In this document: piece by piece, positions 1-64,000 of the stretch
Position numbering within the stretch: the first letter of the stretch is position 1
How the letters are laid out: every line of letters starts with the position of its first letter
Source: Undaria pinnatifida
Taxonomy: Eukaryota; Sar; Phaeophyceae; Laminariales; Alariaceae
Assembly: GCA_012845835.1 (NCBI GenBank)
Contig: JABAKD010000017.1
Span: 858,001-922,000 of the forward strand
DNA length: 64,000 nt
Direction of reading: 5' to 3'
Notes under the pieces: generated by a model
What the model was told of the DNA's origin: nothing
Database searches by the model: none
What the model saw: only the letters and a program-made list of their open reading frames with translations
Made by a program: the position numbers and the translations under genes

Positions 1-410
1 GAAAAAAGAAACAAAGAACAAAGAAGAGAAAGGAAAGGAAATTGGTGCATGGGGCCAAGAAAAAGAAAAAATATATATATATTGGGGGGTCTACTGGCGA
101 GGCTGCCACCAGAACGGGATGCACATGCCAAGTGGTCTTTCGACGGTCTACAGCTGTAGTACTACGAACGACTTCCGATACACCCACCGAAGCACGGACT
201 ACCGGCCTATTACGCGATCGACAGCTGGCCGTGGTTGTCACGTGTCTCTGTGTTGGGGGCCCCTGCCCTGCCTCTTGTTGGCTCTTGTTTGGGTAAAACA
301 TGCGGTGTGCTCGATGGTCTCCCGGCAGGAACACCAGAACGTCCGCTCGTACGACGTATCATTACAGGAAATGTAATTTTTTTTCTTCATCAATATGGAC
401 ATAAACGGTT
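1..410. other. no recognisable gene
   Basis: A-rich purine stretch at the very start, a short (AT)n run near 69-81, then unique-looking sequence. The ORFs here are short and overlapping, and none shows a domain or splice-bounded exon. Confidence 0.5.
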
Positions 411-1336
411 GTTATATATTGGACAGAGTGATGCGTGTACGACTAAACTTGCCAACGGCACTCGCACTGCACTTTGAGCTATCTGCTGTAGTTCTGGTTG
501 CTACTAGTTGCTGCATTATGTGCTAGAAGTTTCGCCCTTCGGCTACTGCTGCTACACCTGCTGTTGTGTGTTTGCCAATGTCGTCAGTTGGCGTTCATGC
601 TCGTCGTACATACTGCTGTTCTCACCGAGTACCTGCGGGTTTCCTCGTACCTCAACCGTACGACGACGAGCTCAAAACAGAAGGGAGGTGACATGAAATG
701 GCATGGACAATGGCCACATAGAAGCGAGCACAGCGGGATAGTTCGCTGTGAATCAACCGCACTCGTTCATGCCTACAGCAGAGGCTGGCTGGAGTGTCAG
801 CGGCCGTGCTAAAGCCAGGGCCAAAGGCCGAAGAGATGGCTCTTCTACCTGCTAGGTTTTGTCTCGAGATTCTGTTATATATTGGACAGAGTGATGCGTG
901 TACGACTAAACTTGCCAACGGCACTCGCACTGCACTTTGAGCTATCTGCTGTAGTTCTGGTTGCTACTTCTTGCTGCATTATGTGCTAGAAGTTTCGCCC
1001 TTCGGCTACTGCTGCTACACCTGCTGTTTTGTGCTTGCCAATGTCGTCAATTGGCGTTCATGCTCGTCGTACATACTGCTGCTCTCACCGAGTACGTACG
1101 GGTTTCCTCGTATCTCAACCGTACGACGACGAGCTCAAAACAGAAGGGAGATGACATGAAATGGCGTGGACAATGGCCACATAGAAGCGAGCACAGCGGG
1201 ATAGTTCGCTGCGAATCAACCGCACTCGTTCATGCCTACAGCAGAGGCTGGCTGGAGTGTCAGCGGCCGTGCTAAAGCCAGGGCCAAAGGCCGAAGAGAC
1301 GGCTCTACCTGCTAGGTTTTGTCTCGAAATTCTGTT
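411..1336. repeat. 463-bp direct tandem duplication (two copies)
   Basis: Copy 1 (about 411-873) and copy 2 (about 874-1336) both begin GTTATATATTGGACAGAG and end in GGTTTTGTCTCG. They differ by scattered substitutions and a 3-base deletion in copy 2. Each copy has a matching open frame of about 104 codons starting at TTG rather than ATG, rich in Leu and Cys. The shared frame follows from the duplication itself and does not show coding. I do not recognise the unit. Confidence 0.9.
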
Positions 1337-1640
1337 ACGTGAAAGTACCATGATTTGGGAGTTATCTTGTCACGAGACGTCTTGCCGTCGGTAATTTGTG
1401 TCACGAAGTTGTGGGATATCGTCGGTAAGTTGTGTCACGTTTTAGGTTAACCCACTTTAAAGAATTGAAATTCCAGCTGGCAAAACGAGCAGAAACAAAA
1501 GCAATAAAATGCCGAGCAAGAAACCAAACGAACTAGTAAAAAAGTACAGCAAAGAAACTAACGCTCGAGAGTATGCCACCGCAAAATTCCAAACATTATC
1601 ACGTACCGTTTGGAAATGATGCCAATTTTGTAAATCATTC
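1337..1640. other. intergenic, short direct repeat only
   Basis: The phrase CGTCGGTAANTTGTGTCACG occurs twice about 42 bases apart (near 1387 and 1420). Nothing else is recognisable. Confidence 0.5.
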
Positions 1641-1644
1641 AGGC

Positions 1645-1900
1645 GTTGCAGCCATTAAGATTCAACAATTTTTCCAGAATTCCTCCTCGACACTCGCTCG
1701 TCTCGCTCGGCGCCCGTCCGCGTTCACGTCGATGTGCGGAACGGACACGGCAGGGCGAGGGGCGTTGGAGCCGCCCCCCGAAGGCGGCGCTCGAACCAAG
1801 GCATATTCGACCGAGAATTCCAGTTCCGCGAATCGCATACTTAGGCCGAGACAAAAAAACTCCTGACCAAAGTCCATGACACCAAGGAATGACTCGATAT
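1645..1900 (-). repeat. dispersed repeat family R2, copy 1
   Basis: Read on the minus strand it carries GGGGGCGGCTCCAACGCC, then CTCGCCCTGCC, and a TTCTCGGTCGAA motif upstream. The same order occurs on the plus strand at about 11480-11690 and, more weakly, at 11845-12000. The three copies keep a similar reading frame (GGRLQRPSP then R-rich), which may be nucleotide conservation only. Function and class are unknown. Confidence 0.7.
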
Positions 1901-2477
1901 TCAAGGAATGATTTTATATATATTTGTGTACCGGGTACCAGCGCTACGTGAAGCTTTTTTTTTTTCACTTGCCTGTGTTAGAGAGTCTCGACTTTTTTGT
2001 TTGTTTTCCTTGCATTGAGGTTACTGTAATGAATTGCCCTCCGTAGAAGGATAGTTTATAGATTCGACGTGAAACCATGTCATGGTTGAGTTGAAACCAC
2101 GTGACATTAGATGTCACATTCACGTCAAGGCCATCATAGGTGGGCGATAATGTAGGTGGCGATGATGGGACAAGCAGGACGCCCCACATCTCACTACCTG
2201 CTCTACCTGCTCTACCTGCTCTGCCTGCTCTACCCTGCCCTATCGTGCCTAGGCCTGTTTTGTCTGTCTTTTTAGAGTTTAATGTAGAGGAAATAATGTA
2301 TAAGCTTTTGAGTCTATCCAGCGAGCCACGAGGAGAGACCAAACAAGGGCACCGGAACCCAAGAGAAGCACGCTTCCCAACACCGACCAACCACGCATCC
2401 CCCACTCGGAGTACCACTACATTACTCTCTCTTTTTTCATGTTTCTGTCACTTCCCCCGTTGTTTTTTGTCTTCATG
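1901..2477. other. intergenic with a short 9-bp tandem array
   Basis: Around 2190-2240 there is a (TGCTCTACC)n array of about five units. The rest shows no gene signal; the overlapping ORFs in this stretch mirror the array on both strands. Confidence 0.5.
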
Positions 2478-4640
2478 TACCGGGTACCGTCCTAAATTGA
2501 AGTGAACAAGTTCTTTTGTATGCATATACTCTAACTGGTTACTACTTGCTGTTTGTTGTGCTGTGCCTGTGCTGCCGCTGCTGCAGCATGCTCCTGATGA
2601 ATTTAAATGCACATAAGAGTTGTGCGGTGTGCGGCATTGCTGCTGCTAGCAGCTGTTGTTACACTGTTTGTTTTCTGTATGATACGTACTAGGTACCGGC
2701 CCAAAGTAAGAGCATGTTTATTTATGCATATTACACTGAATACTGCTTGCTGTTTGTCGTACTGCTGGTGCTTCCGCTGCTGCAGCATGCTGTTTGTTGT
2801 TGTTGAATTTACACGCACTTGTCCGGCGTTGCTGCTGCTGACACTGCATGTAGGCATGCTGAACTTCTGCGGCTTGCGTTTGACGTTGGATGGCCGCTGC
2901 TGCTTGTTATTGTAAATACATTTATAATGAACACATGTATAAATATGTTGGCGCTGGCACGAGAGCGGCCGAAGGCTCCGATTAAGACCAGGCTTTAATT
3001 TGTCTTCGAGATAACTCGAGCTGAGGACAACCTCTCGGCGCGCTGTTCCTGGAGGTTCCTGACCTTGCTCGACTCTCCCGACCCTGCCGGGTTCGGCGTC
3101 GGTCGTGCTGGTTTCGTGTCGTGGTGGGCTACGCAAACATCACTGTTTTTGCAAATTTGCCGTTCCGAAATGTCAAGTGCGGAGCCGTACGTATAAAAAC
3201 ACTCAAGTTCCTTTTAATTAATGATGAAGTTGCAGCAGTAGAAGTGACAGTGTGTGAGTTACACCGTCGTTTGTATTCACCAGTCGCGAGTTCGAGCCTT
3301 GCCATGTTCGATTTTCGCCTTTTTTTAATGTTTTCTCCCGTTTGCGTTTGAGTCTCGAGTTTTTTTTTTGTTTTTGTTTTATCCCTTGCAACTCTCCGAT
3401 ATTTTTTTTGCTTTTGTGTTTGGGTTGCTTCCGTTTTTCTTTGCTCTCGTACACGTACCGGGTACCGGCCCAAAGTGAACGTATGTTTGGCCCTCATTGT
3501 ATTCATCAGTCGCGGGTTGGACCGTTGCGACATCATCGCCTTTCGCTTTTTTTTCCTTCTTTTTCAAGTACTGGAGTATTTGTTTTTTCCCTCCTTCCGT
3601 TTGTGTTCGACTCTCGACGCTTTTATACTTAATTTTTCCTTGCAACTTTATGTTCTCTTTTCTGTTTTTGTTGGTGGTGTTTCCCTTTCTTTTTGTTCTA
3701 TATGTACCCGGTACCGGCCAAAAGTGAATGTATTATTGTGTATGCATAATTTGCACTGGGTACTGTTTGCTGCTTGTCGTGCTGTGCCTGTGCTGCCGCT
3801 GCTGCAGCATGCTGTTGTTGAACGTAAACGCACATAAGAGTTGTGCGTTGTGCGGCGTTGGTGCTGCTAGCAGCTGTTACACGGTGTGTATGCTGTATGA
3901 TACTACGATGTACCGTCCCAAAGTGAGAACATATTGTTATTTATGCATATTACACTGAATTCTACTTGCTGTTTGTCGTGGTGCTGGTGCTGCCGCTGCT
4001 GCAGCATGCTGTGTGTGGTTGGATTGACACGCACACAAGAGTTGTACGGCGTTGATGCTGCTGTTGCTATATGTATGTATTGTACTTCTACGGCTTGCGT
4101 TTGTCGTAGGACTGCCGCTACTGCTGCTTGCTGTTGTTGTAAGTACATGTATAATGAATCCATGTATAAATATGCAGACCCTGTCGTCGCATCGAGAGGC
4201 CCGATTTAGACCAGGGTTTGAGCCGTGATCGAGAAAACACGAGCTGAGGTCCACTTCTCGGCACGCTGTTTCATGGACGTGCCCCACCTTACCCGCCCTT
4301 CCCGACCCTGCCGGGGGTGGATTCGGCCGTTCTCGCTTCGTCGTGATTGGTCCTGTCAAGTAGTGTTTTTTGCCAAATTTCTGTTGCGTAATGCCAAGTG
4401 CGTAGTCTTACGTGTAATAACACAAAATGTTGTCCCAGTAGTAATGTACAATAGTATCTTGAAAGGTAGCCAGAACGATTGTCGAGTCGCGGTGTATTCA
4501 CTCTTTTTTCAAGTTATGATCGTTTTCTTGTTCGAGTTGAAGAAATGAGACAGTCTCTCTAGTTCGTCGTTTCTTTCTGCTTGGGTTCGAGCCTCGGGGT
4601 GTACATTATCCATTCCTCTTTTGCTTTTTATTTTTTTTCC
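2478..4640. repeat. compound repeat block, copy 1
   Basis: Two module types alternate. Module one starts with GGTACCGGCCCAAAGT and ends about 100 bases later with GCTGCCGCTGCTGCAGCATG; units start near 2478, 2690, 3455, 3705 and 3905. Module two is about 250 bases (2951-3205 and 4180-4425) and carries GACCCTGCCGGG and GTCAAGTGCGGAGCCGTACG-like text. The same succession of modules recurs at 9970-11430. Short stretches resembling a pol III B box (GGGTTCGAGCC) appear after module two. Likely an old composite transposon or segmental duplication; no protein is identifiable. Confidence 0.8.
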
Positions 4641-5196
4641 CCCTTATAATTTTGTTCCTTACGTACCGGCTGAAGGAAAATTAAAAGTATCATACTATAT
4701 ATTTTTTTGTAACGTCAGGTGTGAGCTCGACAAGTTTAGGATCGTTAATAATTTTTGTGAATCTTTGCAAGCTGCGTAATTCACCGGTCGCCTGTTTCCA
4801 GTAAATTTCATGACTCAAAACCTAATCAGTAGTAATACCGAACCGTAATCCTGCAATAAACCATGATGAAGACATCAACGTGTTAGGTGACATGCAAATT
4901 AATGTTGATGTATTCGTTTTTCTCACAAGTAAATCGAATAATAATAACAAAGTGTCCTTTTTTATTATCATCTTGGTGTTTGTATCGCGAGGTACGTACA
5001 CCATTTGTATATGTGGATAATATTATACTGGAAAATGTGGTTGCTGTTGTCGAACTGCAACAGTTACCGCTCCTGCTGCTGTTGTTGAAATTACACGTAC
5101 ATAAAAACTGCTGGGGGCTGCTGCTGCTGTTCTAATTCGTCATCATGTGCCGGATGTCGCAATTTATTGCTGTGTTTTTTTGGCACCTAATAACAG
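4641..5196. other. intergenic
   Basis: AT-rich unique-looking sequence with short ORFs only. No domain, RNA gene or repeat copy seen. Confidence 0.4.
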
Positions 5197-5578
5197 TTTT
5201 CGGGAAAATGGGAACGGAGCCTAAAATGAGAACGGACGTTTTTTTTCAGAAAGCAAACCAATTGTGTACAACTCCAAGAAAAAAGTTGACAGTCGTGTGG
5301 GGCTGTACAGCAGCCTTCGAATAAGCTGTCGCTCAGGCTGGAAGTAAGTCCTCGGCATCGTCACGGTAGCCAGCATCTAGAGAAATCACAAAGAGCCAAC
5401 GTATATCGCTTTTTGCGCCCACCCGAAGGCACGAGATAGAGCATGACCGTTCTGACGAGCTCCTCTCACAGGGCTGGCCAAGGGGTTTCGAAGGATCATT
5501 TTGGTTCTCTGATACACCACATGGTTCTGGAGATAACGCTCGGTTCTCATTTTAGGCTTCGTTCCAATTTTCCCGAAA
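5197..5578. mobile_element. MITE-like element with about 42-bp inverted ends
   Basis: The left arm (5197-5238) contains TTTCGGGAAAATGGGAACGG followed by AGCCTAAAATGAGAACGGA. The right arm (5537-5578) is its reverse complement with only a few mismatches. The interior of about 300 bases has no long ORF, as expected for a non-autonomous DNA transposon. I could not settle on a target-site duplication. Confidence 0.75.
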
Positions 5579-6060
5579 GCTCTGTTTAATTCCAGTGTTT
5601 CTTTTTCCTTATTCAATGATGAGTTTCATAAATGTACTCCTTCGCAATGCTGTCGCATGTACAGCCTCGATTTGTCTGTAGTCATGTACTCAAAACATAT
5701 GCCGTGCATCCTCGAAATTTTTGAGCATGTGCGCAGCCAAGGCGGACGGCAGCCAGCTGCGGCAAAGCCCCCCTGGTATGATGAGATTTTGTGTTCTCTT
5801 TGGGTTCGAGACTTCGCGGGCATGCAATTGTATTTTCCTGTTCAAGTTGCGTTTGTTGATGTTTCCCTTTTCTTGTGCAACAGGTACCCTCCAAAATTGA
5901 AGTATACGTCCACGTATTCGTATCTTACTGGGATACTGCGTGCTGTGTGTTTTACTGGTGTGGCCGCCGCTGCTGCAGCTACTCGTGCCGCTGTTGTTGT
6001 AGGGTTTAAACGGACATCAGGGATGTGTGTCAAATGCTGCCTCTGACACGAACACGGATA
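5579..6060. repeat. diverged unit of the GGTACC module family
   Basis: Near 5880 CAGGTACCCTCCAAAATTGA is followed by a GCCGCCGCTGCTGCAGC-like segment, matching the module-one layout of 2478-4640. A 129-codon plus-strand frame (5657-6046) crosses it and is not convincing as a gene. Confidence 0.5.
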
Positions 6061-6699
6061 TTTACTTGGTAACGGCGCCTTTATCAAGTAAATCTCGCCG
6101 TTGAAAGAGAAGGCAGACTGACTGAGGGAGAGCAATTACAATGACAAACAGCTGTGAGCAATGCCAATTTGGTGTGTTTCCTTCTATTTGGCGTTCTTTC
6201 TCTGCCCTTTACCGTGCTAGTTTTTTATACACGTCATTTGGCAGTATTACAGCATCTACAGCTTCTTGTTGCCAATGACTTCTTCGATCGACACAACCAT
6301 ACGCGAAGGCCGGCGGCCGGCGTCATATGTTTTTCTTGACCAAACATACACAGACGTTTTTGTATGAGGTCTGCCTTAAGCGCTCGTCGGCTGCTTTTGG
6401 GTTGTTCGTATTTTTGCGTTTCTCACGTTAGATGGTGACGAGAGATTATCGGACGGTGAGGTTTACAAACCCTTTCTACTCTAGGAAGGCCGTGGCCGTT
6501 GTAGCGTCGTGCTCTTGTTTTCGGTTTTGTTTTCGTAGCCAAATTATGATTCCGATATAGGGTATAAATCTATATATCTTAGTTCGCTTATCACATATGC
6601 ACATCCTTACGTCTGCGGATATCTCCCGCCTCTGACCGCCTTTCCGCGCGGTTTCTTCGCTGAGGCGTGCCCCCGCCTCGCCTGCAACCACCGGCTCAG
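6061..6699. other. intergenic
   Basis: No recognisable gene or repeat. GC content climbs sharply after about 6600, leading into the next entry. Confidence 0.4.
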
Positions 6700-6783
6700 C
6701 TGATCCGCGCGCTCGGCGCCGTAGCGCGCGCGCGAGGCCTCGACGTCGAGATCTACGACGAGATCTCCGAAAAATCGTGCCCT
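6700..6783 (+). other. isolated exon-like segment
   Basis: A GC-rich island holds an open 28-codon stretch bounded by a good acceptor (ACCGGCTCAG) and a good donor (GTGAGA), in phase at both ends. The peptide is helix-like (LIRALGAVARARGLDVEIYD, then EISEKSCP). No partner exons were found nearby, and the minus strand is also open because the island is GC-rich. It could be a gene relic or chance. Confidence 0.25.
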
Positions 6784-6984
6784 GTGAGACGTTTGGTGCG
6801 TAGTCTGCACACAGGGCTAATGTGTTCGCGTTATTTCTTCGGTACGTGTTCTCTGACCTCCGACACACGGGGGGGGGTCGATTACCTGGCCGGCGTCGCC
6901 ATTGTAAAGGCCACTAAGCGAGGTTTGTGCTAGGATCTGGGGAAGAAAAGTTCGTAATCCCCGAGAACACATGCCACCCAGGCG

Positions 6985-7390
6985 TAGTGGAGAACTGCGA
7001 AGTCTACAGCAGCACGTATACATGTACATGATGTACAGCAGTAGCTGAAGCTATGATGAGCCTGCAGCATCACGAAGCTACAAAATGTATATGCACAGCA
7101 GCATCACGAAGCTACAAATGGTATATGCACAGCAGAATCACGAAGCTTCAAATGGTATATGCACAGCAGCAGCTAGGCGTCGTGGAGAACTGCGAACTCT
7201 CAATATTTTTGAACCCCCGGTAGTCTACAGCAGCACGTATAAATCAGCAGCACGTACATGTACATGATGTACAGCAGTAGCTGAAGCTATGATGAGCCTG
7301 CAGCATGACGAAGCTACAAATGGTATATGCACAGCAGCATCACGAAGCTACAAATGGTATATGCACGGCAGGTATATGCACAGCAGCAGC
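6985..7390. repeat. tandem and nested repeat around GCATCACGAAGCTACAAATG
   Basis: Units of about 34 bases (GCATCACGAAGCTACAAATG, then GTATATGCACAGCA) recur five or so times. A longer block containing CATGTACATGATGTACAGCA and CTGAAGCTATGATGAGCCTG occurs twice (about 7017-7070 and 7256-7310), so a larger unit was itself duplicated. Confidence 0.8.
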
Positions 7391-9385
7391 TGTGGCCGCG
7401 CCTTTCTGCGTAGCAACGCAGAGCGTCACCCAGCTGGGGTGAACCGCCATGCTCTCCCATAATTTCCAGGCTGCCTTCTCGCATTGTTCTGCCGCACACG
7501 GGAAATCGGGAAAAAATTGTCGGCATTTTCCCTTTCCAGTATCTCCCATATACTATGAATTAACAAACTTCGTCTAACTCTTGGCATTACTTCTTACCCT
7601 CTTAATATTTACTATCCTGCGCTGCGACCGTCGGCCGTCCAGGCCGCCGGCGTAGCCTCTTGTATAGACTACATATATACATATCGAAATCGGACCTTAC
7701 GGAAAGTTTGACATTCCACCGTTCATGTGGGAAAAACGAATTTTTTTTAGTCATGACTCTGACGGTCTAAGTTCAATTCCTAGCATGCGATTCGCGTCAT
7801 TTTTTCTCATACTATTACGTACATATTTCCCCCTTACTGTTTATTGCTAACAATTTGATTGACTCGTGTTGATTTCCAGCATGCCGTTGGTCTCCCTTTC
7901 TTTCCATTGTTTATCTTAATTCATATATCGCGTGGTGGACGTCTACAAAACCCCGTCGCTCTCGGATGCGTCTTTACATACTTCATATGAAGCTCTGGCT
8001 AGATTTTTTATTTATGTGGGTACCTCTTGCTGCTGCACATAGCAGTATCATACGTACCAGGTGTGCTGTAAATTTACGGGTTGTCGTTTGATGTTTTACT
8101 CTCTGCTGCTGCTTCTTGCTGTTGTTTTATCAGTACCTACGAGCAGTGCAACTGCTGTTGAATACACATCTTCTGATGACTTTGCTGCCGCCGCCGCTGC
8201 CGTACGACGAGTCTTGTATGCATGGTAATGCTTGTAGTGCCGCTGGTCTACAAACAGCTCTACGAATACCGGGTGTTTGTCTTGGCGTTCGGGTTTCTCT
8301 CCACCATCTAAACATGTTTGGATGTTGCATCGCTTGGCAGTCCGTAATGTCGGACGTATGACCTCTGTTTGTCTTTGATATGCTGGACCGTTACGAACGT
8401 TCGCGGAGCCGAAGGCGGGCGTCACCCCGCGCGGGCGGGTCTCCCCTTTGTACAATAATCAATGAGCACCGTTACCGTAGCAACATCGTTGTATTCGGCA
8501 GTGCTTGGACCCAGGGAAGATTTGCCCTCATACTTCGATGTGTCAACAACCCGCGATTCATATGGACTATGCCATTCGAAGTCACCCAGGCTGCGGAGTT
8601 GAGTGGGGGCGTGTTCTTTTTGAATTGCTCGCGGTTGGGCGCAACTCGTGCGGCAATGGTGTTCCATGCACTGTCGGTTCTGTCACACCTTACCATTCAT
8701 AACTATAACAATTTGGATCATAGAGCAGCCTTTTTGTTTTTGCTTTACCTGCTTGCACGGCGCCCCAGGGCATGTAAAAAATCGACACAATACAATACGC
8801 TTATATTCCACGTCGTTCTATGACATGGCCCTTGTGCAGTGACGACCTGCTTGGACCTTCCAAAAAATACATTAAAACGCACCTTTTTTTTTTCGGATGG
8901 AAACCACTTCTCATTTGCAACGCGCGAACGAGTTGTACATGCAGTATGGGCGATTCGCTGAGACAACTGCAACTGACTGCGGCTGCCTTCTGCTGATGTT
9001 TGCTGTCTGCTGCTGTTTCCTACTGCTGTTTGTTGTTGATGCCCCAACCCGCATCCTTGGACCTCACGCCAGGCATACAAAGCATTCAGCGGATACTAAG
9101 GGCCAAAGAATCCCACGTATATGTATACGAAGTACATGCGTTTTTTGTCGCTCCGCTGCTGTGCTGCTGAACCACGCATGTCCTTCCAGGCTCTCCACTT
9201 CTGACCTTAACCGTATCACTGTATCTGCAGGTTGATCCCGTTTCCTTAAGACATCTACGAGATGCCTCTTTCTGACCATGTGTACGTGTGTTTGCTTCTG
9301 TGCGTGTGTGGGGTGTGTTACGTCATGATATTGACAAACCTAATTTAAGCAGGTAAAGCCATAACAGCGCTGCCTCGTTTCATCA
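7391..9385. other. long intergenic stretch, no supported gene
   Basis: Unique-looking sequence. The longest ATG-initiated frame is 147 codons at 8380-8823 (plus) with no recognisable domain, and the minus strand is open over part of the same stretch. I see no splice-bounded exon chain. Confidence 0.4.
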
Positions 9386-9631
9386 TTATCCAGCGGTTAT
9401 CCTTATGAATGATAAGGTGTGTGGCAGAACCTGCTTGAACATATTGTTGTTCGGGGAACCTTCCTGATTATATTTGTCTACCCCGTTGATTGTTCGTATT
9501 CGTGGCCTTTATCCAGCGGTTATCCTTATGAATGATAAGGTGTGTGGCAGAACCTGCTTGAACATATTGTTCGGGGAACCTTCCTGATTGCATTTGTCTA
9601 CCCCGTTGATTGTTCGTATTCGTGGCCTTCC
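9386..9631. repeat. tandem duplication of about 120-123 bp
   Basis: Both copies contain TATCCAGCGGTTATCCTTAT, GTGTGGCAGAACCTGCTTG and TGTTCGTATTCGTGGCCTT. Copy 1 has an extra GTT near ATTGTTGTTCGGGG. High identity implies a recent event. Confidence 0.9.
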
Positions 9632-9724
9632 ATCCATTCGTTCAGTTTGTATTTTCCAATCTTAGTGTTTCTTGTCCCAGCTCATCTCAGCACAGCAACG
9701 CAACCCAGCACTGCTTTGGCACCG

Positions 9725-9945
9725 TAGCAACGTCCGGTGTCATGCGGTCCCTTGCGTTCCGATGATGTGCCCAGCCATGCGGCGCCGGCCTCTGTCCTGC
9801 CATGCGTTGATGTGCGGTGCTGTGAGATTGTTTGACGTTATGTGCGATGCTGTGCGGTATTGTACGGTGTAGTGCGGTGTTGTACTGTGTTGTGCGGTTC
9901 TGTGCGGTGCTGTATCGTGCCGTACCGTATTGTGTATTGTTTTCC
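9725..9945. repeat. degenerate TGCGGTGCTGT minisatellite
   Basis: Short units of about 10-11 bases such as TGCGGTGCTG, TGTGCGATGC and TGTACGGTGT follow each other. A smaller patch of the same words appears near 12700-12760. Confidence 0.7.
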
Positions 9946-9969
9946 GAACATGAATGCAAGTTCAATTAT

Positions 9970-11430
9970 GTTGGCGCTTCCACGAGAGTGGCCGAATGCC
10001 CCGATTTAGACCAGGTCTTGAGCCGTCTTCCAAATAACTCGACCTGAGATCCACCTCTCGCCGCGCTTTTTGCTGCACGGGCCCCAGCTTGCTCGACTCT
10101 CCTGACCCTGCCGGGGTCGGGGTCGGTCGTGTTCACTTCGTGTCGTGGTGGCCTACACGAATATCACGTTTTCACTATACTTTCGTTTCGAAGTTTCAAG
10201 TGCGGAGCCGTACGTGTAAAAACGATGATTTCTCTTTTTTGAGCAAAACGCCTGTGACAGCAGTAGCAGTACTTCGGCCAGTTATAGCGTCATTATTTGT
10301 ATGCACCAGTCGCAGGATCGAGCCTTTTGCCATCAGTGCATTTTGGGTTTTTAATATTTTTGGTGTTGTGTGTTTTTTTATCGTCTGTGTTCGAGTCACC
10401 GCGTGTATCCAATAATCCAAATGGACTATTCCTTTCGATTTTCTGTTACCTTCGTTCTCTTGTTTTGTTCATGTTTTGCTGCTTCCCTTTGTTTGGTTCT
10501 ATACTTACCGGGTACCGGCCCAAAGGTAACATATTATTAGTTAAGCATAGGGGTGCTGCTTGCTGCTTGTCGTACTGCGCTGGTGCTGCCGCTGCTGCAC
10601 AGCATGTTACTGTTATTGAACTTGATGTGTGTCCGCTCTTTTGGTATATTTTTGTTTTGCTTCTCTTTTTTTCTAACGTACCGGATACATGCCCAAAGTT
10701 GAAGCTTTTTTTTTTTTGCATGTCACGATGGATGCTGGTTGCTGTTTGTCGTATTAATACTACTGCTGCTGCCGCTGCTGCAGCATGCTCTTTGCGGTTA
10801 TTGAATTTACGCGTAAGAGTTGTACAACGTTTCTGCTGCTGTTACTATTCGTATTATGTTGTGCTTCTACGGCTCGCGTTTGTCATTGGACGGGCGCTGC
10901 TGCTGCTTGCTTTTGATGTCAATACATGTACAAGCATGTAAGCGTTGTCGTCTCATCGATCGAGTGCCCGATTTTGACCAGATTTTGAGCCGTCTTCGAG
11001 GTAACACGAGCTGAAGTCCACTTCTCGGCACGCTGTTTCCTGGACACGCCTCACCTTGCTCGTTCCCCCGGACTCTGCCGAGGGTGGCCTAGACCGTTCT
11101 CGCTTCGTGTCGTGGCAGTTTCTGCGAAAGCGTGTTTTCTGCCATAATGTTGCGTAATGCCAAGTGCGCACTTGTACGTATAGGAACACGAAATGTTGTC
11201 CCAGTAATAATCGTGCAATAGTAGCTTGAAGCATGGCCCCGAACGGTTGCTTATCGTTAGCCGCGAGCCTAAGTGAGTTCACTCTTTTTTCCAGTTAAGT
11301 TATTTGTTTTTTTTCCGTTTGGGTTCGAGCCTCGGTGTGTACATTATCCGGTCCCCTTTTTACTTTTGTTCAATCTTCCCCATACTTTTGTTCTTTGTGT
11401 CCCGGCTCAAAGAAAATTGAAAGTAATGAC
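9970..11430. repeat. compound repeat block, copy 2
   Basis: Same order of parts as 2478-4640: module two (9971-10220), a CACCAGTCGCAGGATCGAGC segment, GGTACCGGCCCAAAGGTAAC units with GCTGCCGCTGCTGCA ends (near 10508, 10677 and 10770), then a second module two (10958-11200) and a tail GGGTTCGAGCCTCGGTGTGT. The 214-codon plus frame at 10297-10941 is hydrophobic, runs through several repeat units and is not a credible gene. Confidence 0.8.
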
Positions 11431-11469
11431 GAATGCATATCTGTAATTAGAATGATGTACGATTTCGCG

Positions 11470-12000
11470 AGTTTGTGGACTAGCAAAATAGTTTTTTGGT
11501 CTCGGCCTCACATAGGGATTCTCGAACCACGAGTTTCTCGGTCAAACCGCTCCGGCCGAGCGCTGTCCTCGGGGGGCGGCTCCAACGCACCTCGCCCTGC
11601 CTTGTCGGTTCCGTACCTGGCCGTGAACGTGTATGTGCGCTGAGTGGAACAAGCGAGAAGCGGGTAATATTTTGCATGGGCGGTACTCGCGAGCTTTTCT
11701 GAGGATCTTGACGAATATGGAGAGCTCCACAAATGAAACATGGGAAAACATTTCCAAATTGACATTTCTAAATTGCCATAATATTTTGTCCCTACAACGT
11801 TTTTTTCCGCCGCAAAGCGTCCGCCCTATCGGAGCTACTGTTGTGTGCTGCTGCCTTTCAATATCGGATTTCTTGGTCAAAGATCCCCTCTGTCGATGGG
11901 CGACTCCAACGCCCCTCGCCCTTCGGTATCCGTTCCCTACCTGTCCGAGAACGCGTGCTACGAGGCGTAAGAGACACAAGCGATAATTGGCGACGATACT
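11470..12000 (+). repeat. R2 family, copies 2 and 3
   Basis: Copy 2 (about 11480-11690) has TTTTTTGGTCTCGGCCTCAC, GAGTTTCTCGGTCAAAC and GGGGGGCGGCTCCAACGC. Copy 3 (about 11845-12000) has GGCGACTCCAACGCCCCTCG and CCGAGAACGCGTGC. Both match the minus-strand copy at 1645-1900. They lie in direct orientation about 330 bases apart. Confidence 0.7.
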
Positions 12001-13100
12001 GGATTCGAAGATGTTTAACGGGTGGCGTTCTAATCGATAATACAGCGGTATTATATAAATATTGAGATATTCTTAACATGTCGTGTGCGCCGGCAATCAA
12101 TGATAGAGCAGTAACTATTCTTGAACAATACGGATATTCTTGTGTCACGGCGTATCGTAGATAATTGCCTCTAGAAATACAGTTGGTAGTTTACTACCAT
12201 CCAACTGACTTGTATCTGGAACTCGCAGCATCGCGTTCCACGACCTGTCTATCGACGCCCCGCCTTTGTAGAGTGTTCGTCGTTGTTGTAGGTCGTCCGG
12301 TCGTATACAATTGTTTTCCACGTTATTTGTTCGCAAGAGCGTAATGGTTGAAGTACAACTATTTCCCTCCGCCCACCTGAGTGTGTATCGATTAGTTTAT
12401 TTGTTGGTGTTCGAGGTAGGTAGTCCGGGCGTGCCGTTTTTTTTTTTCACAAATTATTTGTTTACATGAGCTTTATAGCCTAAACACGACTGTTTCCCGC
12501 CTCCTAGCTGGCCTTCTTCTTAACCTTTGAATCGACGCCCCCCTTTCGATCTTCGTTTTTTCCTCCACGTTGTCCACATGTCATTGAGCTAGTGTTTTGG
12601 GGGGTTTACTTGCTTGGAACGGGAAGTTTTTAGAGTCTGGATGATCCTTCTTTTTCCGTTTATTCAAGTTTCGCTAGTGCAAGTTTTGCGTGTGCCCTGC
12701 TTTGTGGTGCGATGCGGTGCTGCCCTGCGTTGTGTTGTGCCGTCCTTTGTGCAGTGATTTGTTGACAATTTCGTACTTGCCGTAATGCCAAGTATCATAG
12801 CAGGTACCAAAATGTGCCGCAACAGGTTTTCATCAAAATTATGGCGCACACAGCTCAGCTCAACCCAACTATCCCACCACCGCAGCGCTGCTCTGTACGG
12901 TGCGTTGCCTTGCCGTGCTGTGCAATACCCTTACATTGGATGCTCTGCGGGGAAGTGGTGCAGTGAGCATTGTTCCGCGCGTACCTTTCCAGGTATCATA
13001 CAAAGTACCAAGTAGCAGATCACGTGATTTTACCTGTCACTCGATACTGGCCTTGGCATTATTCGCGGATTTCCATCTCCTTGTTTTGAACGTTTTTCGC
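12001..13100. other. intergenic
   Basis: No gene recognised. Two small patches of GCGGTGC-type words (12705-12760 and 12895-12965) and one T run near 12440. Confidence 0.4.
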
Positions 13101-14516
13101 GTATGACGCCATTAATACCGAGAGCAGAACGCGATATCGCCCGCAATCAAACAGAAGAGGGCGAGGCAATGAGTCCTGCTCAAGTAGTGTTTTTTGCATT
13201 ATCAAGTCGCCAGTTTCACCAAACCGTTGGGCTTTTCTTGTCCGGTTTCGTGACATTATGGAGCACTCTTTCTCGGGTTAGCCTAGCGGGTGGCGTCAGC
13301 CGCCCGGGGATCGGAGCCGTGGTGGTACTGACTAGACTTTCAAACCACACCATAATAAAGGGAGCGTACGGTGGACATCGGCAGTTTGAGTATTATAGTC
13401 AGGTGCGGTTTTGGACTAGCTCGCGCACGTACCGCACGAAAGAATGGATGCATTGTGAATGCTGCGTTCAACCTATCAACAAATACCCGTTCAGCATCGG
13501 TTACTATGCATTTCCTCTGATGAGAACCACGAATAGCACGGTTTCCTGGAAATGGAGCTGTGATTTTCTGACATTTATTACCCCATGGGGCATCGACCTT
13601 GGCCCTTCCCATTGTGTTGTAACCAATCAACACGCCTACTCTTATCGCCGAAGCCAAGATTGCGAAGTTTAATACTGTAACGCCCTTTGCATCGTGTTAT
13701 AGCCCAGCACACGAAATATTGAACACCCCGTAAGATGAAAGCATTTGATGATGTTCCAACGACCCCGTAAAGTATCTTGACGGAATAACACTAACGATAG
13801 CTGCGGGAGCTCCAACAAAATGCCCGATATATGTATAGACTATAGGTATATATACATCCAAGCCTCTCCCGAATTGGTCGATATCGTCATGGAGTTGATA
13901 ATTCCCATTTCGTCCTTTCACGAAACCTTGACCCAAGCTACATTGACGACTATTCTTCTCTGAGATCATTTGTTTTAATCGCCATCGCGTTCGGTCGTAA
14001 TGTAATGTTAGTTATGTTCCATTTCTTGTCGTCAAACGATAGATGTTTTTCGTCCCGGCCTCCCGCCAGGACTAGAAGCATCACGCCGGATAACCGCCGT
14101 CCCTTCCCGTTCCGCGAACCTGCCGTGACGGTCACATGTTTAGGTATCGACGTGTTTTTCTGCCTACGGGTCTCGTCACCAGTAAGTGTTCGAGAACGAC
14201 TTTACTACTTCGCAGGCGAAAAACACAGCACCCGCGCACAAACTTAACATATACCCACGATATAGGTTTCACCAATCGAAAGGCGTGCGGCCAATACGAA
14301 GCAGCGCCATACGTCTCTTACACCCGGTACTTCATATCTAACGTGAACCACTGTGACCGCTGTGCTCAAGGCACTAAAGCGTGGCGGTGTATTTTGCCTG
14401 GCGGCATCAAACTGCGGCACCAACCTGCGCATAATTCGCCAACGGTGTAAGGGGTTGGGTAAACTGCACTCGCTGTTGGAAAAAGCATTGTTTAAGGTTG
14501 CTGTTGTGATGGCGGG
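13101..14516 (+). other. region of uncertain short ORFs
   Basis: Plus-strand frames at 13103-13672 (189 codons) and 14136-14450 (104 codons) have varied composition and ordinary codon use, without simple repeats, but partial minus frames overlap both. I recognise no domain. A frame of this length is expected about once by chance in 64 kb, so length is not evidence. They could be decayed genes, possibly related to the plainer, repeat-poor character of 13-19.5 kb. Confidence 0.25.
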
Positions 14517-14762
14517 ATGGTGCCAACGGTAGTCGCGTGGGTGAAACAGTACCTGCCCCCGCTGATGCATATCCCGGGTTCAATCGAAGAACGCTTCAAA
14601 CCAAAGGATCCCAACCACCGTTTCGTACTCCTTTTTAATGCCATTTGTTTCAGCTTTGATGAGGACATTTTCGACGTTATCAACGAACTAGGAATTGTGT
14701 GCAGCAGTACGGGCATCACTATTGGCTGCTTGTGTGGGATATCTCATTCCGTTGCTCTTTGA
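14517..14762 (+). CDS. small hypothetical protein (81 aa), doubtful
   Basis: ATG-initiated frame with natural-looking composition, including a Pro-rich turn, a charged centre (EERFKPKDPNHRF) and an acidic patch (FDEDIFDVINELG) before a Cys/Gly-rich end. No family recognised. It sits directly upstream of a cluster of TTCGACTG motifs and about 2.5 kb upstream of the EsV-1-7 gene on the same strand. It could be a real small gene, a last exon or a chance frame; an opposite-strand frame of 75 codons covers part of it. Confidence 0.25.
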   Translation: MVPTVVAWVKQYLPPLMHIPGSIEERFKPKDPNHRFVLLFNAICFSFDEDIFDVINELGIVCSSTGITIGCLCGISHSVAL

Positions 14763-14869
14763 ACGTACCCTATACCCGACGTCCCGCGGTATATAACGTA
14801 GCCGAATCTTGAGTGGTCAGTTCATTTTTGTCAGTATTTTCTATTTGGGGCCATTTATTTTACAGTCGG

Positions 14870-15625
14870 ATTCCGCCAGTCGAAAACGGCCCTTTTCGTC
14901 TGGACTTTTTTTCGACTGGACTCTTCTGGTCCTTCCTTTTATCGTCAGTAGAGTCGATTTCATGGTTTTTGTGCTCTTCCTAGAGGCGGTTGGTGTGAGG
15001 GAGTACTGCTGTATGGCCGTCGAAAATCGGTTAACAGCTCTGTGCTTCGCGCGTTCTTCGCGAGCAACGCGTGCTTCACGCGCGACGAACCTTCGTCCAA
15101 GCGGGTTGATGGCGTTGGGCTCTGCCGACAGCCGCCAAAGCTACGTTCGTGGCGTCGCAAGCAGCCGAAAGCCGCCAAAGCTACAGCAGGCGTAGCCGTT
15201 GTTGGCAAAATGGCATCAATAACGCGCGCTGCTGCTGTAGTGAGATACACGCTGCTGGCGAGCGGAGCTAGGAGTGCACCACGCTGACTTGCGGCGATAA
15301 CCAACACCAGTGATAGCCAAGGCAGCGTCGGCACTGTTGTATGATACTGCTGTGTGGTACCTGGTATGGGTGTGTGGTGTGTTTTGTGGTGGGATGAGCG
15401 ATATGCGATGGGTTCAAAAACCGGTGTAAAACTTTTTCGACTGAGTTTTTCGACTGACAAATCCAGTCGAAAAAGTCAAGATTTTCGACTGGATCCCCTA
15501 GTCGGAAAATTCAGTCGAACAAAAAGTTGAGCCGAAAAAGCCCTTTTTCGACTGAGTAAGAAAGCCCCATTTGGGCTTCAGTCGAAAACGGCCGTTATCG
15601 ACTCGCAAATCCGACTGCATAAGAA
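14870..15625. repeat. cluster of TTCGACTG / CAGTCGAA motifs at both sides of a 0.5-kb core
   Basis: The left patch (14870-14955) holds CAGTCGAAAACGGCC and TTTTTTTCGACTGGAC. The right patch (15425-15612) holds at least eight more copies in both orientations, including TTTTTCGACTGAG and CAGTCGAAAACGGCCG. The motif is present as inverted pairs, so both patches can fold on themselves. The core (about 14960-15420) has no clear gene. This may be a DNA transposon with complex subterminal repeats. Confidence 0.5.
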
Positions 15626-17257
15626 ATGGCTGAGGAAGCCCCGAAAGGATAGTTTGAAATCGTGATTTGATCGTTTTTGGAATACTAATACATTGCATAG
15701 CCATGGTCGTCTTTCAAGGCGTACGCGTTCGACTAGAGGAAAAAGCCCCAACATTCCTGATGTTGATGCCTCCTGCTCATTTTTGAGGTTAGCTTTCGAG
15801 AGACGACACATTATACTGCCTTCTTTCGCCATGTCCTTCGAGCGCGTTTTCGGGAGGCGTTATCGTCACGGGAGTATTTGTGTTGATTCCATGGTTCCGA
15901 CCATGGATACACTTTGTAACGTGTATTCGTTTTGATGCCAGCCGTGTGTTGGCAAAGCCCCAAAGGCGGTCAACTAATTGTGCCAGGAGACGTTTTTTGT
16001 GGGACCTAGACACCAACCACTGGCTTCCCTAATAAAGCGTTCCGTGATTTCGTTGGTTTCGCGCATAAGTGTAGAACGTGCAGCTTGGCCGTTATGACAT
16101 CTTAATGAATACACGTGGACCGTTTTGTTCGTTACCCGACGATGTTTACAGGCAATTTTTTGTTTTTCTGTCCCATATGTATCGACTTCCATTGATGTCT
16201 TGTAACGGAAATCTATCGGGTTTGTCTCCAGTGCGCATTCAACGAAAATGCGTGTGATACTGAAATTGTTTCGAGCACTCTGCTGAAAGTTGTAGATTAC
16301 AGCTGTTGCTCGTAAACGAAGTCAGGACGTTACGCGGTCCATGCTAGCGCGGAGTGTAACAAAGCAACTCATACAGATGTACGATTCACACGAACTCCGG
16401 CCTCGTTCGCCACGTCCACTTCGAGACATATTGGCAACGCATAGCATATCTCAAGGCTCCATAAAAAAATTCTATGCAATATCGCGATCTGCGCGGATCA
16501 CACACACTGCGTGCGTTCGGACAAGTGGTTGAGCTTTTGGCTGGACACGCAATAAATTGGGTTCCTATCCATTTACATCCTAATGTATGCCAGCATAAAG
16601 TGCGATATTAGTTTATCGAGAACGGTCGTCATGTTTTGGTTTCGGCAACGAAACCGTATTGGTAAATGTTATGGTGTCGATACTGGGAGCGACTTTTCGA
16701 CGATGTCCGAAAATACACCGAGAGTGCCCACGAACCAGCACCGGAGGTTACAACAATCCCGTGCGTGGAACGCCGCATGAATAAATGTATCTTCACATCC
16801 GCTGTTGTTTTTTCGAGGTGACCAAGCTAGCAGCGCAATCAAGTTGAATGGTAAACAAGTTCCAAGTGTTAGCGTTGAACGATGACGAGCGCACGAGCGC
16901 CGTAGACTTTTCACGTTTCCAACTTCATTCCCAATGTTTTGGTTACGGTTTTTGGTCCAAACCCCCAGGTATCTATCACGGCCACCTTGAGTCCAACAAA
17001 AAACAGATTGGCAACCGTATACGTCCGCGATTCTAGGACTGTGTCACGGCCACGGTGTATGGCTTTGGGGTAACGCTTAGACCGTCTCAAACCAACCAGA
17101 CGCAAAAACGAACTTTGATCACGTTCTTTTGTTTCGTTTTATATCGCGTTTTCAACAATGACAGGTGAGCATAGGCCGGCATCGAGGGAGTTGTACCTGT
17201 GTTCTGCATTACCGCTAGCTCGCTCGAGAACGTTCGCTGTTCCACATCTTCGCGAGC
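15626..17257. other. no supported gene upstream of the EsV-1-7 gene
   Basis: Repeat-poor sequence with short competing frames on both strands (for example 16848-17036 plus and 16911-17105 minus). Neither strand gives a convincing product. It should contain the EsV-1-7 gene promoter, but I see no defined core element. Confidence 0.4.
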
Positions 17258-19498
17258 ATGCCGCGTCGCGTTTCCCAACAGCGCCGAACATTGGCCGTGT
17301 TCAATGTTGAGGGCACCTCGGCGGCAGTGTGTTGCAAGCGACGTGCTGAAGATGGAATGGTAAACATCCGCAGCAAGCGTTGCCCATACGCCTCGTGCAC
17401 CACGCTGCCCAACTATAACTTCGAGGGGGAATACACAAGATACTGCAAGAAACATGCCGAAGACGGAATGCTAGACACCCGCAACAGCAGGCGTTGCGCA
17501 CAGGCCTCCTGCCGCACGGGGCCGCTATATAACGTCGAGGGCGAAACGACTGGTAGATATTGCAAGCAGCATGCTAAAGATGGAATGGTAAACGTCCGCC
17601 GTTTTCGTTGCTCATACGATTCCTGCACCGCGCGACCGAGATATAACGCGGAGGGGCGGAGAACATCGTTGTACTGTAAGCAGCACGCTAAAGACAGAAT
17701 GATGAGCGTCGGTGACAAGCGTTGCTCATACGATTTCTGCACCAAGCGCCCGAGCTATAACGTGGAGGGGCGAAAAACACTGTTGTACTGCAAGCAGCAC
17801 GCCGAGGACGGAATGGTAAACGTACGCGATACGCGTTGCATATACGACGGCTGCAAAATACGTCCGAGTTATAATGTCAAGGGGAGCCGCAGAGTGTTGT
17901 ACTGTAAGAATCATGCTGAGGATGGCATGCTTGATGTGCGCAGCAAGCGTTGCTCGTACGATTCTTGCAGTGAGTCCGCCAGCTTCGCCCTGGAGGGCAC
18001 CAAAATTCCGATGTACTGCAAGCGGCACGCCGAAGACGGAATGGTATATGTACGCAATAAGCGCTGCATATACGACGGCTGCAGCAGATACCCGATTTTT
18101 AATATCAAGGGGAGCCGCACAAAGTTGTACTGTAAGGTTCATGCTGAAGACGGCATGGTCGATGTGTGCAGCAAGTGTTGCTCGTTTGACTCTTGCACTA
18201 AGGCCGCGAACTTTAACCTTGAGGGCACACAAACACCGTTGTACTGCAAGCAGCATGCCGAGGACAGAATGGTAGACTTACGCAGCAACCGCTGCATATA
18301 CGACGGCTGCCAAAAGTTCCCGAGTTTCAATGTCAAGGGGAGACGCAAAAAGCTGTACTGTAAGAATCATGCTGAGGACGAAATGGTAAACACCCGTAAC
18401 AAGCGTTGCTCGTACAACTATTGTACTAAGATCGCAAGCTTTAACTCGGAGGGCACGAAAACACCGATGTACTGCAAGCAGCATGCCGAGGACGGAATGG
18501 TAAACGTACGCTCTAAGCGTTGCATGTACGACGGCTGCAACAAACAACCGAGTTATAATGTCGAGGGGAGCCGCACAGTGTTGTACTGTAAGAACCATGC
18601 TGAGGGTGGCATGTTCGCTGTGCACAGTAAGCGTTGCTCGTACGATTCTTGCAGTAAGTCCGCCAGCTTCACCACGGAGGGTAAAAGAACGCCGATGTAC
18701 TGCAAGCAGCATGCCGAGGACGGAATGGTAAACGTACGCTGTACGCGTTGCATATACGACGGCTGCAACAAACAACCGAGTTATAATGTCGAGGGGAGCC
18801 GCACAGTGTTGTACTGTAAGAACCATGCTGAGGGTGGCATGTTCGCTGTGCACAGTAAGCGTTGCTCGTACGACTCTTGCAGTAAGCCCGCCAGCTTCAC
18901 CACGGAGGGCAAAAAAACGCCGATGTACTGCAAGCGGCACGCCGAGGACGGAATGGTAGACGTACGCAATAAGGGTTGCATGTACGACGGCTGCAACAAA
19001 CACCCGAGGTTTATTATCAAGGGGAGCCGCTCAAAGTTGTACTGTAAGGCTCATGCTGAGAACGGCACGGTAGATGTAAACGAAGACCATGTTTGGAACG
19101 AGTCGCGCGCAAAACGGTCACCAAAGGCGTTGTTGTCGAGAGCTGCGGTTTCTCCATCCACCGGACCATATCATGACGTTTCGGACGAAGGTGTCATTTC
19201 TGGGCGAGAACGATCGCGGTTGGCGGTGGATCGGAATATAGCTCTGCTCTGCCCTGATGATGGACCTTCGATACCAGGCGAGGTCGTTCAATCCGTGAGG
19301 AGGACTCTGAGCAATTTCGTACCTCTCGCCACGCCGTCCAGTGCCGCAAGCTGGCACCGCAACGATACCTTGGTTCCAACCGCTGTGACGGGGACCCGTC
19401 ATGATATGCCGGTCAGTTTTTGCCCCGTGACGAAGGATGAAGCATCAGTGTCAACAGAACCGATAAAGATCGAGCTGAGGTTGGCCTTGAAATTGTAG
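17258..19498 (+). CDS. EsV-1-7 repeat protein, 16 tandem repeats (746 aa)
   Basis: Single-exon gene. The ATG at 17258 is the first after an in-frame TAG at 17216. Residues about 4-612 are 16 repeats of 38 residues with the pattern C-X4-C-X16-C-X2-H (for example CSYDSC, then YCKQHAEDGMV). Four Cys/His ligands per repeat suggest zinc binding; this is the EsV-1-7 domain, named from a phaeovirus gene and known in brown algae, where the IMMEDIATE UPRIGHT protein that controls early development carries such repeats. Repeat 1 has lost three of its four ligands; repeats 2-16 keep all four. From repeat 6 on, an A type (CIYDGC, VKGSR) and a B type (CSYDSC, EGTKTPMYC) alternate. The last 134 residues are a non-repeat, Ser/Thr/Pro-rich tail. 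No signal peptide or membrane segment is visible. Molecular role unknown; family call secure. Confidence 0.93.
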   Translation: MPRRVSQQRRTLAVFNVEGTSAAVCCKRRAEDGMVNIRSKRCPYASCTTLPNYNFEGEYTRYCKKHAEDGMLDTRNSRRCAQASCRTGPLYNVEGETTGRYCKQHAKDGMVNVRRFRCSYDSCTARPRYNAEGRRTSLYCKQHAKDRMMSVGDKRCSYDFCTKRPSYNVEGRKTLLYCKQHAEDGMVNVRDTRCIYDGCKIRPSYNVKGSRRVLYCKNHAEDGMLDVRSKRCSYDSCSESASFALEGTKIPMYCKRHAEDGMVYVRNKRCIYDGCSRYPIFNIKGSRTKLYCKVHAEDGMVDVCSKCCSFDSCTKAANFNLEGTQTPLYCKQHAEDRMVDLRSNRCIYDGCQKFPSFNVKGRRKKLYCKNHAEDEMVNTRNKRCSYNYCTKIASFNSEGTKTPMYCKQHAEDGMVNVRSKRCMYDGCNKQPSYNVEGSRTVLYCKNHAEGGMFAVHSKRCSYDSCSKSASFTTEGKRTPMYCKQHAEDGMVNVRCTRCIYDGCNKQPSYNVEGSRTVLYCKNHAEGGMFAVHSKRCSYDSCSKPASFTTEGKKTPMYCKRHAEDGMVDVRNKGCMYDGCNKHPRFIIKGSRSKLYCKAHAENGTVDVNEDHVWNESRAKRSPKALLSRAAVSPSTGPYHDVSDEGVISGRERSRLAVDRNIALLCPDDGPSIPGEVVQSVRRTLSNFVPLATPSSAASWHRNDTLVPTAVTGTRHDMPVSFCPVTKDEASVSTEPIKIELRLALKL

Positions 19499-19829
19499 CC
19501 CGCTGTGTCGGATCTATCAGACTCTACTCATGGTGCGTGATACGATCAGGTTAACACGATTTTGCCGAAGTGGTTTAGAGTTACAGGGCTATTTGTCTGT
19601 GGAAAAAGACTGCGCGATTGGCCAACCGTTCTTTCTTTATTATTTTTGAAGTGTTCGCCTAAACTGATCGGGTTTCATGTATTTTTTTCTTTTCAACCTG
19701 CATCAGGTGCCGTATAGAGCTCATGAAGAGGGAATGATATTAAAGTCGTCAGAGTGCTCCTACATTGTGTTCTATCTGATGCGGGGTTCAATCGACGCCG
19801 CAGGGATTTTTTATTCATATTTTAACAAA
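19499..19829. other. 3' flank of the EsV-1-7 gene
   Basis: No gene recognised. It should contain the 3' UTR of the upstream gene; I see no canonical AATAAA close to the stop. Confidence 0.4.
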
Positions 19830-20060
19830 TTGAATATGCACTCCATCTTTGAGATGGAATATTTCGTAAAAGCTCATATTTGCAGGAGGTATGTGTTCCT
19901 CCGAGTGCGCGTATTACGGGGTGTGTCTCTTTTAAGGACATAGGTCGGCGGCTCCTCCTGTAAGTACAGTGTAGCTTGTACCAGGGTCAACAGGGTGATG
20001 CATCTGTGCACGGAAACCACATAACCGGTGTGGAATGCATCAGTTAATAATGCAAACCCT
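19830..20060 (-). repeat. R3 repeat, distant copy
   Basis: Its reverse complement matches 54300-54520 in order: AGGGTCAACAGGGTGATG, a CCGACCTATATCCTTAA-like segment, GTAATACGCG, then AGTTTCGACAAAATATT-like and a purine/AT segment. The match is partial, so the copies are old. The family also shows as short pieces at 30570-30900. Confidence 0.6.
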
Positions 20061-20265
20061 GTAAGTCGTATTACCGGTGGGGGGAGGGCTGGGTGTTTTT
20101 GGGGGGGGGGGTCCAGCATGTTCAGGCCGCATAAATGTATAGGAGCTTACTGTACGCGTGATGCTAAGTCAAGCTGATGGTCGGGGTGGCGAAGAGGGAG
20201 GAGGCGGGAGGAGGTCAATTTGAACTTGAAGACCAAATTAACTATATTGGAACTACTGCATGAAT
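20061..20265. other. spacer with a G run
   Basis: Holds a G-rich stretch near 20074-20110 and no gene. Confidence 0.4.
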
Positions 20266-20470
20266 GACTATCCTAGGAGGTAAATGGTGGCCGCAGACGG
20301 CGAAACTGGACGGGGATAGGATAAGCAACCAGTTTCATGCAATATGTGGAAAAGCGTAATGAGCGCCCAAATGTTGGAGGCGTCTCTATCAGGAGTAGGA
20401 ACGGTGATCCGTCTCCAAAGGGATGCGTGGTCAATTGCCGAATGACTAAGGCAAGCAAAAAATCAGTACG
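20266..20470 (+). pseudogene. LINE ORF2 C-terminal fragment, inverted relative to the rest
   Basis: The plus strand reads ILGGKWWPQTAKLDGDRIS, then after a one-base frameshift RNERPNVGGVSIRSRNG and GCVVN. This looks like the tail of a non-LTR retrotransposon ORF2 downstream of its C-terminal zinc knuckle. The upstream part of the same protein lies next door on the opposite strand (20575-20940), ending SSEKIIA exactly where this piece begins. Family assignment comes from general resemblance to stramenopile LINE proteins and was not searched. Confidence 0.5.
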
Positions 20471-20574
20471 CCCCTCCACCCACACACAAACACTAACATG
20501 CTCTTCCTCCCCTGTCGCCCCACCCAGAAACAAAATATGCCAAATTAATATACACTTCCTGACAGTTGGTATCA
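20471..20574 (+). other. possible LINE 3' untranslated segment
   Basis: C- and A-rich text (CCACCCACACACAAACAC) after the inverted ORF2 tail. It may be the element's 3' UTR carried along in the inversion. Confidence 0.3.
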
Positions 20575-20940
20575 CTCCTTACCTTTCGAGCAATGATTTT
20601 CTCGCTACTATCTAGTCTACTTAACTCTTCCATGTCACAGTCGTCAAATTCCCTCATCTCCTCCTCTAACTCGTCCCGTTCCTCCTGGTATATATCATAT
20701 TATCCTGCTATGTGGGTCCTACTCTCTGTTGTTGTGCCACACGGGCACATACGTACGTGCACGTCCTCCCCCCAACTACTGGTATATCTCACTCTTCTTT
20801 CTGGTTGGTCCGGGCCCCCTGCATGAAATCCCAATTTCAGCTTTATCGCGTATTCCATTGGGCCGTTCAAATTCGTTTTCGTTCCTAAATCTTCTCTCAA
20901 CCCCCTATATACTAGAAATTGGTGGTGATGGGGCGCGGCC
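20575..20940 (-). pseudogene. LINE ORF2 fragment with zinc-knuckle-like motif
   Basis: The minus strand reads YAIKLKLGF, PERRVRYTSSWGED and MCPCGTTTESRTHI (a C-X-C...H segment as in RT-endonuclease tails), then after an in-frame stop YQEERDELEEEMREFDDCDM and SSEKIIA. Stops and the lack of a full reading frame mark it as dead. It should join the fragment at 21780-22066 upstream and the inverted tail at 20266-20470 downstream. Confidence 0.55.
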
Positions 20941-21779
20941 TCCATACCTGCAGTAGTCGTATCTGCTATTGATTAGCATCCTATATGAAGCTCCTCGCAA
21001 TTATTTGCATTGAGCGCGTCCCAGAACCAATTGCTTCTAGGGTAGATTGGCTCCAGATTCGTTCTGTTGAAGCTGCTCCCGTAAACATGTACGCGGCGCG
21101 GCCATCAGTCTGGATTGGACAGGTCGCCGAGGGCGTTGTACCCCGATTCGAATTGAGGGTGTACCCGTAGGTTCGACATTACTGCCTATGGTATTCCGAG
21201 CGAAAAGGGGTATGATGGCGGAGAGCTTAGGTTGTTGTTGTTCTCGACGCGCGTGTGGGCTTGTCGGTGTATTGTGCGGTGGTTACTCGGGAATTTTATG
21301 TGCGGCAGAACTAACTATACTCTTTTCTTCTCGGTAAACTTGAATTATCAAAAAGAATAAATTGGCCGTTTTATCACGTGTGTCGATTATTGAACAGATG
21401 TCGTGGATCAGTAATGTTTCCCAGTTCTGGTACGTTGGAATGATATTTTGAAAACTCGAAAAAATGATAGGAATCCAGTTTTGGTGGTGGTGAACACACA
21501 CGTTGCCGCACCTGCCTCGACGAACTCTCAAGGACTTACAGCAAAACCGGTTCGAGAAGAGTTGTCTGTTATTTGTGCGTGCACGGGACCCGTCGAGACT
21601 GGCCTTGATGCCGTGTACGTTGAGTGCAGTGGACAAACAAACGTGGCCGAAAAAAAGCTGACTTACACAAACAAACTCACAAGCACACACACAAACAGAA
21701 AAAGTCATTCAAGGCACCCTACCCTACCCTCGTGTGCGATCCGATAGGTAGAAGGGTTTTTTTCCGTGGAAAACCAAGA
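20941..21779. other. sequence interrupting the LINE relic
   Basis: About 0.84 kb between two parts of one ORF2 that do not match LINE-like protein in any frame. It contains a 99-codon plus frame (21448-21747) and a 141-codon minus frame, both unrecognised. Most simply a later insertion; no clear inverted ends seen. Confidence 0.4.
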
Positions 21780-22066
21780 AAAAATAAGTCGCCTCGCGCG
21801 CCTCATTATGTACGTCTTGTGTTTTCCCTCTCTCAACTTATTTCTTAGCTCTGACATTTCCCTTTCCTCTATTATTATTTGTTTACTTCTGTCTTGTACC
21901 CACAAAACTTCTCTATAGACAGTGCTTCTTCGTCTTCCAAATCCTTCCATATATTCTCGGCTACGTTATTCCATCTGTTTCCAGCTCGCCCTTTTGTTAT
22001 TTTCTCCCATACTGCTCTATCAGCAATAGCTGGCAGCCTCTTTTCTGGCATCTCTTTCCTTTATGT
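21780..22066 (-). pseudogene. LINE ORF2 fragment, upstream part
   Basis: The minus strand reads RLPAIADRAVWEKITKGRAG, then NRWNNVAENIWKDLED and EKFCGYKTEVNK, followed by stops and a frame change into IIIEEREMSELRNKLREGKH. The frameshift and stops show decay. The order fits the other fragments at lower coordinates. Confidence 0.5.
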
Positions 22067-23595
22067 CGACATTTCAACTCACGCCTCTACTGGTGTTTAG
22101 TGGATACATTCCTAGTTCTCTAGACTACGCCAAGGTACGTATCCTGGTTACGATCGATAGATCATCTTTTCCCCACTTCCAGTTGAAAGTATTAGAGATG
22201 ATACTTACTGTCACATCCTCGTCAGAAGAAGAAGCGTCATCATGACCAGAGATTGGAGAATCGTCATCACGGGCTGGAGAATGGCCGCAAGAAGCTGGAG
22301 TACCTTTAACAGGATTTACACCTGCAATTTCGCCCAGGGACGTGCATTCTACTATGGCTGGGCCGCACCGGTGTACCGTATCACGAGACCACCTGCACAG
22401 GACCCAATCCAAGAGTCGAGGATACCTTTGACAACACCTACGTCAACACAGCACCGGGGACAAAGCCACCGACTACGTGGGTGGAGTTCACCTACTCCAA
22501 GAGAGACCCGTTTCGGATCTCGGAGGAGGAAACCCGGATGATTAAAATCTCCAATGACACACTTAGATGCCACCCACTTCACTGATCGGCATCGCCCGGA
22601 ATCCCCTGATCCGAAATTACCAGAGCTTGCATCTTGAAACCATGTTCGCATGGGATCTTCGAAGCAAAGTCATCTGGATCACCATCGCACATCGGAGCAA
22701 CTGCATCCGGGATCACTGTATCAACTTCATCTTGGATCACCGGAGCATCAGCTGGACCAAGATCATCACATGGGACCATTGAAGTCGCTGGATCATCGCC
22801 ATCTGAGACTACCAGACCGCCAGCTGAGCCAAGGGTCGACGGGTTGCACCACCTGCGTTTGGGCCACGCCTTGGAACCAAGCTCAAGAACGAAGCAGATC
22901 GCAAGGAGGAGCTTCACACGCTCACAACAACAGAATGAAAGCCGTGGGAAAATCCCGAGACAGGATCTCCGGAATCAACAAAGGACAATCAACAGCCACT
23001 GGCGACATCTCCGGCCTTCGTGTACACCCGCAAGCCAACGTCAGGCTTCCTCTCCATCCTGGACAAAGAGCCCATAAAACCCGAGTCCAAGACGCAGAGA
23101 CCGTCTGCATAACTAACAGTCGAGGCGGAGCTGATAATAGCAATCAGGTTTGAGGGAAAGGCAGCCACCTACGTCTTCAACTCCAAGATACAAAGTTAAG
23201 CTTCAAGTCGCAAGCGACGGACATCGGATCAAGCTCATCTAACGACGTCTACACAAACAACGTCTACACCGACAACGTCTACACCGACAACGTCTACGCC
23301 GACTAGGTCAGCCACTGGGAGTGTGAGATGCGTTGTCTCTTCATCAAAGCTGTACGTAGAGTGTCGCATGTTCTCTGTGTACGGGGCGAGCGAAAACAAC
23401 GACCGGTGCTGTGAACGGTTTGGAGATTGCGAAATATCGCAGTAGGTACCAAGTAAGAATACAAGTCGAATACTTAATTTGGACTGGATGGTTGAATCTT
23501 AAATTTGACTACGCCATCCCCGGTACCTTCAGGATATACGACTGGAGAACGAACCACCTGGATAAGAAAACATGGAAGACTAGGATACAGTAGAG
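22067..23595. other. unassigned stretch with acidic ORF and a 15-bp coding-like repeat
   Basis: A minus frame at 22579-22917 is strongly acidic (DDLGPADAPVIQDEVD) and another at 22125-22412 is Ser/Asp-rich; neither is recognised. On the plus strand 23250-23305 has a 15-base unit AACGTCTACACCGAC repeated about four times, which reads NVYTD and ends in a stop. They may be pieces of a retroelement gag or chance. Confidence 0.3.
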
Positions 23596-23752
23596 GTGAC
23601 ACTACAGTGGAATCCGAAGGGTGCGCCAGCTAGCGTTGGGTTGCGGGCGCAAATGAGTTAAATCGACACACGACGCGTACAAAAATAGGTGGAAGTGTGG
23701 TGAGCTTAAGCTCTATTTTTCCTCGTCCGCCGGAGGAAAAGTAAAAAAAAAC
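23596..23752 (+). repeat. R4 repeat, copy 1
   Basis: Contains GTGCGCCAGCTAGCGTTGGG, GAGTTAAATCGACACACGAC and GGAAGTGTGGTGAGCTTAAG, and ends TCCGCCGGAGGA followed by an A-rich tail. Copies 2 and 3 are at 42300-42500 and 58530-58715 in the same orientation. The fixed end and A-rich tail hint at a retroposed short element. Confidence 0.8.
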
Positions 23753-23837
23753 ACCCTAGGTGATGTCTCTCTAGAATAAGTGGTCTTATCTAGTTGTAAA
23801 TCACTGGCAGTGCCTCTTTGTTTCTTTACTTGCGACG

Positions 23838-24044
23838 GCAGTAGTAGCAGTAGCAGTAGCAGTAGCAGTAGCAGTAGCAGTAGCAGTAGCAGTAGCAGAA
23901 GCAATAGCAGTAGCATTAGCAGTAGCAGTAGCAGTAGCAGTAGCAGTAGCAGTAGCAGTAGCAGTGGCAGTGGCAGTGGCAGTAGCAGTAGCGGTAGCAG
24001 TAGCAGTAGCAGTAGCAGTAGCAGTAGCAGTAGCAGTAGTAGTA
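23838..24044. repeat. (CAGTAG)n microsatellite, about 207 bp
   Basis: Nearly pure hexanucleotide with a few interruptions. It abuts the TIR element at 24045. It produces poly-Ser, poly-Ala/Thr and poly-Leu phantom ORFs in other frames. Confidence 0.95.
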
Positions 24045-24325
24045 CCTTCGACGTGTGCTACGACAAAATTGCACCATTTTTTCGCCAAGGTTCTTGCTGT
24101 TGGGAGATTAAGACATTTTTTTCTTGACCCAAAAATTGATTTGGATAAAAGTATAATGCTATGGTATCACATCGGATTGAAAAGTTTATGGCCTAGGTAC
24201 ACGACGATAATCATGCAAAAAAATGGTCTTTTTTCGACGATTTCGGGTTAAGGAGCCTCGACATTTGCGATCAATTTTTTCCGACGAAAGTTGATACCTC
24301 TATTGTAGCACGCATTTTCCTATGC
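24045..24325. mobile_element. R5 TIR element (MITE-like)
   Basis: The left end reads GACGTGTGCTACGACAAAAT and the right end CTCTATTGTAGCACGCATTT, giving inverted termini around GTGCTACRA. The interior holds CGACGATTTCGGGTTAAGG, a core word found in several other copies (44415, 46986, and inverted at 48169 and 61713). There is no coding capacity, so it is non-autonomous. A (CAGTAG)n tract touches its left end. Confidence 0.6.
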
Positions 24326-24790
24326 ACTGCTAAAGCTTATCTGGAACAAAAAAAAAGTGCTATTAATATCACTTAATGAACAACGATACGACGCTCTTGG
24401 AACACGACGAAACATGTTGCAAAACAAGAATAAATTGGAGAGTTAAGGAGCTGCGGCAGGCAGAGAACGATTCAGCCAAGCATTGCCACCTCTGTCGCAG
24501 CGAGCATCTGATGTCCCGACCGGAATTCACGTGTAAAACACGACGGAGTCTAACACGAGTTTCCGTGTGACACGTCCTGGGATACAGTGGGTTCCAGCGG
24601 CACGTCCCACGACGTGATCAATCACTTCATGCGAGAGGGAGGTTTACGTGAGTGACCTATTCCATTTTTCGTCAGATGTCTACCGAGAAAGAAATCCTGG
24701 CTTGAGTGTAAGATGCAACACCGCGGCGCATAAACACCGCACACACTAAAGTTAAAGACTTCGCGGGGTCAGCAAGTAAGCGCCGCGATT
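24326..24790. other. intergenic
   Basis: No gene or repeat copy recognised. Confidence 0.4.
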
Positions 24791-25690
24791 ATTCGTCGGG
24801 CGGTATCCGAACCCAACCATTGATTCCTGTGTGGTCACCCGTGGCATTTGTATCGTTTACGTCCGGAACTACGGTTTCCGTGGTAATTAATTTTGATGGG
24901 CTCCCGTGGAACGTCTGCGGGCTGCATGAGAACCAATGGGATTTCAGAACCCCATGGAAACTGCCCACGGGCTCCCGCGAGATGATCCCGTTGGTTCTCT
25001 TGGGAACTACCTGGGATCCCACGGGCTTCTGTGGGAACCCCCGGGACCTCTCCGGTCCCCTTGGGAAGCCCACGGTATGCCACGTAACGCCGTGGGGTCC
25101 CGTGAGGTGAACCATGGGACCCTAACATCAAGGGCATGTTGTGGCGTTTTTTTGCCTTGGCAAGGATGTCCACATGGTGAGCCATTCGTGATTCCCCACC
25201 TTTCGGCGAGGGGGGAGGGCTTGCATACGTCGTCATTTAGTGGACGATGTCTAGTGGGCAGGCCATTCCCCCCCCCCCCCCCGTTGTGGCAATCGGAGGG
25301 AGTACTGCCTCTTGTGTCACAAGGGAGGACTTCCCCCTCCTTGTGGCAAGGGGACCCCCCCCCCCCCCCCCCCCCCTTTGGCAACGGGAGCCGGTCCTCC
25401 CCCTTTTGGATAGGAAGGGGATCCCCATCGTTGTGATAAACGGGGGGGGTCACCCAAGTAGTGGAAAGGGGAGGGGGTTCCACCCCTTGTGGCACGGGGG
25501 GGGGGGAGCTTACTTTATGGCAGAGGTGGGAATCCTCCTCCTCGAGGAAAGGGGGGAGGGGGTTGTGGCAGGAGATGGGACCCCTCTCCGTCAGGAAATG
25601 ACCCCCACCTTGTGGAAAGAAGGGACCTGGTGAGAAAGGGGGGGAGTGCCCTCCCCTTTGTGGCCGGGGGGGGTGGCGCGTCCAACCGTG
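24790..25690. repeat. GC-rich degenerate minisatellite with long C and G runs
   Basis: The first part (24880-25130) repeats words such as TGGGATCCCACGGG and CCCATGGAA. The second part (25160-25690) repeats CCTTGTGGCAAGGGG-like units of about 40 bases separated by runs of 8-20 C or G. These runs could fold as G-quadruplexes, and assembly or read errors in run length are likely. Confidence 0.8.
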
Positions 25691-25709
25691 TATTTACCCC
25701 TGCTCAGGT

Positions 25710-25761
25710 CTATCAGCGGAAAGATACAATAGCTGTCGCTAAAACGAGCGACAGCTGATAG
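25710..25761. other. nested hairpin
   Basis: AGCTGTCGCT (25731-25740) and AGCGACAGCT (25747-25756) form a perfect 10-bp stem with loop AAAACG. An outer pair CTATCAGC (25710-25717) and GCTGATAG (25754-25761) offers a competing fold. It lies about 120 bases past the end of the helicase relic on that gene's strand, where a Helitron 3' hairpin would be expected, but no convincing CTRR end follows at the usual distance. Confidence 0.6.
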
Positions 25762-25877
25762 AGGTAACTGTCGTCAGACGTGTGCGTCCACGGGCCATTG
25801 GTTCGTGTGACTGCGAGGGGCACCACAGGTGGAATAGAGCCGATGTGACGTTTGCTGTATTGTAATTGATGTGGTCA

Positions 25878-26520
25878 TTAGTTGGCCGCGACGGCGTTGA
25901 AGACGCCCATGCCTGTGTACCTATCCCGCGTGCTTTGTGCGAAGTCCACCAGCCTAGCCTCTTCCCGCAACCTAGCTTTCACGGTGTCGGAGTTTACAAG
26001 CTTGCCTATCCTGTCGAAACTCATTGGCTCTACCATGAGGTCCGCTAATCTTTTAGCCCTACTGAGACAGACGAAAGTAAGCCCCGTGCAGGCCTCCTTC
26101 GGCCCCAAGTCTATGACGGCCTCCTCTCACGTCTGCCCCTGTGATTTGTGCATAGTGATGGCCCAGCAGAGTCTCAACGGCAGTTGCGTCCTGACCTGCG
26201 TTCCCTCGTCCTGCCAAGTAGTGTCTACGGGAGAAATCGGCACACACCCTCTATATCTCTCCTGAGACGACCATTCCCCCCCTGAGTATCCTCTGAACTT
26301 GACGACAACGTAAAGGGGGAGGTTCGGCGGGGGCACGTCATCTGCAAACGCCAACTCGACGACTTGACCTCGAATACCGTTCACGAGTCCAACTTGTTGG
26401 TACAGGTTCTTCGTGAGCATGACCTTGGGTCCCTTAGCTAGGTAGATGTCCCTCTCAAGCCCCTCCGCCGTGTCTGCTGTCGCCCTTCTGCCGTTGGCGC
26501 ACGGACCGAGTTTGGGTCAA
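25878..26520 (-). pseudogene. PIF1/Helitron-type helicase C-terminal relic
   Basis: The minus strand reads GLERDIYLAKGPKVMLTKNL, QQVGLVNGIRGQVVEL, then LRLCWAITMHKSQGQT. A TGA interrupts exactly here, and the same frame resumes EEAVIDLGPKEACTGLTFVC and LSRAKRLADL. These match the last motifs of PIF1-family helicases (the KSQGQT and LSRA motifs) in the right order. Walker A and B are absent, so this is only the C-terminal part; the frame is closed by a stop upstream near 26518. The stop probably replaced a single Leu codon. It could come from a Helitron or a cellular PIF1 copy. Confidence 0.8.
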
Positions 26521-28407
26521 TCGTCCCCAACGGACGTCTCTCCATGATGACCTACTTTCACCACGAGACAGGAGTAGATAACTCAGCAGGCACACCCCTA
26601 GCGGGCACACACTCTCCATGCCCGCTCTCCGCCGGCCACTATTGTCGCCCGCTGCGCCCGTTGTCTGTGTGCTGCCCGCTGTGTGAGCGCTGTGTGCCGG
26701 CTGTGTGAGCGGTGTGTGCTGCTGTTTTTGCCCGTGTTGTGTGCTGTGTGTGTGTGTTTTGTTGCTCCGTGGTGGCGTGCCTACACCTGCAGTCTAAAAT
26801 CAAATGATCCCACACTAAAATCAAGTTGAGTCAAAGACACGCACGCAAACTACTTTTTTTTCGTGGGAACCTGTATTACGAGGCCCAGGTGTAGATTAGA
26901 AACTCGCTTCGCTCGAGTAATATTATTCTGATTTTCTGGCTCTCGTTCGATGCTTCTGTACATGTTGCTGCTGTGTCCCCCCTGTGTCCCCGTGGGAGTC
27001 GTCCGCATTTCTGGTCGTTTTATCGCATCGTCATCGTTTGGCGAACTGTCGAAGATGTTGTCGTACAAAACCTATTGTCGATTCGACTGAAAAAAAAGAA
27101 GTTTTCATTGATTGACATACCGAAACGCTCGATGGGATCCCCAACACAAACTGGCACCCCCACCGCACATCGTCGAATGAATGGCATCAATTTTGTGAGG
27201 CAACACGTACCGCACGCAGTTAGTTAGACTCTGCTCATGGACTCCATACCCTCTAAAGCGATAGATTGGAGAAAAACTAGTGGTAGAAACAGGAATGATG
27301 CAAGCGGGCGTCCAAAGTGGTTCCAACTACCGCCCCAACCATCGTTGACAAAAGCGTGTGCGTCCGTTTGATTCAAGGTGCGCTCTCTTCCGCCAATTGG
27401 CAGCAATTTACCAACTGTACGCGTGTGCGTGCGTTCAAACGCGTGTGCAGCTAGTAAATAAATGTCTGTTCTCACTACCCGAATGAATGCAATTCGCGCA
27501 CACTACTACTACTGCTGTTTTTCAGCCACTTGCGTGCAGTGTTGTAACATGCGTGCTGCTGCAGTATTAATAGTTTTTTCTTGCCCAACCACTTGCGTAC
27601 GGTATTGCATTTGTTTCGGACACATTATACAGTTTGCTTGGTCTTCCTGTTGTAGAGAGGCTATTATTATATTATATTATATTATATTATACTGTATATG
27701 TTAACGCCTCCGTGGTAAGAGTCGTTCTACGGTAGCCCCCCCCCCAACATTTCTTCAACGAAATCACCGGTTTCAAAACCAGCTCCCGGTCGTATCTACT
27801 GAAACACGATGTCCCTCGACACCCCGACGCCATCGATCGATAGACCTTTGCACGCAAGAAAATGTGTGGATGGATACCTTTCTTTCAATAGTATCCTTCC
27901 TTCTGTCGAGCAGCCCCAAAATGTTCGTCAAATGATATCGCTGGTTTTGGGGCTATCGTAGAATCAGTCGTAAGTAGTGTTCACTCGCCGAAATCATCTC
28001 CCGGTAACAACTCGCGAGTTCTCGGATACAGCAAAGAGAACCTACTCCTACGCCCCTACCTAGTACTGCAGTACGGCAGCGGTTCGGAAAAATCGAGGAT
28101 GTTGACAAAAGCTGGCTCGTTTTTTTACATTTTTCACGAAACACAACGCCCGCTGAGATGGAGGTGCCAGCAGTGCTTTAGGCTATAACATGCTTTCTGA
28201 ACGACGAGACTCGTCAACCTATTAACAACCTACTACTACTGAAGTATAAGTCTAACATGGTAATAACATGGTCGTCATAGCATTTCGGTAATATGAATAC
28301 ATTAATATGGATACAATACCTAGGCCATGGGACAGTTTGGTCGGCGCGTACTACGATAGAGACATATATATGGTATACCTCTTTTTGGCTGAAATGATTC
28401 GTGGATG
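26521..28407. other. intergenic with minor repeats
   Basis: 26650-26755 is a GTGTGCTGCCCGCTGT-like minisatellite ending in a short (TG)n. 27660-27692 is a (TATTA)n microsatellite. The remainder has short ORFs without recognisable domains. Confidence 0.5.
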
Positions 28408-28690
28408 ACCTACAATAGTCGGTGCTCTTCAACCTATAATAGTCGGTGCTCTTCAACCTATAATAATAATAGTCGGTGCTCAACCTACAATAATAATAGT
28501 CGGTGCTCTTCAACCTACAATAGTCGGTGCTCTTCAACCTATAATATTACGGGGGACCATAGTAAATAGGACCTACGGTACACACAAAAACCAATATATT
28601 TCCGTATTTTGACCAACAATGTTTGGTCCTATTTACTATGGTCCCCCGTAATAGTCGGTGCTCTTCAACCTATAATAGTCGGAAATAGGC
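28408..28690. repeat. 23-bp tandem array split by an insertion
   Basis: Units read ATAGTCGGTGCTCTTCAACC plus TATA. About five lie left of 28545 and about two right of 28652. The array resumes in register after the inserted element, so the insertion postdates the array. Confidence 0.85.
28546..28652. mobile_element. 107-bp snapback element with perfect 28-bp TIRs
   Basis: 28546-28573 is exactly the reverse complement of 28625-28652 (starting ATTACGGGGGACCATAGTAA). The loop is 51 bases and noncoding. It interrupts the 23-bp array. The perfect arms indicate a recent insertion of a very short MITE; the target duplication is only 2-3 bases of AT and cannot be fixed because the array is AT-rich there. 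Confidence 0.85.
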
Positions 28691-28810
28691 CGTTTTGCTC
28701 TTCTTGCGTGGTTCTCGTCGTGCACCAAGGCCATGGGATATGTTCGTCCGGTGGTGGTGGCATTTTTTTTTTTGTTTTATTTTTTTTTCCTCCGAATTTG
28801 TTGTTGTTGG

Positions 28811-28954
28811 GAAAGGTCTTGCTACGTTGAAGAACCTCAGAAAAAAACAACAATGGTTGGCCCGCCCCTATCGTAGCACGCGTCGGTCGGTCGGTCGGTC
28901 GGTCGGTCGGTCGGTCGGTCGGTCGGTCGGTCGGTCGGTCGGTCGGTCGGTCGG
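28811..28954 (+). repeat. R5-type end followed by (GGTC)18
   Basis: AAAAACAACAATGGTTGGC and ATCGTAGCACGCGT (ending about 28882) match R5-type ends near 44680 and 61910. A pure GGTC tetranucleotide of about 18 units (28883-28954) begins immediately after. Confidence 0.8.
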
Positions 28955-29239
28955 GCTGCACTGTCTTCTTTCCCTACTACACTATTAATTGACCAGCTTT
29001 GGGGTGAGTTATAGTCTGTACAGTAGTTTATCAAGTGATCAAGTGATTACCCTCACAAAAAAGATAACGGGGTACGCCCTTTTTTTCGGTGGCGTATGTA
29101 GTAGTATAAACAATAGTAGGGCGTTACGCATCCACACACAGTCTTGGGATCTCGTTGCAATCGGCTCCGGTTCCGGTGCAAGCTTTCCACGACTTCAACA
29201 TATGTATCAACAACAAAGCGACTCTGAGGAAATCGTGCG
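28955..29239. other. intergenic
   Basis: No gene recognised; only short ORFs. Confidence 0.4.
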
Positions 29240-29320
29240 CGGTGGATGGTGGGATTCGAACCTACGACCCAAAACCCCATGGTCTGTAGACGTGGCCATT
29301 CGGCAAGAAAGTAGAGGGTA
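29240..29320 (-). other. tRNA-like relic (pol III box A/B)
   Basis: The minus strand holds TTGCCGAATGGCC, resembling a tRNA box A, and about 35 bases later GTAGGTTCGAATCCCAC, a near-perfect T-arm with box B. I could not build a full cloverleaf: the acceptor stem does not close and the anticodon stem is weak. Best read as a tRNA pseudogene or the head of a SINE. Confidence 0.45.
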
Positions 29321-29482
29321 TTAGTCCGTTTGACCACTTGCAAAAGATTAATCAATTGCCTACCTTACAACAACAGTCAGTGCAGAAGGATGAAGAAACC
29401 CGCGCCCAGGTATGTATGCAAAACAAGCGCTTTTGCGAAGTAAGAATTATACTTTGCTACTATACCTTTTAACACCTTTATC

Positions 29483-29539
29483 TTCGTAGCACGCGTTTCC
29501 AACAACAACAACAATAACGACAACAACAACAACAACAGC

Positions 29540-29573
<34 letters not shown>

Positions 29574-29620
29574 ACAAAAACAACAACAACAACAACAACA
29601 ACAGCAACAACAACAACATC
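29483..29620 (+). repeat. R5-type end followed by (CAA)n
   Basis: TATCTTCGTAGCACGCGTTT at about 29480-29498 runs straight into about 120 bases of CAA repeats with rare CGA or CAG interruptions. Confidence 0.85.
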
Positions 29621-32339
29621 AACGTACAATTCCGCGAACAAGATCCCAAGCAAAGACACTTACCATGGTATTATACAAAAATTGGCTCCTCCTCATATCT
29701 TAGAGTTCTCCACTCCACCCACCCACATGGTTAGGGAAACACGACAAGCGCAACAAGATTAGTTAGCCGATGGTCTAGAGGTATACATGTAAACCGAAAA
29801 CAACACGGAATATTTTTGAGCGATGTTGAATGGCTTTTCTCAGTGTCGACGAACCTCATCAGGGAGAATCATTCTCGGCGAAAAAACGCCCCTGTCTCTT
29901 ATGAACTACCAGGTATGAATTTCGAGCAGTGTGTCCCCGAAAAACCGGGGTGCAGTCCTATATGGGGGGTTGGAAATCGACGCAGCCAAATGTGATGCGT
30001 GTTTGTGTTCTGTGCCGTTACATCCATCCGCAACGTGCTCCGGGCGTGCAACTAAACAGGTGTGTTGGCCCCCCGCCGTTCACGTGGTGTACTGTGTGTA
30101 GCCCATATATATGTAGCTAGGTCAGAAGTTGGCTCTCAAAAGGGATAGAGTTTGAGTTACGGTAGGCTTCATTTTTGTTTTGTCGTTTCGCTCGTTTTTT
30201 TTTTCTATCTGTGATTTATTATGAGCGGTCGACGTTGCAATTGCGATGCCGTGCCGAAAATGGCAGAAAAAATGTAGCCACGCCTATGTGTATTGGATTT
30301 CAAGTGTAAAACGTTTTTAAACGAGCTTCGCTTAGCCGCCGACAACGCCAGCCGCCACAGTAAGGAGTTGATGTATCACCACAAAACAAATTTGTGGGGG
30401 TAACTAGTACTTGCAGATGCCACACGTGCCACCAACCACGTTATGATTTTCAGCTCAAGAGTGCTCCCCTCTCATGAAGGCTTCTTGATTTTCCCACGGA
30501 TCGTGACAAACAAACAGGGTTTCATGCGCGGTGGTGGTCACCGCTAAACGCAGCAGAACCTACGACATAAGTAAGTGATGAGTTGCAACGAAATCCTCCA
30601 TCTCACAACTTGATTGATTGAGTGCTTTTTGTTTTTTATTGCGGAAACAGTAGAGCGTAGATGAGTTTCGACGAAAGCTATCATCTTAGACATTGCAGCT
30701 GAACACTTGCGAGTATTACCATTTGCCTTTTATATGAGCAGCAGGGGATAGATAAGTTTCGACAAGATCCTCGGTGTCAATGCTCAATGACGTGCATCTT
30801 TTACTTACTTGTTATAGAATCAGCAAATCATAATCACAGATTCGTCTTGACTAAGTCCTCAATCTCACAGCTCAAATGACGTGTATCGATAGACGAGGTT
30901 CGAAAAAACTCGACCCACAGCTGAAGAAGGTTTTTTTTTCAAGTGTACACAGAAACAGCAGAGCCTGGGGCACTTTCGCGACCGACCAACAAAGTATCAC
31001 ATTATGCTTTTTCCTGCCCTGCCCCAGCTGCTGATCACACACCACCCCTCTCCTGTTTGTCACAACACGCTCTGATACGCCCTCAAACCAATTCGGCTGG
31101 AGCCGCCCTCAACAAAGCCCTGTAATACCGTCTCGACGAACAAAAGCGAATCCTCCGTCTAACCCGTCCATCGTTTTTAGTTAACAGAATAAAATCCACA
31201 TGAACTTCAAGATTTATTTTCCTAGAACAAGTGGGTGCAGTTATGAGTGCTTCTACCAAGGGAGGAAAAAAAGGCCCGACCCGAACCAAACAAACCACGA
31301 AAAAATACGTGAATGAGATTAATTTGGCTTTCAACTTTTTTTTTTACTTCTGGCAAAGTTACGATCAGTTCTCCCCACGCCATACACTCATCCAATCAGT
31401 ACCGGATCGATATACAATCGTGAAGATCGGTGCAACAGCCACCACAAGACGGACAAAATACCCACGGTAACAAAAAAAAGGGGAGGGGGGGGGTGACAAC
31501 GCCAAACGAGCAGTAGCGGACGAAACGAAACGCCTTTCTATAAATTGATTCCGAGGTGACAGTGAGATGCGCGTAGTCCGTCAAGTAGGCACCACCGGAG
31601 ACGGAGAAAAAAACTATCTAACTTAACTAGCCCTTTTACAACTGCAAAACTATCCCATACACATTTCCAAGTCAGCCCGTCTAAAACAAATGTGTTTTTT
31701 TGCAGTTCTGAAGGTGTTAAGGTGTGGCGTCTAAAAATCAGGCAAAAGCTGACAAAAAACAAACCTAGCGTCGATCGACCGAACGGGTGCGGTGAAATCG
31801 GTCTTATGATCATCCCACGCAGCCAAACGGGAGTACACACTCAGCAACATTACCCCCCCCCCCCCCGCCCTCCTCCTCATGTAGTCCAAGTTGATTGTAA
31901 CGTCCGTCCATAAAAAACTGTGTCTAAGGATGTACAAAGCGCGGATAAAAAAAGGAATTTCCCCCCCTACCCTTTCCTTCATCGGAAAGAAATGCAGTAA
32001 GACGACGTGAGCTATTCAGGAGCGTGGGCGAAACCTCCATCCGCGAAATGCTACAGATACGATCAAGAAGACGAAAATCTGTTTTACAACGACCGCCCCA
32101 CCAGAAGACGAAAATATTTGTCCGTAAATCTTCCATGTCAATTCAACCGAAACTTCCTTCGGGTACAATCGAAAACTTTTATAACGACCGCCCGCAAGAG
32201 GAACAAATGGTCCGAAAAGCCTCCGTGGCAACAAAAGATAAAACCATACCTTCCATTCAACCATCGGCGCGATCGGTTCCTAAAATCGGCGTGGGGGAGC
32301 AGGCACGCCCAGTCGGTAAAAAGACGATGCCAAAAAAAT
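29621..32339. other. intergenic with faint R3 pieces
   Basis: Between 30570 and 30900 a phrase like GATGAGTTTCGACAAAATCC plus TCTCACAGCTCAATGACG recurs about four times at about 90-base spacing, heavily diverged, matching R3 at 53452 and 54450. Around 32060-32190 a phrase like ACGACCGCCCCACCAGAAG occurs twice. A C run lies near 31850-31866. No gene supported. Confidence 0.5.
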
Positions 32340-33145
32340 AAGCCTGCACAGCATATTTTGCCACCGAATAAACAGCACTGGACGGTACAATATTATTTCT
32401 CCAATCAGACATGTATTTCCGCCAATTGAACAGCACTGGCCGGCTGATTTCCTCCAACCAAACAGCACGGGACGGTGCGTTTCCGCCAATGAAAAAGCGC
32501 AAAGCGGCATACTCCCACCAATTAGACACTGGACGGTACCTTTTTTTCCTCCAATCTAACACCAATGGACCGCATATTCCCTCCAACTAAACAGCACTGG
32601 GCAGCTTATATTGCGCCAATCGAACATCACTGGACAGTATATTTTCGCCAATTAGACAACAAACACGAGACAGCATATTTCCGCCAACTGGACAGCACTA
32701 GACGGTACGTTTCCGCCAATAAAACAGCACTCGACGGCTTATTCCCGCCAACCAAACAGCACTGGACAGCACATTTCCGCCAATAAAACAACACAGGACG
32801 GGATATTTCCGCCAATCGAACAGCACTGGACAGCACATTTCCGCCAATAAAACAACACATGACGGCTTATTCCCGCCAATCAAACAGCACTGGACAGCAC
32901 ATTTCCGCCAATAAAACAACACAGGACGGGATATTTCCGCCAATAAAACAACACGTAACGTGAAATTTCCCCCAAAATAAACAGCACGAGACGTTACACT
33001 TCCACCAATAAACAGCACTAGACGGTATATTTCCGCCAATCAAACAGCACTGGACAGTAGTAAATTTTCTTCAATAAGACAACACCGGACGGCATATTTC
33101 CACCAATCAAACAGCACTGGACGGTGTATTTCCCCCAACCCCACC
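32340..33145. repeat. minisatellite, about 31-33 bp units, about 24 copies
   Basis: The consensus is TTTCCGCCAATNAAACAGCA then CTGGACGGTATA. Copies vary in the middle base and in the ends. Minus-strand frames through it give phantom proteins with repeated WRKY-like and GGN words. No spacers unique to each unit exist, so it is not a CRISPR array. Confidence 0.9.
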
Positions 33146-34788
33146 AACACGACACTGCACGACCTGAGCGGGCAAGAAAACCACCCCACCAAAACGTACG
33201 GATAACCCGGGAAAAAAAAACACGCCATTCGGATCGCTGACAGGACACGACACGACCTACGTGAGAAAACACAAAACACGCGGCCAAGACCTGCTAAATT
33301 TCCTCGAAAGTAACACGGAGCAGACAAACAGAGGACAGCAGTTGCCCCGCCAATTTGCAAAACGAAATCGCGGCTGTAACACCATCCTGACACGAGTGGA
33401 CCCTAAAATCTTCCGCCAATCGCAGGCAAGGATACAACCATTTTTTTCCCTCACCCCCCCCCCAAAACAAGGCAAGGTGAAAAAAAATGCGTATCGCGAG
33501 TTGCGCCAGGTTAGCGCGAAAGGCGTGTGACCTGAATGCGACAATTTTCTCAGCTGACCGACCAAAAACACGAGGCGAAAAGCGACAAAACCTAGGAAAA
33601 CCACGACCGGTCATGCGACTTTCAAGGGCAAAGTAGCCAACCATGAAAAGGCAAGTTCTTTACCCTACCATCACAAAAAACAAGGCCAGGTAAAAGCAAT
33701 ACCGTCAACTGGGCCAGGTAAACCTTTTCTGGGCTTTAGAGGCACAAATTGACGGGAAGTAAACTGACGGTCGCAGCATCCGTCACACGAAGCCACCCGC
33801 GCTGCTGGATAAACTAGGTGTCAACGAGTTTACGGTCGAACCCCGATGCAAGCGTCTCTGAGGCACACGCGTACAGTTTGCACTGTTGGCGTGTGCTGCA
33901 TGCTCGACGATGATAAGCACCCGTTTTATAGTTTGTTGTGTTTTGCTGTACATGGGCTCCAAAAACCTTAGCGGGAAATGCAGGCAACCTTACTGCGACA
34001 ATTTCATTCCCGCCCAGCCAAAACGAGATGCGTAGGGCTAAATTATACGACCTGTCGTTCCAGTTTCACGCATAAAGCAGGCAGTCACAAGGCGGCCATG
34101 TTTCCCCCCACCGGATAAGAGAAACATGTACCACTAGTCATGCCAAATTAAACGACAAAAACAACGAAAAACGCAACATGATAATCTAATCGACCATCAA
34201 CACCCGCGGTAAGATTTTAAATATTCGACCGGTCGCGGTAGGTTAACCGACAAAGCGGGCAGCCGTAAAACGACACCTTTCCCCCCACACCACCCTAATG
34301 GAAGTGCGATCATTAATTTCGGGCAAAAATATGACCGGCGACGCCAGATCGAAAGGATGAGTTTGGCAGTCATCAAGCAATATTTTCACCGCCGCCAAAG
34401 GCGAGACCAACAGCTAAAATATACGACCGCTCGCACCAGGTTTTAACGGGAACTCATCTACCATTAACAGGTATTTGTTCCCCCACCGTTCATACCCAGA
34501 TCAGGATAAGCTATGCCACCAGCTGCGCGAAATTAGACCGAATAAATTTGGCAAGCATAAAGCGGAACCTGCAGCCCACTACCCCTAACGAGGCACTCAA
34601 ACAAAGGCAAGGCTGCAAAACCGACGGTGCCAGCTTTAGCCGACAAGGTGGGCAACGCACACGTCAAGACTCAGTTGGTGCGAAGCGTCAAGGCTTGCGT
34701 TGAAACTCAACGAAGTGCCTGCCGTTGATAAAGCGGAAAATTTGCGCGTCGAAAACCTTTCCAAGGGGTGCCAAAGGCAGTACCCGAG
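33146..34788. repeat. degenerate long tandem repeat, about 180-200 bp units
   Basis: The phrases TATACGACC[T/G]G and AAAGC[A/G]GGCAG, then a TTTCCCCCCACC-like run, recur near 34030, 34210 and 34415. Spacing drifts between 182 and 203 bases. The right end (34700-34788) should include the 3' UTR of the MYB gene, which is read in the opposite direction. Confidence 0.5.
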
Positions 34789-37700
34789 TCAAAACTCAAA
34801 GGGATGCCTGCCATTGATGAATGCCCCCGTGCCAATCGGAGAGGCGTGGCCGAGGTTAAGGCTCATGACAACTTCCATCTCTTCGTCGGTCATCAGCGGC
34901 TGCACCAAAGAAATAGAGGGCGAAGGCGGGGGGAGGGGGGTCTGACTCTCGAAAAGCGAGGGAGATGGGAAAAAGAGGAAATGATATCAACAACGCAGTA
35001 CATGGCACCCATTAAGAAGCGGAAACACTGACACAGGCTGTTACCAGGTTTCTTATTTGTTTGGGAGAGGGGCGCAATCTACATTAACTTCAGTGTATGT
35101 CGGCTCGCAATGTTTCATTGTGTTCCTGCAAAGTCTCAGGCTAAATTTTATTGTTTTTTCGTTGTCTCTTATCAGGTACCCTGTACCGTGGACGGGATTG
35201 AATCAGCTCAGTGTTTTTGGTGCGTTTGCTCGGTGGTGCTTCACAACAATACAAAACTCGACCCACCTCCGAGCCGACCAAGAAGCCATCGACCAGGTTC
35301 GCGGAAGGAGATGCAAGCGCCCCCGTACCGCGTGGCGTTGAGATTCCGTGGCCGACACTGCCCACGCGTACCGCTGCCGCACCACCCATTCCCACGTTGC
35401 CAACGGCGGCAGCCCCCGCCAGCTGGTGACCACCGTCCTTGGTCATGGCGGGCGGCGCTCCCGCCATATCAAGGTGGATGTCGTGTGTCTTCGGAATGAT
35501 CTGGGGGTTGTGGATGGCGGGGGGGCTTACGACACGTTCATCCATTGCTCCCCATAGCCCCTGCCATCGGTGGGTGATTTTTGACAAAGGCAGGGACAAG
35601 CGAGAAGGGGGAAAGATAAGACGTCGTTAGCATGGGACATCAAGGATGAAATTGGTCTGATCGATTGGCTCTGATTTTCATAGACCATGGAGGTGTCCCA
35701 GTGGAAATACTCCCCCACACACCCGCGCGATCAACAGTTACCTACACTTGTTCTGGCGGGAAAAGTAGAGGCGTTTTTTTGTTTTTTAGCGCTGAGGGCA
35801 CATGCTACGGTAGAGAGGTTGCGCAATTTTATTTCTGAGGCTCCTGGCTTCAGGTGCCCCACACGTTTAGTAGTATTACTAGCAGTACTGCTATTAGTAG
35901 TATACCTCAGCCAAAACAACCATTTTGAGAAAAATCGAAAGACGCGTGCTACGATGGAGGTAGCAAATTTTGGGTGGTTTCGTTTTCTGGTTGACGAGGG
36001 TCCCCTTGTCGAAATACCGTTCTTGTTTCGACAACATTTTAGTTGTACTGTTTACCTGCTGCAGGGCATAGGTTTGGCCATCGGTTTTCACTCTCAATTT
36101 TTGCTCAAAAATGTGCGTTGGTGTTAGAAGAAAAAAAAAATGACCACCTCAAGCGAGGGGTAATATTGGGAAAAAATCGTTGCACCTCTGCCGTAGCATG
36201 TGTCTGAAAGCGCGCCCCAGCAGACAAGCCCACGGTCTATGTGTACAAAACATTTGTTTTTGTACTTTCTTATGTTGTTAAAACAGAACGGTATTCAGAA
36301 CGGTATTCAGAACGGTATTCCAACAAGTTTGGGTCAAGTAGCCTCATCGCACGCGGGGATAAAGTGCTACCTCTTCTATTGTTGCACGCGTGCTTGGCCG
36401 CTTGTCCTTCTTCGACGACCTGTTCTCCTTCTTTGGCTCTTTTGTCAAGCGGCGTCGGCAAAAGATTCGAATGCCTATTTCACGGTTGCAGCTTGGTACA
36501 GAATTGACCTGCAGGACCGACCCCTCAGGCGATGTTCTTCAGAGTTTCGACTACCCACTTCATTCACACGTGATTCGCTACCGACTACGGTAGTTATTCG
36601 TCGTGAAAATATGATTACTCGAAGATCTATTCAACAGTGTGGCTGCTACCGTAGCACCCATCGTAAGAATCCATGTACTGGGCTCACCCTTCCGTTGTTG
36701 TTGATTCCAGCTGTCGTCGCCGGTAGGCCGGACGCCTTAAGCCTGGGAGACCGCCTGGTGGGAAATGATGCCGCTAAGACCCCGGCGTCGAAGACAGCAT
36801 CATAATTTGCTGCTGCAGATCCCGCCACCCCTGTCGCTCCTGCGTCACCTCCAGCGCCACCACCTACACCAACACCGACACCACCGATACCGCTAACAAC
36901 GTTGACACCCACACCACCAACGTCTTCGCCACCAACACCACCAAGACCAGCACCAGCACCACCAGCACCACCAATATCACCACCAACACCACCAACACCA
37001 CCAACACCACCAACACCACCAACACCACCAACACCACCACCAGAAACACCAACAACGACATCACCGCTTTCGCCCACGCTGAAGCCGACCCCAGCCGAGT
37101 CATCCCCGTCTCGTAGTGAACCGCTGGCCTTTCCTCCACTCTGCTTAAACCGAGGCGATCTGCGGCATCGGGGAGATTCTCGGCCGGTGTCAATCGTTTC
37201 GCCCTTACGGCTTAGAGCGTAGTCGCCACCGTCGACACTCACACACATTCCCTCGATACCCGCGTTGCTGGTGTCCTCAGCAGCGATGCTTGCCGCGGAG
37301 GTGCCGTGGTTTGGGGTGTCCCCTCGTCCCCCGAACCCACCGCCGCCGCCGCCTTCGCTGCCGCCGCTGCCGCCGCCGGTTTGGGTGACCTCGCCAACGA
37401 CTCTACCAAAGCTTGCACCGTCTACGTTTGCGGGAGAAACGCGACCAAGGCGCGGCGAGCGCCTTCTAGGAGACGCAAGGCTACCACGAGCACCACCACC
37501 AACATCTACACCACCAATACCACCAACACCACTGCCAACAACACCAACACGGCCAGCGCCACCACCAACACCAACACCACAAGCGGTTGAAGAGGCTGAA
37601 CTGGAGCAGATGGAAGGCGATGGACTGCCAAATATTGAGGGTTTAAGTATCAAACCACCGCCGTGGAACGGGGCATAGCCTAGGTCCAACCCCAACCCGC

Positions 37701-40700
37701 CTGTCTGAGGAATAATTCCGAGTACCCCCGAAGACGCTGTGCGCAAACCGCTGCTTCCCGGCAAGATACGGGGGCCAAAGTCGACAACGGGGTCGGCAGC
37801 GGCGGAGACGCTAGGCTGCGACTCGCGAGCGGGAGACAGCCGCCGCTGCTTTTTCGGTGACTTTTGAAGAATGGTCTCCCCCCTCTTTCCCAAAGACCCT
37901 TTGCTCTTGTTCGACGCAGCGGCCGACCTCTTCTTCCTGGAACCAACGTGTCCACCACCGCTAACGCCACCGCCACCGTTACCGCTGCCGCCGCTCGCAG
38001 TCGTCGCCGTCGCTCGTGACGCGTCCATATTAGTCACACCCGGCGCGGGCGCGGAAGTAGGATACGGCTTGCGCAACGCCTGCGCTTGCGGCATGCCGGC
38101 AGACCTTGGGAGTACCCCGGGCCCGCGCGCGTCCGATTCGCTACCGCCGCTAACTATGGAGGCAATGCCTTCTGTGGCAGGTGCTGTCGTCTTCGAAACG
38201 CGCGCTGCAGCTGGCGTTGGGCTAAACGGTGCGGCGTCCCCAACGGGGAAGCCGCGGCTGCCAGGCCTGAAACCGTCGGCGCCGCCCGCAACGCAGTTGC
38301 CCAAGGACCCTCCCGCAAGGATTCCATCGGTGAAGAAGCCGCGGTGGAGGCGTGGGGAGCGTCGGCGCGTTCCGCCCCCGTCGCTGTCATTGATGCTGCC
38401 AATGCCGGCGAAGCATTCCGCGAAATTGTTGGCGTTGCCGTCAGCACCACCGACGTTGCCACCCTGTGCAGGAACGCCCGCTATTGCGCTAAACCCGCAG
38501 AACGGCGATGCTAAGGACATGCTCGTGTCGACGCCATCGTCGTCGCCGGCAGTAAGGCCGATCGCGCCGTCCTTGTCGAAGGAGGGGGCACCGCCATCAC
38601 CGCCATCACCTCCGCTCTGCACGTTTTCCGAAGCGACACTGCCGATACCGAACAAGTCTCCATTAATGATCGCGCTGTCGAAGTCGAATAGTTTCGGGTG
38701 CAGCCTAGGTGATCGGCGAAGCGGAGACGCGTTTCCATTGAATGGTGATAGCAGATTTGGGCTGGGGATGCTGCGAGCAGGGGATTCGTAGACGCGATGC
38801 AAAATACAGCGGGCAGCAGCGGAAAGAAAGCCAAAACGTCTCGTCAGTAACGAGGTACGTATTGATACCTAATTCTGCTCGTTATTTCTCGACACAGAGC
38901 GCAATTGAAACCCAACACTTTTTATATTGATACCAAATGTTGGACAATTTTTATCGAAACAACGCTCTGTTATGCTCAATGTTTTTAGATTTTTACAACG
39001 CCCAATCAAGCCAAAAATATTGAAGTGTGAAGCGAATTTACATTTTCCGCCGGAAACAAAAAAACAATGGTTACTCATTTCCGGCGCGCGCACGCGTGCC
39101 CCATTTTCCACGTCCCGTGTCCCACCTCGACTATCGCGTTTCCCAAAATGAACCAAATGCAACCACTTTGGGACGTACACACTCCAAAGCCCGATGACAG
39201 TATAGCAAATGTGTTGGATTTGGGTGGGCATGGAGTTTTCAGCTTCCCACAAACGCGATGGACCTCATACGTCACCTGCAGAGGAGTCGGCGCTTCGTCC
39301 CGCCACCCGACGCTTCGGTCGCTGTCCCGGCCATGTTGATGTTCGCATTGATGTCCGCATTGATGTTCATGTTCGCGCTGTCCCCGCACTTGTCCGCGAT
39401 CTCCACCGTCAGCTGAGGCCTGCCGCTAACCTGGTTGGGATCCTAACAGTGGTCCACCATGTTGAGTTGTCGGCGGCAAGAGAGCGAGAGAGCGAAGAGT
39501 GGGGACAACCATTTTAAGTCGTGGACGCTTCAGACCCTCGGCAGGCAGAAAATCAGCAAGAGAGTCAGCAAGAGAGGTCGAAGAGAGCGATAAAATCGTC
39601 TTTTTTTTGCCGCCATGACAGCGTCAATCCTGTGCCTGAAGAAGAGGAGCAAGCGAGCGAAAAAGATAAAAGAGAGAAACATGCTACCGCCAGGTGAGGC
39701 CGACCGATGGGGTGGCTGAGATCGTGAACGCATCGTGCGCGACAACACGACGGTTCGGTGCAACATCACAACGGTTCGGTTCGGTGCGGTGCGACAGCCC
39801 AGTCGTGAACACGTCAGTCCTCGACAAGAAAAGGCGAGTGAGGTCAAAGAGAGGGGCACACAGTATTTCCGTCAGTTGAGGCCTACCCCTGGGCTGGTTT
39901 GCGATCCCGAACGCGTGGGGAAAATACGGTCGAGCACGTCGACTTCGTGGGTGGAAAGCGACCGAGAAAGCAAACGGCGCGGTTCGGCTGGGATCGTGGC
40001 AGTTCAGTCATAAACGTGTCAGACCTCGGCAAGCAGAAACAAGCGAGACAGATGGAGAAGACGCGGGCCACGGTAGGGCTAGAATAGTACCTCATTTTTC
40101 CGAGGCCCCTCGCTTGAAGAGCTCTATATGCTATACTATAATATAATATACTAGATAGTAGTAATCTATATACTATAGTAGTCATCTACTCGGAGTATAT
40201 ACTATAGTAGTCATCTATATACTACGGTAGTCATCTATATACTATGGTAGTCATCTATATACTATAGTAGTCATCTATATACTATAGTAGTCATCTACTC
40301 CGGAGTATATACTATAGTAGTCTTCTATATACTATAGTAGTCATCTATATATACTATAGTAGTCGTATACATATATACTACAGTAGTCGTCTACATACAT
40401 ACCATAGTAGTCATCTATATATACTATAGTAGTCCTATATACTATATTAGTCATGTATATAGCACATATAGTATAGTAGTCATCCCACAATAGGAGTTGC
40501 ACTTCTGGGGCCAAGCGTTTCGGAGTTTCGGTCCGGTTGAGTTCCTCGAGTGTAGAGTATAATAATTGTTCAGGGTCAGCGCATAGACTGGTGATCGGGT
40601 TGCGCGAACGAGTGTCTTTGAAGTAATGATTCGGGTGATGTTGATGTTGATGTTGATGTTGATATTGATGTTGATGTTGATATTGATCTCCTCCTCATGT

Positions 40701-43700
40701 TAGGAGCTCAGAAAATTCTTAGAATCTGCTGCACCGCTAGCGTGGGATGACTTTTATCACCTCGGCCAAACACCCAAATGCGACACCCAGCGTAATGCCG
40801 AACCGGGTGAACTATCCCACGGGACCAATGATATACCAGGTAACTAATGATGGCAGGGATTTTTACGGATCGGGTCGCTTGTCGCGGGGCGAGTTGGGCC
40901 AGGTTGACCCGACCCGACCCGTGACAGTTTGATAAGCTCCTGACGCGACCCGACCCGACCCGTGATACTTCGAATATCTCCCGACACAACCCGACTCGAC
41001 CCGCGAGATAACCACGGGTCAGGTAATGAGCCGTGCAAAGCTCTGAAAAATGAATAGTTCCACTCCAGAGCTGTTGAAGCCTGTCTTGCATACACTGTTG
41101 ATTCTGGCGATGGCTCAATGTGAAAACAACAACAGCATGTCGCCGAAATATGTGTATCACCCTGGTAAGGCTGACGTCAGAACGATTTTTGGGGTGTTTA
41201 CTGCTTGAAAAGTTGTGTGGTATTTTTATTGCAGAAGTCACAGCAACAGGGCTAAGGCTATCGTAGTAAGCAACACTAAACTCCCCGTGTAATCCGACAC
41301 TACAGTATCCAACAGAGCACAGGTAGGGGGTTGCAGTTGTTGGATTAACTATTTGTGTGTGACCGGGTTAGCAAGAAACGTTGGTCGGATTTTGCGAGCG
41401 AAAGTCTTCGATTTCATGCTTCGGGCGATGTATTGACTTTGAAAGCATCCCACAGTGCTGTAACAACGGCCTATCCGCAATTCCTAGTCGGAAACTAGCC
41501 GACACACTCATAGTTGCCCTATTGAAAAACAAAAAAGACGAGGCAGGACAGAGCAGGTCGGGGCCAATAGCCGACGCACCTTGAAAGGGGCTGACGGCGT
41601 CATCCCCACGGAGAAAGCGGGAGCTGCTGTCGGCGTGCCGGTCTTCGTCATCTTGGTAGATTTGTTTGACGGCTGCAGTGGAATGAGTCGCGGCGGAGAA
41701 GCATCAAACGAAAAAAATCGTAATCTAGGATGAAATTGGGTACAGTGAACGACAGCGACTGGGCAAACCTTTAAATAATAAAATCGAGGAGGGAAATGTG
41801 ATACTTCCGGGGGCGTGTGGGGAGAGGGAGGCGGAGGCCGGGAGGGGGAGAGCATGCTCATTTGATAAAAAAATACCAGAAAAAAAAAAAGCGTGGCGAA
41901 GAGGATAAGAGGTATGCCTTCCATGTGACTCCGGATCAGAGTTACGAAAAAGGAGGGAGCTGGAGAAAAGAATGGAAGAAAAAAGATGGCATGCAAAAAA
42001 AGGAGATGGAGAAAACGTTCAAACAGAACACCGGGCGTGGATAGGATTGAAAAGAAAAAGAATAACAAGAATTGTAACACTGCGAGGACTAACGCCCGAA
42101 TATGTAAGGTGGACCATAACTGGAGCAAGCCTGGCGGAAGGCTATTTTCCCATGGCCGGGGGCTCTGTTATTGGGCGAGCTTACGCAAGCTCCACACTAC
42201 CCGGAGGGATGACTTTCCGGGCGGCTATCTCGACCACACTTGATCCCCAGGGCTCAAGTCGGGTCGACATACTCCCGCATCTGTATACAACGGCAGCTTG
42301 CGCTGCTGGGAATGTAACGGTGACCATCGATAGGGACGGCTCGCGCTGTCGTTCCCACGAGGGTTGAAGGATACGCCAGCCAGCGCTGGATTTCAAATTC
42401 AATCGAGGTAAAATGACACTCGACATGTATGAAAACACGTGGAAGTGTGGTGAGCTTGAGCTTTTTTTTTTCCCGCTATCCGCCGGAGGACTAGACAAAA
42501 ACGAAATTTAACACCCCTCACCGAACGGAACTCGTTTTTGGGGCGGCCAGGACCCGCTCCTCTGCCGCCACCGGTCGAGCCTTTCGGGACGTTGTTATTC
42601 GGGTAGGACGCACGAGTGGCTCCGTGCTTAGACTGTCGAACATCGGAGACCCCGCCGCCGCCACCGCCACCACCACCAACCCCACCAACACCAACAACAC
42701 CACCAACAACACCACCAACAACACCACCAACAACACCACCACTACCAACACCGCCAACACCACAACCAACGCCACCAATACCACCACTAGCACCATCACC
42801 ACCGCTACCTCCGCCAGCGCCACCACCACCGCCACCGTCACCGCCACCGGTACCGGTACCGTCGCCCCGAGAAAGGTTAGATGGACGCTTCCCGGTAACA
42901 ACAGCAGCGGCAGACGGGCACGAAAACTCTGATTTGACGCGTTTCGTTTTGGTGGCGGGGTGTATACGGCCGACCCTCTGACAGTGCAGCCCTCCAGTAG
43001 CCTCCAGGTTCTGTTTGAGCTTTTCTCTAAACGCCGCTCTTCCACTGCCACCGAGAAGAGGCGTTTTTGGCCAAGTGGGGGGGGGAGGGGGGAGGGGAAG
43101 GAGAGGGAGGGATGAGAGGGGGGGGGGGGGGAAGTGGGGGGGGGGAAGATAGGGGCAGGGAAGGGATGACGGGGAGGGGGAGAGATACCTGTGTTGCTTT
43201 GCCAACAAAGCAAAAAAATGCGGTAGAACCTATCACGCTAAATATATATTGACACCGGGGTGTTGTCAAAACCAGCCCCGCACAATTCCCTGCGGGTCAT
43301 TCAGCGCTCTGCGCTCTTTCGCTGGCATCCACCGAAGCCCCCAAATGGCATCCCACGCCCGAGAAAACTCAACCAAGTCGTTATATTTATGTAGTCTGAT
43401 CTGTTGTTAGCTTGTCCTGTGTCCTGCAACAATTGGAAAAATCCGGTGCGCCGCGGCCACATGGTGAACCCTGTGCACCGCCGCGACGCAAGTTCCAGCG
43501 ATTTCGCCGCCAGTTTAGGCAACTTTCACGGCCACTGCTGTCGCGGTGGTAAGGTTTAAGCAAATCGCCCAAGGTTCGCCTTGTTCTCGTGTATTCAGGC
43601 AAAGAAGGTATTTCGGGGTGGTGGACTTATGGGGTCGAGTTACAGACGCCGCAATCGGCTTGAAAAATGTGCCTCAAAAACAACGAAATGTGTACAAAAA

Positions 43701-46700
43701 CACCGCGTTGTAATGTAGTAGCGCTAGATCACAAAAACAACTTGTACGTACGGGTTGGGTTGCCCATCGGTACCACAGGGGAAAAGTATCTTGGCCACAG
43801 TATGAGGAAAGTTACCATCCAACCGCCTGGACCCCTTGTTTTCAAACTTCAGCGACGCTGTCGCGGTGCTGACAGGTCACCAAAACTGCTGCCGAATTGC
43901 CACACTGTACTGATGATATCGACTAATCCATCGTACCTGTAGGGTTGTGTACTTTTGGATCTGATGTGAGGCTGGAGTTAAGCTAAGGTAAAGCTGGGAA
44001 TTATCGTACAAAAATATTACGTTGTCGAGGTTGTTCCAGGTCTGAATTTCGGCATGGCTTGGCCCGCACAAAAAAACAAAAACGTGGGCAAAGCAACACA
44101 GGTGAAGGCAGCAGCGGTCACACAGCAGTGGTATTGGCGTTCGTCGAATTATGTACTACGATGTTGTACCTTCGGGGGGGGAGGGGGGAGGGGGGGGAGG
44201 GCATCGCTTCTTCGAAGAACAAAAAACGGCAATCTCTGCTTTCGCGTGGAGCATTTGGAACCGACGCGGGCTGCGATAGAGGCGCACCACGTTTTTCGAA
44301 CTGATTTTTGAGGACAATAAACCTGCTTTTATCGCGGACGATGGAAAATCCCTCGGCCTATGCCTATGTAGGCACACGACGAGAATCACCATGCCGAAAA
44401 AGAATATGAACTTCTTTGCTGCGATTGAGGGTTAAGAAGCCCCCGTCAGTCAGAAACCATTTCTGCCAAAAAGATGTATACCTTAATAGTCATTCAGAAA
44501 CCATTTTCGCGAAAAAAAATGTATGCCTTCATAGCTCTATATCGTAGCACGCGTGTTTCGTACAGGCGGTGTTGTTGTTCTTTTACAGAGCTGTGCCCAC
44601 CACAACATGTCGGCACTTAGAAGGTCTTTCGCAAAAAAGAAAAAAGAAAAAAAAAAATCGCTACGGCGGAGGGTGTGCACCAACCATTGTTGTTTTTGCC
44701 CTCCGAGGGTGTTGGCTTGACAAGCTGCTTTCTATGCCTACACTCGACGAAATTGGAAGTAAACTAGCACTGCAAAGCCGATGAACAACACCCATGGCCC
44801 AGGCACAAGAACAAAAAGCATGCTACAAAAAAAATAAAATAGTAGTTTTGGGTTACGATTGGCTAAGGAGCGCCCGTCATGCAGGGGGAAAAAAAAAAGG
44901 CCAAAAATGCTCACCTCTATCACACCACACGTCTATCGTTGCACAATGCCCGAGACAGCAGGAGGGAAGAAAGGTCAAAGGAAGTAAGGCCCAGGAAGCC
45001 GTATTGCACACTATGTCTAGAAAAATGGACGTATTTGCGTCCTATTAAGAGTGTTTTCCAGTTTGCGGCACACCGATACAGGAAAGCCTTGCGGTCCTTC
45101 GAGCCCCCCCTAGCAGCAAGCTACTTGGCCAGTAGCCATTGCGACCAAAGCTACGGTACCATAAGGGTTGTGTATGTTTTTTTTTGTTGTGTTTTTTTGG
45201 AGCGGGTCGGGGTCACTATGATAGCGCGAGCGATCCACCCCCCTGTTCTTTGCGGTCGTCGTCTAATAATAGTGCTGTTTTCAGTTTTCGATATGAATTC
45301 TTAATGGGACGGTTAGCTACCTAACGTCGTGTGGTCATTGAGGTACAGAGTCACTCGGGCGAGTATGACAGTACGATAGTGTGATATGATAGTATGATAT
45401 GATAGTACGATATGATAGTATGATATGATAGTATGATATGATAGTATGATATGATAGTGTCATATGATAGTATCATATGATAGTATGATATGATAGTATG
45501 ATATGATATTAATTATATGATATGATAGTATGATATGATAGTATGAGATGATAGTATGATATGATAGTATGATATGATAGTATGATATGATAGTATACAT
45601 GATAATATGATATGATAGTATGATATGATAGTACATGGTATGATGTGATAGAATGATATGATATTGATAGCATGATGTGATAGTATGATACGATAGTATG
45701 ATACGATAGTATGATACGATAGTATGATAAAGTAGTATGATATGATAGTATGATATGATAGTATGATAGTATGATACCTCAAACTAGGTAGTGAAAATTG
45801 GGGGTAGCCCCCTACCGAAGCCTTTGCCTTGCACCTTGTTCTGTCATCTTCCACGAGGGGAAATTCAACTGACAAGATGCAACAAATGTGTGTCCGGTGT
45901 TGCGCAAGAGGCAAGTCGTGCAAGGAAAGTTAATATATGGAAGTAGGTTTTAGGTATCATTTGGAAGTAGAGTTTTCTCTTCTTCCTGTCGGTCGGGTAC
46001 CATGTTCTTGGAGGGAGCGACGTTTTGAACCGGGCATTGTCGAAGGAAAAAGACAACAATTTCGCCAAAAACAATACCAACACATGCACATAACCGTACG
46101 TGCCAACGAAAAGAGAAATGATGGAAATTCCTGAACAGGACACAAGCGGCAACCGTTTGTTGGGTAGTTTTTGTTGTTGTTGAAGGTATGAATATTATAT
46201 GGTATTTGATGTATGCGTTCACCTTGCGAGTTCGATAGCGGTGACGGAACGGCTGTCAGCCGAGTCAACATCGGAGCTTGTCGACAGAGTAGCCGCGATC
46301 GCCTGCAGCGGGTTTCAATCAACAAGGTCAGGAAAGGCGACACAGCGGCGGGGGGAGGGGGGTCACGGCGGGGGGGGGGCAGGCGGGATCGGGGCGGAAA
46401 CGGGGGGATATTCAACATCTATCCCCTGAGGCTATAATTCTCGAATGGATTTTGGTGAGTGGTTGTTACATAGGAGGATAAGTGAGGTGGGCAGGGCGAG
46501 GGGCACGGGAGATTGTAGACGTTTTGCAGCGTGTTCAAGGGACCGTTCAAAATGTTCGTGTGGTTGCCTCACAATATTTCGCCAACTAACTGCCGCAGGC
46601 GCGACTATTCCTAGCCTCGACCGTTGGAGCGAAACGTTCAACAGACTCTATATTTTATTCTTGTGTGTGCGCTTTGGTCCCCGCATTTCATCCACTGCCG

Positions 46701-49700
46701 CATGCCCGAATGGTTCCGGCCACAAAGGTGCTTTACTCGAATACTATTCATAGTACGGTATTAAAATAGTGCTATCAATAATAGTGGTAGTAGTAGTACT
46801 GCAAGCACTTTTCACGGTAGACGTGCCCTGTTTATTTTCTGAAGTTCGCCCTCGCGTGACACACTGTACTCCATCTATACACCCCACCGAAAAAAAACGG
46901 ATTTTGAGAAAGGGGAGTGCAACTTCGACCCCCATGGCCTAGGCATACAATAAAATCGTTTGTCGAGAAAAAAACAACGAAACTCCGACGATTTCTAGCT
47001 AAGAAGGGCCCCCGGCATTTCAGAAAATATTCTGACCAAAAGTTCTAGACCCTTAACGCAGCACGCGTCTGCACACCTGTTGACGGACCACCGGGTCTTG
47101 AATTTTACTGACGTCGTAAAGCACTTGTTGAGCCGCTTCCTGAGCGCAAGCCATGTACCTTTCCAATTCTGCAAGCCGTAAAAAGGCAGCAAGGAAAAAC
47201 AAAAAACAAAAAACCATAGCGTTGCTGAGAAATTGTTCGGGTAGTATACTTCGCGTAAGAACGCCGTGAAAATGCACCAAAGTGATTGCGACCCCACCGC
47301 GCGAGCTATGGTGGAGGTACGAGCCGGGCCAGCTGTGAGACTTAGAATCAGTCATGAGGTAGTGCCTCGTGAACTACAACGAGTCAGGGCTTGAAGTTTG
47401 GAAACAATGACCCTGACACATCAAATAATGCAGACAATAAAAAACAATATATTGAAAAATTGTGACATATATATTCATATTTCGACTCGAACTCGAGGAC
47501 ATATCGGCGAAAACTCGAAAACGCCATTTTTTTAACACTAATTCCATAACCAAATGTTCGTTTCCGATTAAGGTGAAAGTGACGGTGGCGGTGTAGACAT
47601 CACTGAGCACACCACAAGGAACAGATCGACATCGGTTTTTACAGCCCAATTCGCCGATCGTCACAGGATACGGACAAAACGAGATCCCATGCGTCGTAAT
47701 ACAAGTGTAATAACAATACGAAGTGTTACGAGGAAACAAAAAGAAAGTAATTTCCGCGATGCACAGCTCATTTTGGCGATTTTCCATCTGGAATGTGAAC
47801 ACCCGTATTCGTGACGCTCGTGCGAAGACATGTCTTGCCTGGATTCTCCATTTCGGGTTTTTCACATGAGTTTCAGCCGCGCTTCTACTGTTTTGGGATT
47901 ACATTTTCGGCCGAATCTCTCGCAAAATAGAAACAAAATAAACTAACCTCCCGCAAAATAGAAACAAAATAAAATAACCCGTTTAAAAAAAAAGGCTCGG
48001 TTGCTGGATGAACAATGCCGTGTCAAATTGCCATAATATATCCAAGTGCGTAAAATTGGGGGGTGCGTGGCCGATCTCCTGTTGTTTTTAAACGGTCTTG
48101 GCTGTCCCAGCGCGTAGCAATTTTTGGTTGTTGTTTCATGTTTCTGAACGACATGAACGACATGGGCTCCTTAGCCCAAAATCGTCGGGGTTTCATTCTC
48201 TTTTTTGCGATATTAGTGTTTTTATATGATATCTAGACCATGAGTCTGTTAATCTGATTTGAAAATTCGGTTTATAGCAGTGATGCACCCAGTTTTAGAC
48301 CACCCCCTGACAAGCCAATTCAGGTGGTCTCATCTTCACTCACGGTCTGTCTTACAGTATATTTTCATACTCCAAAAAATCATGCCAGGCTAATTTCAAG
48401 CACGTTCTTCTTCGTGATAACGCGCAAGACGTTGAGGCCGCAGTAGCACTGACAGCAATAGCACAGCAGTAGCACAGCAGTAGCACAGCACAGCCCACCA
48501 CAGCACAAGTAGAGTCCTTCCATGGTAGGGGTGCATCAGAACGTTCCAAGATTTTTCTGGGGCCCTAACATGAGGAGGGGGTGAACATCAACATCATCAT
48601 CCGTCATCCATCATCCATCATCCATCATCACTCGAGATATGACTTCGAAGACATTCGTTCGCGAAACCCGACTAATGATTATGTGCGTTAGCCCTACTGT
48701 AAATCAAAGATACTCGTAAAATTATCGTACTACCAGATAGTTCCACGCCTGAGGACCTCAACCGGTCAAACGCGTTTGGCCCAAGAAAACACAACCCGTA
48801 CCGCGGGAGTTGTACTTGACGTGGTAGAACAAGTTATCAGAACCTAAAACAGTCACTATAGTCTATCTAGCGTCTCCTGAAACGAAATATATCGATTGCG
48901 TATGTCACCCCCCGCACGTGTTATGAGTGTATGACGCCTTTCAGACACCTCCGTGGCAACAAACCCCCTCACAACCCGAAAACGGTCGTCGCACCGGAGC
49001 AAAAAGTCCTACTTACCGGCCAGCCCCGTCGCCTTTCTCGGCCTCCCCTTCTTTCTGATCGCCCCCTTCTCTTTAGAAACTCCCTTGTCTGCCCCGTCTT
49101 TGCGCACACCACCGCCACCGCATCCACCACCTCCTCCACCACCGCCACCACCACTACCACCACCAAGACCAATATTAACACTCCCAGAAGGTAGCACGTT
49201 GTCGGTAGGGGGCGTCGAACAAACGACCGCCGGAACTCCCACGGCAGACCCACACGCAAGAGAAGAAGCGGATGCTGATGCTACTGGGAATTGAGCTGAA
49301 GAGGCGGTGGGGAGGAGGGGGAGAGGGGCGGGAGCCGCCTTGACGGGGGCCGGGGCGGGGGCTGGTGGGGGCTTAACCCCGCCGTGTACCTCTCGCGTCA
49401 ACCGTCGCACGTTGCGCCGCATGAAGGAATACCTGGTTTTCGTATTTTCGTTTGCGGGAAGGACGTTTTAGTTGGTTTTGGTGGACGTGTTTCTGACACA
49501 ACAATTAGACGAAAGATTTTGTGTTTTTGTTGTGTTGAATGCCGAAGGAGACTTCGATTGAGTGTAGAAAATACCTATTAACAGAAGAGAATATTGTTGT
49601 ACGTACAGACGTGGAAGCAGATTTTTTTGTGTTCTGCCGTATACGGAGCATCTTTTTGTTCGATGCAGACTGACAAATATATTTTGTGGTTCGCGTGCAA

Positions 49701-52700
49701 GATTAAGTGCAGAATGCGTGCGGAAATACGTCTTGTTTTTTCCGTGTCGGAAAAATCCTGCGTCTTTTTTGTTTTTCGTGTGCCATCCTTTCGGACCGAA
49801 CACCTTTTTGGAGACAAAGTTGCTTGAAATTAATATAAGGTGTTTGTTGGCCGTGGTAAATGGGCTAATTAATGTTGGGCTGCAGGGATAATAATTTTGA
49901 AAAAAAGAATGTGTTCGAGTCCAGAGCGACAGCAGACCTGGTGCAAACATAATTTCTGATGATGGGCGCGAGCCGTTACCTTCCATTACAGAGCGTCATA
50001 CCGTTGGGTAGGTTCCATTACAGAGCGTCATCAGAACGGGTGCAAACATAATTTCCGATCTGTGCGAGCCATTACCTCTCGAGTACAGAGCGACAGCAGG
50101 GCGAGTGCGAACATAACTTCCGATCGCGGAGCGAATCATTGCCATTATATTTTTAACGCCAACCTCTGGTAGCCGTATCTATGCTCACCAGTGGTTCTTG
50201 ACCTGGTTGTCTGTCCTTCCAGGCAGGAGCTTCGCGATCTCCGACCAACGGTTCCCTAGCCTGCCTCTCGCGTCCGCCATGATTTGCTCTTCTTCCGGGC
50301 TCCATGCGTTCTTCTTGATGCAAGGGTCTGAATATATATATATTGAACAGGGGATAATGCAGTTGTGTTTACAAAGTATTCGGTCATTTTTGTATAGTTT
50401 TGTTTTTGGCTTATTTTTTACATTGGCTCATGCATTCATTATATCTGGCATACGTTATCAATGGTTGCTATGAACATCCCGGGGAGGCGGCACGTGTCCT
50501 TGTTGGTGCATCTTGATGCAGGGAAGGGTCTGAAAAAAAACACTCGAACGGATTTAATAGGCGTAATGATGCAGTTTTATTAGTATTACCATTATTGTCA
50601 TTCGACAATGTTGCACCAAGAAGAGCTCCAACGTCGGTGACTCATGAACATCTCGAGAAAGAGTCTGTTAGCGTCGGCCACTCATGAACACCTCGAGAAA
50701 GAGTCTGCTAATAACATACCTGGTACGAGTTTCTGATTCACAAAGACGCCAAAACAAAATGACCCTTTCTTTGAAGATCGCCGACGCCATTGTTTAAGGA
50801 CCGAAGTCACAAAACGCAGGGGGATTCGCATGCATATTCAAAAAGTGATACATGTGTAAAAACGGGCGACCGGAATATCACGCAGCTTGCATATATGAGT
50901 ATCAGCCCTTAAATCGATAGAACTCACAGCTCACGTATTTGAAACATACATCCGAAAAAAAAAGTCCGCCACAATTGGACGAGAGTTGTAAACATCCTGC
51001 TGCGCGAGTGCCTAGAGACGACCGTACCACGTACCACTCTGTGCGTGAGTATGATAACCGTGTGGACACTTATAATGCGATAAACTGTTGATTATATTTC
51101 CGGACAGGATGGTAGGCATGATCGACATGCGCGCCGTACGGTGGTCGCCAAACTTCTGCCTGCGCGCTCTTGTCTAGATGCCTGGATTGATCGTACTCAT
51201 CGCTTTTTTTCGGTCGGTGAGCAAGAAGGTCAAGGTGCACGCGCCGGACAGGTCAGAATCCCCGTTTCACGATCTGTGCAACTCCGCACAGATAAATCCT
51301 CGGTTCCTACGTGTATGATCTGTGTGGGCTATGGATCGTATTGCCGCGGGCAAGTCGTATGCTTTGTACGATCTACTAGTAGCACAGCTTTCCTGGGTTG
51401 AAAATCTTGTGTACAGATCCCGCACAACGTAAACCATAACGACAGATATAGGATATATATGATGTATATGATCTACATTAAATGTACGATCTAGATTATT
51501 TAGATTATCTAGATTATCTTTGTGATCTAGATTATGTAGATCAAATAAATTATCTAGATTATCTATTAACAGACTATCTGCGATCTAGATGATATATATG
51601 GTATATACCTGGTATGATCTACATTAGCTAGATCGCCAATAGAAAATCTAGATATAGATAATCTACACGATCTAGATGATCTAGATGGTCTAGGTTACCT
51701 AGATGATCTATTAATATTAATAGATGATCTAGATGATCTAGATGATCTTTTTGATCTAGGTCATCTATATTATCCAGATGGTCTATTAACATATTATCTG
51801 CGATCTAGATGACCTAGATGGTATTCTAACCCTCTATGATGTACATCATCTAGATCATGTAGATCATCAAATAGAAAATATAGATATTCTCGATATTCCA
51901 AATAATCTAGACGATTTAGATTATCTCAATGACCTAGATGACCTAGATAATCTAGATTGTGATCTATCCGATGTGTAATAGCTTCACAAAAAGTCTATCT
52001 TACTATTTACGTATTGACACTCACTGAGATGGTTGTGCCAGCGCTCCCTGCTCTGCTTGCCCGAGCGACCCAAAATCCCGTACGCGGACACCATGTGCTG
52101 CTCCACCACCGCCCAGTTGCGTGTTCCGTGCTGTGCGACCAGTTCTCGAACTGCGTCGTCGTCGGCCTTGGTCCAGGGCCGTCGACTTTGGGATGGGTCA
52201 CAGCGGGGAGAGCGGGGTGGAGTAAGTAAGTTTGTTAAAGCTGTTGACGGGGGATGCCTTCCGGTAAAAGCAACAAAGCAGCAACGCAAAAAATAAACGA
52301 GTATACTGGTACTAAACAGTATGTGTTGTGTGGTGGAGTTTGATGATGGGTGATGTGCGGTGAAGCGGGGGGGGGGAGTGGTGGGTTGGGTCGGGTGGGG
52401 TGAGGAGGGGGGTGGGGTGGGATGGTGGAGGGTGACGTGAGGTCGGGTCGAGTCGGGCGGGGGTGTGGGGTAGAGTGGGGTTGGTCTGGTCTTCGTACGA
52501 AGTCGCACTCTGCCTCCAACGAATCGTCGAGTGCACCTAACTTGCCTCGTAAAAGTATCGCATGTAATGTTTACTCGAGCCTCTTGGCTTGGGTATCATG
52601 GGCTTTTAGCTTTGCGAGAGAGATCTCGTGCGGATACGCATCACTCCGTGTAACCGAGCGAGGGGTGAGCCTCAAGCCGATATCAACAGCAGTGCTGCGA

Positions 52701-52797
52701 TACACGTACCAGGTATGAATAGTGTGATTTCAATAGTGTAGGTCTGATCGGCCAAACTTCTTCGGTACCTGCGAAAAATTTCACAACACGTACCAGA

Positions 52798-52833
<36 letters not shown>

Positions 52834-55598
52834 ACCACACCTAAAGACTGGGTTGCATACCACATCTAACATCGAGCCTTCTAGAATAATAAACATTACC
52901 AGGCAGGTGATATAAAGGGATGTCTTCTTGCTACAACCGTCAGGTTTGTCCCCTTTGAGGATTTATAGTTTCCGCGCACATCTTGAAATATTCCGCCTGC
53001 CCTCCCCCCCCCCCCCCGATCCCTCTTGTTCAAACGTCCCACCTAAAATCAAAATCTACCAGAATAATAAACACTACCAGCCAGTTGATATCATCTCATT
53101 ATCTTTCTAGCCATCCATGCCGTAGCTCCAACTCATTTCCGCCCTCCTCCCCCCCCCCCCCCCGCCCTTTTTTTTTTTTTCCCCCGCCCAGTTTGTTCAA
53201 ACGCCCCCCTTACAATCAATCGAAATCGGCCAGAGTAGTAAAACACTTCTACGCAATTGATATCTCGTCATTATCTTTCTAGCCATCCATGACGTAGCTT
53301 AGCTTTCAGTCACCCCCCCCCCCCGCCCCCCCTCCAACGCCCCCTCCTTCCCCACCACCCGCACGATCGCCTAGACCTAGCACCACGCGTATAGCAAGCC
53401 CCTACATGTATGATTAATACACGCGATCGGAGTATCACACACAATTTTGCAAAGATGAGTTTCGACCAAATATTTGATCTCACAGCTGAAGTGTATTTTA
53501 ATATTATATGTGACCTAAACCTCTTGGAAACCCTTCCCCCCAACCCCATTTTTTTCTTTTTTTTTTTCCCCCGCTCGCTCTTGCTCAAACGCCCCACCTA
53601 ATATCGAGATCCGCCAGAGTAATAAACACTTTCACGCACTTGATATCACCTCATTATCTTTTTAGAGCCATCCATGCCGCTGCTGCAATTCCCACCCCCC
53701 CCCGCCCCAAACGCCCCCTCCTTCCCCACCACCCGCACAATCGCCTAGACCTGGTACCACGCGTATAGCAAACCCCTACATCTATGCGACCTAAAGACCT
53801 TTCGCTCCCCCCTCCCCCCCCCCTCCCCAACCCCTCCCCCACCCCCACCTCCCTACCCCCCCACCCCACCCCCACCTCCTCGAACACTCCGCCCTCTACT
53901 CACTGGTTGTACGACTTACAGGATATACATGATAAACTGGTGCATTCTTTCCAAAACCGTCACATTTATCCCCTTAAAGGATGTATAGTTTCCACGCACA
54001 GATTGAGCTGCCCCGCCCGTCCCGCCCCCCGCCCCCTCCAATGGTATACTGGTGCGTTCTTTCCAAAACCGTCAGATTTGTCCCCTTGAAGGATTTGTAG
54101 TTTCCACGCACAAATTGAGCTGCCCCACCCGTCCCCCCCCCCCTCCCCCCCCCCACCCCCGCTCCCTTTTGATCAAAACCAGGCCCCCACGTCCTTAAAA
54201 ACTCCGCCCTCCCCTCACCGCTTATTCGACTTACAGGATTCACTTGATAAACTGACGAATTTCCTTCCATAGCTGTCAGATTTTGTCCCCCTCAGAAACG
54301 GGTTTTATAGTTTCCGCGCACAGAGTGACTAACATCACCCTGTTGACCCTGATAGCTACACTTTAGTTGCAAGGGGAGTCGCCGACCTATATCCTTAATG
54401 AGGACACACAACCCGTAATACGCGCGATCGGAGTATCACACACAGTTTGCAAAGATGAGTTTCGACAAAATATTCGATCTCACATCTGGAGTGTATTTTA
54501 ACTTTATTTTTATATATATGTGACGCGTACCTCGTGTATGCCAGGTACAGTATTTCGGACTTCGTACGTGTTAAACTGTTCTGTAACACTCCGATAATTA
54601 GACTATTCATTTTTCCTCCCTCGACGCTCAGAAGGTGCCTCTGCTGGAGGAGACGAGACGATGCAGCATCATTATCATCATGCACAGTATCACTGCTGTA
54701 GAAGCGGGAAGAGTCCAGCGGGCCAACCGCGTTTCTACATGTCGGTAGTGTGCACCGTCTCAGGCAATGTAACCTGCAACTAGTATTGTAAGTACTACTC
54801 CGGAGTATTATTTTTTTTTTCTGGCACTTCTACTTTCCAGCTTCTGGACAAGCCGTGGTCACAGGTATCGTCCCTTTTTTACCCCGGTTCTTGCCTTCAT
54901 TTTTTGTCGCGCATAAGGTTCAGCAATCCCACTGTTCGTCGATTTTTCATCGAGTGTTGCTAACTCACGCTCTCGCGCTTTCCGCAAGTCAATTTGTGCA
55001 CAAGAAAAAGTCCCAACAAATATATACGAGCATTACAAGTACTGTTAATATTACTGCAGCTGTGGAGACATGATCTCCCCAATCCGGGAATGACCAGCAC
55101 GCGGCTTCGTCGCCGGCCAGTGAAGAGAATGTGTCAACGCTTACAACAAGCAAAACAAGAAGGATTTGTGGCGTCGTCGTCGTATTCATTGATTGTCTAA
55201 TTCTATGCATGTACAGACAGTATGATATCTTTTTTTACGCATGTGGGATATCACCACCCGTCGAAAAAAACATTTTCGTCGTGAAAATCGTACCTGTCAA
55301 CTCTGCCTGCTGCTTGAGGAGGCGGAGGAGGAGGAGGAGGGGGAAGAGGAGGGTGCTCGGCAATCACGGGAGGCATGGCCATGGGTGGCTGGCAGATGCG
55401 GTGACCCATGCTCGAGATGTTGACGCTGCTGCTGCTGCTGCTGCAGCCGCCACCAGCAATGCTCACGGTCGCGAAGTTCGGGCGCATCTGAAGGATTCCG
55501 CTTCCTGCTATTATGGCTCCTCTGGTGCTGCTATCGGAAATGCTTCGAACCATCGCAGCATGTTGCTGTTGTTGCTGCTGTGGTCCGATGTGCTGCAT
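34789..55598 (-). CDS. two-repeat MYB (R2R3-type) DNA-binding protein, 12 exons
   Basis: Exons on the minus strand: 55598-55294, 52185-52025, 50327-50189, 49432-49017, 47168-47077, 46302-46223, 43044-42522, 41672-41580, 39412-39276, 38770-36688, 35500-35267 and 34899-34789. All junctions are AG/GT and all phases agree, giving 1457 residues. The start ATG has an in-frame TGA nine bases upstream. MYB repeat one spans about 103-156 (W106, W126, W151, then ERWHNHLN) and repeat two about 157-206 (W164, W183, W202; [20 protein letters not shown]); these should bind DNA in the nucleus. An AT-hook (KKGRPRK, 329-335), a weaker GRPK hook (564-567), a basic NLS-like cluster (about 927-960) and five RRSPR[L/F] motifs (first at 667) follow. 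The N-terminus has Gln, Ser and Pro runs; the C-terminus ends HPFEF. Exon 10 is Gly-rich. MYB call secure; small exons 5, 6, 8 and 9 rest on phase and splice sites. Target genes unknown. Confidence 0.85.
35803..36202. mobile_element. R5 TIR element in MYB intron 10
   Basis: The left end reads CATGCTACGGTAGAGAGG and the right end CCTCTGCCGTAGCATGTG, inverted over about 16 bases. The interior includes another GTGCTACGATGGAGG end near 35946, so elements may be nested. No coding capacity. Confidence 0.55.
36286..36322. repeat. short tandem CAGAACGGTATT, three units
   Basis: A 12-base unit repeated three times within MYB intron 10. Confidence 0.9.
40127..40478. repeat. ACTATAGTAGTCATCTATAT minisatellite in MYB intron 8
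   Basis: About 16 units of about 20 bases, AT-rich, with TATAGTAG and CTATATAC as the constant words; two units carry an extra CTCCGGAG-like word. The array can form many hairpins. Confidence 0.9.
40636..40690. repeat. (GATGTT)n / (GATATT)n microsatellite
   Basis: About nine hexanucleotide units in MYB intron 8. Confidence 0.9.
42300..42500 (+). repeat. R4 repeat, copy 2, beside a MYB splice donor
   Basis: Contains GATAGGGACGGCTCGCGCTG, ACACGTGGAAGTGTGGTGAG and TATCCGCCGGAGGA. It ends about 20 bases from the donor of MYB exon 7 (42522). The copy extends further left than copy 1 and matches the left part of copy 3. Confidence 0.75.
43060..43185. repeat. long G/A (minus-strand C/T) tract before MYB exon 7
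   Basis: Almost pure [15 protein letters not shown] sequence on the plus strand, which is an exaggerated pyrimidine tract on the coding strand just upstream of the acceptor at 43045. Such mirror-like purine tracts can form triplex or G4 structures. Confidence 0.8.
44400..44720. repeat. R5-type fragments in MYB intron 6
   Basis: Contains GGGTTAAGAAGCCCCCGTCA, a right end TATATCGTAGCACGCGTG at 44540-44557, then a left end TCGCTACGGCGGAGGG at 44651 with CCAACCATTGTTGTTTTTG after it. An A/G-rich simple tract (44626-44650) touches the left end. Confidence 0.6.
45366..45776. repeat. (GATATGATAGTAT)n array in MYB intron 6
   Basis: About 410 bases of TATGATATGATAG words with small variants; the phantom minus frame reads as Ile/Tyr/His repeats. 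Confidence 0.95.
46930..47072. mobile_element. R5-type copy ending at the MYB exon 5 donor
   Basis: Contains ACGACGATTTCTAGCTAAG and ends AACGCAGCACGCGTCTGC. This end lies within a few bases of exon 5 (which finishes at 47077), so the donor GTGTGC runs directly into the element end. Confidence 0.55.
47374..47865 (-). other. 163-codon intronic ORF, doubtful
   Basis: The frame begins at GTG rather than ATG, within MYB intron 4. It contains [10 protein letters not shown] and [14 protein letters not shown], a Cys pair followed by a beta-strand-like segment that vaguely recalls ML/NPC2-type domains. Length alone is not significant. It may be a gene relic nested in the intron or chance. Confidence 0.15.
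49905..50145. repeat. about 70-bp direct repeats in MYB intron 3
   Basis: The words ACAGAGCG[A/T]CA, GTGCAAACATAATTTC[T/C]GAT and GCGAGCC[G/A]TTACC recur three to four times between the MYB-repeat exon and the AT-hook exon. Confidence 0.8.
50628..50722. repeat. 46-bp tandem duplication in MYB intron 2
   Basis: Two copies of CACTCATGAACACCTCGAGA / AAGAGTCTGCTA with a few differences. Confidence 0.85.
51420..51965. repeat. GATCTAGAT-type palindromic array in MYB intron 2
   Basis: Dozens of GATCTAGAT, ATCTAGATTATC and TAGATGATCTAGATGATC words. The unit is close to self-complementary, so transcripts could fold extensively. Confidence 0.9.
52799..52828. repeat. (AT)n microsatellite
   Basis: About 15 AT units in MYB intron 1. 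Confidence 0.95.
52925..54320. repeat. C-rich compound array with R3 units in MYB intron 1
   Basis: Three word sets repeat: CCGTCAGATTTGTCCCCTTG with GGATTTGTAGTTTCCACGCA (near 52940, 53955, 54065, 54265), CATTATCTTTCTAGCCATCC (53098, 53270, 53655), and long CCCCCC runs between them. The R3 unit GATGAGTTTCGACAAAATAT occurs near 53452 and again just past the array near 54450. Unit length varies; run lengths may be misassembled. Confidence 0.8.
54806..55033 (-). mobile_element. SINE-like retroposon, 5'-truncated
   Basis: On the minus strand it matches 61390-61620: GGGACTTTTTCTTGTGCACA, CGCGAGAGCGTGAGTTAGCA, GATGAAAAATCGACGAACAG and GGCTTGTCCAGAAGC, then a poly(A)-like tail. The tRNA-like head of the other copy is missing, as in 5' truncation. 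Confidence 0.75.
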
Positions 55599-57099
55599 AT
55601 TTGATCACTGCTGCAGCCGTTCCTTGGTGAAACCCACCGTCGGCGGAGGTGTGTCCCAGGGTGGCTGCTCCTTTCGTTGGTGTTGCTGTCGACGAGGTGA
55701 GGTGCACCACACGCTGTTGTTGCTGCAGACACCAGCTTTAAGCAAGCTCGCACGTTCAGACGCTTGCCGTGCTATCTATCTGTATCTATGAAGAACCTCG
55801 TCTGTGATGTATAATAATGATAGCAGAAGCGCGCCGCACATAGAGCGGTCAACCCTGACCTAATAACTTCGTCCTATTGCCTGCGCGAGCGACCCGAGAT
55901 GTCCGTCGAGAGTCTATGACTTGGCCGGGAATAGATTACGGCTGCAGCAGCTGCTTTGGTCTTTCAAGGTCAGCCAGCCTGTAAAACATCGTCCTCGCAG
56001 ACGGTTGATTGATCCATATTTTCGTCGAAAGAAAGCTGACAATCCGAAATCCAAAATCTTTTTGTTTTACGGTTTCAGAAAACTCCGAATTTTAAAGTTC
56101 GGAAACTCTACACCAATCAAGGCCACAGAAGGAAACTCGAAGCTTTTTTACAGTTTAATCGATTCCGGGTTTCAAAATTCGGAATGATTTGCACCAATCA
56201 ACACCAGAGATGGAGTACAACGAGGTGACGAGTTCACGGTTCACGAGTACATATCATACGGCTACTATCTGTAGTATAGATAGATGCTGGAGTGTTCGAA
56301 TTATACGGGTTTTGGGACGCTATATCATGGATCAGACGAGGTAGCCATAGCAGTGGCGCAATGGGTGAATGGCATGAGTGTCCAATCCCGTCCCGTCGTA
56401 GTAGTTGCTGTGGGCATGGCAGTTGGTGTTGCTCGGCCTTCAATATGTACACGGATCATGCAGAGGTCATGAATGAGCAGAGTAGCAAAGCTGTCCGGAG
56501 GAGACGGCAATTTACGCCTACAGGTGACGGACGACCTTCTAGACTCCAATATACTCGTTTTCAACCGGGATCCCCAAAATATTAGCTGACGGCATCATCG
56601 GTCATGACCGTCGATCATCGGATACTAAATCCAAGTAATACTTCCTCTTTGAGAGCAATGATGGAGTTGTAAAGAAACTGAGTCATTGCGTGGTGATACC
56701 GGGGGGTGATGTCTTGGTGTCCCCTTTTCTTTTCCTTGCCCGGGCGCTAGCGGCATGATGATGAAGCACTCGCTGAGCTTGGCAGGACGCAGGGAGAGAC
56801 AGAGAGAGAGACACCGCGGTATCAAGACGCTCTCCCATCGTCTCTTGACGTGTTAGGTACGTAAGAGGGTTTGCGTTTGCTGCTGCCAGTACGAAGTACG
56901 AAACTGTCACAAAACGTTCAATGATGTTTTCTGTCGTCTAATGTTCCAGATGCGTGAGATGACAACTCGGGGATGCTACTCGTACGCAGGTAGCTGGCGT
57001 TGTGTATTCATTTGAGGTATAGGCTTGTCTCAATGAGTGCCACGTGCTTGAATCTGGCCACTTTGCCTTGACACCGACCGTTGTGTTTGCTGGCCTGGT
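55599..57099. other. upstream region of the MYB gene
   Basis: Should contain the MYB promoter. 55990-56215 has two related copies of a segment with ACCAATCAA (CCAAT-like) and TTCGGAA words, about 90 bases apart. Poly-Gln/Leu-like frames at 55513-55800 reflect CTG-rich text. No further gene recognised. Confidence 0.4.
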
Positions 57100-58166
57100 C
57101 CTGCTGCGTTCCAAAAACAGTTCACAAGCAGTACACTAGTTGATGTGTTAGCTTTTAGCTGTTGGCCTGCAAGTGCGTGAGTCAAGCATGCACGGGTTGG
57201 CCACCATCACCCTTGATATGAACACAAGCAGTAGCAGGATGACCTTCCCAACGCTACGGGGCCGACAACGTATCTCGCGGTGACGTGCTGCTGCCGCTGT
57301 GGTGACAACTTCGCTGCCACGCCGGGCGGTCTTTTCTCGAACAAACGTGCACACCTGGTACCGGTACCATTTTTTCAGACAAAATACTCGTACCAGATAA
57401 AAACATAAAAACGTCACCTATCTAGAAAACGCGCGACCGATGTGTCGCGGACAGCTTGCAAACAAAGTTGAGCGAATCGATCGCGACCTGTCGGAAGAAC
57501 TCCACTCAATTCCACCGTGTTTTCGCTTTGTACAAGAAAACATGGCACGACAAAGAGAAATGGTCACAGGGGGGTAAAAAAAAAAACGTATGTTTTGGTC
57601 ATTTGGGGATATAGGGAAAACGCGCCCACGGAACGTGCCCGCGGTTTGCCCCAAAACTGCCTAAAATTAAATTCCGACGAGCTTGCAATACACCCGCAGC
57701 CCCATGCCAAGCACGCACACCGTTTTTTTTTTTTGCAATTTCCGGGCGCGGTACTGGGACTTAGGGTGGGTCTTGACATATTTTATAACTAATTTTCAAG
57801 GACGTCGGCCGTGAGTTGTTGGGATGGTTGGAATGGAAACGAGGGCTGTTCGCATTCGTTCGTTCCATTCCAACCTGTTCGTGTCCGATATGAACCGGTG
57901 AATTCTGGGCAACCGACCCGAATATATAGACTAATAGCTCAAGTGGCTTTTGCGGCGGGACCTCTTTCGTGCAGCTCGGCTCTAGGGAAGGGGTGCCGCC
58001 ACGTGGGCAGCGGTTGCTCCTGACACAAAGAACAGCTGCACACGCAATATATATATCGGGAAGCAAGTCTCAGAAAAAGACGGTGCTATTAATAGGTACC
58101 CATCCAAGCGGCACCGTCGGCACAGGTCTAGAATCTTGTGAAAATGCCCGCGTGGCACGACGACGG
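57100..58166. other. intergenic
   Basis: Short frames only, no domain or repeat copy recognised. Confidence 0.4.
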
Positions 58167-58394
58167 CTACTGAAACTTGTACGAACATCGGTGCCGCACT
58201 TTGGCCAGAAAATTTACCGCCAGAGCCTCGTTCGCAACCCAGTATTTTGCTCCATGAGCCTCCTGGTTAGGCCACGGCGGTATCGCGTGGCTCCTGCCGC
58301 AGGCAAGCCCTACGGCGTCCAAATACGTTATACCCCGTGAGTCGTAGGCCATCCCCTCGTGGGTCTCCAGCGTATGAAGAACCACTCCTAGCAC
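58167..58394 (-). other. possible exon (75 codons), doubtful
   Basis: The minus frame (LGVVLHTLETHEGMAYDSRG, then ITYLDAVGLACGRSHAIPPW) has protein-like composition and an acceptor-like TTCGTGCTAG at its start, but no partner exon was found. The plus strand over the same bases is also open and ends at a GTGAGT donor, so orientation is unresolved. Confidence 0.2.
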
Positions 58395-58529
58395 GAATCA
58401 GTTGCAGTAAATCTCGTTCCCATTACGTCGTGACTGCTGCAGGGGGGGCATTGGAGGCCTAGTTTGACCCAAAAAATCGGCAGGCTATTCGGACAGACCA
58501 GCCAAAAAAGATTATAAATTCTCTGCCGG

Positions 58530-58715
58530 GGTTGTAACGAAGACCACTGATAGGGACAGCTTACGCTATACCTACAATGGGACCCGAAGAGTGCGCCAGC
58601 TAGCGTTGGGCTGCGAAAGCAACTGAGTTAAATCGACACACGACGCGTATGAAAATACGTGGAAGTGTGGTGAGCTAAAGCTTTATTTTTCCCCATCCGC
58701 CGGAGGATAAAAAGA
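58530..58715 (+). repeat. R4 repeat, copy 3
   Basis: Contains GATAGGGACAGCTTACGCTA, GAGTGCGCCAGCTAGCGTTG, GAAGTGTGGTGAGCTAAAGC and ATCCGCCGGAGGA followed by an A-rich tail. It joins the features of copies 1 and 2 and so is the most complete copy. Confidence 0.8.
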
Positions 58716-61314
58716 AAAAAAAAAAAGAGGAAAACTACCGCCATACTCGTACCCCTAACTACTTGGTTTTAGTGTAGATGCACAGTGAACTTGTATGTGA
58801 TATTCCTCGGACGTGGAGATGATTTCGATCTTGACGTCGCACAGACACCTCACACAGGCACATGCCGTTCGGATGACTTGCTTTTTGTAGCACAGGAGTA
58901 CACGTTCACGTTTTTATAGACGGGAAGGTGCGGAGAAACATGTTTTCCCTGTGGTTTCTGCCTCTTGCTCTTATGGCATGCTTGAGTAGTGCGGAGACAC
59001 GTAGGATGTGCAGCGTACAGCAAAACAAACCCCGCTCGAATCGACGTAGTATCCGTAGAGAACGGTCTAGCGGAAAATCGCCCCTTCCGTCACTTTTTCG
59101 GGCACCACGACAATCGATTTCGTAATGGGCAATTCGAAAAAACCAGAAGGAACTTCGACCAAGGGCAAACGGGAAAAAAAAAGTGTCCAGGTAAACCGGG
59201 AGCGGTTGACAATGACTCGTATCATACGAGTAAGAGTTCGCAAGTACAGACAAATACACGCAATACGACCTTGGAGTCTGACCCCAGGTTTGTGGTGAGA
59301 AAGAAGCCTTGGCCAAGACTCAAGCCCAGCGGCACGTACAGCAACAACGTACACGTGGGCTAGAGGTGGGGCGCGCCGCCACGGAGGTATGCGGGCGGCG
59401 CCGTATACCATGCGCGGTGCAGCACGGCCCAGGGGCTTGCACAGCAGTAGCAGCAGCAGCCAAGAAAACAAGAGACCAGCCCCTACTGCTTGATCCCTTC
59501 GTATCACATGTGGGGCAACACCGTCGTGCTGCCGGCCGCCGAGCCCGACGGGCCGCTCACGCTCGTGCGTCCATGTGTACGCTGCTTCTCTGCGCTCTGG
59601 GCCGGGGGCTGTACAGCAGTACGCTTCGTACGAGAAGCAAAGGCACCCCGGTGGGCTCGCTTTTTTTTGGAAAAAGGGTGATGGTGGCCTGTGGCAGCAG
59701 TGCTTTTGTTATGAATGCTACGCTCCGAACAGCTTTTTGCCGTGACGTGGTTTCGTTTTCCCCATCGCTGATTGGTTGGTTGATTTCCTGGAAGAGTTTT
59801 TACGTCTAAAAAAAATCCGTTCCCAGGCCTAACTGTGGGACATATTCTTCCTCTTCGAAAACTTACGGTCACGGTGGGAACGGAAGGAATCTATTCGATT
59901 TGATAACCAATCAACACCTAGCAAATTTAATTGTCGTTCCAGGCTCGAAACGATCCAGTACCTTTGGGGGGGTCAAGACACCACCTAAGGGTGCGTACGA
60001 AACGGGGCGTTCTGAACTTGAAAAACAGAATCGAGGCTGAGATGGGAAGATTCGCTCCTTCGGATTGGCCAAATATCCACACCGAGGCCCCGAGGGCCCG
60101 ACGAATTACGGTTTTGCTGCTTTGGTTCTGGTTTCTCGATGAGTATTATTGTTTTTGAGATTTGATTTAATCGAGATCAAAAACCGAATGGCCCAGAAAT
60201 GATTTCCCGCACCCGCGAGGGCCAACACCATGCCAAGAACCGCAACTACAAACGCCCCGTAAGCAAGGCACACAGCAGACAAACAGCTAATAATACATGG
60301 ACAACATGCCGCTGGTGCCAGCCAATGAAGCTTCCGTCACCACAGCCAAAACTGTGGCAGGTGGCGTCGTCCCTGACCGAATTGAATGCTGCTGTACAGC
60401 CTAAAATCGTGTTCTAGCAAATGACGATGCTGTTTGCCCAGCACCTGCACTTCATCCAGCCCTAGTCTCGCGTTTAAGACACCGGTGCCCTTGCAGCAGC
60501 AGGGTATGATCGGCCAGTTGTGTGGGCACACTCCACTTTTTTTTCAGGCTGGGCGTCGCCTCTACCGCAGCTTGATGGTGCATCAGATCTGGCGCTCCAC
60601 CTCCACCGTTGCCTCGTTTCCGTTTGGTTTTAGCTTTAGCGTTTGTGGTTCGGGTTAGGGCTTGTTTCCCTCGTATGGACGCGCCTTAACGGGGCCGCGA
60701 CGCAGGAGGGGGAAAAATAAACCCCCCTTTTGACCTCAACTTGGGGGGATATACCCCCGCAAATCTACTACATGTACGTATTACCCCCTTTTGACCACGT
60801 TTTTCCGCCACCTGACCGAAATTATGCCCCCGTTCTGACCGATTATGACACCTCACAAAAGCCAGTACAACAAGGACGGCTACACGGCACCGCCCAACCG
60901 CCCGAATGGGCTACGAACGGAATACCCAGTGGTTGCGAGTAGATGCGATTGTGTTGTCTCCGACAAAAAGTACGGCACAGGAAAGTAGCCAAACAAAACT
61001 AATGATTTGTGGATGAATGTTAACAACGTTTCCCTCTTATACTACACTAACGAGAGAACCAAAAGACATATCGTAGGTAGTGGGTGCGTGTGCTGCTCGG
61101 GGCTCGGGGCTGTGCTTTGTGTTTCGTTCCCGAAGTGGTGCGCTGCTGTACACGTACAGCGGTGTTGTACTTATATCATACACTCGTCCCTGATAAGCAG
61201 GCGGGATTATGTCGATAGCGGGACGAAGATGGATGTACAGAAAAATAAGGAATTCGGGAGCACACTCTTTTTCCCAATTACAAAGATGTCCAGCCTGAAT
61301 CAGCATTCTTTAAC
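58716..61314. other. intergenic, several competing frames
   Basis: 59309-59809 plus (166 codons) and 59067-59507 minus (146 codons) overlap in a GC-rich patch. 60337-60531 minus has a protein-like frame (GVLNARLGLDEVQVLGKQ). 60725-60850 repeats CCCCCTTTTGACC words. None is identified. Confidence 0.35.
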
Positions 61315-61620
61315 GGTCGCCCCGGTGGCGTATCAGGTCATCCTCGAGCCTGGTATAGGTCAGTTTCGTGAGTTCGAATCCCCCGAGTGCATACTCGTAT
61401 AGATTCGTGGGGACTTTTTTCTTGTGCACAAATTGACTTGTGGAAAGCGCGAGAGCGTGAGTTAGCAACACTCGATGAAAAACCGACGAGCAGTGGGATT
61501 GCTGGACCCTATGCGCGATGAAAATTGAAGGCAAGAACCGGGGGGGAGAAAGGACGACATGTGACCACGGCTTGTCCAGAAGCCGGAAAGTAGATGTGTG
61601 TGAAAAAAAAAAGAAAAATA
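61315..61620 (+). mobile_element. tRNA-derived SINE, near full length
   Basis: A box A (TGGCGTATCAGG, 61326-61337) and box B (GAGTTCGAATC, 61370-61380) sit 32 bases apart, as in a tRNA-derived pol III promoter. A unique body follows, ending GGCTTGTCCAGAAGCCGG and a poly(A)-like tail (about 61600-61618). The body matches the truncated copy at 54806-55033. Confidence 0.75.
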
Positions 61621-61862
61621 GTGTGTTCTAGTACAATGCAGTAGCGCGTGCCAAGATAGACGTATTAAGTTATACCAGGTACCAGTTTTCGGCTATAAGA
61701 GTTTTAAGCCACCTTAGCCCAATGTCGTCGGAATTTCGTCATCACTTTTTTTGCAATACTATTTTTTTGGGTTCGTATTGCCTGCGAGGCGCCATGCCTT
61801 TTTTCGTCTGGCCGCGCTTTCGTTTTGTACTCTATTAATAAGTCACGTGTTGGGTGAGCAAT
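61621..61862. other. intergenic with R5 core word
   Basis: CCTTAGCCCAATGTCGTCGG (about 61711-61731) is the R5 core in reverse orientation. Nothing else recognised. Confidence 0.4.
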
Positions 61863-62045
61863 ACCAACCATTGTCCTTTTAAGCCAACAACCTTGCAGGG
61901 AAAAACAACAACGGTTGGTGCTCCTTTTGTCCGTAGCGTGCGTTCCGTATGTGCGTTGCTGTGTGTTATCACTGCTGTGTGTTAGTACTACTGTGTGTTA
62001 TCACTGCTGTTTGTTAGTACTACTGTGTGTTAGTACTTGACCCCT
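61863..62045 (+). repeat. R5-type end followed by an 18-bp-type tandem repeat
   Basis: AAAAACAACAACGGTTGGTG and GTCCGTAGCGTGCGTTCC (to about 61948) are followed by several units of GTGTGTTANNACTRCT (about 61960-62035). Confidence 0.7.
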
Positions 62046-62422
62046 CTGGTAGTGCTGTCGAGCTTTTTGTCTGCTTGACAGCTGTTAAACCGTTGTTTAT
62101 TTGGGTAGTGAAACCAAGGCCAACTAACTGACTGGCTTAATCATTATTCATTGAGCACCACAAGCCGAGCCACAACCGCCGCGCAAGTCAAGTACCGAAC
62201 TGCAGAAGTTCGCAAATTACCGGCCGCAAGTAACTGTGTGTGCTCTTCACATGAAACTGACGTTTCCACCCATCTACATCCAGCACAACCATTGTCCGTG
62301 CCGATGCCTCCTGGAGAGACGAGCTTTGCTACTGCTACTGCTGTGGTCACAAACTACGAGACAGAGATACACGTTGCAAATATAGCATGGTGATGTGGCC
62401 ATGCAATTAACCGCAATAAACA
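62046..62422. other. unassigned
   Basis: An 80-codon plus frame (62151-62393) has no ATG start and no known domain. Confidence 0.3.
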
Positions 62423-62674
62423 ATGGGGCAAGAAAAAAAAGTGCAAACTAGCACACCAGACGATACTGTAATGTTTTATGATACCTACAACAGGCAGGTG
62501 ATAACTACCGTGGTGGACGAGTTACTATTACAGCAGCATAGACTAGTATGGTCGCTTGCTATTAGTACAGCCATCCAGTTCCCAGCCCTCAAGTTTGGGG
62601 ATGAAACATGTCGAAAATGCACTACCGTTACGACATCGCCCACACCAAAAGCAAGCCGGGAGTTGCTGGGGTAG
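62423..62674 (+). CDS. small hypothetical protein (83 aa), doubtful
   Basis: ATG-initiated frame starting MGQEKKVQTSTPDDTVMFYD with varied composition and a Cys pair (CRKC) near the end. No domain known to me. An opposite-strand frame overlaps its 3' half. It may be chance; no neighbouring exon supports it. Confidence 0.2.
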   Translation: MGQEKKVQTSTPDDTVMFYDTYNRQVITTVVDELLLQQHRLVWSLAISTAIQFPALKFGDETCRKCTTVTTSPTPKASRELLG

Positions 62675-63381
62675 AAGGCGTGCCTGAACTGCTGCTGCTG
62701 GGGTTGGGGGAGGGGTGTCCGGTTCTTGCAATATAAGGAGGTGTAAAAGGCACGCGCGCAGGCAGCATGGCGCTGCTATGACACTCGCTGCAGCTTACTG
62801 AATCTCGTGCTGCTGCTTGTACGCTCCACGTAAATGCTTGGGTTGGACTATCGCCCTCGTGTTCTTTTTGACGGTATAAACGGGTCCCCAAAGGGTATGC
62901 AACTCGTCAGATGGAGCGCACGTGAGCCCCCCCCCCCCCCCCCCCCCCCCTCATCCCCCGTCCCGCTTGCGCGCTTTATGCGACCCGCGGAACACCCCAC
63001 GGCGCTTTCACGGCGCTTTGCGCTTGGTGCAAGCAATGTCGGTCTGGTCGGTGAACACCCGACGTGCTCCGCCCGGGCATTGCAAGGGCGCTGGCGTTTG
63101 AGGACTTCCGTACGCCTCCGGCCGTGCGTGATAGGAGTACACCCCCAAGTTCCTGTACCGCACTGTCCCTTTTCCCCCCCATACTGTTATGCTTTCTTGT
63201 CTTGTTCAATCACACCCGTGTTGTCTGTGTTGCCCGTGTGTTTTGTTTTTGCCTTTCCCCCGCCTCGTGTGCGTGCGCCAGGTGTTTTGCCACCACGTGT
63301 AAAATAGTGTTTATTGTTGTTTTACTGTAATAAATACAGTAAGGCTGTACCAGTATTTTTTAATAGTAGTTTTCGGAGATA
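62675..63381. other. upstream region of the right-edge gene
   Basis: Includes a run of about 26 C near 62927-62952 and pyrimidine-rich text. A 7-bp inverted repeat TACTGTA / TACAGTA with spacer ATAAA (63323-63341) lies about 40 bases before the next ATG. Core promoter position unknown. Confidence 0.4.
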
Positions 63382-63559
63382 ATGGCTGCCTCACCGCGGT
63401 CGTTAGCTGAGGAGGAACCCGGGGAGGAGAAGAGAGCGCTTCCGGACATCCGTCGTATCATTCATGGCGGAAACCCTCGTGTAGGGGCTGATGAGGGTGA
63501 TGGTGCGGTGGTGAGGTCGTCTGCGGTTTGGCCCCTTACCAATGGTGGTCGACGTGCAG
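63382..63559 (+). CDS. first exon of an unidentified gene, runs off the window
   Basis: The ATG at 63382 opens a frame MAASPRSLAEEEPGEEKRAL, then PDIRRIIHGGNPRVGADEGD and WPLTNGGRRA, ending at a strong donor (GTGCAG then GTGAGA). The exon is 178 bases and leaves phase 1. The peptide is charged, acidic then basic, with no transmembrane segment or signal. The following intron contains a (TTG)n tract. No further exon is certain before 64000, so the family is unknown. Confidence 0.55.
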
Positions 63560-63621
63560 GTGAGAGCGTGCTGTTGTCTTGTTTTGCTGTTGTTTTTCTG
63601 TCGATGTTGCTGTTGCTGCTT

Positions 63622-63661
<40 letters not shown>

Positions 63662-64000
63662 CTTCGATGTTGCTGTCTTCGTTGTTGTTGTCGTTGTACG
63701 AGATGTTTCGAGTAGTTCTTGCTGTTGTTGCTCCTGCCGACGGACCCTGTTGATTAAGGGTGAGTGCAAGTTCGTCAGTTGTGAAAATCAACGATCTCGT
63801 CGGTACTCGATGTTGCTCTATTTACTTCATTCCCTATTTTTGGGATTTGATGTGCCTCGTTCATTCTGTGCTTTGACGCTTGCATGCTCTTGTTCACTTC
63901 TTTCGTTTTTGGCTGTCATTTTTCGTTTGTGGTTATTTTTGTTCCTGTGCTAAAATGGAATGAATGAACGGTCAACTGCTACAGTTCTCCCACCCATCTA
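63560..64000 (+). other. intron with (TTG)n tract
   Basis: 63603-63720 is mainly TTG/CTG trinucleotide repeat, which creates poly-Leu, poly-Val and poly-Asn phantom frames. A second donor-like GGGTGAGTG occurs near 63759, so an alternative exon end cannot be excluded. Confidence 0.5.

What the first reader, a model, noticed from the sequence alone, without database searches (positions are those of the whole stretch)
23838..62045. A TIR element family (R5) whose ends sit against unrelated microsatellites
Ends with the word CGTAGCACGCGT (or inverted) touch different simple repeats: (CAGTAG)n at 24044, (GGTC)18 at 28883, (CAA)n at 29500, an A/G tract at 44650 and an 18-bp-type array at 61960. 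Complete pairs of inverted ends are visible at 24045-24325 and 35803-36202. Either the element targets microsatellites, or its insertion or end processing seeds new ones. Five different motifs beside one end is hard to explain by chance.
Basis: partly seen in the sequence, partly recalled or inferred. Interest (0 to 1): 0.72.

Follow-up and report, generated by a model that had tools for sequence, protein, structure and literature searches.

The report
Ordinary algal mini-transposon, one microsatellite birth
The repeated word marks the tips of a very common, roughly 250-base mini-transposon of a brown alga; its tips are not unusually close to simple repeats, although one copy seems to show a 4-base insertion scar that grew into a microsatellite.

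Summary
The word CGTAGCACGCGT is the tip of a real transposon family: 10,671 exact copies in the 511-Mb genome against 58 for the reversed word. R5 is MITE-like: consensus 253 bp, ends GACGCGTGCTACG...CGTAGCACGCGTC, exactly 4-bp target-site duplications (49 full copies, 66% per-base match, z 12.4). The host is a brown alga (EsV-1-7 protein). The microsatellite association does not generalise. On contig C1, 0 of 160 tips lie within 15 bp of a strong SSR, against 5.1% of random C1 positions. In genome-wide listings 6 of 200 flanks hold an SSR, about 7.4 expected. The window's own 2 of 17 (background 2.2%) were noticed because striking. Of the five examples one truly abuts a tip; the others are 5 or 12 bases off, beside a truncated tip, or beside an unsupported end. 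The abutting one is instructive: the copy at 28343-28884 sits inside an older R5, its TSD is GGTC, and the right-hand GGTC is repeated 17 times up to where the older copy appears to resume. That looks like a TSD grown into a microsatellite: one locus, not a family habit.

The parts
24050..24316 (-). R5 copy, full length (body 24050-24314 by HMM); A tip at 24050
   Evidence: nhmmer 151.6 bits; tips
23843..24044 (.). (CAGTAG)n array, 5 bases outside the A tip
   Evidence: TRF
24331..24508 (-). partial R5 copy, model 1-178, beside the full copy
   Evidence: nhmmer 56.4 bits
28146..28342 (+). left half of an older R5 copy (HMM match 28146-28338, model 2-139), ends in GTTTGGTC
   Evidence: nhmmer 27.5 bits
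28343..28884 (+). younger R5 copy nested in the older one; itself split by a small palindromic insert
   Evidence: pieces 28345-28448 and 28654-28884; left-hand GGTC
28550..28648 (.). 99-bp element with 24-bp perfect inverted ends flanked by TA on both sides, inside the younger R5
   Evidence: arm comparison
28885..28952 (.). (GGTC)17, unit identical to the TSD, starting at the tip and ending about where the older R5 appears to resume
   Evidence: count and joined empty site
28953..29077 (+). probable right half of the older R5 (model about 140-234), weak by itself
   Evidence: 8.0 bits alone; joined score 47.8 against 29.4 for the left half alone; 1 of 4000 random joins as good
29485..29496 (+). 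exact tip word without a recognisable R5 body
   Evidence: weak 24-base model match
29500..29623 (.). (CAA)n array, 3 bases beyond the word
   Evidence: TRF
29689..29889 (-). R5 fragment (model 23-209)
   Evidence: nhmmer 20.5 bits
35799..35935 (-). one half of an older R5 copy (model 157-251)
   Evidence: nhmmer
35941..36204 (+). full R5 copy nested in the older R5
   Evidence: nhmmer 105.8 bits
36207..36391 (-). other half of the older R5 copy (model 2-155)
   Evidence: nhmmer
44263..44554 (-). R5 copy, probably with a tandem duplication in its B arm
   Evidence: nhmmer pieces; TRF period 44 at 44445-44534
44660..44933 (-). R5 copy lacking its outer A tip, beside an A-rich tract
   Evidence: nhmmer model 1-246; sequence
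46814..47069 (-). R5 copy, model 1-243
   Evidence: nhmmer 92.9 bits
48114..48273 (+). R5 fragment, model 20-161
   Evidence: nhmmer 53.9 bits
61643..61944 (+). diverged full-length R5 copy
   Evidence: nhmmer 67.8 bits; tips
61957..62037 (.). 16-bp tandem array, 12 bases beyond the tip
   Evidence: TRF

Best explanation
R5 is an old, very abundant MITE-like DNA transposon of a brown alga. It has a 253-bp consensus, two different arms, inverted tips GACGCGTGCTACGATAGAGGT, and an exactly 4-bp target-site duplication. It was presumably moved by cut and paste by a DDE transposase made elsewhere; that step is inferred, and no source element was found. It inserts with little sequence preference, also into older R5 copies. 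The GGTC case is the exception: a 4-bp TSD on one side of a nested copy most likely lengthened, perhaps by replication slippage, into 17 units. The confidence given is for the MITE and chance adjacency; the GGTC step alone stands at about 0.4.
For: Word 10,671 exact against 58 reversed. Profile, full copies and arms. 4-bp TSD: k=4 identity 0.663 against 0.260 shuffled, z 12.4 over 49 full copies, three of them in the window; other lengths in that register near background. Of exact words in the DNA searched, 85 of 92 lie inside R5 profile hits. No SSR enrichment: strong SSR within 15 bp at 0 of 160 C1 tips against 0.051 of random C1 positions and 0.022 in the window; 2 of 100 and 4 of 100 listed flanks against background rates of 0.044 and 0.030; array edge at the tip 5 of 160 C1 tips against 5.5 expected. 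Nested insertions with halves on both sides, 3 of 49 full copies. GGTC locus; the tip followed by GGTC three times occurs once in the genome, at this place.
Against: Window tips alone: 2 of 17 strong SSRs within 15 bp against 0.022 background and 2 of 17 array edges within 6 bp against 0.47 expected. Some copies do sit in or by longer-unit arrays: L017 2416-2674 lies inside a 22-bp minisatellite, whose unit is on both sides (0 of 1000 shuffles as good), and the left flank of the 61643 copy weakly resembles the array on its right (16 of 1000 shuffles as good). Many individual TSDs are mutated or unclear. No autonomous partner was found. Sample limits: C1 stretches were chosen because they hold the exact word, and the two listings show 100 of 133 and 100 of 165 matches. 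Tips with changed words on other contigs were not sampled.
Confidence: 0.87

Rival explanations
1. R5 targets microsatellites of any motif, as some plant MULE-type elements target TA or other arrays.
For: Window: 2 of 17 tips within 15 bp of a strong SSR. L017 2416-2674 sits inside a 22-bp minisatellite. Such families exist elsewhere (PMC5907723 and PMC4486113, outlines with abstracts seen).
Against: 0 of 160 tips on C1; 6 of 200 listed tips against about 7.4 expected. Insertion inside an array should leave it on both sides: the (CAGTAG)n array is not on the other side of its R5 (420 of 1000 shuffles as good), GGTC has one unit there, and only the 61643 copy gives a weak hint (16 of 1000).
Confidence: 0.03
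2. R5 insertion or end processing regularly seeds new microsatellites, for instance by amplifying its 4-bp TSD.
For: The GGTC locus: unit equals the TSD, array starts at the tip and ends near where the older host copy resumes. A review proposes that TSD dimers can expand by slippage (PMC9659126, passages seen).
Against: First four flank bases doubled at 3 of 160 C1 tips, against 0-5 at other offsets, and at 0 of 200; three such units in a row only at the window GGTC tip among 177; one tip followed by GGTC three times in the genome.
Confidence: 0.08
3. The (GGTC)n array arose first inside the older R5 copy and the younger R5 then inserted into its first unit.
For: R5 copies vary in sequence and length around model 140-150, with CATCCGGT-like words, and 17 of 113 aligned copies hold a single GGTC in this stretch, so the host may have been prone to slippage there.
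Against: None of the 113 copies aligned there (9 in the window) has two GGTC in a row. One unit lies left of the insert and 17 right; a random position in such an array would do that about 1 time in 65 (own arithmetic). The joint is resolved only to a few bases.
Confidence: 0.3

Closest known systems
MITEs of brown algae, such as the 217-bp TcMar-N1_Ec32 of Ectocarpus (PMC12477816; section 5 part 1 and passages seen)
   Same: Short element with inverted ends, high copy number, presumed to be moved in trans
   Different: R5 makes a 4-bp TSD, whereas Tc1/mariner makes TA (recalled); tip sequences were not compared with that library
SaTar elements of guayule and rice (PMC5907723) and MuTAnT of Medicago (PMC4486113); outlines with abstracts seen
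   Same: Small non-autonomous DNA transposons reported beside microsatellites
   Different: Those are MULEs tied to microsatellites; R5 has a 4-bp TSD and shows no SSR enrichment at its tips in the samples taken
Microsatellite-associated MITEs of pineapple (PMC8449440, search listing only)
   Same: MITE and microsatellite in contact
   Different: R5 contact is at chance level in the samples taken
Micron of rice (recalled, from no call)
   Same: MITE reported to lie in microsatellites
   Different: R5 is not tied to a motif
TSD-slippage model for new tandem repeats (review PMC9659126, passages seen)
   Same: The GGTC array fits the proposed growth of a short TSD by slippage
   Different: The model brings two TSDs together after excision; here the element is still in place and one TSD grew
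Sola-1 superfamily, present in Ectocarpus (PMC12477816, passages seen)
   Same: 4-bp TSD (recalled for Sola1)
   Different: No transposase or tip comparison was possible, so this is only a lead

Membership tests
MITE (non-autonomous DNA transposon) | terminal inverted repeats | tested here: met
   GACGCGTGCTACGATAGAGGT and its complement in the profile consensus
MITE (non-autonomous DNA transposon) | target-site duplication of constant length | tested here: met
   4 bp, z 12.4 over 49 full copies
MITE (non-autonomous DNA transposon) | short and very numerous | tested here: met
   49 full copies of 215-309 bp, median 262; 10,671 exact tip words
MITE (non-autonomous DNA transposon) | no coding capacity | not tested
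   only the short length speaks for it; reading frames of the consensus were not examined
MITE (non-autonomous DNA transposon) | moved by a transposase of an autonomous relative | tested here: inconclusive
   no partner seen; the directed pattern search did not complete
microsatellite-targeting elements (SaTar, MuTAnT, Micron) | most insertions flanked by microsatellite | tested here: not met
   0 of 160; 6 of 200
Tc1/mariner | TA target-site duplication (recalled) | tested here: not met
   4-bp TSD of varied sequence
piggyBac | TTAA target-site duplication (recalled) | tested here: not met
   TSDs such as GGTC, GGCT, TAAA
Sola-1 | 4-bp TSD (recalled) | tested here: met
Sola-1 | Sola-1 transposase with matching tips | not tested
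   no Sola-1 sequence at hand
Helitron / HINE | no target-site duplication (recalled) | tested here: not met
   4-bp TSD

The most novel reading that the evidence does not exclude
At 28885-28952 a microsatellite can be seen with its birth certificate: the 4-bp TSD of a MITE, made inside an older copy of the same family whose consensus gives the pre-insertion sequence, was lengthened on one side only to 17 units after the insertion. A family with some ten thousand recognisable tips and 4-bp TSDs would then let the rate at which TSDs become microsatellites be measured.
Probability: 0.4. Interest if true: 0.45.

Novelty: new member of a known kind. Interest (0 to 1): 0.27.

Why it matters
It closes a tempting story: a high-copy MITE in a repeat-rich algal genome will touch several microsatellites by chance. 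What may remain useful is that nested copies of one family serve as dated empty sites, so one can ask at many loci whether a tandem array came before or after the insertion. If the GGTC case holds, it is a direct example of a proposed route from TSD to microsatellite.

Tried and rejected
Microsatellite targeting: rejected on three samples. General TSD doubling: rejected, because other offsets give similar counts. Array edges at tips: 5 of 160 C1 tips against 5.5 expected, 2 of 17 window tips against 0.47. A first count without removing overlapping hits (243 C1 ends) gave the same direction and was replaced. Tip-sharing longer elements: the three candidate pairs look like chance (one had a 4 of 4 TSD over 8.9 kb with weak tips); 10 of the 51 ORFs listed for L021 and L011 gave no transposase in Pfam (one aldehyde dehydrogenase match). 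Viral contigs (IMG/VR): no exact match to the 19-base tip (the tool says records near the own genome may be left out). Paralogous empty site for the GGTC locus: none found with the right flank; only a dispersed repeat further right matched elsewhere. The far side of the (CAGTAG)n array shows no second half of the neighbouring R5.

The right half of the older R5 at the GGTC locus was negative in several tests: a simple alignment (158 of 300 shuffles as good) and nhmmer on that piece alone. One search returned no hits for any sequence, random pieces included, so it failed as a test (I suspect its E-value setting); one search showed the program running but I did not look for this piece in it. Support comes from the whole-window scan (8.0 bits, E 0.03), from the profile scored without filters (46 of 4000 random pieces score as high anywhere, 2 of 4000 with matching model position), and from the joined site.

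Literature: searches (8 of 10 allowed). Searches returned no paper; one search returned three unrelated ones. I make no claim that R5 or the TSD route is absent from print beyond these searches.

Full report
Host. The window lies in a 511,146,479-base genome of 68 contigs. An open frame at 17219-19495 carries 16 EsV-1-7 stretches (Pfam PF19114, E 4e-193); PMC12477816 says that this domain has proliferated in brown algae and is otherwise mostly known from giant viruses (passage seen). Size and GC (49.0% in the window) resemble Undaria pinnatifida as tabulated in PMC10498591 (511 Mb, 50.14% GC, passage seen), but that assembly has 114 contigs, so the species is not established.

The element. The word CGTAGCACGCGT occurs 5269 + 5402 times exactly, against 28 + 30 for the word read backwards. 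In the window with up to 2 mismatches it occurs 23 times, against a mean of 5.0 in shuffles. Flanks of 92 exact copies (5 in the window, 87 on C1) show a conserved inner side (ACCTCTAT) and one further conserved base, C, outside (85%); beyond it the bases are nearly free. Twenty-eight tip pairs 240-290 bp apart gave a profile, refined to 253 positions. After removal of overlapping hits there are 166 R5 hits in the 302,440 bases searched (window plus L009-L068), 17 of them in the window, and 49 full copies. Median identity of these to the consensus is 86% (range 72-90%) and median length 262 bp, so the family is probably old. It covers 3,101 of 64,000 bases of the window.

Insertion. Over 49 full copies (3 in the window) the four bases before the left tip match the four after the right tip at 66%, against 26% when shuffled (z 12.4). 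Other lengths in that register are near background, and the high values at neighbouring shifts describe the same four bases. So the TSD is 4 bp and the tips are G...C. The clearest target preference is weak, a pyrimidine at the sixth base outside the tip (67% of 177 tips). Full copies nested between two halves of an older copy were seen 3 times among 49: L047, L054 and window 35941-36204. The split copy at the GGTC locus is not among the 49.

Microsatellites at tips. I counted 177 distinct tips: 17 in the window and 160 in C1 stretches chosen only because they hold the exact word. TRF arrays of period 6 or less and score 50 or more within 15 bp: window 2 of 17, C1 0 of 160; random positions outside R5 give 2.2% (window) and 5.1% (C1). 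With score 30 or more within 30 bp: window 2 of 17, C1 6 of 159, background 5.0% and 9.7%. Arrays of any period up to 100 within 60 bp, score 30 or more: 4 of 17 and 16 of 158, background 19.3% and 25.5% (all). The C1 figures are, if anything, below background; I do not read this as avoidance, because intact tips and arrays may exclude each other in detection. Array edges within 6 bp of a tip: window 2 of 17 against 0.47 expected, C1 5 of 160 against 5.5.

Genome-wide control. Two pattern searches listed tips on many contigs with 20 flank bases, chosen only by a triplet 21-23 bases away: 100 of 133 matches and 100 of 165. A tandem run of 10 bases or more (units 1-6, at least 2.5 copies) occurs in 2 of 100 and 4 of 100, against background rates of 4.4% and 3.0% in the window and 20 C1 stretches, that is 6 of 200 against about 7.4 expected. 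One of the two in the first set is a GAT array, favoured by the GAT anchor; three of the four in the second are single-base runs.

The five examples. (CAGTAG)n ends 5 bases from the tip at 24050, and its unit is not recognisable on the other side of that copy (420 of 1000 shuffles as good). The (CAA)n neighbour is a bare word with no R5 body. The A-rich tract at about 44650 lies beside a copy without its outer tip. The 16-bp array starts after 12 bases beyond the tip at 61944; the left flank of that copy weakly resembles it (16 of 1000 shuffles as good), so this R5 may have landed at the edge of an existing array. Only the GGTC array touches a tip. In the window any tandem array lies within 60 bp of a random point 19% of the time, so several neighbours among 17 tips are expected. 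On C1 one copy, L017 2416-2674, clearly sits inside a 22-bp minisatellite (unit on both sides, 0 of 1000 shuffles as good).

The GGTC locus. Left of the tip at 28343 stands GTTTGGTC; right of the tip at 28884 stand 17 units of GGTC, then GGGCTGCAC. The left side is the first half of an older R5 (model 2-139, 27.5 bits). The sequence after the array matches model 136-234 weakly (8.0 bits, E 0.03 in the window scan). Scored without filters, 2 of 4000 random R5-free pieces do as well with matching model position, and 46 of 4000 do as well anywhere. Joining left flank and post-array flank raises the score from 29.4 to 47.8 bits; 1 of 4000 random joins reaches that. Shifting the joint by a few bases changes the score little (49.3 at -3), so the pre-insertion site held one or perhaps two GGTC-like units, but the exact number is unresolved. 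None of 113 R5 copies aligned there (9 in the window) has two GGTC in a row; 17 hold one. The tip followed by GGTC three times is found once in the genome. The simplest account is insertion with TSD GGTC and later lengthening of the right-hand copy. A pre-existing array would need insertion at its very first unit. Shown: left TSD equals the unit, one-sidedness, absence in sister copies. Inferred: order of events and slippage. Against: the right half of the host is weak when taken alone (negative and in the single-piece search), and this is a single locus.

Is TSD growth general? Not in these samples: the first four flank bases are doubled at 3 of 160 C1 tips (L015, L028, and a run of T at L046), against 0-5 at other offsets, and at 0 of 200 listed tips. 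Three units in a row occur only at the window GGTC tip among 177. With none in 360 flanks outside the window the rate is below about 1% of tips (own arithmetic).

Classification. A 4-bp TSD of varied sequence excludes Tc1/mariner (TA) and piggyBac (TTAA), by rules recalled and not looked up. Sola-1, which exists in Ectocarpus (PMC12477816), is a lead only. No autonomous partner was found, and the one search aimed at it did not complete.

Verdict. R5 is a new member of a known kind (MITE) with ordinary insertion behaviour. The microsatellite pattern is mostly coincidence in a repeat-rich window, with one instructive locus.

Noticed in passing
window 29241-29364: Dispersed repeat: 69 matches on many contigs, the best 84-88% identical (40 of 1507 candidates scored). 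It contains GGGATTCGAACC, the complement of a tRNA B-box-like word (recalled): a possible tRNA-derived SINE; Rfam gave no match.
   Followed up: partly
window 28550-28648: 99-bp near-palindromic element with 24-bp perfect inverted ends (CGGGGGACCATAGTAAATAGGACC) flanked by TA on both sides, inside an R5 copy; looks like a small TA-inserting MITE.
   Followed up: partly
window 17219-19495: Open frame (759 aa, stop to stop) with 16 EsV-1-7 cysteine stretches.
   Followed up: no
window 51987-52595: Open frame on the minus strand with a Myb-like DNA-binding domain (E 8e-11).
   Followed up: no
L045 647-691: About 23-bp tandem duplication of the R5 tip itself (CTACCTCTATCGTAGCACGCGT repeated), next to a full copy.
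   Followed up: no
L019 about 4547-5052 and L020 about 4495-4988: Two stretches about 50 kb apart share the same adjacent R5 pair and flank, apparently a segmental duplication that could date copies.
   Followed up: no
G000 C22, four places: Four R5 tips with similar flanks (AAATCC/AAATCG...TATG...GGC): R5 seems to have inserted in another repeat that then multiplied, which would provide further empty sites.
   Followed up: no
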